35,506 nt of DNA from Sedimentisphaerales bacterium (GTDB lineage Bacteria > Planctomycetota > Phycisphaerae > Sedimentisphaerales > Anaerobacaceae): NCBI GenBank assembly GCA_028277585.1, contig JANQFY010000005.1, positions 1-35,506 on the forward strand. The letters run 5' to 3'. This document shows, piece after piece, positions 1 through 35,506 of this stretch. Each line of letters begins with the position of its first letter. Within the stretch, counting starts at the first letter, position 1. The notes under the pieces were generated by a model. That model was given only the letters and a program-made list of their open reading frames with translations. It was not told the DNA's origin and did no database searches. A program made the translations under genes and the position numbers.

Positions 1-634
1 GGCCCAGCATGCCGACTACTTCCGCGCCGCCTGTGCAGTCAATGATCTGTTTGCACAGAACACGACGCCGAGTCCCGAATCCGACGGAATCGACTTGCCA
101 GCCGTCAGTTGTCCTGGCGACAGCCTGAGGGGACTCATAGTACGCAATCTGGACACCGGCCTGCGCGCACTTCTCCTCGGCTAGCAGGGCGTAGAGGAAC
201 TGATTGACCCGCACCTGATTCTTCCAGTGGCGGTCCGGTACCTTGGAGAAGTCAGGGAGCGTGCCCCCGTCCAGTGCCACGCTTTCGCGCACAAGTTCCC
301 AGCCGATCCCGGCGATGATCTGCTTGCCCCAGGCGTCGAAGAGTCCTGGAAAGGAAACGCCCGCGGTTGTCGTCGTTCCGCCCAATTGGCTGTTGCGTTC
401 CAGAATCAGAGTCTTGGCCCCGATGCGCCCGGCCTGAATCGCCGCAATGGTTCCTGCCGTACCACCGCCAACGACCAGAACATCGCACTGGGTCGTAACA
501 GATCCCTCCGTGCGCATGGAGTTGGGCTGAGGCTTGATATCGGCGTGTAATCTCCCGAGGGACGAAGCGACCAGAGCCATACCGGCGCCAGAGTACTGCA
601 TGAACTGTCGTCTTCCGAAGTGGCCACCTTTCAT
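1..634 (-). CDS. Tat-exported FAD-dependent oxidoreductase (partial, runs off the left edge)
   Basis: An open frame on the minus strand starts at the ATG at 634 and has no stop before base 1, so only about 211 N-terminal residues are present. The N-terminus carries a twin-arginine-like motif (GRRQFM, residues 7-12) followed by a small hydrophobic stretch, suggesting Tat export. After a linker comes a Rossmann dinucleotide-binding motif (VLVVGGGTAGTIAA) with a downstream acidic LILER and a GG pair, the typical FAD_oxidored (PF12831) start. It lies 53 bp after the GH106 rhamnosidase gene in the same direction and is probably in the same operon. A relative lies at 15953-17410. The substrate is unknown. 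Oxidation of a sugar or related compound is only inferred from the neighbours. Confidence 0.85.
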   Translation of the reverse strand, partial: MKGGHFGRRQFMQYSGAGMALVASSLGRLHADIKPQPNSMRTEGSVTTQCDVLVVGGGTAGTIAAIQAGRIGAKTLILERNSQLGGTTTTAGVSFPGLFDAWGKQIIAGIGWELVRESVALDGGTLPDFSKVPDRHWKNQVRVNQFLYALLAEEKCAQAGVQIAYYESPQAVARTTDGWQVDSVGFGTRRRVLCKQIIDCTGGAEVVGMLG

Positions 635-656
635 TGGACTTCCCTCAGACAAAGAT

Positions 657-677
657 GGTTTCCGAATCCATGAAACC
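657..677. repeat. Intercistronic inverted repeat
   Basis: GGTTTC (657-662) and GAAACC (672-677) form a perfect 6-bp inverted repeat with a 9-nt loop, in the short gap between the GH106 stop and the FAD oxidoreductase start on the minus strand. The right arm overlaps a small dyad (GAAAC-C-GTTTC, 672-682) that resembles half of a LacI-family operator. There is no T-tract, so a terminator is unlikely. It could be an mRNA hairpin that sets the ratio of the two genes, or a repressor site. Low confidence in any function. Confidence 0.3.
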
Positions 678-687
678 GTTTCGGCCT

Positions 688-3549
688 CTAATCGCTCATT
701 ATCTCTACGGGACCTAGTAGCCCGGATCGCTTTAGCGTCCAATCGTCACGGATCTTGATGTTCGTCTTTGTATAGCGATCGTCCTGTGGTTTCCCGCGGT
801 CGCCGATCAGGCGGTTTTGCCAGGAATTGGCCACCGTGATCTCTAGTCGGTTTCGGCCGGCCTCGAGGGCTTTGGTGATATCCACGCGGAAGGGCTTGGT
901 CCAGGTGATGCCGATGGCCCTGCCGTTGAGCGTAACGGCGGCAATGCCGACGTCCGCCACTTCGTTGAGTTGGAGCCAGTAGCGTTTGTCACGGGCAGGT
1001 GTCAGATTGAAGGTTGTCGAGTAGGTCGCCTTGCCGGAGTAATACTTGATTCCCTGATCGGCGTGCTGCGTCCAGTCGATCAGTGTCGTGAATTCTGTGG
1101 CCGCTGGGCCGCCCCATGCAGGATCGAAGCCGACCTGCCAGGGTCCTTGAATCTCTTTGACCACATGCAACACGGCGCTGTTGGAAGATTCCGAACCATG
1201 TCTGGTTGCGGCGATGGGATTGCGGAAGACAACCAGCCAGGAACCATAGGGATCGAATTCGATCGGGACAATCGTGCGCCCGCTGGTCTGCCTGAAGGCC
1301 TTGGCCGTCGCTATGTGACCTGATACGGGATTCCACAACTCGGGCTGCTTCTCGCAAACGCGGAATGCGCAGTCAACTGACTTGGGTTGATCCGTCTGGT
1401 TGCAGACGAAGTACACGTCCGCATCCTCTACGATGAAATGGATGTACTGGTAATCCAGTTGTCTCCTGGTGTCAAGCACCTCGAAGTCCGGGGCAATGCC
1501 GTCCTGTTGTAGGAATGCACGAGAGGTCTGCCCCCAAACAAGACGTCCCTTTCCGATTGCCTTGCGTCCTGTCGTCTCCGGGTCGTCACCCCACAGTGTA
1601 TCGGCGAGTCTATGGAATCTCTTCTGTGCGGATTTGCCACCCACGAGACTAACCAGACGTTCCGGCTTGGGCCCCAGCACGGTGGCTCCCTGCTCGAGCA
1701 GAGTCCGGACCTTTTCCAGAACCGCCAGCGACAAGACCTTGTGATCCGGCAGAACCAGCATGCGATAGGCGAGTCCACTGGGAACCACCACTCTGCCATC
1801 GACAACCTTCAACCGCAGCAGAATCTCCTCATTGGTTACGTCGAAATCGTAACCAGGTAGGGCGCCGGGCCGGTTGAAGCCCTTGTGTACGGCGATGTTG
1901 GGCACATGGTCTCCATAGTAATACAGCACATCGGCAACGAAGGTGCCGCGTTGAACGATAGCCTGGATGCGATTCATGTAGTCCATGAACGGTTGCGAGA
2001 GATCCCACCAAGTCACCTGCGGGTTCACATGTGTACCGGCAAAGTACTCCTGGCCCGGGATGCCCATCTCCTCCGGCGAGCAGGTGAAGGTGTGGAAGAA
2101 GATCATGTTCAGGCCTTCACAATACTCGAAATCCATGGCCGGTTTCATGTCCCGCCAGGGCGTGACGGCCCAGTGGGGGTTCCTCAGTGATGTGAACGAC
2201 TCTGCGCCTACTATCCGTCTACCGTAGATATGGGCCGCCGACGAGGCCTGTTTGATGTAGAAGCGGTTCTCTGGCCTGGGGCGGTGCGGGCAGGGTATCC
2301 AGAACTCGCTCATGACAATGTCACTGTGCTTGTAGTTGGTAATCCCGTCAAGCGGGGCGGCGTGCGGGCCGGAACACTCGGGTTGGATGCCCATCTTGTA
2401 CCGTGCCGCGTGTTCGGCGAACCTCCGATAGTGATTCTCCGATACGCAGTGGGCGATGGTCTTTCTCAGATCGGCCAGGAAGGCGTTGCTGACCTGGCGA
2501 TTCTCAACGATCTTGCCGGCCACCACGGGAAGGTACTTCATGATGTCATAGCCGCAGTATCGCTCGAAATCCGCAGCGAATCCCGGGCTCCAGTTCATAC
2601 CGCCGCACTCCCAACTGTCGGTCTCCAACTGGGTCAACACGGTCCCGGCCAACGGACCCGCCTGCTGCAGTAGCGGATCCACCACCCTGTACCAATAGCG
2701 GTCGAAGACCTCGCTGCTCAGATAGTCGATGACATGTCCCTTCCAGTTGTCGCTGGACGTCGCCACATGCGCCCTGGTCGGGATGTAGCCGATCCGCAGG
2801 ATCGTCCACTTCCCGGCCGGTATCTGCCATTTCAAGGTGGCGTCTTGACTCAATCCATCGGTGATGTCGATGATGTCCTCAAGAAGCGTGTCCTCTTCGC
2901 CTTCCACTGCAGGGTGATCGTTCAGCAGAAAGCGACAGTCCGGCGCCGAGCCACCCAATTCCCGTGCTCCGGATTTGGCCGTCAGGTCACTGATGGGCTT
3001 TCGAGGTTTGACGGGGGGCTCTTTCTGGGGATAAGCCAGCGCACAGATGTCACGGTAGTAATCGTAGTTGGGTTTTGGGATGGGCAGTTTCCGATCGATC
3101 CGAGCTGGGCCGTCCAACTGGACCTCCGACCAGGTGATCTGCTTGGCTTTGTCGTCGAGGGTGACAAAGGGCCCGCCGAGATTCCACCCACTCTGAATGG
3201 AAAGCCCCAGTTGGAGGCTCAAACGCCGAGCTTCCTTCAGGGCATGAAGATAGAGTTCGGTCCATTCCGGCCCGGCGAACTGAGGGCCGTTGGGAACGTT
3301 CCTGTCGGGCCCCCAGCGCAATTCGGTCCCGGCGTCGAAGATCATCGCCCCGCTGAAGCCCTTGTCGTGCATGGCTTCGAGGTCCCGGGTGATCGCCTCT
3401 TTGGTGACATTGCTGTTGAGCCACCACCACCAGCAACGTACGCCAGCCTCCCGCGGCGGGGTCCGGAAATCGCGCTCCAACGTGCCGGCCCCTGCTATCG
3501 TTGACAGGAGCATCAGAGTGATGAGATTGCGGGAGAAAACGGCTCGCAT
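688..3549 (-). CDS. GH106 family alpha-L-rhamnosidase, secreted
   Basis: A 953-residue protein on the minus strand. The frame is open further upstream, but the ATG at 3549 is chosen because it has a good ribosome site (GAGGAG about 7 nt upstream) and is followed at once by a signal peptide (MRAVFSRNLITLMLLSTIAGAG). The mature start (FRTPPREAGVRCWWWWLNSN, then VTKEAITRDLEAMHDKGFSG) is the hallmark N-terminal block of GH106 (PF17132). It is followed by the family's PEWTELYLHALKEARRL and SGWNLGGPFVT blocks. The middle holds a glutamine-amidotransferase-like fold segment (VLPDHKVLS...LLEQGATVLGPKPE). The last ~150 residues are a GH2-like beta-sandwich (YWLQLNEVADVGIAAVTLNG). Known GH106 enzymes are inverting rhamnosidases acting on pectin-type or other rhamnose-containing glycans. 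It is divergent from the esterase-to-fucosidase operon and leads an operon with the FAD oxidoreductase. Confidence 0.86.
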   Translation of the reverse strand: MRAVFSRNLITLMLLSTIAGAGTLERDFRTPPREAGVRCWWWWLNSNVTKEAITRDLEAMHDKGFSGAMIFDAGTELRWGPDRNVPNGPQFAGPEWTELYLHALKEARRLSLQLGLSIQSGWNLGGPFVTLDDKAKQITWSEVQLDGPARIDRKLPIPKPNYDYYRDICALAYPQKEPPVKPRKPISDLTAKSGARELGGSAPDCRFLLNDHPAVEGEEDTLLEDIIDITDGLSQDATLKWQIPAGKWTILRIGYIPTRAHVATSSDNWKGHVIDYLSSEVFDRYWYRVVDPLLQQAGPLAGTVLTQLETDSWECGGMNWSPGFAADFERYCGYDIMKYLPVVAGKIVENRQVSNAFLADLRKTIAHCVSENHYRRFAEHAARYKMGIQPECSGPHAAPLDGITNYKHSDIVMSEFWIPCPHRPRPENRFYIKQASSAAHIYGRRIVGAESFTSLRNPHWAVTPWRDMKPAMDFEYCEGLNMIFFHTFTCSPEEMGIPGQEYFAGTHVNPQVTWWDLSQPFMDYMNRIQAIVQRGTFVADVLYYYGDHVPNIAVHKGFNRPGALPGYDFDVTNEEILLRLKVVDGRVVVPSGLAYRMLVLPDHKVLSLAVLEKVRTLLEQGATVLGPKPERLVSLVGGKSAQKRFHRLADTLWGDDPETTGRKAIGKGRLVWGQTSRAFLQQDGIAPDFEVLDTRRQLDYQYIHFIVEDADVYFVCNQTDQPKSVDCAFRVCEKQPELWNPVSGHIATAKAFRQTSGRTIVPIEFDPYGSWLVVFRNPIAATRHGSESSNSAVLHVVKEIQGPWQVGFDPAWGGPAATEFTTLIDWTQHADQGIKYYSGKATYSTTFNLTPARDKRYWLQLNEVADVGIAAVTLNGRAIGITWTKPFRVDITKALEAGRNRLEITVANSWQNRLIGDRGKPQDDRYTKTNIKIRDDWTLKRSGLLGPVEIMSD

Positions 3550-4045
3550 TACTTGTCTCCTCGGTTGCCTGGGAATGGTCGTCTTTGCATGAATGATGGC
3601 CAGCGAGTCGGACGGTACGCTAGCTATGTCCTTCCTGAAGGTCTGTTCCGTTGCCTTCGGTGCTACCCGGTGTACGTCGTCAGCAAGAATGAGATGGAGT
3701 GGCCCTTGAGTAAGGAGACGATTCCAACTCTGTTGTTCATTGTAGTGGAGATCATGGCTCTTGCCTAGATTTCTCGTGGCGGTTAGAATCCCCAGATGTG
3801 TACGATTGAGGCGTCTGGCCTGGTCGCGAACGGCGCTTACGGATTCGGTCAATGATGATATCGCCGCAGAACATGTTGTCTCCGCATCATACACTGGCTC
3901 TTTGGCTGAGTGCCAAGGCCGGTCTCTGACATCCCACGATCCCTGGTGTTCTCCCATGGCAGATCGCTTCGCTGGGAGCCAAGCTGCTATTTGCTGGACA
4001 GACGAGCCAATTACCTTGCTAATCCGCGGTTGTAGGAGGCTGAAT
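3550..4045. promoter_or_regulatory. Divergent intergenic region between GH106 and the glycan operon
   Basis: About 500 bp without a convincing gene. It must contain the start signals for both the minus-strand rhamnosidase operon and the plus-strand esterase operon. Apart from the promoter candidate listed separately and the two ribosome sites at its ends, I see no strong inverted repeat, no RNA-gene structure and no coding signal. The frames open through it are upstream extensions of the flanking genes and lack ribosome sites at their own starts. Confidence 0.5.
3761..3789 (+). promoter_or_regulatory. Candidate sigma70 promoter for the glycan operon
   Basis: TTGCCT (3761-3766) and TAGAAT (3784-3789) are separated by exactly 17 bp, giving 4/6 and 5/6 matches to the -35 and -10 consensus. 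Transcription from here would leave a leader of about 250 nt before the esterase ATG at 4046. Found by eye. A chance match is possible. Confidence 0.35.
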
Positions 4046-5593
4046 ATGAAGGCACATCGGGCCGGTTGCTTCAGGGTGGTGTTTCTCTTGGCCGTTGTCC
4101 TCGTGTTCTGGGCCTGTTCACCGGTTTCAGGTCAACCGGCGGGAAAGAGCCCGGTCAAGGTGTTCGTCTTGGCCGGTCAATCCAACATGGAGGGCAAGGG
4201 GGCCATCAGTGGTGGTGCAGGCACTTTGGAGGACCTCTTGCAGAATGACGCCCGGGGGACTTATTCCTATCTGGGGAGTGCGAACGGTCAGTGGGCGGTG
4301 CGCGACGATGTGTGGATTACTTACGAACGAAGCGCAACCAGCATACGCTCCGGCGGGTTGACGGTTGGATACGGCTCGAACGATACTCAGGTGGGACCCG
4401 AACTCGGTTTCGGCCACGTGATGGGCGATGCTCTTGAGAGCCAGATACTACTGATCAAGACGTGCTGGGGCGGCAAGAGTCTGGCCGTGGATTTCCGTCC
4501 GCCCAGTTCGGGAGGGGCGGTTGGCTTCTATTACACGGAGATGCTCAGACTCGTAGATAAGGCGCTCGCCGATCTTGGGACGACCTTCCCCGACTATGAC
4601 GGTCAGGGATACGCACTGGCCGGGATCTTCTGGCATCAGGGCTGGAACGACCGGGTGAACCAGGGATTCAACGATGAATACGAGGTCAATCTGGCCAATT
4701 TCATTCGCGATGTCCGCCGGGATTTGGGCACTCCCTCTCTGCCCTTTGTGATTGCCACCACCGGCATGAGTGGCTGGGACGAGACACATCCCAGAGCGCT
4801 ATCACTCATGGAGGCCCAGCTGGCGGTGGCACAGTATCGGGAGTTCCAGGGGACGGTAGCCACTGTGGATACTCGACCGTTTTACCGACCGGCGAGCGAA
4901 TCACCATCCGGTCAGGCCTATCACTGGAATTCCAACGCTGTCACCTACCTCGATATTGGCATAGCGTCAGGCGAGGCTATGAAGGAACTGCTCGATCCCA
5001 TGGCGCCGTCTCCGGCGGACCAGGCTACCGTTCCGGTTGGCGACGTGGTCTTGAACTGGACGAATCTGGAACCGACTGTCGCGGGCGAGCCCGTGTTCGT
5101 GGATGTGTGGTTCGGCACGGAGCCGAACGCGCTGTCGCCGGAGTATGATTACACCCGCGTGCTTGGCGCTGGTGAAGATGTCAATACGGTGACGGTCAAC
5201 GCGCCACTGGCGGGGCCGTACTACTGGGAGGTCGTTTCGTATGTGAACGGTGATCCAGCCGGCGAACCGATCCACGGGAACGTATACACGTTCTATGGAT
5301 CCACAGATCGCCCCCCGACTGTGGATGCTGGCGAGGATAGGGTCGCCAAGTCAGGGGAAGCGATTCAGTTGAACGCGACCGTTGTCGATGACGGCGTGTC
5401 GGCCTTGACCTATGCCTGGCGTGCGTACCCGGCCGAGGGCGTGGTCTTCTCTGCAACGGATGTCGAGGACCCCATTGTGACGATCACCCGGAACTCCCGG
5501 CAATCGATTACCTACATCTTAACGCTGGCGGTCAATGACGAACTCTACCGAACACCCGTGAAAGACTCCATGGAGATCATCCTGCGCCCCTGA
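4046..5593 (+). CDS. Secreted SGNH/CE6-type carbohydrate acetylesterase with Fn3-like and PKD domains
   Basis: A 515-residue exported protein. The start at 4046 is set by a perfect AGGAGG 6 nt upstream and by the signal peptide that follows (MKAHRAGCFRVVFLLAVVLVFWACS). The C at its end could be a lipobox cysteine. The catalytic domain (about residues 35-315) has the GQSNM block of the sialate O-acetylesterase/CE6 family (PF03629), with nucleophile Ser46, a conserved FWHQGWND block (His197) and a C-terminal YHWNSNAV block with candidate catalytic His293. An Fn3-like segment with LNWTNLEP and VDVWFGTEP follows. It is of a kind common in planctomycete surface proteins. Residues from about 425 form a PKD domain (RPPTVDAGEDRVAKSGEAIQL). 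It probably removes acetyl groups from the glycan before the fucosidase and rhamnosidase act. First gene of the 4046-15832 operon. Confidence 0.82.
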   Translation: MKAHRAGCFRVVFLLAVVLVFWACSPVSGQPAGKSPVKVFVLAGQSNMEGKGAISGGAGTLEDLLQNDARGTYSYLGSANGQWAVRDDVWITYERSATSIRSGGLTVGYGSNDTQVGPELGFGHVMGDALESQILLIKTCWGGKSLAVDFRPPSSGGAVGFYYTEMLRLVDKALADLGTTFPDYDGQGYALAGIFWHQGWNDRVNQGFNDEYEVNLANFIRDVRRDLGTPSLPFVIATTGMSGWDETHPRALSLMEAQLAVAQYREFQGTVATVDTRPFYRPASESPSGQAYHWNSNAVTYLDIGIASGEAMKELLDPMAPSPADQATVPVGDVVLNWTNLEPTVAGEPVFVDVWFGTEPNALSPEYDYTRVLGAGEDVNTVTVNAPLAGPYYWEVVSYVNGDPAGEPIHGNVYTFYGSTDRPPTVDAGEDRVAKSGEAIQLNATVVDDGVSALTYAWRAYPAEGVVFSATDVEDPIVTITRNSRQSITYILTLAVNDELYRTPVKDSMEIILRP

Positions 5594-5609
5594 CTGAATC
5601 CAACGGCGC

Positions 5610-5637
5610 GACGTGCAATCGCTGGAAGGACGTGCAA
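5610..5637 (+). repeat. Short direct repeat, GACGTGCAA x2
   Basis: GACGTGCAA occurs at 5610-5618 and again at 5629-5637, a 19-bp period (just under two helical turns), in the 86-bp gap between the esterase and M60 peptidase genes. It could be a tandem protein-binding site or simply a small duplication. Confidence 0.3.
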
Positions 5638-5679
5638 GAGCCAAGACTAGTGAAACGACTTCTCTGAAGAGAATCAGCT

Positions 5680-7653
5680 ATGCAAAGAAGCTACTGTTGT
5701 GTCACCCTGTTGGTGGTCGTACTGTTGTGTTCATTGGCACAGGCCACCTCGGTCACCGACCTTTCCACGGCCATGCTCCAACTCAAAGGACATATCGACC
5801 AGACCTCGATCTTGAACGCAGATCAGATCAAGCAACAGGCCGAGATTATCCGGAAAGACATCAGCCGGATCGGGGCGACCTCCGACATCATCACCGACGC
5901 TCTGGATCTGGTGACGTCCTATGAAACCAAGGTGGGCCCGCTATTTCTGAATGAGGCCACGCGGGGCGGGTTTCCACGAAAACCTGCCGGTGGTTCGGAG
6001 CTACACCGCGCGCTGTTTGCGGTCCAGCAGGGGCTCATTGATTACGCCTTCACGCCGGATCATCTGGAGAAGTTCCAATCGATTCTCGATGGTGCTGCAT
6101 TCAAGACATCCGCCTTTTTCCCGGGGGCTGTCGACGCGCCATTAGACCCCGCAGTCGTTCATGAGGTCACCATCAATGCCTCACAGCCGTCGTGCTGGGG
6201 GATTCCGGTCATGGACAACGAGAAGCCCGCCCGACGTCCCACGGGGTGCTACCTGGCGCCGGGAAGCATCGCCGAGGTGACCGTGCCCCGTTCGATGGTG
6301 GGCAGAGGGTACAGCATTCGCGTGGGGGCGCACTCGTGGGATCTCCGGAAGAAGCCCAAGATCGTCCGTCTGGACCGTGTCTCGCTTGTCTACCCAATCG
6401 AAGCCGTCTGTACGGCGGTTGCCAATCCTCTGGGGGGAGGCATCTACATTGAGGTGCCATACCAAGCCGACGCGGGGATTGTGAAGGTGAGCATTGCGAA
6501 CGCCGTGCGCGCTCCCTTTTTCTCGGCCCGGAGTTTCGACAAGACGACGCTAGCGCAGTGGAAGACAACCGAGCGTCACTATCCCGGCCCCTGGGCGGAT
6601 TTCGAATCGGACAAGTTCATGATGCAAGTGCCCACCGACTGGATCTACAACTACGATGATCCGGTGACCCTCATGCGGGACTGGGATACCGCTATGGACA
6701 TGGTGTCCGATCTCTTCGGCCTGCCTCGCGTGCGATCGAAAACCGTGTTGTATCTGCAGGTCGATCTGATCTACCGGGGCGGCGCCAACTTCCCCGGCTA
6801 TCCGCAATCCAACTTTCGCTACAATCCTAACAAGAAGGAGAACGGGCACGGCGGCCACTGGCTTCTCAAGGGCCCGCAGTCGTCCGGCGAGATCATCTTT
6901 CACGAATTGGGCCATGCGCATCTCTTCACCAAGTTCAAGGGGGAAGTGGAAGCCGTGGTGAATTTGCCCTATGTTGCGGTGTTGAACAGAGGCTTCGGGG
7001 TGGATCTGGACACTGCTTTCGGGAGATCCTTCAGCAAGCCGTATGTTTCTCTGGACCAGGCGGCGATCATGTGGATGGTCACCGACAACTTCCGCCAAGG
7101 GAATCCGATGAACATCTCCAACAGTCCGGCCAACGAAGTGCGATACCAGCACCGGGGTTATGGCAAGTACGTGGAGATCGTTCATCTGTTCGGGTGGAAG
7201 CCGCTCCAGGATTTCTGGCATTCGGTCAACCTGGACTACCAAAGGGGTATTGAGTATCCGCGCAACACCGATCCCACCGACAACCGCATATTGAGGATGT
7301 CACGGGCCGCCGGTGTCGATCTCAGACCCCTGATTCACTTCTGGGGAATCCACCCCGAGGACAATGCAACCCTGGCAAAGGTCATGGCTGGAGAGGGGCT
7401 CACACCGTCGCCGTTGATCTATGATCGGCTCCTCCATTACAAGACCCTGATACCGATGAACAATGCCGAGTTCGCCAGACACGCCGAGATTGTCAATCCC
7501 AGGGGAATTCGCGAAGGAAAGAACCCACTGTACGGGGAAGGCTGGTATCATGTCTGGCTGCCGAAGTACGATGCATCGCACGGACGGGCCGGGCAGGCCG
7601 CCCTGCAGAAGATTATCGACCTCTATTTTCCGGACGGACGTCCAAGGGGATGA
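5680..7653 (+). CDS. M60-like (mucinase-type) zinc metallopeptidase, secreted
   Basis: A 657-residue protein with a signal peptide (MQRSYCCVTLLVVVLLCSLAQAT) and a GAAGAG ribosome site. A helical N-terminal stretch (to about residue 165) is followed by the block RPTGCYLAPGSIAEVTVP and YSIRVGAHSWDL, characteristic of the N-terminal sandwich of M60-like/enhancin peptidases (PF13402). The zinc motif HELGH is at residues 408-412, and Glu422 or Glu424 is positioned as the third ligand (HExxH-x9/x11-E), as in gluzincins. Known M60-like enzymes cleave glycosylated, mucin-like proteins, often with glycan recognition by attached modules. Its place among the esterase, fucosidase and rhamnosidase genes suggests a glycoprotein target, or a peptide-linked polysaccharide. 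The target is inferred. Confidence 0.8.
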   Translation: MQRSYCCVTLLVVVLLCSLAQATSVTDLSTAMLQLKGHIDQTSILNADQIKQQAEIIRKDISRIGATSDIITDALDLVTSYETKVGPLFLNEATRGGFPRKPAGGSELHRALFAVQQGLIDYAFTPDHLEKFQSILDGAAFKTSAFFPGAVDAPLDPAVVHEVTINASQPSCWGIPVMDNEKPARRPTGCYLAPGSIAEVTVPRSMVGRGYSIRVGAHSWDLRKKPKIVRLDRVSLVYPIEAVCTAVANPLGGGIYIEVPYQADAGIVKVSIANAVRAPFFSARSFDKTTLAQWKTTERHYPGPWADFESDKFMMQVPTDWIYNYDDPVTLMRDWDTAMDMVSDLFGLPRVRSKTVLYLQVDLIYRGGANFPGYPQSNFRYNPNKKENGHGGHWLLKGPQSSGEIIFHELGHAHLFTKFKGEVEAVVNLPYVAVLNRGFGVDLDTAFGRSFSKPYVSLDQAAIMWMVTDNFRQGNPMNISNSPANEVRYQHRGYGKYVEIVHLFGWKPLQDFWHSVNLDYQRGIEYPRNTDPTDNRILRMSRAAGVDLRPLIHFWGIHPEDNATLAKVMAGEGLTPSPLIYDRLLHYKTLIPMNNAEFARHAEIVNPRGIREGKNPLYGEGWYHVWLPKYDASHGRAGQAALQKIIDLYFPDGRPRG

Positions 7654-7663
7654 AGGAATACGA

Positions 7664-8452
7664 ATGGGAAAACAGTCTCGTACCAAGATGAATGCGGCGT
7701 ATCCCTACCGTGTGGCGCTCGCCGGCGGATGGGGGGATCATAACTTTGTCAATTTCCTTGCTGACGGATACGTCGTTGTCGTTCAGATAGAACCGACGGT
7801 TACCTTCCACGATCGATGCGGGATTTGCTCCAGCACGCGGAAGATCCTGATGGAGAAGTATCCCAAAGGGGTTCCCGGAGGCATCGATCGCTACAAGTTG
7901 GCTTCGGATCTGTACTACTGGGAAAATGAGCGGAAAGTACCCATCGGAGGCTCCCAGGATGCCTGGGGCTCGGTCTATCCCGGGTTCAACCTGTTGCACT
8001 ATGATTTCAGGCATCACAATGGAGTGCTCCCCAAGAAGGTCACCTCGATCCTGGACCGGCGCACGGCGAAGTGGTTCGAACGCAACTTCTGGATAGTCGA
8101 CTGCGTGGGGCCGCGTCCGGAGGGGTACAATCCATTTGACGGGGGGCGTTTCGCCAGTAGCAACGTCGTGAGCCAGTTGGGCCAGTCGGGCCGGGATTGC
8201 TTCGCCGCGATCAAGAACCGGGATGTGGCGGCCCTGGGCGCCTCGTTCAATCTGTGTTCGCGTGCCTGGCGAAAGATGTTGCCCGCCATTTTCGAACACC
8301 CCACTATCGAAGTTCCCGTTATGAAGCACTTGCGCCACTACCAACGCCGGTATGCGGGCGCCATGCCCTCGGGCTGCGGGGTGGGGTATATTTATGTGGC
8401 CTCCTCGGAACCCGTTGAAGGTGGCTTCCAGGTGAAGGTCAATCTGGATTAG
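7664..8452 (+). CDS. Divergent GHMP-family sugar kinase (fucokinase/heptokinase-like)
   Basis: A 262-residue cytoplasmic protein. The frame is open further upstream into the M60 gene, but the ATG at 7664 has AAGGAA 6 nt upstream and lies only 10 bp after the previous stop. The N-terminal YPYRVALAGGWGD block matches the substrate-binding motif of fucokinase and HddA-type kinases (xPxRIxLAGGWxD). IGGSQDAWGSVYPGFNLLHYD matches the GxQDQYxxxxGGFN block of that group. The C-terminal SGCGVGYIYV resembles GHMP motif 3. The ATP-loop motif, normally GxGLGSSS, is reduced to a CGICSST-like string near residue 48, and the protein is shorter than usual family members (about 330-390 residues). It could be a short active sugar-1-kinase or a degenerate paralogue. 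The next gene, a guanylyltransferase, supports a sugar-1-phosphate product. Confidence 0.62.
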   Translation: MGKQSRTKMNAAYPYRVALAGGWGDHNFVNFLADGYVVVVQIEPTVTFHDRCGICSSTRKILMEKYPKGVPGGIDRYKLASDLYYWENERKVPIGGSQDAWGSVYPGFNLLHYDFRHHNGVLPKKVTSILDRRTAKWFERNFWIVDCVGPRPEGYNPFDGGRFASSNVVSQLGQSGRDCFAAIKNRDVAALGASFNLCSRAWRKMLPAIFEHPTIEVPVMKHLRHYQRRYAGAMPSGCGVGYIYVASSEPVEGGFQVKVNLD

Positions 8453-8461
8453 GAGAAGCGG

Positions 8462-9532
8462 ATGTTGGATGAGTGTTGCTATGCCGTGGTCATGGCCGGT
8501 GGGGCCGGCACACGGCTCTGGCCGTTGAGTACCCGGGAGTGCCCGAAGCACTTGCTGAAGCTGTTTGATGGCAAGTGCCTGATCGAATTGACCGTTGAGA
8601 AGTTAAAAGGGCACATACCCGACGAGCGTATCGTCATCCTGACGAGCGTCCACTATCGGGAGTTGACGCAGCAAATACTCTCGCATCTACCGCCTGAGAA
8701 TTTCATCTATGAACCCTGCGTTCGTGACACGGCCAGCGCGATCGGGCTGGCCGCCGCCGTCTTGAAGCAGAGATGCGCGTCGGCCACCATGATCATGTTG
8801 ACGGCGGACCAGATCATCGAGCCTGCCGATCGATTCAACGCGGCGATGGCTCACGCGGCTCGCTTCCTCGAGTCACATCCCGAGAAGCTAATTGCCTTCG
8901 GAGTAGAAGCCATTTCGGCCAATACGCAAGTTGGGTGGCAGAAGCTGGGCAAGAACGAGGATTTTCAGGACTGTGAGGTCAGAACGATCGATGCGTTCAC
9001 GGAGAAGCCTGCTCTGGCTCTTGCGCAGAGGTATGTGGACGAGGGCGGCTACTGTTGGAATTCAGGGCAGTTCGCCTGGAAGGCCGAGACGATCCTGAAA
9101 GAAATCGGTGCGTGCCTGCCCCAAGCCATGCCGCTTCTTGAGGAGCTCGGCGCCGCCTGGCACACCGCGTCACGTGAGAAGGTCCTGAGCCGTCTGTTCC
9201 CACAGATGCCCAGAGGGTCTATCGACTATGAGGTCATGCAGAAGACGGATAGGGCTTGCTCCATCATGCTCCCCTGCAGTTGGGAAGACATGGGTACCCA
9301 TGCCGCATTGATCGAGAGAACCGGGACGAAGCAGGGGGCGAACATCGTTTCGGGCGAAGCCCTTGCCAAGGGAACTGGAAATCGAATACTAAATCAGACG
9401 GATCAGTCCGTGGTGGTGGCATGTGACAACGCAGTCGTGGTGGTGGCGAACAACACGGTGTTCGTAGGAACGCCCGATACGGATATGAAGGCGCTGGCCG
9501 AAAGTGTCGCCCGCCAGGAACCGGAGAATTGA
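8462..9532 (+). CDS. Mannose-1-phosphate guanylyltransferase-like nucleotidyltransferase
   Basis: A 356-residue single-domain GT-A nucleotidyltransferase. Its AGGAG site overlaps the stop codon of the kinase gene. The signature AGGAGTRLWPLSTRECPK (residues 12-29) is the nucleotide-binding P-loop-like motif of ManC-type enzymes. EPCVRDTASAIGLAA, a metal-site region MLTADQII, FTEKP, YCWNSGQFAW and SWEDMGTHAAL follow in the expected order. It lacks the C-terminal isomerase domain of the ~470-residue bifunctional ManC. The reaction is sugar-1-phosphate plus GTP giving GDP-sugar. Mannose-1-phosphate is the default substrate. Because a fucokinase-like GHMP protein is immediately upstream and a fucosidase is in the same operon, L-fucose-1-phosphate is a real alternative. 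I therefore give no gene symbol. Confidence 0.82.
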   Translation: MLDECCYAVVMAGGAGTRLWPLSTRECPKHLLKLFDGKCLIELTVEKLKGHIPDERIVILTSVHYRELTQQILSHLPPENFIYEPCVRDTASAIGLAAAVLKQRCASATMIMLTADQIIEPADRFNAAMAHAARFLESHPEKLIAFGVEAISANTQVGWQKLGKNEDFQDCEVRTIDAFTEKPALALAQRYVDEGGYCWNSGQFAWKAETILKEIGACLPQAMPLLEELGAAWHTASREKVLSRLFPQMPRGSIDYEVMQKTDRACSIMLPCSWEDMGTHAALIERTGTKQGANIVSGEALAKGTGNRILNQTDQSVVVACDNAVVVVANNTVFVGTPDTDMKALAESVARQEPEN

Positions 9533-9548
9533 GGAAGGCGGAACGGAT

Positions 9549-11192
9549 ATGAACAGCAGTATTTCAGTGATCGACACCGTCATTGTCGTTGCCTACCTTC
9601 TGGGGATCATGCTGATTGGCATTGTGGCCGGCTACCGCAGACACGCGTCCTCGGATCAGTTCTTCCTGGCGGGGCGGTCGCTGCGCTGGCCCCTCATCGG
9701 CACGGGGCTGTTCTGCGCCAACATTTCGACTATCCATCTTGTCGGCCTGGCTTCCTCGGGGTACAAGGACGGACTGGTCATCGGCAACTTCGAGTGGATG
9801 GCGGCTTTCTGTCTGATCCTGCTGGGGATCGTGTTTGCCCCGTTCTACTTTCGCAACAGAATAAACACCCTCCCGGAATACCTGGAGAAGCGCTACGGCA
9901 GCAGCGCCCGAACGTTTCTGGCATTTATCTTCATCATGTCCGCGCTGCTCGTTCATATCGGAATCAGCCTCTACGCCGGCGCCAAGGTCCTGGAAACTTT
10001 CTTCGGTATCCCCTATATGTACTCCATTATCGGGATCTCGGTGATTACCGCCGTCTACACTATCATCGGCGGGTTAAGGGCCGTCATGGTTACCGACGCC
10101 ATCCAGGCCGTGCTGCTACTTGGCGGGGCGGCGATCCTGACTGTAGCCGGACTCCGTGCGCTGCCCGGTCTGGGAATCGAAAGCTGGGCCCAGTTCAAGG
10201 CGGCCTGCCGCCCGGATCAACTCAGTATGATTCAGCCCATCACGGACGCGGCGGTGCCCGGCAGGTTCTCCCTGCGCGAGTTCTCCTGGTATTCGATCCT
10301 TTTCGGTTACCCGATACTTGGAATCTGGTACTGGTGCACCGACCAGACCATCGTCCAAAAGGTGCTTGCCGCCAAGACCGAGAAGGACGGTCGTGACGGC
10401 GCGATATTTGCCGGTTACTTGAAGATCCTGCCGGTCTTCCTGATGGTGCTGCCCGGCGTCATCGGCTACGTCCTCTATAAGGACACGATCGGGACGGATA
10501 ACGACGCCACCTTGATGGTCATGATGAAGAATCTGCTTCCGAATGGTATCAGGGGATTGATGGCGGCCGGTCTGCTGGCGGCGTTGATGAGCACCATCGA
10601 AGCCGCCTTGAACAGCATCGCCACCCTGACGGCCGAGGATATCGTCAAACGCCTGCGCCCGCAGACGCCGGATGCGAAGCTGGTGCTGATCGGCCGCGTC
10701 ACGGCTGGCGTCGTGGTCGTGCTCGCTATGCTCTGGTCTACCCAGGGGGGCAAATTCGGCAGTATCTTCGAGGCGATCAACAAGATCCCCATGGCATTTG
10801 CGCCGGGCATCACAACGGTCTTTCTCTGGGGCGTCTTCTGGCCGCGCGGCAACAAGCAGGGGGCGATGGCAGCGCTGCTGTTCAACGTGATCATCGGGAT
10901 TGTGTACCTGGCAATCGACATTCCCCTAGTCGGTGACAAGCAGCTCATCGCCAAAGAGCTGGGGATTCCCTTCATGCAGGTCGGCTGGTATCTGTTCCTG
11001 ATGTCCAGCGCGGTCTACTTCGTCGTTAGTCTTGCCACGCCGGCGCCGACCCGCGAGCAGATCGAAGACCTGTGCTGGACACGGCCGCTCGACGCCCTGC
11101 GCGGTAAGATGCAGGGCGCCCTCACCGATCCCCGGGTCATGGCGGCGATCCTCTTCGTCATCATGGGCGTACTATACGCGATCTTACATTGA
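9549..11192 (+). CDS. Sodium:solute symporter (SSS family), sugar uptake
   Basis: A 547-residue integral membrane protein with about 13-14 hydrophobic segments, beginning VIDTVIVVAYLLGIMLIGIVAGY. The frame is open 45 bp further upstream, but the ATG at 9549 follows an AGGAAGG site and lies 16 bp after the previous stop. SSS hallmarks include SSDQFFLAGRSLRW, a conserved N-terminal helix SANIST-like segment (FCANISTIHLVGLASSGY) and NTLPEYLEKRYG. The mid-protein GLLAALMSTIEAALNSIATL helix has the serine/threonine cluster typical of the second sodium site. Family members include SglT-type glucose/galactose and fucose-like sugar transporters. Its location between the nucleotidyltransferase and the surface glycan genes suggests import of the released deoxysugar or oligosaccharide. 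Confidence 0.9.
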   Translation: MNSSISVIDTVIVVAYLLGIMLIGIVAGYRRHASSDQFFLAGRSLRWPLIGTGLFCANISTIHLVGLASSGYKDGLVIGNFEWMAAFCLILLGIVFAPFYFRNRINTLPEYLEKRYGSSARTFLAFIFIMSALLVHIGISLYAGAKVLETFFGIPYMYSIIGISVITAVYTIIGGLRAVMVTDAIQAVLLLGGAAILTVAGLRALPGLGIESWAQFKAACRPDQLSMIQPITDAAVPGRFSLREFSWYSILFGYPILGIWYWCTDQTIVQKVLAAKTEKDGRDGAIFAGYLKILPVFLMVLPGVIGYVLYKDTIGTDNDATLMVMMKNLLPNGIRGLMAAGLLAALMSTIEAALNSIATLTAEDIVKRLRPQTPDAKLVLIGRVTAGVVVVLAMLWSTQGGKFGSIFEAINKIPMAFAPGITTVFLWGVFWPRGNKQGAMAALLFNVIIGIVYLAIDIPLVGDKQLIAKELGIPFMQVGWYLFLMSSAVYFVVSLATPAPTREQIEDLCWTRPLDALRGKMQGALTDPRVMAAILFVIMGVLYAILH

Positions 11193-11211
11193 CCCAAACA
11201 AAGGACTCAAC

Positions 11212-13296
11212 ATGAGCATGCTTTCCTCGAGATTCCTCAATGGCTCAGCGCTGGTGCTCTACATCAGCTCAGTTCTGACCGCCAGTGTCGCTTTCGGCAG
11301 AGGCCCGGTGGCTTGGTGGACGTTTGACTCGGCTGCCGATGGCGTGGTGGTCGACGGTGCCGCCGATCAGAATGACCGCGTCGAGGGCAACTTCAAGTCC
11401 ATCCGCGGTTCAGTTGGAAACGCGCTGCTGTTCGACGGATTCACAACTGTGATCGATCGGCCAGCCGCCGAGGCGCCGCGACTGGCTGGCGATTTCTCGG
11501 TCGAGGCGTGGGTTGCTCAGGGAGCGTATCCCTGGAATTGGTGCCCGATCGTTACGCAGCAACGGGACGAGAAGGCGGGTTATGCCTTCAGCGTTGGACC
11601 GCGCGGTCAGATCCGGCTCCAGGTCGCCATCGACGGTGCGTGGCACAGTATCGCTAGTGAAGATTGGCTGTTTCCACTGCGCAAATGGACCCACATCGCT
11701 GCCACGTTCGAGGTTGGCACGGGAATCACGCTTTTTGCTGATGGCAGAGGCGTCGGTACACTCAAATTGAAGGGGGAGGTCACTTTCGCCCCGGATGTCG
11801 ATCTGCGCATCGGTACGAACCACGCGCTGACGAAGCCTTCGAATATCCACCGGGAACACGGCACGGTCGCGTCATTCTGGTGTCTCGACGGCGCGGTCGA
11901 CGAGTTGAAGATCTACAACCGGGCGATCTCGCTAACGGACGTCGCCCAGACGTTTTCTGCCGCGACTCCGGTACGCGACTGCGAAATCCAGCCGCGTCGG
12001 ATGCCTTCAGGGCCGAAGGGGCCCGGGCGATTTGGCGCCGTCTACTGCAAACTGGACTATTATGAGCAATGGGATGCGCTGTGGCGCGTTGATGAGCATC
12101 CCGACGTGCTGATCCGTTTCGACCAGACGCCGGTGCGGGTGGTTTTCTGGCGAGGAAGCCGCTATTCACCCGCCTGGGTCACCGATCAGGATCAGTGGAT
12201 GGCCGATCAGAGCGTCGAGGCCTGGAGGACGGGCAAGGACGATACGGACGGCTGCTTCGAGCATATGCAGGATCGCCTGTGTCGCTACAGCCATGTGCGG
12301 ATAGTCGAGAGCCACGATGCCCGAACGGTTGTCCATTGGCGGTACGCGCCGGTCAGTTCGAAGAACAACCTCTGGAACGTTGACGAAAAGACAGGCCGGG
12401 CTTGCTGGGTGGACGAGTATTACACGATCTATCCTGACGCCATCGGCGTACGCAAGCCGACTTGGAAGACGGGAACGCTCGGCCGCCCACGGCAGTTTCA
12501 GGAATCGCTCCCGTTCACGAATCCCGACCAGTACAACAACGACGTTGTCGAGAAGGACTTCTGTACGGTGGCGAACATGCAGGGCGAACAACTGACACTT
12601 CGCTTCGACGAGAATCCAGCGAAGAAGTTGGAGAACGTGCCGGAAGAGTTGACGATCCAACGCTATAACTTCCGGTCTCCGTACGATCCGGTGATCATCT
12701 ATGAACCCGGGAATCGCATGCACTATGTCAGAGACCGGGACATTCGTGGCTACGAACGGCCCGGCGCGTGCAACCACTGGCCGGTGGGCCAGGCTCGCTG
12801 CGATGGTCGTACGGTTCAGGCGGCCGATCGGCCCACGCACTTCCTTGGCTTTCCCATCTCGTCGCCGCCGGTCCACCAAGAGGGAGACCGTACTTGGTGG
12901 AATGGTATCTACGGCATGACGGACTTGCCCATGGAGAAGCTGGTGACGGTCGCCAGAAGCTGGAACTATCCGCCCCGACTCGAGTTGAGCGAGGGCTTTG
13001 AAGAGCGTGGATACGACCGGGGTCAACGAGCATTCTTGGTGGACTGCACAGACGGTTCAACCCGTGATCTGACGATCAAGGTCGCGGCCAGCGAGGAGAG
13101 TCCCGTGTACAACCCGGCGATAGTGATCCTCGGCTGGGGCGCCTCCGGTGTGACACTAACGATCGACGACGAAGAAACTGTCCAGGGCCCGGGATTCCGA
13201 GTCGGCCGCCGACATGGACTGGAGGACTCGGACCTGATCGTCTGGATCGAGCACCAAGCCGCCGAGCCGTTCGAGATGACACTGAAACGCCGTTAG
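11212..13296 (+). CDS. Secreted LamG-domain protein with large unrecognised C-terminal region
   Basis: A 694-residue protein. The ATG at 11212 follows an AAGGA site and is 19 bp after the symporter stop. Upstream in-frame sequence belongs to the symporter. A signal peptide (FLNGSALVLYISSVLTASVAFG) is followed by a concanavalin A-like LamG_3 domain (about residues 35-245: VAWWTFDSAADG, NALLFDGFTT, FSVEAWV, WTHIAATF, GAVDELKIYNRAIS). The remaining ~440 residues, from about 260, match no family I can name with confidence. They are rich in Trp, Tyr, Arg and Asp (DALWRVDEHPDVLIRFD, VRVVFWRGSRYSPAWVTD, RYSHVRIVESHDARTVVHWR, CWVDEYYTIYPDAIGVRK) and look like a beta-rich carbohydrate-active or binding domain. 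Operon position makes a glycan-cleaving or glycan-binding role likely, but the activity is not established. Confidence 0.7.
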   Translation: MSMLSSRFLNGSALVLYISSVLTASVAFGRGPVAWWTFDSAADGVVVDGAADQNDRVEGNFKSIRGSVGNALLFDGFTTVIDRPAAEAPRLAGDFSVEAWVAQGAYPWNWCPIVTQQRDEKAGYAFSVGPRGQIRLQVAIDGAWHSIASEDWLFPLRKWTHIAATFEVGTGITLFADGRGVGTLKLKGEVTFAPDVDLRIGTNHALTKPSNIHREHGTVASFWCLDGAVDELKIYNRAISLTDVAQTFSAATPVRDCEIQPRRMPSGPKGPGRFGAVYCKLDYYEQWDALWRVDEHPDVLIRFDQTPVRVVFWRGSRYSPAWVTDQDQWMADQSVEAWRTGKDDTDGCFEHMQDRLCRYSHVRIVESHDARTVVHWRYAPVSSKNNLWNVDEKTGRACWVDEYYTIYPDAIGVRKPTWKTGTLGRPRQFQESLPFTNPDQYNNDVVEKDFCTVANMQGEQLTLRFDENPAKKLENVPEELTIQRYNFRSPYDPVIIYEPGNRMHYVRDRDIRGYERPGACNHWPVGQARCDGRTVQAADRPTHFLGFPISSPPVHQEGDRTWWNGIYGMTDLPMEKLVTVARSWNYPPRLELSEGFEERGYDRGQRAFLVDCTDGSTRDLTIKVAASEESPVYNPAIVILGWGASGVTLTIDDEETVQGPGFRVGRRHGLEDSDLIVWIEHQAAEPFEMTLKRR

Positions 13297-13357
13297 ATAA
13301 CAGCCAGGCTGTAAGATGAGGCGCAACGAGAAACGTGAAGGTAGAGAGGAAACACTC

Positions 13358-15832
13358 ATGACGCACCGAACTTGTTCTCTGGCAACGATGCTCCTGGCTG
13401 CGATGTTCTCCTTGCAGGTGACTTCATCGGCAACAGCCGCGTCCATACCGGTTCCAGACCGCGGATTCATCAGTTCTCAACCGGCGAAGACGTGGGAGGA
13501 AGGGCTCATCTGCGGCAATGGCACGATTGGCGCCAACGCTCTGAGCCGCCCACTGAACGAAAGGGTGATCTTCTCCCATGAACGGCTCTTCTTGCCGATG
13601 GGCGCCCCGGTCATGCCTCCCGATCAATCGGTTCGCCTATTCGAAATTCGGCAGCTCATCGACAAGGGACTATACAAACAGGCCTGCACGCTCCAAGCGA
13701 ACCTGTCGGGGCAGGACGGCTTCATGTACCCGGACTACTATGTTCCGGCGTTCGATCTGACCATTCGCACGCAGCCGAAAGGCGCGGTCCGCGACTATGC
13801 CCGCTCGGTGGATTTCCAGACGGGCGAGACAACGGTCCACTGGGCGGACGACCGCGGCATCTTCGAGCGCCGCATGTTCGTCTCTCGCGCGGACGGTATA
13901 GCCGTTCTGTTGCTCACCGCACCGAAAGGGAAACTCGACTGTCGAATTGCGCTGGAGCCGCGAGAACCAAGCGACGAGTTCAATGCGGACTCCGACATCA
14001 ACAAACGCTCCGACCAAGTCTTCAAGGAACACGTTTCCGATATCAAGAGCACGGCGGGTGACTCCTGGCTGACCTATAGCAACCGGTTCACCAAGACCTA
14101 TCCCGGCAGTATCCACGCATTGGAGAGTCATGTACGGGTCGTGGCGGTGGGGGGCAAGAGCGAGCCGGAGGATGGTGGCGTGCTTCATGTCAGCGGCGCC
14201 GACCGCATTCTCCTGTTCGTCGATATCCGTTTGCTGCATGATCCAGACAAATCGGTGATGGAGGAAATGAAGCACTCCCTTGGGGAGCTTCCTGCTGACT
14301 ACACCGGTCTCCTGGGTCGACACGCGAAGATCCACGGCGAGATGTTCAATCGGATGCGGCTGGACCTTGGCGGTGGGGCCGACCATGAGCGGACCACGGA
14401 GGAGCTACTGGAGCTGTCACGCTACGAGAAGATGAACCGGGCGCTGATCGAAAAGGAGTTCGACGCCGGTCGCTACAACATCATCTCCAGCACGGGCGAG
14501 TTGCCCCCGACCCTGCAGGGGCTGTGGGGCGGGACGTACGTTCCCGGCTGGGCCAGCGATTTCACGCACAATGGCAATGTGCCGTCCGCCATCGCCGCCA
14601 ACCTGATGGGCAATATGCCCGAACTCATGTTGGCCTATACGTCCTACATCGAATGGATCGTTCCCTGGATGGAGATCAACGCGAAGCACCTATTCGGGGC
14701 TCGCGGCGTCGTGCTGCCGTCACGTTCGACGACCCACGGCTTCAACAACGCGCTGAACCCCAATTTCGCTGGCGGCATGTGGGTCGGCGGCGCCGGCTGG
14801 GCCGCCCACTTCTTCTACGACTACTACCTCTACACGGGCGACCGTGAATTCCTCGCCAAGCACGCCTTGCCCTTCATGGAGAAGGCGGTCGTGTTCTTCG
14901 AGGACTATTTGTACGAGGGGCCAGACGGAAAGTGGGTCTTCTCGCCTACGCAATCGCCGGAGAACACGCCGGGCAACTCGAATTCGCAAGCATCATTCAA
15001 CGCTACGATGGACGTCGCCGTGGCGAAGGAACTGCTGCGCAACACGATTGCCGCTTCCCACGAACTCGGATGCAACGCGGACAAGATCTCCCTCTGGAAG
15101 GAAATGCTCGCGAAGATGCCCGAGTACATGATCGACGAGAACGGCATCATCAAGGAGTGGTTGACACCCCGGCTCGAAAACCGAGACAGCCACCGACATT
15201 CCTCGCAGCTCTACCCGCTCTTTGACGGTATGCCGGAAGAGATCGCCCAGAGCCCTGAGTTGCAGGCGGCCTTTCGCAAGAGCATCGAGTACAAACTCGA
15301 CAGGCATTGGAAGAACAACCAGCGTGGGTTCATGTCGTTTGGTTTGGTGCAACTCGGCCAGGCAGCCACCAGTCTCGGGGAAGGAGAGATTGCCTACCAT
15401 TGCCTCAAGCATCTGGTGAACCGCTTCTGGCTGAACAACCTGGCCTCAATGCACAATCACCGTTCGCTGTTCAACATGGACATCAGCGGCGGCATGCCGG
15501 CCGTGATCATCAAGATGCTGGCGGCCTCCGAGCCCGGCCGGATTCAGCTGCTGCCTGCGCTTCCAAAGGCCTGGCCCACTGGTACGATCGAAGGTGTCCT
15601 ATGCCGCGGTCAAATCGAGATCAAGAATCTCCGATGGTCTCCGGATGAAATCGCGATCACTCTTGTGTCAGCCAGAAAACAGACGGTCTCACTGGAAACA
15701 CCGGTGGACATAGCCCGCTTTGCTGTGAAGCAGGGCGGTGCCGCCGTGGAAAGGGGCAACACCAGAAGATGCCTCATCGTCACGCTACCTGCCCAACAGG
15801 AGGTGACTCTGGAACTCGACACAGATTCGTGA
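13358..15832 (+). CDS. GH95 family alpha-L-fucosidase, secreted
   Basis: An 824-residue exported glycoside hydrolase. An ATG at 13316 is in frame, but the one at 13358 has AGAGAGGA 7 nt upstream and directly precedes a signal peptide (MTHRTCSLATMLLAAMFSLQ...ATA). GH95 blocks are present: PAKTWEEGLICGNGTIGA near the N-terminus, LPPTLQGLWGG, THNGN, SPTQSPENTPG, and FNMDISGGMP in place of the usual QIDGNFGG. By eye, Asn405/Asn407, Glu535 and Asp708 line up with the catalytic Asn pair, acid Glu and Asp described for Bifidobacterium AfcA. The region after the Asn pair departs from the usual INTEMNYW, so it is a divergent member. Family enzymes release terminal alpha-1,2-fucose (or galactose) by inversion. 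It is the last gene of the operon. Confidence 0.85.
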   Translation: MTHRTCSLATMLLAAMFSLQVTSSATAASIPVPDRGFISSQPAKTWEEGLICGNGTIGANALSRPLNERVIFSHERLFLPMGAPVMPPDQSVRLFEIRQLIDKGLYKQACTLQANLSGQDGFMYPDYYVPAFDLTIRTQPKGAVRDYARSVDFQTGETTVHWADDRGIFERRMFVSRADGIAVLLLTAPKGKLDCRIALEPREPSDEFNADSDINKRSDQVFKEHVSDIKSTAGDSWLTYSNRFTKTYPGSIHALESHVRVVAVGGKSEPEDGGVLHVSGADRILLFVDIRLLHDPDKSVMEEMKHSLGELPADYTGLLGRHAKIHGEMFNRMRLDLGGGADHERTTEELLELSRYEKMNRALIEKEFDAGRYNIISSTGELPPTLQGLWGGTYVPGWASDFTHNGNVPSAIAANLMGNMPELMLAYTSYIEWIVPWMEINAKHLFGARGVVLPSRSTTHGFNNALNPNFAGGMWVGGAGWAAHFFYDYYLYTGDREFLAKHALPFMEKAVVFFEDYLYEGPDGKWVFSPTQSPENTPGNSNSQASFNATMDVAVAKELLRNTIAASHELGCNADKISLWKEMLAKMPEYMIDENGIIKEWLTPRLENRDSHRHSSQLYPLFDGMPEEIAQSPELQAAFRKSIEYKLDRHWKNNQRGFMSFGLVQLGQAATSLGEGEIAYHCLKHLVNRFWLNNLASMHNHRSLFNMDISGGMPAVIIKMLAASEPGRIQLLPALPKAWPTGTIEGVLCRGQIEIKNLRWSPDEIAITLVSARKQTVSLETPVDIARFAVKQGGAAVERGNTRRCLIVTLPAQQEVTLELDTDS

Positions 15833-15952
15833 TCACGGTAGGCCTTGGACGTGTCAATGTCCATCCGAGCCTGACGTGACGGTTTTCATGCTGTAGGGGG
15901 CAGCGCTCCTTCGAAGATCGGGTAGCAGGTCTGCGCCCGTATCGTCGCGATC

Positions 15953-17410
15953 TCAACTTTCGAAGTAGACACCGTCTTCGACGAGCGCCGTACGCAAATC
16001 CCCATAGCGCAGGTCACGCGTCCCGCAGTTCTTCTGGGCACACAAAGCTGCCGCCGTGCCGGCCGCCTGGCCCTGTCCCATGCAGCACACCGTGTTTCTG
16101 GTGGACATGTGGGGCCTGTGATCAGAGGTTATCATCATGCCCGTGACGAGCAGATTGTCGATGCCGGCAGCGCGAAGGGCCCGATACGGGATGCCGTACG
16201 TGCCGCCGTTCTTGACCTGGTAACGTGGCGCGTTGTCGTGGAAGCCATACGCCATCACATCGTCATCGAAGTGCCGGCCCTCGATCACATCCTCGTGGCT
16301 GATATCGTAGTCGCAGGTAATGAGTCTGCCGCGGCGGATGTTCAGCGTCGGGCTAGTCCGAGCCATAAAGGCCTTTTCGCAGCCAGGTACGTGCTTCCTG
16401 AACAGCTCCACCGCCTTGGCCTGGCGTTTCCTCACTTCAAGTTCTGCCTTTGCCATGTCATCCCGACTGATGACACTGCCCGGGACCTTGAAGTTGCATT
16501 TGACGAACATCAAGTAGTTGTCGTGGACGGTGGTTATCATCGAGGACATGCCGATCTTCCTCGCCTCATCCCTGAACGCACCTCCGAGCCCTCCGTTGAA
16601 TCGTACGACCTTGTTGGGCTGGCCGCTGCGGATGCCATAGGCAATCTGGTTGGACCCGCCGTGCTTTTCAAGGTATGCAATGTATCCCTCCAGGTCCACG
16701 TTGGCAAGGCCAATGCTGTTGCAGCAGGCGTAATCGTTGGGTACCTTGAAGTCGGCTCCGGAGAAGGCGGCCAAGTCGCCGTACGCCGAGCAATCGACAA
16801 AGGCCTTGGCAAAGAACGCCTCTCGGCCGGACCGGCTGTCGACGATGGCCCCTCTGATACGGTCGCCATCCACTATGGCGCCGGTGAGGCGTGTGTTGAC
16901 GGCCAGGAAGACGCCGGCCTCGTCAAGCATCTGCATCGTGACGAGTTTGTAGAGTTCCGTGTCGATCGCCGTGCACACCGAGTCATAGTTGTAGCCTCTT
17001 AGCATTTCGGCATGTCCCGAGCAGCCGCCTACGGCCAGCATGCGGTCGATGATTTCCTGCGGGATGCCCTTTACGACTTGACGCTTCTTCACGCCGGGAA
17101 AGGCCTTCCAAAGATTGTAGAAACTGTGGAGTGCGGTGCCGCCTTCGGTGACAGTGCCGCCCGTATACCCCTTCCTTTCAATCAGCGCCGTCCTGGCGCC
17201 TTGACGTGCCGCGGCCAGCGCGGTCACGACACCTCCCGTGCCGGCACCGGCCACCACCACATCGAACTTCCTTATTGGCAGTTTCTTCGCGGGTTCTTCG
17301 TAGTAGTCTCCGGCTGCGTGCTGAGCGCTCGCCTTGCCGCCCTGAGAGAGACCTGCCAGGGCACCGAAGCCAAAGACAACACTGTTTTTCGAGAACTCCC
17401 GACGATTCAT
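15953..17410 (-). CDS. Tat-exported FAD-dependent oxidoreductase
   Basis: A 485-residue protein on the minus strand. The frame is open further upstream, but the ATG at 17410 has AAGGAGA about 6 nt before it and starts a Tat signal (MNRREFSKNSVVFGFGALAGLS...ASA). The Rossmann motif VVVAGAGTGGVVTALAAARQGARTALIER is split here only by size. It is followed by KGYTGGTVTEGG, FVDCSAYGDLAAFSG and, at the C-terminus, NLLVTGMMI and a GQGQAAGTAAALC FAD-closing block, all typical of FAD_oxidored (PF12831). It resembles the partial gene at 1-634. Members of this family are abundant next to glycan genes in planctomycetes and related bacteria. Substrates are mostly undefined. It converges on the fucosidase gene with a 120-bp gap in which I see no clear terminator. 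Confidence 0.84.
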   Translation of the reverse strand: MNRREFSKNSVVFGFGALAGLSQGGKASAQHAAGDYYEEPAKKLPIRKFDVVVAGAGTGGVVTALAAARQGARTALIERKGYTGGTVTEGGTALHSFYNLWKAFPGVKKRQVVKGIPQEIIDRMLAVGGCSGHAEMLRGYNYDSVCTAIDTELYKLVTMQMLDEAGVFLAVNTRLTGAIVDGDRIRGAIVDSRSGREAFFAKAFVDCSAYGDLAAFSGADFKVPNDYACCNSIGLANVDLEGYIAYLEKHGGSNQIAYGIRSGQPNKVVRFNGGLGGAFRDEARKIGMSSMITTVHDNYLMFVKCNFKVPGSVISRDDMAKAELEVRKRQAKAVELFRKHVPGCEKAFMARTSPTLNIRRGRLITCDYDISHEDVIEGRHFDDDVMAYGFHDNAPRYQVKNGGTYGIPYRALRAAGIDNLLVTGMMITSDHRPHMSTRNTVCCMGQGQAAGTAAALCAQKNCGTRDLRYGDLRTALVEDGVYFES

Positions 17411-17691
17411 GCCTGTCTCCTTTTCCGAACACCATTGTTTCAGCCACAGCGAACAAGCGCTATACGGTTTCCTCAGTTTCGCTCCTGGGTCGTCGTCCTG
17501 GTGATAGTACTTCACCAGAGCCCGCCAGGTGAGGGCAGCCAAGGGAAAGAGCCCGGCCTGTTCCCATGCCGGTCTCATTATAGCCAGGAAGCCGTTGGGC
17601 GCCGTATCATTTTGCGCAGCACGGAACGGCTCTTTGCGCATTACTCGATGCCGTTGACGGCTTCGGTCTAGATGTCGCCCGGGCGGGCTGG

Positions 17692-17709
17692 GCGTCTTCT
17701 GTAAGACGC
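17692..17709. repeat. Perfect 7-bp hairpin, 4-nt loop
   Basis: GCGTCTT (17692-17698) and AAGACGC (17703-17709) flank a CTGT loop. There is no T-tract on either side, so this is more likely a DNA-binding dyad or mRNA structure than an intrinsic terminator. It ends 10 bp before the -35 box of the nitroreductase promoter, a position suited to an activator or repressor. Confidence 0.45.
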
Positions 17710-17719
17710 ACGATGGACT

Positions 17720-17749
17720 TTGACAAGGTGGGCCGGTGGCCCATAGAAT
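17720..17749 (+). promoter_or_regulatory. Near-consensus sigma70 promoter with palindrome in the spacer
   Basis: A perfect -35 box TTGACA (17720-17725) and a -10 box TAGAAT (17744-17749, 5/6) are separated by 18 bp. The spacer contains the perfect dyad TGGGCC-GGT-GGCCCA (17729-17743), ending exactly at the -10 box. Expected transcription start is near 17756, giving a leader of about 75 nt to the nitroreductase ATG. The dyad between the boxes is the classical place for a repressor or MerR-type activator site. Confidence 0.65.
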
Positions 17750-17830
17750 ACGAATCAACTGGTGGCGCATTGCTGGGACGGCATCGAGGTGTACAGTGAT
17801 TCCGATCAGAGAGAATGTGAGCGAGTTGGC

Positions 17831-18394
17831 ATGAACGTACACGATTTCGCACGGAGCAGACGAAGCAATCCCCTTGGTGTGTTAGACGAGATTGTCTATC
17901 GCTGGTCGCCCCGGGCTATGACGGGGCAAGCGCTGACCGAGGCAGACCTCCAGCCCCTGTTCGAGGCGGCCCGCTGGGCGCCGTCGGCGTTTAACAATCA
18001 GCCGTGGCGCTTTCATTATGCGCTGCGGGACGGCGATCGATTCGCAGACCTCCTTGGCCTGCTCGTGGAGAAGAACAGGCAATGGTGTGTCAATGCAGCC
18101 GTCCTGATGATCGTTGTCTCCAAGACGACATACGATCACAACGATCGTCCCATGCGCAGTCACGTTTACGACACGGGCGCGGCGTGGATGGCGCTGGCCG
18201 TTGAGGGCATTCGACGGGGCTATGTTGTACATGGCATGGCGGGTTTTGACCACGAGGCGGCAGCCCGGTGTCTGAGCTTGGGGCAAGCGTACCAGATCAA
18301 CTTCATGGCGGCCGTTGGCGCCCCTGCTGACGAGATTGAGGAGGAGGACATCTCCCAGCGCAAGGCGATAGAGGAGATAGCCTTTTCACTCTAG
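17831..18394 (+). CDS. Nitroreductase-family flavoprotein
   Basis: A 187-residue FMN-dependent nitroreductase (PF00881). The ATG at 17831 is chosen because translation from it gives the normal family N-terminus (MNVHDFARSRRSNPLG). The ribosome site is weak (GAGCGAG). The FMN-binding block FEAARWAPSAFNNQPWRF (residues 46-63) is the family signature. AVLMIVVSKT and AAWMALAVEGIRRGYVVHGMAGFD match the core and dimer helices. These enzymes use NAD(P)H to reduce quinones, nitro compounds or other electrophiles. Pirin follows 15 bp downstream, and the two are presumably transcribed together from the promoter at 17720, a pairing that suggests a response to electrophile or quinone stress (inference). 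Confidence 0.85.
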   Translation: MNVHDFARSRRSNPLGVLDEIVYRWSPRAMTGQALTEADLQPLFEAARWAPSAFNNQPWRFHYALRDGDRFADLLGLLVEKNRQWCVNAAVLMIVVSKTTYDHNDRPMRSHVYDTGAAWMALAVEGIRRGYVVHGMAGFDHEAAARCLSLGQAYQINFMAAVGAPADEIEEEDISQRKAIEEIAFSL

Positions 18395-18409
18395 ACAAGG
18401 AGACGCGCG

Positions 18410-19156
18410 ATGATCAAGATCATTCCTGCTGAGCAAAGACACTTCTCCGATTTCGGCTGGCTCAAGACGTACTGGCTCTTCTCATTTTCGTCTTACTATG
18501 ATCCGGAGAACATCCAGTTCGGGGCACTGCGCGTCTTCAACGACGACGTGGTTGAGCCGGGTACAGGCTTCCCGACCCATCCCCATGAAGAGATGGAGAT
18601 CATCACCGTCGTATTGGAAGGGGAGATGACCCATGAGGATAGCATGGGCAATAAATCCGTCATCCAGAAGGGCGACGTCCAACGGATGTCTGCGGGGACG
18701 GGGTTGACCCACTCGGAGTTCAACCTGGCGGATCAACCCGTCCACTTCTACCAGATCTGGATCTTCCCAGATGAGCGAGGTTTGTCGCCCAGCTATGACC
18801 AGAAGCGATTCGACCCGGCTGAGTGGACGAACAAGATGCTGCCTGTTGCTTCGGGGCAGGGCTTGCCCGATACGGTCACGTTCCACACGGACGCGACTCT
18901 CTACCTGGCGGATCTGGAGGAGGGCAAAGACGTGACCTTTGAGACCGCCGATTCACGGCGCATCTTCGTATACGCCACGACGGGAGCGCTTGAAATCAAC
19001 GGGCAAGCCATCCAAGAGAAGGATCAGGCCCGCATCGATGCGGAAAGTGCCGTCCTGATCAAGGCGCTGAGGCCCTCCTCTCTGATCCTGGTCGATGTGC
19101 CTTCCTGCAAAGGCTGGGGCTACGGCGCCGATACCCTCAAGGGCAAACGCCTGTGA
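18410..19156 (+). CDS. Pirin family protein (YhhW-type, possible quercetin dioxygenase activity)
   Basis: A 248-residue bicupin with an ideal ribosome site (AAGGAG 7 nt before the ATG). The N-terminal cupin has the metal-binding residues in FPTHPHEEMEIITVVLEGEMTHEDSMG, and KGDVQRMSAGTGLTHSEFN supplies the rest of the site (His, His, His, Glu), as in pirins (PF02678). DQPVHFYQIWIFPDERGLSPSYDQKRF is the usual inter-domain block. E. coli YhhW and human pirin have quercetin 2,3-dioxygenase activity in vitro. The physiological role is generally unclear. Co-transcribed with the nitroreductase. Confidence 0.88.
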   Translation: MIKIIPAEQRHFSDFGWLKTYWLFSFSSYYDPENIQFGALRVFNDDVVEPGTGFPTHPHEEMEIITVVLEGEMTHEDSMGNKSVIQKGDVQRMSAGTGLTHSEFNLADQPVHFYQIWIFPDERGLSPSYDQKRFDPAEWTNKMLPVASGQGLPDTVTFHTDATLYLADLEEGKDVTFETADSRRIFVYATTGALEINGQAIQEKDQARIDAESAVLIKALRPSSLILVDVPSCKGWGYGADTLKGKRL

Positions 19157-19216
19157 GAGGAGATCCGTTCGGCATCACGAGAAAGGCGCACCCGAGAGAC
19201 ACGGACTGATGAGAAT

Positions 19217-19241
19217 GGCAGGTATCGGCAGATCACCTGCC
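19217..19241. terminator. Stem-loop after the pirin gene, possible terminator
   Basis: GGCAGGT (19217-19223) and ACCTGCC (19235-19241) form a perfect 7-bp stem with an 11-nt loop, 61 nt after the pirin stop and upstream of the next promoter. No T-tract follows, so it may be a factor-dependent or weak terminator or only an mRNA-stabilising hairpin. Confidence 0.35.
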
Positions 19242-19289
19242 CACACCTGATGTCCTACTGGGGATGTGTTTTCCCGCGCACCACAACTC

Positions 19290-19319
19290 TTGACAGTCAG
19301 CAGCCGGGTCATATCTAAT
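19290..19319 (+). promoter_or_regulatory. Sigma70 promoter for the small membrane protein gene
   Basis: A perfect -35 box TTGACA (19290-19295) is followed by TATCTA (19312-19317, spacer 16) or TCTAAT (19314-19319, spacer 18). It lies 70-100 bp upstream of the ATG at 19390 and separates this gene from the pirin operon. Confidence 0.55.
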
Positions 19320-19328
19320 GTTCTCTCA

Positions 19329-19362
19329 CATCCGAACGTATAGCGAAGCAGACTATCGGATG
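19329..19362. repeat. Leader hairpin or operator before the membrane protein gene
   Basis: CATCCGA (19329-19335) and TCGGATG (19356-19362) form a perfect 7-bp inverted repeat. Inside it TAG (19341-19343) can pair with CTA (19353-19355), leaving a one-sided bulge of five bases. It begins where the transcript from the 19290 promoter would start, so it is either an operator or a 5'-UTR stem-loop. Confidence 0.4.
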
Positions 19363-19389
19363 GGGTACGTTTGACCCGAGGATGAGCCT

Positions 19390-19914
19390 ATGCTGGAAAA
19401 CACGGATGCGCTTCTCACTCTGGCCGAAATCGCGGCGGCTTTTGCGGGTTTTGCTGCCCTGGTGAGCGTCATTCGGCCCGGTTCCAGCCAATCGGCTGAG
19501 GCGGTTCATGATTTGCTTCGACTGCAGCTTGTCATCGGCAGCAGTGTGGCCGGCGTAGCAGCCGCCCTCATTCCGGTGGGCCTTGCCGGGTATGGCCTTA
19601 ACACTGGGCTGACGTATCGGCTGGCCGCTCTGATCTTCCTGATCTTCGACAACGGCATCATTGTTTCCTTCATCCGTGCCTACAAGCCAGTACGAGGGAC
19701 TTTCCCTCCCGACCGTCTGGCTGTCGGTTTGGTCTCTGCCCTGGAAGTAGTGGAGCAGGCCGGCCTTGTGGCGATCATCCTGGGTTTCAATACCGGCAAT
19801 GCGGCGGCTTTCTATGTTACCGCTCTGATTGCCAACATCTGTCAGGCCGGGTTCATCTTCGTAAGATTCGCTAGGTCGGTTCTTCGACGCGCAACCGGGA
19901 ATATCTCCAACTAG
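19390..19914 (+). CDS. Small integral membrane protein, function unknown
   Basis: A 174-residue protein with four to five predicted membrane segments (about residues 8-28, 46-68, 76-96, 107-130 and 137-160) and short, mildly basic ends. I do not recognise a named family or catalytic residues. The start is the ATG at 19390, preceded by a weak GAGGATGAG site. It has its own promoter and leader hairpin and is followed 49 bp later by the PNPOx-like gene on the same strand. Transport or signalling cannot be distinguished from sequence. Confidence 0.65.
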   Translation: MLENTDALLTLAEIAAAFAGFAALVSVIRPGSSQSAEAVHDLLRLQLVIGSSVAGVAAALIPVGLAGYGLNTGLTYRLAALIFLIFDNGIIVSFIRAYKPVRGTFPPDRLAVGLVSALEVVEQAGLVAIILGFNTGNAAAFYVTALIANICQAGFIFVRFARSVLRRATGNISN

Positions 19915-19963
19915 GGGACAACTTGTTGTCCGACTACACGGGCGGAACGAAAGGACCATGAGA

Positions 19964-20416
19964 ATGGCCAACGGAAGTGATCTTGAACAGAAGCTTGCGC
20001 GGCTCTTGTCTGCGGAGAAGTTGGGCGTCCTTTCCACCTGTGGTGAAGGACAGCCGTATGCAAGCCTGGTCGCGTTCGCAGCGAGTGACGACTCCTCGCA
20101 TCTCGTGTTCGCTACGCCACGTCCTACCCGGAAATACGCGAATCTGACCGCGAATGCCAAGGTTGCCATGTTGATCGACAATCGGTCGAATCGGGCCAGT
20201 GACTTTCGCCAGGCGATGGCAGCGACCGCTGTCGGTGCTGTGCAGGAACTGAGGAAGGCGAAGAACAGTCGGCTCATTCGCCTCTACGTGGAGACGCATC
20301 CCCAACTGGAGGATTTCGTCTGGTCCCCAACGTGTGCCGTGTTGGATATGCGCGTTGAGCGCTACTTCATTGTCGAACGATTCCAGAACGTTACGGAACT
20401 GCGTATCAAGCGATGA
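19964..20416 (+). CDS. Pyridoxamine 5'-phosphate oxidase-like (split beta-barrel) flavoprotein
   Basis: A 150-residue protein of the PNPOx-like split-barrel fold (PF01243): an N-terminal helix LEQKLARLLSAEKLGVLST, then GQPYASLVAFAASDD, HLVFATPRPTRKYANLTANAKVAMLID and a final strand with VERYFIVERFQNVTEL. Members bind FMN, F420 or haem. PNP oxidase itself is longer. Of two in-frame ATGs (19958, 19964) the second is preferred because AGGA then sits 8 nt upstream rather than 2. Its stop overlaps the start of the next gene (ATGA, 20413-20416), so the two proteins are translationally coupled and may act together. Confidence 0.75.
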   Translation: MANGSDLEQKLARLLSAEKLGVLSTCGEGQPYASLVAFAASDDSSHLVFATPRPTRKYANLTANAKVAMLIDNRSNRASDFRQAMAATAVGAVQELRKAKNSRLIRLYVETHPQLEDFVWSPTCAVLDMRVERYFIVERFQNVTELRIKR

Positions 20417-22632
20417 AAACCGTTCTGCGACTCTCGGAGATTGACGAAGCCTCGCGCCCGACTGCGGGCGGCAAGGCCGTCGCGCTGGCGCAGATAGCCC
20501 GTACGGGGCTGGCCGTGCCCAAGGCGATCTGTGTGGGAGCACTGGTATATGATCGTTTCGTGGACGCGACGGGACTGCGGGCGCGGATCGTCATGGAGTA
20601 TGAACGCAAGCCGTTCGACCAGATGCGCTGGGAGGAGATCTGGGACACCGCGCTGCGCATTCAGAATCTGTTCATCAACACGGCTTTTCCCTCAGATATT
20701 TCCGCTCTGCTGCGTACAAAGATTGGGAGCGAATTCGGCCGTGTTCCTGTCGTGGTCAGATCGTCGGCTCTGGGCGAAGATTCGAGCAAGACCTCTTTCG
20801 CCGGGTTGCACGAGTCGTTTGTGAACGTCCGAGGTGTCTCGGCCATTCTTGAGCACATCAAACTGGTGTGGGCCTCGCTGTGGTCCGATCGAGCCATGCT
20901 GTACCGATCCGAGATCGGATTGGACATTCACGACAGCAAGATGGCGGTGATTATTCAGGAACTCGTATCGGGAGAGCGGTCGGGTATCGCCTTTGGGGTC
21001 AGCCCCACCGACGAATCGAAAGCGGTCATTGAGGCGGTGCATGGTCTGAATCAGGGCCTGGTCGACGGCACGATCGAGCCGGACCGGTGGACCGTTGCCA
21101 GGAAAAACGGTGCCATTCGATCCCATACGGCGCCGACACGCACCAAAATGATGGTGGCACGGGCTCGGGGAGTCCGTGTGGTGCCCATCCCCAAGAAGAT
21201 GCGTACGACCGCGCCGCTCGTGAAACACGAGGTGACAGAAGTCTATCGCACCACTCGCAAGCTGGAGCGCATCTTTGGATGCGCGCAGGACGTTGAATGG
21301 ACGTACCGCGGTCCTCAGATGTGCCTACTGCAATCGCGACCCATAACCACGGCAACTGATATCTCGGAGCAGGACAGTCGCCCCTGGTACATGTCGCTCC
21401 ATCGCAGTCTGGACAACCTGACAACGCTAAGCCGGGACATCGAAACGAACTACATCCCACAGATGATTTCAACCGCAAAGACGCTGGCCGATCAAGCCCT
21501 CGACCTCCTGCAAACGCAAGAGCTTGTCGCGGCGATTCGTGAGAGGGCCCGCGTCTACGCTCATTGGCAGCAGGTCTACTGGGATTATTTCATTCCCTTC
21601 GCCCACGGCATCCGGTTCTTTGGACAGATCTACAATCGCATGGTCAAGCCGAAGGATCCGCACGAGTTCGTGCGGCTGTTGCCAGGTGCGCTACTCAAGA
21701 GTGTGGAGCGTAACCGCCGACTCATGAAGATCGCTTCTACGACCAGGCGGCGAGACCAGGCCAAGGGCAGGCACGGTCATTCCCGAAGCGATGATGGATT
21801 TTCTGAAGTATTACGGGGCGCCGACAGTTCGACCTTGAGAGCGCTCATGTCCACGGCGTCTGCTGACAGGCAAGCGGCGTTCTTCAAGGAACTAGGCGCC
21901 GTTGCGAATCAGAGGGGTACGAGAAAGCACCGCGATGGAGAAACGCTAGCCCGACGTTTTCTGGATTCGTTTCCGGCGCGCGAGAGGCCCAGCGCTGAGC
22001 GTTTGCTCGATCTGGCCCGGGCCAGCTACCGACTGCGTGATGATGACAACATCTACCTGGGCCGTATTGAGGCCGAACTGCTGCGAGCCCTGGTCGAGGC
22101 CCAGCGCCGGTCCAGAAGGGCAGCCAGACTGGAGGTGGTCAGCTCCGAGGTGGACCAGTTTGTCCGCGCGTTGACGGACCCCGCGTTCAAACCGTCACGC
22201 AAGAGGCGTGTCTCCAAGGGCCTACCAGAACAGGCTGTCAGAGCACGGCAACTCATTGGCCAACCGGCCGGAGAAGGAGTCGCAGTCGGAAGGGCTCGCG
22301 TGATTAAACGCCCTGAGGATTTGCTCGACTTCAAACGGGGCGAAATCCTCGTATGCGATGCGGTGGATCCCAATATGACCTTCGTAGTCCCGTTGGCGGC
22401 CGGCGTGGTTGAGCGCCGCGGGGGCATGTTGATCCACGGTGCCATCATCGCGCGTGAGTATGGTCTGCCATGCGTAACGGGCGTGCCTGAGGTCACTGCG
22501 ACGCTTCGAACGGGCGACTGCATCACAGTGGATGGGTATCTGGGTATCATCACGGTCGGTTCGTCAACAGACACCCCAGAGCGATCCAAGTTCACCGGTC
22601 CGAGATCCAGGGCCGAAGAGTCACCACGCTAG
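20413..22632 (+). CDS. PEP-synthase-like phosphotransferase without the PEP-binding barrel
   Basis: A 739-residue cytoplasmic protein, coupled by a 4-bp overlap to the PNPOx-like gene. Residues 1-315 are a PPDK_N ATP-grasp module (PF01326): AGGKAVALAQIARTGLAVPK, VVVRSSALGEDSSKTSFAGLHESF, and VEWTYRGPQMCLLQSRPI at its end. Residues 640-730 are the mobile phosphohistidine domain (PF00391): RGGMLIHGAIIAREYGLPCVTGV, with His675 as the phospho-carrier. The middle ~300 residues are basic and helical and do not look like the TIM-barrel PEP/pyruvate domain, so it is not a standard PEP synthase or PPDK. Rifampicin phosphotransferases share this ATP-grasp/substrate/His order, so phosphorylation of some small molecule is plausible. 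Its 3' end overlaps the convergent glycosylase gene by 4 bp. Confidence 0.78.
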   Translation: MKTVLRLSEIDEASRPTAGGKAVALAQIARTGLAVPKAICVGALVYDRFVDATGLRARIVMEYERKPFDQMRWEEIWDTALRIQNLFINTAFPSDISALLRTKIGSEFGRVPVVVRSSALGEDSSKTSFAGLHESFVNVRGVSAILEHIKLVWASLWSDRAMLYRSEIGLDIHDSKMAVIIQELVSGERSGIAFGVSPTDESKAVIEAVHGLNQGLVDGTIEPDRWTVARKNGAIRSHTAPTRTKMMVARARGVRVVPIPKKMRTTAPLVKHEVTEVYRTTRKLERIFGCAQDVEWTYRGPQMCLLQSRPITTATDISEQDSRPWYMSLHRSLDNLTTLSRDIETNYIPQMISTAKTLADQALDLLQTQELVAAIRERARVYAHWQQVYWDYFIPFAHGIRFFGQIYNRMVKPKDPHEFVRLLPGALLKSVERNRRLMKIASTTRRRDQAKGRHGHSRSDDGFSEVLRGADSSTLRALMSTASADRQAAFFKELGAVANQRGTRKHRDGETLARRFLDSFPARERPSAERLLDLARASYRLRDDDNIYLGRIEAELLRALVEAQRRSRRAARLEVVSSEVDQFVRALTDPAFKPSRKRRVSKGLPEQAVRARQLIGQPAGEGVAVGRARVIKRPEDLLDFKRGEILVCDAVDPNMTFVVPLAAGVVERRGGMLIHGAIIAREYGLPCVTGVPEVTATLRTGDCITVDGYLGIITVGSSTDTPERSKFTGPRSRAEESPR

Positions 22633-23381
22633 ACGATTTGACAGACTGGACAGAAGTAGGTCGAACGACGCTGCTTTCCCTGTCGAATCATCGCGATGCG
22701 ATTTCCACATTCGTAACACCTCATCCCGGCCCGTCGATAGACACGGTGGGTCCACCGGCCTCCGGCTCTGTAGCTTTCCCACATGACGTAGAGAATGGAC
22801 TCAGCCAACTTCGCCACGCGCTCGGGTCGCAGTATGGAGACCCTTGCCTGAGGATGGATGCGGGCCAGAAACAGGGCCTCGCTCTTTGCCACGTTACCGA
22901 TGCCGCTGAGCACGGATTGATCGAGTAACACCTCTCCCAGAGGTGCCTCCTCTCGACGCATGGCGGCGACAATCCTCTCCCGTGAGCATTCGGCCGACAT
23001 GACATCGAGTCCCAGTGAATCCAACTGTTGCTGTAACCCATCCCTGTCGAGCACACGAAGGACTTGTCCATTGACATTGCTCACGGTGACGTTACCGACC
23101 TCCAGGGCCAGCCACATTTCGGTCGGCAAGAGTAGCAGTCGTCCCTTGACGGTTCGCCAGCGGCCCCGCATCAGCAGATGGTTCTGTAGAAAGATGTCAG
23201 GGGAGAATTCCAGGAATATGTGCTTGCCTTTGCAGAAGATACGTTCGACGCGGGCTCCCCTGATCGACTGGGCAAAGACGCGCAAGTTGTCACGCGTAGT
23301 CTTGCAGTCAGTGATCACCTGACCCTGCAATTGTCTCCCCAGTCGCTCAGTGATCAGTTTCACTTGGGGGCCTTCAGACAC
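22629..23381 (-). CDS. Fpg/Nei-family DNA glycosylase with Ser2
   Basis: A 250-residue enzyme on the minus strand, starting at a GTG (23381) with AGGTG 6 nt upstream. The start is firm because the protein then begins with the conserved xEGPxV block. Glu3, the beta-hairpin lysine in CKGKHIFLEF, the HLLMRGRW block, the H2TH motif (LSGIGNVAKSEALFLARIHPQ split across residues near 160-180) and a C-terminal zinc finger (CYEC...CPVC) are all present. The family removes oxidised bases and nicks the abasic site. In nearly all Fpg and Nei proteins the catalytic residue 2 is proline. Here it is serine (codon TCT), leaving a primary amine as possible nucleophile, as with Val2 in NEIL3. It overlaps the convergent phosphotransferase gene by 4 bp. 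Confidence 0.88.
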   Translation of the reverse strand: MSEGPQVKLITERLGRQLQGQVITDCKTTRDNLRVFAQSIRGARVERIFCKGKHIFLEFSPDIFLQNHLLMRGRWRTVKGRLLLLPTEMWLALEVGNVTVSNVNGQVLRVLDRDGLQQQLDSLGLDVMSAECSRERIVAAMRREEAPLGEVLLDQSVLSGIGNVAKSEALFLARIHPQARVSILRPERVAKLAESILYVMWESYRAGGRWTHRVYRRAGMRCYECGNRIAMIRQGKQRRSTYFCPVCQIV

Positions 23382-23408
23382 GATCGCACCTATCGGCGAA
23401 ACTCACAA

Positions 23409-23891
23409 CTAGCGTGCTTCGAGACGGCCGCTATTCTGAATAGCGGCAGAGAAGCGGGATCGGATCGCCTCGATACGGCGTTTGTTCAGTCCCAGATCCG
23501 AATAGCCGACCCGGGAAGCCGAGCGGACGTGGATGACGTTCTCCTCAGCGGCCATTCTGAACTCCACGTCATCGACAAAGCGGAACACCTTTGTGCGGAA
23601 GGTTGCCCAGATGTATTCATCACCCTGACGTGTGATCGTTCCTCCCATCTCTTGGAGAACCTCCTTGAGATGCTCCCAGGCCTGCGTGGACGAACCATCG
23701 AATTCTAGGGGCGCTACCCAGGAGTCGACCTGCCGATCTTCGCTGCAAACACAGTTGGGTTTGGCTGGACATGGACGCAAGCGTCCCTCGTATAGACCCG
23801 TCACGGGCGGACGGGCGCTGCATGAAAGCGCCACGAGCAATAGGCATACTAACAGGGAGCTTCCTGCTAGAAAAAGGAGTGCCGCCTGCAT
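23409..23891 (-). CDS. DUF1499 family lipoprotein
   Basis: A 160-residue protein on the minus strand. The frame is open upstream to a TTG at 23948, but the ATG at 23891 has a GAGG site 9 nt upstream and begins a hydrophobic signal ending in a lipobox-like ALSC (residues 24-27). The mature part CPAKPNCVCSEDRQVDSWVAPLEFDG, WEHLKEVLQEMGGTI and FVDDVEFRMAAEENVIHVRSASRVGYSDLGLNKRRIEAIR is the DUF1499 (PF07386) pattern. The function of the family is unknown. It lies 27 bp upstream of the glycosylase in the same direction, so the two probably share a transcript. Confidence 0.85.
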   Translation of the reverse strand: MQAALLFLAGSSLLVCLLLVALSCSARPPVTGLYEGRLRPCPAKPNCVCSEDRQVDSWVAPLEFDGSSTQAWEHLKEVLQEMGGTITRQGDEYIWATFRTKVFRFVDDVEFRMAAEENVIHVRSASRVGYSDLGLNKRRIEAIRSRFSAAIQNSGRLEAR

Positions 23892-24220
23892 GACTCTTTT
23901 CCTCTTCTCTCTGGACCAACCTGTTACGTACTGCCAAGTTCGACTCAATCAAAGCCCTTTCCCTGAGAATCACTGGGGCCACTGACCCCCAATCCGTCAA
24001 ATCATTGTTCATCAAGTCCTTTTTCTCGACATACGAACGAGGCCTGGGAGAGATCGACCGAAAAACGCGTACATTGCTCTTCTTTTTGCTCGACCAACTG
24101 GTAGGCTGAGATGCTACTTGCGAACTCAGACCAAGAGCATGGGTATAACTAGGGTACATGCTGTGAGCTTCAACCAGGTCTGATTCGGCTCTCACAATGG
24201 TCATGAAAGGGGACAAGGCA
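23892..24220. promoter_or_regulatory. Divergent intergenic region with a dyad around a candidate -10
   Basis: About 330 bp between the divergent DUF1499 and CIA30-FAS1 genes, with no convincing gene. A candidate -10 TATAAC (24144-24149) is enclosed by the perfect inverted repeat AGCATG (24136-24141) / CATGCT (24157-24162). The best -35-like string, TTGCGA (24118-24123), is 20 bp upstream, a long spacer of the kind used by MerR-type activators. Suggestive only. Confidence 0.3.
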
Positions 24221-25540
24221 ATGAAAGCAACCATTCCGGGCACGCGTGTTCTGGCAGTCGTCTGCACTCTCATTTCCAGCTTTGTCTCCGTTGCGTTCGC
24301 CTTTGAGTCCGAACCAAAGTCGCTGACGGATTTCTCCGATGCGTCACCCGCCCTGCAATGGCGGTCTGTGAACGACGGTGTCATGGGGGGGCTCTCAGAA
24401 GGCGCCTTCCGATTGACCGATGACAAAACGCTTGTGTTCTATGGACGCATCTCGTTGGAGAACCGAGGTGGCTTCGCCTCCATTCGCACGCGGCCGAGAG
24501 ACCTGGATCTGGGGGGCTATGATACGATCGCCCTTCGCGTCAAAGGTGATGGGAGGATGTATTACTTCAACCTGAGGACCTCTTCTTACCGCACGGCCGG
24601 ATCCTATCGGGCACCTGTTAGAACACGAGAGAATGCTTGGCAAGAGGTTAGGATTCCACTGAAGGATTTCTACTACTCTGCCTACGGCCGGCGTATCACG
24701 CGAGCTGAACGCTTGAGGGCCAACAATGTTCAGAGTGTCGGCTTCACACTCGCGGACAAGCAGGCCGGTCCGTTCCGGCTCGAGGTTGACTGGATCAGGG
24801 CGGAGAAGGCTACGGAGGGATCAGTATCCACCAGTGGAGGACCCGGCGAGAACTCAGCCCTGAACAAGGATATCGTGGACACGGCCGTTGCGGCAGGACA
24901 ATTCGAGACACTGGTCGCTGCTGTCAAAGCTGCCGGGCTCGTTGAAGCACTGAAGGGTGAGGGACCTTTGACAGTCTTTGCCCCGAGTGATGATGCCTTT
25001 GCCAAGCTGCCCGAGGGCATGGTTGAAGAGCTTCTCCAGCCGGAGAACCGTGACAAACTCAGGGCTGTCCTATCCTACCACGTCGTCTCTGGAAGAATCC
25101 TTCTGGGAGCCCAGACGCCGACGACGCTACAGGGCCAATCAGTGACAATCAAAACGAATGGATCATTCAAGGTGAACGGGGCCAAGGTGACAGCACCCGA
25201 TATCGTTGCATCCAACGGCGTGATTCACGTCATCGACAGTGTCTTGATGCCGCCGGCGGGTGAGTCGACGCCTCAAGAAGCGGCACGGACGGTGATAGAG
25301 CTCGCCATTAGACGCGGCGTGCCTTTGTTCAATGCGGGGCAAGCTTCAGCCTGCACGGCGATCTATGAGATTGCCGTCGAGTCCTTGCTGAAATCACATG
25401 GAGATACACTGGGTGCGCAGGACCGTTCAACACTGCAGAGCGCCCTTGACAAGATGCGAAGCGAGGAGGATTCCCGCCAGCAAGCCTGGACGTTGAGGCG
25501 GGCTCTCGATGCGGTCTATCAATCGCTTGGCCAAGAGTGA
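24221..25540 (+). CDS. Exported CIA30-FAS1 two-domain protein
   Basis: A 439-residue protein. Three in-frame ATGs exist (24197, 24203, 24221). The last is chosen because GGGGA lies about 8 nt upstream and a signal peptide follows at once ([20 protein letters not shown]...AFA). Residues ~34-195 are a CIA30/complex I intermediate-associated domain (PF08547; hallmark [15 protein letters not shown] at 48-61, then [33 protein letters not shown]). Residues ~216-350 are a fasciclin (FAS1) domain ([56 protein letters not shown]). The last ~85 residues are helical and unassigned. FAS1 domains mediate adhesion or bind hydrophobic ligands, and bacterial CIA30 domains are poorly characterised. A second FAS1 protein lies at 34793. 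Confidence 0.82.
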
Positions 25541-25634
25541 TGGCTCGACGGGCGGCTGTGAGTTTTGCCCTTGCCGGCACTACTTTGAAGGGCGACTCTG
25601 TAGGAATCCCCCTTGCGAAGCGGTCTATGAACGC

Positions 25635-25659
25635 GTTAGACTCACTCCTGTTGTCTAAC
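25635..25659. promoter_or_regulatory. Operator-like perfect inverted repeat upstream of the desaturase
   Basis: GTTAGAC (25635-25641) and GTCTAAC (25653-25659) are exact reverse complements separated by 11 bp, so the half-sites sit 18 bp apart centre to centre. It is 95 bp after the CIA30-FAS1 stop and 59 bp before the desaturase start, and no T-tract follows. It fits a dimeric regulator site controlling the lipid operon better than a terminator. Confidence 0.45.
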
Positions 25660-25717
25660 TGACTGCTGACAGACCGATGACGAATACTGAGATGGATCGC
25701 GTTTGAGCGGGAATCGG

Positions 25718-26683
25718 ATGACAAGCAATCGGGCGCAGTTGACGAGCAAACAACTATTCATGTCGATCCGCCGCTGGTTCGATGAAGAAGCCGGGGCGGA
25801 GGAACTGGCCGGGCGGGATCCGGATCGGGTTGATTGGCTGCGTGTTGTGCCGTTCGTCTCGCTGCATCTGGCGTGCCTATTGGTCTTCTGGGTGGGCTGG
25901 AGTCCGGTTGCCGTCGGTGCGGCTGTCGGGCTCTACGTTATCCGTATGTTGGCCATCACCGGTGTTTACCACCGCTACTTCTCACACCACACCTACAAGG
26001 CGTCACGATTCTGGCAGTTTCTGGGAGCCTTGGTCGCGGCGACCAGCGCCCAGCGCGGCCCGCTCTGGTGGGCGTCCCATCACCGTCACCATCATCGTTT
26101 CGCCGATCAGCCGGAGGACATTCACTCGCCTATCCAAAGGGGATTCCTCTGGAGTCATCTGCTTTGGATTCTGACTCCCAGGTACTTTGCCACGAACCGG
26201 CAATTGGTCAAAGACTGGTCGCGGTTCCCGGAACTGGTCTTCCTGAATCGGTTCGACATCTTGCCGCCACTGGGCTTGTTGCTCGTTCTACTGCTGGTCG
26301 GGAGGCTGCTGGGGGCCTACGCACCAGCGCTGGGTGCCTCTGGTCTGCAGATGGCGGTTTGGGGATTCGCTATCTCCACCGTGGTTCTCTTCCATGCGAC
26401 CGCGACGATCAACTCTCTGGATCATCTGATCGGGCGACGGCGGTACGACACGCCCGATCACAGTCGTAACAACTGGTTCCTGGCGCTGCTCACGTTCGGC
26501 GAAGGCTGGCACAACAATCACCACCATTATCCCATCGCCACCCGGCAAGGCTTCTTCTGGTGGGAACTCGATGTGACATACTACGTACTGGTCGTGCTAT
26601 CCTGGCTGCGAATCGTGAAGGACCTTACCCCATTGTCGTCGGCGAAGAGAGCCAGCAACCGACTCACGGCTTCGGAACCCTAG
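25718..26683 (+). CDS. Membrane fatty acid desaturase (delta-9 acyl desaturase type)
   Basis: A 321-residue membrane protein with the three histidine boxes of front-line acyl-CoA/acyl-lipid desaturases (PF00487): HRYFSHH (residues 85-91), HHRHHH (121-126) and HNNHHH (265-270). GEGWHNNHH and DxPEDIHSP-type context are typical of delta-9 enzymes (DesC/OLE1-like). Hydrophobic spans lie at about 43-85, 145-155, 185-200 and 212-228. A TTG at 25703 is in frame. The ATG at 25718 is preferred, though the ribosome site (GCGGGA) is weak. The di-iron enzyme inserts a cis double bond, which would supply the unsaturated acyl chains used by the two downstream CfaS-like methyltransferases. Confidence 0.88.
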   Translation: MTSNRAQLTSKQLFMSIRRWFDEEAGAEELAGRDPDRVDWLRVVPFVSLHLACLLVFWVGWSPVAVGAAVGLYVIRMLAITGVYHRYFSHHTYKASRFWQFLGALVAATSAQRGPLWWASHHRHHHRFADQPEDIHSPIQRGFLWSHLLWILTPRYFATNRQLVKDWSRFPELVFLNRFDILPPLGLLLVLLLVGRLLGAYAPALGASGLQMAVWGFAISTVVLFHATATINSLDHLIGRRRYDTPDHSRNNWFLALLTFGEGWHNNHHHYPIATRQGFFWWELDVTYYVLVVLSWLRIVKDLTPLSSAKRASNRLTASEP

Positions 26684-26710
26684 TGAGCTTGGACAATCGC
26701 AGGAGGTGAC

Positions 26711-27961
26711 ATGCGCATCGCGGTGATCGGCAGCGGCATTTCCGGCATGGTGGCAGCCTACCTGCTCCATCGCGACCATGACATTACAGTGTTCGAAGCC
26801 AACGACTACGTCGGGGGACATACGCATACGGTCGATGTCCCCTCGGGCAGCGGGCAAGTCCCGGTGGACACGGGTTTTATCGTCTTCAACGAGCGGACCT
26901 ACCCGAACTTCGTCGCGCTCTTGCGCCGCCTCGGGGTGTCCTGGCAAGACAGCAACATGAGCTTCAGTGTGCATTGCGAGAGAACGGGACTCGAGTACAG
27001 CCCCAGTTCGCTCGGGACGCTTTTCGCCCAGCGCCGCAATCTGCTGCGGCCTGCTTTCTGGCGTATGATACGAGAGATCTTCGCTTTCCGACGCGAACTT
27101 CCGGAAACAGCCAGGCTTCCCGAGACGGCTAGACTCGGAGACCATCTTCGCGAACGACGGTACTCGCGCACTTTCCGAGAGCACTTCATCGTCCCCATGG
27201 GGGCGGCGATCTGGTCGGCCGAACCGACTCGATTTGAAGACATGCCGGCGTGCATGTTCGCGCGCTTCTTTGCCAATCATGGGTTCCTGAACGTACGCGA
27301 TCAGCCCCAGTGGTTGGTGATCAAGGGAGGTTCGCGAGAATACGCCAGGGTCTTGACGGCGTCCTTCCAGGATCGCGTCCGTCTGAGCTGCCCGGTCGTG
27401 TCCGTACGCCGCGCGCCCGATACTGTGGAAATCGAGAGTGCGGACGCTCAGATTGAACGCTTTGACCAGGCGATTATTGCCGCCCACAGCGATCAGGCGC
27501 TGCGCTTACTTGCGGATGCGACAGATGCAGAGCAGGAGATCCTCAGCGCCATTCCATATCAGGACAACCAGGTTGTGCTGCATACGGACACAACTCTCTT
27601 GCCCGAACGACGCAAAGTGTGGGCGAGCTGGAACTACCGGATCCCACGTCAGCCGCAGGACGCGGTGGCGGTCACGTATGACATGAGCATTCTCCAGAGC
27701 CTGAACGCGGATCGCGAGTTCTGTGTGACCCTGAACCCGATGGGGATCATTGATGCAGATAGGATTTTGCGGCGAATGACATATGCGCACCCTGTCTATA
27801 GCCCGCAGGCTCTGGCGGCGCAGCGACGTCACAGAGACATAAGCGGCGTGAACCGGACACATTACTGCGGCGCCTATTGGGGCAACGGCTTCCACGAAGA
27901 CGGCGTCAACAGCGCACTGGCCGTGTGCGAGTACTTTGGCAAGGGCCTGAGCGATGCATAG
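26711..27961 (+). CDS. FAD-dependent oxidoreductase of the CfaS/DUF1365 cluster
   Basis: A 416-residue amine-oxidase-fold flavoprotein with a near-perfect AGGAGGTGAC ribosome site. GSGISG (residues 7-12) with FEANDYVGGHTHTVDV is the FAD-binding N-terminus. VDTGFIVFNERTYPNFVALLRRLGV, the IWSAEP block and the C-terminal CGAYWGNGFHEDGVNSAL are diagnostic of the subgroup always found beside DUF1365 and cyclopropane synthase genes. It probably oxidises (desaturates) a methylated or cyclopropanated acyl chain. The exact reaction is inferred. Residues 130-141 are a tandem duplication of LPETAR. Its 3' end overlaps the next gene by 8 bp. Confidence 0.88.
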   Translation: MRIAVIGSGISGMVAAYLLHRDHDITVFEANDYVGGHTHTVDVPSGSGQVPVDTGFIVFNERTYPNFVALLRRLGVSWQDSNMSFSVHCERTGLEYSPSSLGTLFAQRRNLLRPAFWRMIREIFAFRRELPETARLPETARLGDHLRERRYSRTFREHFIVPMGAAIWSAEPTRFEDMPACMFARFFANHGFLNVRDQPQWLVIKGGSREYARVLTASFQDRVRLSCPVVSVRRAPDTVEIESADAQIERFDQAIIAAHSDQALRLLADATDAEQEILSAIPYQDNQVVLHTDTTLLPERRKVWASWNYRIPRQPQDAVAVTYDMSILQSLNADREFCVTLNPMGIIDADRILRRMTYAHPVYSPQALAAQRRHRDISGVNRTHYCGAYWGNGFHEDGVNSALAVCEYFGKGLSDA

Positions 27962-28730
27962 TGCGATCTACGAGGGGACTGTGCGTCATCGCCGGTTCGC
28001 GCCGGTGAGCAATGAGTTCACGTACCGCCTCTTCATGATGTACCTGGACTTGGACGAGCTTGCGGAGGTCTTCCGGGGGCGTTGGCTGTGGTCGTCCGAG
28101 CGTCCCAACCTGGCTTGCCTACGTCGACGAGACCATTTGGGTGATCCAGCCGTATCCATCGAACAAGCCGTTCGCCAGTTGATTGTCGAACACACCGAAG
28201 CAGATCCGGTCGGCCCAATTCGTTTGCTCACGCATCTGCGCTATTGGGGGCATTGCTTCAACCCCGTCAGTTTCTTCTACTGCTATGATCGGGCCGGCGA
28301 GAAGCTGGAGACTATCGTCGCGGAGATCACGAACACGCCTTGGCACGAGCGGTATTGCTACGTTCTGCCCGAGCCGATGAATGAGCATCCGGGGTGCTGG
28401 AAGCGCTACCGCTTCCCGAAAGCGTTTCACGTCTCGCCCTTTATCGATATGAACGTCGATTACGATTGGCGATTTCTCACGCCCGGGGAGCGTATCCAGG
28501 TCCACATGGAGGACTATGTCGCGGACGAGAAGCTATTCGACGCGACCTTGAGCCTACGTCGCAGGCCGATCACCGGCTCCAACCTACGCCGCGTCCTTGT
28601 CCGCTATCCTCTCATGACGGTTCAGGTCGTGACGAAGATTCACTGGCAAGCAGTACGCCTCTGGCGCAAAGGCGCCCCGTTCTACGTGCATCCCAAGAAA
28701 CGAAGACCCGTCCAAGGAGACCCTCAATGA
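27954..28730 (+). CDS. DUF1365 family protein
   Basis: A 258-residue soluble protein of the DUF1365 family (PF07103): YEGTVRHRRFAPVSNEFTYRLFMMYLDLDEL at the start, then LLTHLRYWGHCFNPVSFFYCYD, EITNTPWHERYCYVL, KAFHVSPFIDMNVDYDWRF and a basic C-terminus. No catalytic mechanism is established. The family almost always sits between the FAD oxidoreductase and CfaS, as here. It overlaps the upstream gene by 8 bp and the downstream gene by 4 bp (ATGA), so all three are translationally coupled and likely act as one pathway on membrane lipids. Confidence 0.9.
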   Translation: MHSAIYEGTVRHRRFAPVSNEFTYRLFMMYLDLDELAEVFRGRWLWSSERPNLACLRRRDHLGDPAVSIEQAVRQLIVEHTEADPVGPIRLLTHLRYWGHCFNPVSFFYCYDRAGEKLETIVAEITNTPWHERYCYVLPEPMNEHPGCWKRYRFPKAFHVSPFIDMNVDYDWRFLTPGERIQVHMEDYVADEKLFDATLSLRRRPITGSNLRRVLVRYPLMTVQVVTKIHWQAVRLWRKGAPFYVHPKKRRPVQGDPQ

Positions 28731-30019
28731 AGGACAAGATCAGCCCGGCCCAAGCGAGCGAGCGGCCTTCCGAGGGACAGCGTGTCACAGATCGCTGGAT
28801 GCGAAATGCCGTCCAGAATCGGCTCGAGAGATTGACGTGGGGCAAAGTCACTCTCCTCGAAGATGATTCGACTCTGGTCTTTGGAGGCAATTCGGAGGAC
28901 GCGCCCCAAGTCGCGATCACCGTGCACAGCCATCGACTCTTCAACTCTCTGGCGCTGGGCGGCAGTGTGGGCGCAGCCGAAGCCTACATGCGCGGTGACT
29001 GGTCCTGTGACGATCTGCCGGGGCTCGTCCGTATCCTTGTGCGCAACGCCTCGGTGATGTTTAACATGGAAGGGGGATTCGCCCGACTCACGCAAGCGGG
29101 ACTGCGCCTCTATCACTGGCTGCGCCGCAACACGAAGCGCGGCAGTCAACTGAACATCTACGCGCATTACGATCTGGGCAACGAATTCTACTCGCTGTTC
29201 CTTGATGAGACCATGACCTACTCGTGCGGCGTCTTTGCGACGGCGAAGAGCACGCTGGCCGAGGCCTCTGTCGAGAAGTACGACCGGATTTGTCGCAAGC
29301 TTGACCTGGGCCCCTACGATCACGTCGTGGAAGTCGGTTGCGGCTGGGGCGGTTTTGCCATCCATGCCGCCACCCGGTATGGATGTCGCGTTACCGGTAC
29401 GACGATCTCGCAGCAACAGTACGACTGGGCCTCGCGCACGGTGAAGAAACTGGGGCTTTCGGACCGCGTGCAGATTGTGAAGCAGGACTATCGCGATCTG
29501 CAAGGAACCTATGACAAGCTGGTCAGCATCGAGATGATCGAGGCGGTCGGACATCAATACCTCGGGCAGTTCATGCAACACTGCAGCAGGCTTCTCAAGC
29601 CAAACGGCCTGATGGCACTGCAGGCCATTACCATTGCCGATCAGTACTACGCCCAGCACATTCGCACGGTCGACTTCATCAAGCGGTATATCTTTCCGGG
29701 CAGTTGCCTGGTCTCTGTCACGGTCCTGTGCGAGACCGCCACTCGGAAGACCGATCTGCGTGCCGTCCAGCTCGAGGACATTTCGCCTCACTACCCCGAG
29801 ACCTTGCGGAGGTGGCGCGATGCCTTCTTCGAGCGACTCGATGACGTCAGAGCCCTGGGCTATGATGAGGCGTTCATTCGCATGTGGGAGTTCTATCTCA
29901 GCTACTGCGAAGGGGCGTTTGCCGAGCACTACATCGGGGATATCCAGATAGTCTTTGCCAAGCCGCTTCATCGCCAAGCGAGCCCGGTGGAGTATGACCA
30001 ACCAGAGCTGTTGACATGA
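28727..30019 (+). CDS. Cyclopropane-fatty-acyl-phospholipid synthase family methyltransferase
   Basis: A 430-residue SAM-dependent lipid methyltransferase (PF02353). The frame is open upstream within DUF1365, but the ATG at 28727 has AAGGAGA 6 nt before it and overlaps the DUF1365 stop. NIYAHYDLGNEFYSLFLDETMTYSCG (with Cys167 at the usual bicarbonate-site position) is followed by the SAM motif VEVGCGWGGF (201-210), the SIEMIEAVGHQY block and HIRTVDFIKRYIFPGS. Such enzymes add a methylene or methyl carbon from SAM across an acyl double bond. Products may be cyclopropane, 10-methyl or, with partner oxidoreductases, furan fatty acids. Fourth gene after the desaturase in the same direction. Confidence 0.9.
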   Translation: MKDKISPAQASERPSEGQRVTDRWMRNAVQNRLERLTWGKVTLLEDDSTLVFGGNSEDAPQVAITVHSHRLFNSLALGGSVGAAEAYMRGDWSCDDLPGLVRILVRNASVMFNMEGGFARLTQAGLRLYHWLRRNTKRGSQLNIYAHYDLGNEFYSLFLDETMTYSCGVFATAKSTLAEASVEKYDRICRKLDLGPYDHVVEVGCGWGGFAIHAATRYGCRVTGTTISQQQYDWASRTVKKLGLSDRVQIVKQDYRDLQGTYDKLVSIEMIEAVGHQYLGQFMQHCSRLLKPNGLMALQAITIADQYYAQHIRTVDFIKRYIFPGSCLVSVTVLCETATRKTDLRAVQLEDISPHYPETLRRWRDAFFERLDDVRALGYDEAFIRMWEFYLSYCEGAFAEHYIGDIQIVFAKPLHRQASPVEYDQPELLT

Positions 30020-30034
30020 GAAGGGCGGGATGTC

Positions 30035-30619
30035 TTGAGAGCGTTGCTGTATGTCATTGGTGAGACCATCGGGTGGTTTGCCTGCATTCTGGGCGCCGCC
30101 GGCGGGATTCATTGGCTGGGGGCACCCGTTGTGGCGACCCTATTGGCCTTCCACCTCATCACTCGCACAGAGCGTTCTGTCCTTCGCATACTAAGCGTGA
30201 CGTTGGTCTCGATCTGCTTTGGGTTCTGCCTTGATTCGTTGCTGATACTTGTCGGCGTGTACGCACCGAACCGCTGGCTGATCCCGTCGCCGATGGCGAC
30301 GATCTGGCTTCTGATACTCTGGGCTAACTTCTCGCTGATCGTGGATGTGCCGCTGAGGTGGCTGCAACAACACCTTGTTGTCGCTGTTGCGTTCGGGGGA
30401 CTCTTCGGCCCGGCGGCCTACTTGGGCGCCCAGCGACTGGGCGCCATCCACATCGCCGAGCCGGCCGGTGTCCACGTGGTTGTTCTCGCCATGGCCTGGG
30501 GGCCTGGCCTGGCATTCCTCATGTTCTTGGCCCGACGGTTGCCCAACTCCAAGCCTGAGGCTGATGAACCCGCCGCATCCCGAAGACCATCTCAAGTCAA
30601 GCGCTTCTCGAAGAGGTAG
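30035..30619 (+). CDS. DUF2878 family membrane protein
   Basis: A 194-residue protein with five to six membrane segments (about residues 6-40, 48-74, 86-105, 112-132, 142-166) and a hydrophilic tail. It starts at a TTG (30035), with an AAGGGCGGGA site, 15 bp after the CfaS stop. An ATG at 30030 is out of frame. [26 protein letters not shown] and [19 protein letters not shown] match the DUF2878 pattern (PF11086), a family seen beside CfaS and DUF1365 genes. Function unknown. A role in lipid handling in the membrane is inferred from context. Its last 28 bp overlap the convergent methyltransferase gene. Confidence 0.82.
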
Positions 30620-31629
30620 TGGCTCACGAACCACTCGTTGCCCCTACGAAAGCCCCACAGCTCGGCGCAGGCCATGAAGAAGATGCGCCACCTTTGGACC
30701 CAGCGCTCCGCCTCGCCGGGGCCATAGACCTTGGCGAGGACGGGCAGAATCTCCTCTCGGCGGACGTCCATGTTTTCCAGCCAGGCCTCAGCAGTCCTCT
30801 GATAGTGCGTTCCATTCAGGCGCCAGTGATCGCGTAACATCAGGTCGTCCTGGAAATAGAGCAGCAGGTCGTCCGATGGCATGATCCCCCCGGTGAAGAA
30901 ATACTTGCCCATCCAGTTGTCTTCGCCTTCGGTTTCGAAGAAGTAGGCGTAGTCACGGTGGCTGAAGATATGAACGAATAGCTTCCCCCCAGGTTTGAGC
31001 CACCCGGCGATACGAGCCAACAGCGTCTGGTAATTCCGCATATGCTCGAACATTTCGATCGATACGGCCCGGTCGAAGCGTCGCTCGATCTCGAACGTAT
31101 TGGCGTCGGCCGTGACAACCTCGATATTCATCAGGTTCTGGCGTCTGGCCTTCTCGGTGATGAAATCCCGTTGCAGGGCGGAGTTGGAGACCGAGAGGAC
31201 GTGACAGTTCGGATAGTGCTCAGCCGTCCACAGACCGAACGACCCCCAGCCGCAGCCCAGATCGAGGATCTCCATGCCGTCAACAATACCGGCGCGCGTA
31301 CAGACCTGCTCCAGAGCCGCCTCCTCGGCTGCGTCCAGAGAGGTCACGCCGGCCGGCCAGTAGCAGCAACTGTACTTGAGACGTCGGCCCAGGGCCATCT
31401 CCATGAAGGCCGGCGGCATCTCGTAGTGCTGCTCATTGGCCTTGTCGGTGGCGACGGCGACCGGACTTCGCCGCAACTCCTGCACGAGTTCCATCTTGGC
31501 CTGCAACTGGTCCGCGGGGCTGTTGCGTCGCTCCAATCTCAACCGCCGCCGATCCAAAGCACGGATACCCGCGCGGACCAGCGAATCGGGCACCCAGCCA
31601 CGTTCCATCATGGAAATCAGTCGTTTCAT
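30592..31629 (-). CDS. Second CfaS-like SAM-dependent methyltransferase
   Basis: A 345-residue methyltransferase on the minus strand. [27 protein letters not shown] resembles the CfaS entry block (Cys88). [14 protein letters not shown] (121-134) is the SAM site, followed by [15 protein letters not shown] and [15 protein letters not shown]. It is shorter at the N-terminus than the 28727-30019 paralogue and closer to the coclaurine N-methyltransferase-like branch of the family. It is coupled to the DUF1295 gene by an ATGA overlap (31626-31629). That pairing recurs in lipid modification clusters, so an acyl-chain substrate is likely. N-methylation of a small molecule cannot be excluded. Confidence 0.85.
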
Positions 31630-32414
31630 GAGATCTCCCGTTTTGGGAACCAGGGAATGAACGCGCTGGTTCTTTGCTGATAGCGACGGTAGTCCTCACC
31701 GCGTGTCTGCAGGGCCCGCTTCTCGGTATACGGAATCCCTGTCACTTTGTACAGAAACAACAACATCACTATCGGGCCCAGGAACGTCACCCACCGGTAT
31801 GACGAACCGAACCCGAGGCAGACATACGCGAACCAGTGAATCCACTCGAAGAAGTAGTTCGGATGCCGACTGTAGCGCCAGAGACCCACCTGGCAGGTCT
31901 TGCCCTTATTCTGCGGATCGGCGCGGAAGCGAGCCAATTGCCGATCCGCCAACGTCTCGCCTGTGACAGCCGTCAGCCAGATCCCAAACCCGAGCGCGTC
32001 CACCCAGCCCAAGGCGCCTTTGCTGTAGACCACGGGCAGGAATGGGATGGAGAACATGATTGCCCATAGCGCCTGGATCTGAAAGAACCCGAGGAAGAAC
32101 ACCGAGGCGCGATCGCCCCAGTTCTGCCGCAGCATCTGGTATCGGCCGTCTTCCGGCTTTCCTAGAATGCGATCAAAGAGCAGGTAGACCGCCAGCCGCA
32201 TGCTCCAGGTACCGGCCAGAACCGCCAGTAGGACACGCCGACCAACGTCGCCTGATGCGGCAACAGCGTAGAAGACAGCCAACCCACCAATGCCCGCGGC
32301 CCAGACGAAATCGACAATGCCCGCGTTCCTGGTTCGCCGTTGGATGAAGTAGAACGCCAGCATTGTCAGAGCCATGACGGCCCAACCGATCAGAATGGCT
32401 TGCCCTGGGCTCAT
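31626..32414 (-). CDS. DUF1295 (steroid 5-alpha-reductase-like) membrane reductase
   Basis: A 262-residue membrane protein with about six hydrophobic spans and an AGGAAGGGA site before the ATG at 32414. The C-terminal block [22 protein letters not shown] and [33 protein letters not shown] are the NADPH-binding and end signatures of the DUF1295/5-alpha-reductase family (PF06966). Family enzymes reduce C=C bonds in lipids or steroids using NADPH. Here it probably reduces an intermediate made by the coupled methyltransferase, as in the methylation-then-reduction route to 10-methyl fatty acids (inference). Confidence 0.88.
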
Positions 32415-32518
32415 GGGGCGTCCCTTCCTGTGCGATCAAGGTTCAGGTTCGCGGCAAGGTCAAGACCAGACACTTGTTTGTGTAAGGTTCTTACCGGCCG
32501 CCTGTTCGTTTCCAGCCG

Positions 32519-32539
32519 ATGTGGTCAGTCGGACCACAT
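32519..32539. terminator. Perfect 8-bp hairpin just after the SUMF1 gene
   Basis: ATGTGGTC (32519-32526) and GACCACAT (32532-32539) form an 8-bp stem with a 5-nt loop, starting one base after the stop codon of the minus-strand SUMF1 gene and 105 bp upstream of the DUF1295 start. No T-tract follows, so it may be a Rho-assisted terminator, or an operator for the DUF1295 operon. Confidence 0.45.
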
Positions 32540-32540
32540 G

Positions 32541-33479
32541 CTAATCAAGATCCAAAACGACGCGAAACCCCAAGTTGCTGCAACGGATGCTGGGCTTGTC
32601 CCGGTATCGCTTGGCCGCCCGGCAGCCCTTGGGGTAACTGCTCCAGTCACCCCCGCGCAGGACACGGAACTCGCCGCTCTTGGGGCCGGTAGGGTCCGTT
32701 GCAGGGCTATCTTGGTAGTAGTTCTGGCCATACCAGTCGCTGCAGAACTCGAGCACATTGCCGTGCATGTCGTGGAGGCCGAACGCGTTAGGCCGAAACT
32801 GTCCTACCGGCGCGGTGAAGGTGTACCCATCCGACCAGGGAAACAGAAGCGATGGCGAAGGAACCCTGGAGAACTCCGCTCTGGCAGACTGATCCGCCAC
32901 ATTGCACCAACCTACGCCGTCTTCCGGTCGATCGCCCCAATGGTAGGCCGTGTCCGTGCCGGCTCGACAGGCGTACTCCCATTCGGATTCGGTGGGCAGG
33001 CGATAGCGCTTGCCCTCGCGATGCCCCAGCCAGCGACAGAACTCCACCGCGTCATACCAGCTCACACAGACAACGGGATGGTCGTCCGTTTGCGCAAATC
33101 CCGGATTTCGAAGGGAGACCCCCCGAACCATCTGAAACGAGCCGCGACGCCATGCGTACGACCAGCCTTCTCGCTCGGCCTGCGTTTCCCACACGGCGTC
33201 GCTGACAAACGCGGCGAAGTGTCTCCTCGTTACTTCGGTCTGGCCCATGTAGAACCCTCTGGTAAGGCGAACCTTGTGCAGAGGGATCTCATCTACGCTC
33301 TCACCACTCCTCGGCGGGGCGCTGCCCATGTGAAACTCGCCACCCGGCACAAAGACCATCCTCATGCCCAGCGAGTTTGTGATATAGGGCGGCGGCGTGA
33401 ACTGCAGTTCGTCGCCGGCTGGTATTGCCAGCGCTGGTTTCAGGGCAACAAACAGGATAATGGGAAGGCTCTCGTACAT
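32541..33479 (-). CDS. Exported formylglycine-generating-enzyme-fold (SUMF1) protein
   Basis: A 312-residue protein with a probable signal peptide (MYESLPIILFVALKPALA). The SUMF1/FGE domain (PF03781) spans ~35-310: LGMRMVFVPGGEFHMGS, HKVRLTRGFYMGQTEVT, HPVVCVSWYDAVEFCRWLG, RLPTESEWEYACRAG, NAFGLHDMHGNVLEFCSDWYG, RVLRGGDWSSYPKGCRAAKR and SNLGFRVV. True sulfatase-maturing enzymes have a Cys-x4-Cys pair in the segment before GFR. Here only one cysteine (in KGCRAAKR) lies in that segment, so it is probably not a formylglycine generator. Planctomycetes carry many such exported relatives of unknown function. The ribosome site is weak. No clear link to the lipid genes. Confidence 0.85.
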   Translation of the reverse strand: MYESLPIILFVALKPALAIPAGDELQFTPPPYITNSLGMRMVFVPGGEFHMGSAPPRSGESVDEIPLHKVRLTRGFYMGQTEVTRRHFAAFVSDAVWETQAEREGWSYAWRRGSFQMVRGVSLRNPGFAQTDDHPVVCVSWYDAVEFCRWLGHREGKRYRLPTESEWEYACRAGTDTAYHWGDRPEDGVGWCNVADQSARAEFSRVPSPSLLFPWSDGYTFTAPVGQFRPNAFGLHDMHGNVLEFCSDWYGQNYYQDSPATDPTGPKSGEFRVLRGGDWSSYPKGCRAAKRYRDKPSIRCSNLGFRVVLDLD

Positions 33480-33644
33480 GCGTCAAGACCAGTCGGTACT
33501 GCACTTCTAGATACCAACGCAAAGGTGGTTCGCAAAGGCTATGTGCTACTGCAACAGTGTAACAACTTGTCGGTCCGCGTCCAGACGTCTACATACGCCG
33601 GGCAGGGCATGCGAGTTGTGCTGTGAGCGGTAACTCGCCGGGCC

Positions 33645-34520
33645 TCAATTCGGTTTGTAGAGGCTCTGGGCGAAACCCCGGAGATGGTGAAGGTTATCGC
33701 CGAATGAGGCATACTGGAGTCGCTGACGCACCGATCTGGTCAAGGCCCGCCCACCAACTACAATGGCACACTGCTTTCGGCAGATCTCGTAGAGACGACC
33801 GTATTCCTCAAGAAAGTCCTCAGATTCCGCCAGGCTAGAGAAGCTCAACCATAGCGCACGAGGGCGAAGATCTTCGACTGCCTGCGCGATGGAATCGATC
33901 GGCAGTGCGCTGCCGAGAAAGCGTGCCTGCCAGCCTAGTTCAAGGAGCACCAACTCGCACAGTTTCCCTGGCAAGCTATATGGATCCCCCACCGGCGTAG
34001 CCCCAATCGCGGCTGGTGCGGTCGGGGCAGGGGGGGGCAGAGTCTCCCGGAGACGGGCCAGTACGTGCCGAGTGATTTCCACGCCGCGCCGTTCATGATA
34101 CACCTCTGCCTCGCCGTGAGCCCAGCGTTGGCCCAGATTGTGGAATGCGGGGGCAATGATGCGATCACCTATAGCCGCCATGTCGTGGCCGGCCAAACGC
34201 AGGTCAAGTGTCAACTGCAGACAGCGGGATTCATCTCCCTGCTCCAACGCCTGCCCATAGAGCTGGCAAGCCTGGTCCAAGGTTCGTGAGCCGGTCCCGA
34301 CAGATGGGGGCAGCCCCAGCACCTCCGGTTGGGCCAGATTGATGGCATTCTCTCTGACGAAGTCCAAGACCACGTGCACCGGTATCCGGCGATGCCCTCC
34401 AGCCGTCTTGGTGAACGATAGAATCCCTTTGTCGCACCACCGCTTGATCGTCGCTTCGCTGACCCCGAGCGATCGTGCCACTCGGTTCGGGCTATATACC
34501 TTGTTTTGCCTTAGGTTCAT
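33645..34520 (-). CDS. MerR-type regulator with degenerate cobalamin-binding domain (LitR/CarH-like)
   Basis: A 291-residue regulator. Residues 7-60 are a MerR/excisionase winged helix (YSPNRVARSLGVSEATIKRW, then GGHRRIP). Residues ~80-160 match the four-helix cap (PF02607) and ~170-290 the B12-binding Rossmann fold (PF02310: LVLLELGWQARFLGSALP, LWLSFSSL, IVVGGRAL), the same order as the photosensors CarH and LitR. However, the cap motif W-x9-E-H is W133-x9-E143-Arg144, and the ligand histidine of D/E-x-H-x-x-G is replaced by tyrosine (DPYSLPG, 179-185). It therefore probably does not bind adenosylcobalamin in the known way. It is divergent from the 34793 FAS1 gene and likely controls it and the nearby lipid genes. 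Confidence 0.85.
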   Translation of the reverse strand: MNLRQNKVYSPNRVARSLGVSEATIKRWCDKGILSFTKTAGGHRRIPVHVVLDFVRENAINLAQPEVLGLPPSVGTGSRTLDQACQLYGQALEQGDESRCLQLTLDLRLAGHDMAAIGDRIIAPAFHNLGQRWAHGEAEVYHERRGVEITRHVLARLRETLPPPAPTAPAAIGATPVGDPYSLPGKLCELVLLELGWQARFLGSALPIDSIAQAVEDLRPRALWLSFSSLAESEDFLEEYGRLYEICRKQCAIVVGGRALTRSVRQRLQYASFGDNLHHLRGFAQSLYKPN

Positions 34521-34655
34521 GGGTTGTCGCCTTTATATGATTGTTATGACTGTATATCTATTATCCCAAAATACGCTATGAATGCCCTCTAGTTCGTGAT
34601 TTGCGGCCATCTAGAGCCAATATGAAAGAAAATATGGGAAAAATCGAAAAAGGCG

Positions 34656-34708
34656 TGAACGAATTCCGCGTGATAGGACTATGCGGATCTGAACGTTTTG
34701 AACGAATT
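34656..34708. repeat. Repeated TGAACGAATT motif in the regulator/FAS1 divergent region
   Basis: TGAACGAATT occurs at 34656-34665 and 34699-34708 (43 bp apart, about four helical turns), and the core TGAACG occurs again at 34690-34695. The copies lie in the AT-rich 272-bp gap between the MerR-type regulator and the FAS1 gene, so they are candidate regulator-binding repeats. Confidence 0.4.
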
Positions 34709-34792
34709 AATGACGGAGTCGATTGTAGTACATTTAGACCTGTAATCATGACCAAGATTCAAATCTGACGAGCATACCGAAAGGAAGAAATC

Positions 34793-35446
34793 ATGAAGAC
34801 TCAAATTGTTGCCATCACGATTGCGTTGCTTACCTATGGAACCTCTAATGCATTGGCTTGCAGTGGATGTGGGTGTACAGCCAAGGCTCCGTCGGCTTGC
34901 AGCCAGGGCGAACAGGCCAAACTGACTGACATCGTACACACGGCCGAGCATGCCAAACAATTCACCACATTGTTGGCCGCCTTGGAAGCAGCCGACTTGG
35001 CGGAGGCGTTGCGGGGCCCCGGCCCGTTTACTGTCTTTGCCCCGACGAACAAGGCTTTTGCAGCACTTCCGGAAGGGACTGTTGAGTCGCTGCTGAAGCC
35101 GGAGAATAAGGGCAAGCTGCAGGCCATTCTGAAATACCACGTGGTCGCAGGGCGAGTCATGTCCTCCGAATTGATGAAGTTCCAGAATGCCAAGACGCTG
35201 CAAGGAAACAAGTTAGACCTGACGCTGCGGATCAATGACGCCCGCGTGATCAAGCCGGACATCAAGGCGACCAACGGCGTTATTCACGTAGTCGACCGTG
35301 TCATCCTGCCCGGGGGCGCCAAGCCCATCTCGGGGTACGCGACCAAGAAGGCACCGGCGCAGACTGACAAGACCATCGTCGAAACGGCCATGGAAGCGGG
35401 GCAGTTCAAGACGCTCCCCACTGCGAGCAGTTGTTTGCTTCTTTGA
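34793..35446 (+). CDS. Exported fasciclin (FAS1) domain protein, 3' end probably disrupted
   Basis: A frame of 217 residues with an AAAGGAAG site before the ATG and a signal peptide (MKTQIVAITIALLTYGTSNALA) followed by a Cys-rich CSGCGC segment. One complete FAS1 domain spans ~38-170 (LTDIVHTAEHAKQFTTLL, GPFTVFAPTNKAFAALPEG, LKYHVVAGRVM, ATNGVIHVVDRVILPG), similar to that of the 24221 protein. After a linker, a second FAS1 repeat appears to begin (KTIVETAMEAGQFKTL), but the frame ends after nine more residues. Another frame stays open from about 35368 to the window edge. Either a frameshift or a sequence join lies near 35415, so the true protein may be longer. Divergent from the MerR-type regulator. 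Confidence 0.75.
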   Translation: MKTQIVAITIALLTYGTSNALACSGCGCTAKAPSACSQGEQAKLTDIVHTAEHAKQFTTLLAALEAADLAEALRGPGPFTVFAPTNKAFAALPEGTVESLLKPENKGKLQAILKYHVVAGRVMSSELMKFQNAKTLQGNKLDLTLRINDARVIKPDIKATNGVIHVVDRVILPGGAKPISGYATKKAPAQTDKTIVETAMEAGQFKTLPTASSCLLL

Positions 35447-35488
35447 CCAAGCCGCCGACCAGCGCCATGGACGAAGGAATGAACTTTG

Positions 35489-35506
35489 AACAGGTAAAAA
35501 CCTGTT
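35489..35506. repeat. Perfect inverted repeat at the extreme right end
   Basis: AACAGGT (35489-35495), loop AAAA, and ACCTGTT (35500-35506) form a perfect 7-bp hairpin whose last base is the last base of the window. It may be a genuine hairpin, or an assembly fold-back at a contig end. Confidence 0.5.

Follow-up and report, generated by a model that had tools for sequence, protein, structure and literature searches.

A candidate planctomycete photo-oxidative membrane-protection locus with a furan-type lipid cassette, a LitR-like regulator and FAS1 genes

Several described systems bring together parts of the gene set considered here. In Rhodobacter sphaeroides and Rhodopseudomonas palustris, furan fatty acids are made by UfaM, UfaD, UfaO (which carries DUF1365) and FufM, whose chemistry is published (PMC7380195); according to the same account the genes are ChrR-responsive in R. 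sphaeroides, and the R. palustris locus tags place fufM (RPA0924) apart from RPA2569-2571. The class II LitR of Pseudomonas (PplR/PmlR) is described as a LitR-type repressor without B12 ligands that lies near ufaM and an FAD oxidoreductase, has photolyase and FolE in its regulon and recognizes TGTACA-N12-TGTACA (PMC9758184). CarH, the AdoB12 photoreceptor, combines a MerR-type HTH with a B12-type helical bundle and a direct-repeat operator (PMC8156234, PMC10442372), and the motifs WX9EH and E/DxHx2G together are reported to define it (PMC8156234). In Chlamydomonas, the singlet-oxygen set governed by SAK1, a eukaryotic regulator, comprises co-induced genes for a Cfa synthase (CFA1), a coclaurine-N-methyltransferase (CNMT)-annotated protein (CFA2/CPLD27), DUF1365, a fasciclin (FAS2), SOUL2 and the glutathione peroxidase GPX5, their clustering not being described in the available part of that paper (PMC4067076). 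Finally, a Salinivibrio cluster (L116) reads MerR-phrB-NTF2-SDR-FAD-DUF1365-Cfa-DUF2878-hypothetical-DUF3833; the C-terminal half of its regulator did not align to B12 motifs.

The locus described here occupies the end of a 35,506-nucleotide stretch of planctomycete DNA, the whole of which we call the window. With a probability of about two in three, we read it from sequence comparison as a planctomycete form of a photo-oxidative membrane-protection locus. All genes named in the first-pass annotation are present as Pfam matches at their positions, together with an FGE-sulfatase-domain gene that had been overlooked, and the planctomycete-like character of the genome is borne out by the nearest relatives of CfaS2, found in Phycisphaerales/Phycisphaerae MAGs (84 and 76% identity). 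The features are as follows.

22629-23381, minus strand: Nei/Fpg-family DNA glycosylase (Pfam H2TH and Fapy_DNA_glyco)
23409-23948, minus: DUF1499 protein (Pfam 1.8e-38)
24197-25540, plus: CIA30 and FAS1 protein, directly 5' of the cassette (Pfam)
~25703-26683, plus: fatty acid desaturase, first cassette gene (Pfam FA_desaturase 7e-23)
26711-27961, plus: FAD amine-oxidase-type protein, UfaD candidate (Pfam Amino_oxidase 2e-26)
27954-28730, plus: DUF1365 protein, UfaO candidate (Pfam 2e-87; model pLDDT 93)
~28727-30019, plus: CfaS1, acyl methyltransferase, UfaM candidate (Pfam CMAS 9.1e-84; start chosen by us, the longest ORF beginning at 28394)
30035-30619, plus: DUF2878 membrane-type protein (Pfam 5.3e-26)
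30592-31629, minus: CfaS2, second methyltransferase, FufM/LIME1/CNMT-type (nearest solved structure 6gkv)
31626-32414, minus: DUF1295/steroid 5-alpha-reductase-like membrane enzyme (Pfam 3.9e-71)
32541-33479, minus: FGE-sulfatase-domain protein, between DUF1295 and the regulator (Pfam 9.1e-68)
33645-34520, minus: LitR/CarH-like MerR-family regulator (Pfam HTH_17 and B12-binding_2)
34536-34557, minus: second candidate operator, a weak one, immediately 5' of where the regulator starts (matrix score 17.0)
34690-34704, minus: candidate operator CGTTCA-N3-CGTTCA between regulator and FAS1 (matrix score 31.6)
34793-35446, plus: FAS1 protein, cut short close to the end of the contig (Pfam 6e-39; two-domain relative in L034)

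The UfaM-, UfaD- and UfaO-type genes thus lie side by side, overlapping or adjacent, in a cassette whose order, desaturase-FAD-DUF1365-CfaS1-DUF2878-DUF1295-CfaS2, is repeated in many phyla and whose core order is also kept in genus and family relatives. Among 80 cassette loci drawn from all phyla, the desaturase is present in 45, the FAD gene in 56 and DUF2878 in 33, and DUF1295 accompanies CfaS2 in 65 of 80 CfaS2 loci. Because the cassette is shared so broadly, the earlier suggestion that the island is an independent version is unsupported; its core is, by homology, a cassette of wide distribution that corresponds to the published route to furan fatty acids. The two have in common an FAD enzyme-DUF1365-Cfa-type methyltransferase cluster and a second, divergent SAM methyltransferase, whereas the present cassette, unlike the pathway as reported in PMC7380195, brings desaturase, DUF2878, DUF1295 and second methyltransferase together. 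The FAD-DUF1365-Cfa-DUF2878 order under a MerR-family regulator is likewise that of Salinivibrio, where, in contrast, photolyase and DUF3833 belong to the cluster and CfaS2 and DUF1295 are not annotated.

The products that we infer for these enzymes form a simple series. The desaturase would likely supply a monounsaturated acyl chain, which CfaS1 would methylate as UfaM does; the UfaD-like FAD enzyme would introduce a further desaturation, the UfaO-like DUF1365 protein would insert the oxygen that leads to furan ring closure, and CfaS2 would add a second methyl group in the manner of FufM. The predicted outcome is phospholipids whose furan fatty acids, bearing one or two methyl groups, would quench singlet oxygen.

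In 294 sampled genomes of the phylum, DUF1365 was found in 82 and LitR in 59, and 42 genomes (the window's own excluded) have both, against 16 expected; in 20 of these 42, belonging to 10 genera, the two genes lie no more than 3.3 kb apart, which supports the proposed tie between a LitR-type regulator and the lipid cassette in other planctomycetes. Upstream of 24 LitR genes, CGTTCA occurs 40 times versus 4.3 in shuffles, and in a comparison of spacers 39 sites have a spacer of 3 versus 1-10 at each other spacer from 0 to 11, which suggests a 9-bp direct repeat, CGTTCA-N3-CGTTCA, as candidate operator. Intergenic sites occur in 15 of the 20 linked loci; four have none, and in the fifth (L181) both sites fall inside genes. 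In various planctomycetes the repeat precedes LitR, the cassette, FAS1 or photolyase, or lies near FolE and sigma-factor genes: it is found before the FAD enzyme in L182, before FAS1-FAD in L199, before photolyase in L198 and, in G136 (L207), before the desaturase of a cassette whose LitR is on another contig. Proteins neighbouring LitR or the cassette include UvdE, glutathione peroxidase, SOUL and a sigma factor, most others scanned there being unrelated to stress. For the phylum, these sequence patterns support the photo-oxidative reading.

In the window itself, only 34690-34704 comes within one mismatch of the repeat (its matrix score of 31.6 was computed with that site left out of the matrix), the weaker 34536-34557 scoring 17.0 versus a best of 15.1 over 5 shuffles. 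With the matrix, no strong operator site appeared in front of the window's CIA30-FAS1 gene, its desaturase gene or its DUF1295 gene, and in the photolyase and FolE stretches of the same genome the maxima, 13.8 and 10.4, lie away from those genes. A candidate operator shared by photolyase, FolE, ufa genes and regulator is seen piecewise in other planctomycetes, and in the window only for LitR and FAS1. Since the sole strong site lies between these two genes, and since in G003 LitR, with FolE and FAS1, is separated from the cassette, the two being on different scaffold pieces, the idea that a single regulator governs the entire island finds no support in this genome.

The same observations favour an explanation to which we give nearly even odds, namely that regulator and FAS1 make up a photo-stress unit of their own that just happens to lie beside the cassette here, the latter being under its own control, for example by an ECF sigma factor. 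An ECF-like GAACTC-N15-GTATAA is conserved 5' of CIA30-FAS1 in both the window and G003, which we regard as a lead only. Against such separateness stand the linkage in 20 other planctomycete genomes, of which 15 also have operator sites between genes, and the operator before the unlinked cassette of G136. Among the 80 cassette loci from all phyla, however, no more than 2 are accompanied by a LitR match, and none was found in the cassette carriers G005 and G031. In the photo-oxidative reading, the repressor function and signal that we infer would have the LitR-type protein bind CGTTCA-N3-CGTTCA before itself and the FAS1 gene, to be released by light or photo-oxidative stress; its control of the furan cassette, suggested by the same repeat in some other planctomycetes, would be only a candidate in this genome.

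The chemistry of the cassette might conceivably be different. CfaS1 has Cfa synthases as its nearest solved structures, as would be expected if the cassette produced cyclopropane or mid-chain methyl-branched acids in place of furans and its DUF1365 and FAD proteins did no more than adjust the modified chain. However, the bicarbonate-site residue H266 of Cfa is replaced by Gln in all 89 readable CfaS1 copies. Because plant cyclopropane synthases likewise have Gln there (PMC3132707), the change is not decisive as to product. We nevertheless consider this alternative unlikely, given that CfaS1 sits beside UfaD- and UfaO-type genes in an arrangement kept across many phyla and that the set contains a second, non-Cfa methyltransferase: CfaS2 matches the coclaurine N-methyltransferase 6gkv, its best solved relative, at 2.5e-82 versus 4.8e-28 for E. 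coli Cfa. Arabidopsis LIME1 carries a CNMT-like name. FufM, reported as related to LIME1 (37.87% identity; PMC10940516), appears, like CfaS2, to be closest to coclaurine N-methyltransferases. Homology supports the expectation of furan or methyl fatty acid chemistry.

Turning to the regulator, its HTH, B12-binding_2 and Rossmann-like layout and its match to the cobalamin-binding structure 8jbs (1.4e-28) would fit an ordinary B12 photoreceptor of the CarH type that tolerates Tyr for His, and of the WX9EH motif the Trp is kept in 32 and the Glu in 33 of 34 regulator sequences. Yet neither motif said to define CarH (PMC8156234) is found in the window's protein, which reads WX9ER and, at the cobalt-ligand motif, D-P-Y. 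Tyr replaces the cobalt-ligand His (His177 position) in 31 of the 34 sequences, the window's included, and in 31 of 31 of a second, overlapping set; the EH His position holds Arg in 20 and His in 14. The NCBIfam CarH score is 40 against a cut-off of 400, and Pfam B12-binding stays under its cut-off, the ligand residues being missing. This explanation is accordingly less likely still than the cyclopropane one, and His-ligated B12 sensing as in CarH is unlikely from these residues. The regulator is, by sequence, LitR/CarH-like yet outside the CarH definition, differing also in its 9-bp versus 11-bp repeats (PMC8156234, PMC10442372), and it shares with class II LitR a MerR HTH without a complete B12-binding motif and a place near UfaM-type and FAD-enzyme genes.

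From the Pseudomonas class II proteins, as described in PMC9758184, it differs in its candidate operator and in keeping a Rossmann-like half with the conserved Tyr. In the window, 23 sites fit the class II motif T(G/A)TACA-N12-TGTA(C/T)A when as many as 3 mismatches are allowed (21 have 3, 2 have 2), a count above those of all 100 shuffles (mean 10.8, largest 19); of the 7 within the island, 6 are intragenic and one, with 3 mismatches, lies at the regulator start (34514-34537), and L034 has 7 versus 5.0 in shuffles. The class II motif was rejected as the operator, the enriched repeat being CGTTCA-N3-CGTTCA. We tentatively suggest, as something rather short of an even chance, that planctomycetes have a LitR sensor class of their own, with a conserved Tyr for the cobalt-binding His and 9-bp direct repeats controlling a regulon of furan-lipid, FAS1, photolyase, FolE and sigma-factor genes that would mirror, in gene content, the green-algal singlet-oxygen response. 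Such a sensor may use a different chromophore (a Tyr-ligated corrinoid, heme/porphyrin or bilin) or respond through a partner.

The FAS1 association proposed earlier is supported, FAS1 being close to regulator or cassette in the window, L034, L199 and L210, and in some planctomycetes the candidate repeat precedes both FAS1-type and lipid genes. Shortly before the contig end at 35506, the final FAS1 ORF diverges in frame from its 334-aa two-domain relative and is therefore truncated. The CIA30 and FAS1 protein occupies the same position in G003 (73% identity); its export by the N-terminus is a guess. Linkage and shared candidate operator tie FAS1 proteins to photo-oxidative stress, in agreement with expression data reported for Rhodobacter, where a fasciclin and folE2 figure among the raised genes in the table of a review (PMC7074977), and for Chlamydomonas (PMC4067076). 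More broadly, the comparisons would make furan fatty acid biosynthesis a testable proposition in Planctomycetota and further phyla, and they group desaturase, DUF1295 and second methyltransferase into one cassette. For a class of LitR proteins that does not fit the definition of CarH, they provide a conserved residue and a specific candidate operator.

That the neighbourhood arose by chance and has no functional meaning is very improbable, and largely refuted for core and regulator by core order conserved over phyla, regulator linkage and a spacer-specific operator, even if DUF1365 is patchy in relatives (present in 7 of 61 genomes, counting that of the window, one of the 7 being a 33-residue match) and the flanking genes rarely accompany the cassette. 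Nei occurs in 0 of 80 cassette loci; G031 alone has it close to the cassette, and G005 shows a 20-residue match. The proposed coupling to oxidised-DNA repair is weak, and the glycosylase is probably a neighbour rather than a module member. DUF1499 is weakly linked (3 of 80 loci, plus G031). FGE is found in 4 of 80, and its C-terminal part is 81% identical beside DUF1295 in G003 (CP070782.1).

The gene content of the island, the linkage of its genes and a candidate operator fit, at the level of sequence, a photo-oxidative stress regulon in which furan lipids, FAS1, photolyase and FolE would come under one regulator family. In this genome the supported part of such a regulon would be control of the FAS1 gene and of the regulator itself, not of the lipid genes. 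A comparable gene content is found in known systems, here as given in extracts of the papers cited: the class II LitR of Pseudomonas controls phrB, ufaM and folE, among others (PMC9758184), the raised genes tabulated in a review on Rhodobacter include a fasciclin gene and folE2 (PMC7074977), and singlet oxygen in Chlamydomonas induces, via SAK1, CFA1, CFA2/CPLD27 (annotated as a coclaurine N-methyltransferase), DUF1365, FAS2, SOUL2 and GPX5 (PMC4067076).

Pfam located every gene named by the first-pass annotation at its position; that list was thus correct in what it named and omitted one gene:

32541-33479, minus strand: FGE-sulfatase-domain protein (Pfam), between DUF1295 and the regulator

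The window is the complete contig C501 of an assembly of 7.17 Mb, 532 contigs and 80% completeness. The nearest relatives of its CfaS2 come from a Phycisphaerales MAG (CP070782.1, 84%) and a Phycisphaerae MAG (76%), and because these are the best matches the organism is a planctomycete, as had been proposed. This Phycisphaerales MAG and the relative G003 seem to be one record, given that the CfaS2 coordinates coincide, although the stated lengths lie 100 bases apart; in CP070782.1 (L036), part of an FGE gene adjoins DUF1295.

The order desaturase, FAD enzyme, DUF1365, CfaS1 is retained in the genus and family relatives, the G031 desaturase being divided into two pieces. Downstream of this core, G005 carries DUF2878, CfaS2 and DUF1295, and G031 carries DUF2878 and CfaS2; in G003 an N spacer splits CfaS1, and DUF2878, CfaS2, DUF1295 and part of FGE lie on another scaffold piece. 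A CfaS2 scan extending over many phyla confirmed 522 loci, 80 of which were kept; several of them are short, so that the gene counts are lower bounds, namely at least 65 of 80 for DUF1295, 60 for CfaS1, 58 for DUF1365, 56 for the FAD enzyme, 45 for the desaturase and 33 for DUF2878. Rare companions are FGE (at least 4), DUF1499 (at least 3), a PPDK-like gene and LitR (at least 2 each). Nei, FAS1 and CIA30-FAS1 were not seen in these 80 loci, some of them short, and the proposal that oxidised-DNA repair forms part of the module, which had rested on Nei, was not borne out. For Nei, DUF1499 and FGE as putative island members, gene-order comparison thus offers little support.

Among 294 sampled genomes of the phylum, DUF1365 is present in 82 and LitR (the window regulator and its homologues; E<=1e-15) in at least 59, a lower bound given that at most eight candidates were scored per genome. 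With the window's own genome excluded, along with two rows that are fragments (G318 and G098, neither near DUF1365), both occur together in 42 genomes, where 16 are expected (Fisher p 8e-16, a value that takes no account of phylogeny). In 20 of the 42 the two genes lie no more than 3.3 kb apart, and the FAD-DUF1365-CfaS1 core stands beside LitR in all 20 linked loci; these represent 10 genera and 4 families, two genera giving five genomes each. A survey of 20 chosen neighbouring proteins, from 12 of 14 listed loci, found stress-type proteins, namely UvdE (L182, L184), glutathione peroxidase (L185, L196) and SOUL (L210), FAS1 next to the cassette in L199 and next to LitR in L210, and, between LitR and the cassette in L177 (10446-11441), a sigma-70-type factor with a DCC1-like oxidoreductase. 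The others were a sulfatase, a D-glutamate cyclase, a STAS protein, a sigma-54 regulator, an epimerase, a DNA polymerase III subunit, an acetyltransferase, a TPR protein and a URO-D protein, or had no match. LitR adjoins photolyase in L198 and L206, and FolE in L208 and L034.

Against this linkage, a strong LitR match is confined, within the set of genus and family relatives that was searched, to the window's own genome and G003, where LitR lies with FolE and FAS1, off the cassette's scaffold piece. A distance of 2.2 Mb between LitR and cassette in G003 was rejected: that chromosome consists of scaffolds joined via 100-N spacers, and therefore only the statement that the two lie on different pieces holds. 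Such spacers occur in the one-contig MAG chromosomes of G003 and G022 (L008, L034, L036, L013), and distances across them are meaningless.

The regulator combines a MerR-type HTH with a B12-binding_2 domain. The protein matches the B12-binding domain only under the Pfam cut-off, and its best solved relative is a putative cobalamin-binding protein (8jbs, 1.4e-28). CarH is defined by the motifs WX9EH and E/DxHx2G (PMC8156234, in extract), the His of the latter being the cobalt ligand, His177 in T. thermophilus CarH (PMC10442372, in extract). Because the regulator scores 40 on the NCBIfam CarH model (cut-off 400) and carries W-x9-ER and DPY, with Tyr at the ligand position, its sequence classes it as LitR/CarH-like, not CarH by definition. 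Across 34 sequences including the window's (L186-L189 being four near-alike rows, L194 left out by a length filter and L105 because its match is confined to the HTH), the WX9EH positions hold Trp in 32, Glu in 33, and His in 14 or Arg in 20 at the EH place. Tyr occupies the ligand position in 31, His in two and Asp in one, and in a second, partly overlapping set all 31 of 31 have Tyr there, although His-type relatives may be under-sampled because similarity to Tyr-type proteins was the basis on which all sequences were collected. L194 likewise has Tyr at the ligand position and Arg at the EH place. An AlphaFold model of the regulator (pLDDT 54, two sequences only) was unusable, and a search for LitR on plasmids gave two weak matches only.

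The top enriched 6-mer in 24 LitR upstream regions, some with estimated start codons and five from one genus, is CGTTCA (40 occurrences vs 4.3 in shuffles; 15 of 24 regions). As a direct repeat, CGTTCA-N3-CGTTCA, it gives 39 sites with at most one mismatch in 599,756 bases of loci, compared with 1-10 at other spacers from 0 to 11, 0-5 for a control word, and 2, 6 and 7 in Markov shuffles of a slightly larger locus set. Sites occur in 16 of the 20 linked loci (inside genes in L181), and in 15, from 5 of the 10 genera, one stands in front of LitR or in the gap between it and the adjacent gene. A matrix was built from 24 sites chosen from the 39, so that later matrix scans partly recover their own input.

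Sites also stand before other genes. In G136 (L207), with LitR on another contig, a perfect site at 5460 lies upstream of the cassette desaturase (start 5570 or 5582); sites lie 20 bp upstream of the FAD gene in L182 (start 4271) and at 6033, upstream of the FAS1-FAD genes, in L199 (start 6115). Matrix sites precede the photolyase in L198 (3741, score 24.8; start 3775) and fall between FolE and LitR in L208 (24.3). For FolE in L034 and the sigma gene in L177 the true starts are uncertain, and the site overlaps the gene in its longest reading. Control of the whole island by one regulator, as first proposed, is supported for FAS1 and the regulator itself, with matches at 34688-34709 (31.6) and 34536-34557 (17.0), both between these genes and obtained with a matrix lacking the window site; for the lipid genes it is not supported, as the scan finds nothing above 10.8 elsewhere in the window, five shuffles having reached 9.3-15.1. 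The own genome holds 117 sites with at most one mismatch vs 50 for a reversed control pattern. Three are perfect, the two further ones being set aside (C152, within a long ORF; C195, between genes ending towards the site). A Pseudomonas-type TGTACA operator was rejected: 21 of 23 window matches (10.8 in shuffles) have three mismatches, six of the seven in the island lie within genes, and L034 is without clear excess. An ECF-like GAACTC-N15-GTATAA at about 24125-24155, upstream of CIA30-FAS1 and conserved in G003, is a lead only.

As to the lipid product, UfaM of R. sphaeroides methylates cis-vaccenoyl chains, UfaD (RSP1091) desaturates its product, and the furan depends on the DUF1365 protein UfaO (RSP1090) and takes its oxygen from O2; in R. 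palustris a second methyl group is added by FufM (PMC7380195, in extract). The desaturase heading the cassette would supply the unsaturated substrate. CfaS1 is Cfa-like in comparison with solved structures, and all 89 readable copies, out of 91 aligned, carry Gln at the position of Cfa His266, a change also present in cotton cyclopropane synthases (PMC3132707, in extract). The Gln is therefore indecisive between furan and cyclopropane products. For CfaS2 the match to plant coclaurine N-methyltransferases (2.5e-82) is far stronger than the one to Cfa (4.8e-28), and Arabidopsis LIME1 is presumably CNMT-like. LIME1 and FufM share 37.87% identity (PMC10940516, in extract). A DUF1365 comparison took in 37 of 54 relatives. 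The DUF1365 model (27954-28730; pLDDT 93) contains a barrel, and its fold search gave no match at E<=0.001; a likeness to nitrobindin/FABP-like barrels and the spirocyclase OssO, weak and below significance, was set aside. A full-text search of open papers found none with 'furan fatty acid' and 'planctomycet' together, and none of the titles listed in related searches points to such a gene set.

The terminal FAS1 gene (34793-35446) is cut short close to the contig end, where it leaves the frame of its G003 relative (334 aa, two FAS1 domains) through either real truncation or assembly error. Before the island, at 19958-22632 (plus strand), lie a PNPOx-like gene and a PPDK-N/PEP-utiliser protein; PPDK-like genes adjoin the cassette in L008, L010 and L038 too. 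The stretch 688-15832 is devoted to carbohydrate use, with a GH106 rhamnosidase, SASA esterase, M60 peptidase, nucleotidyl transferase, SSF transporter, Laminin_G_3 and GH95.
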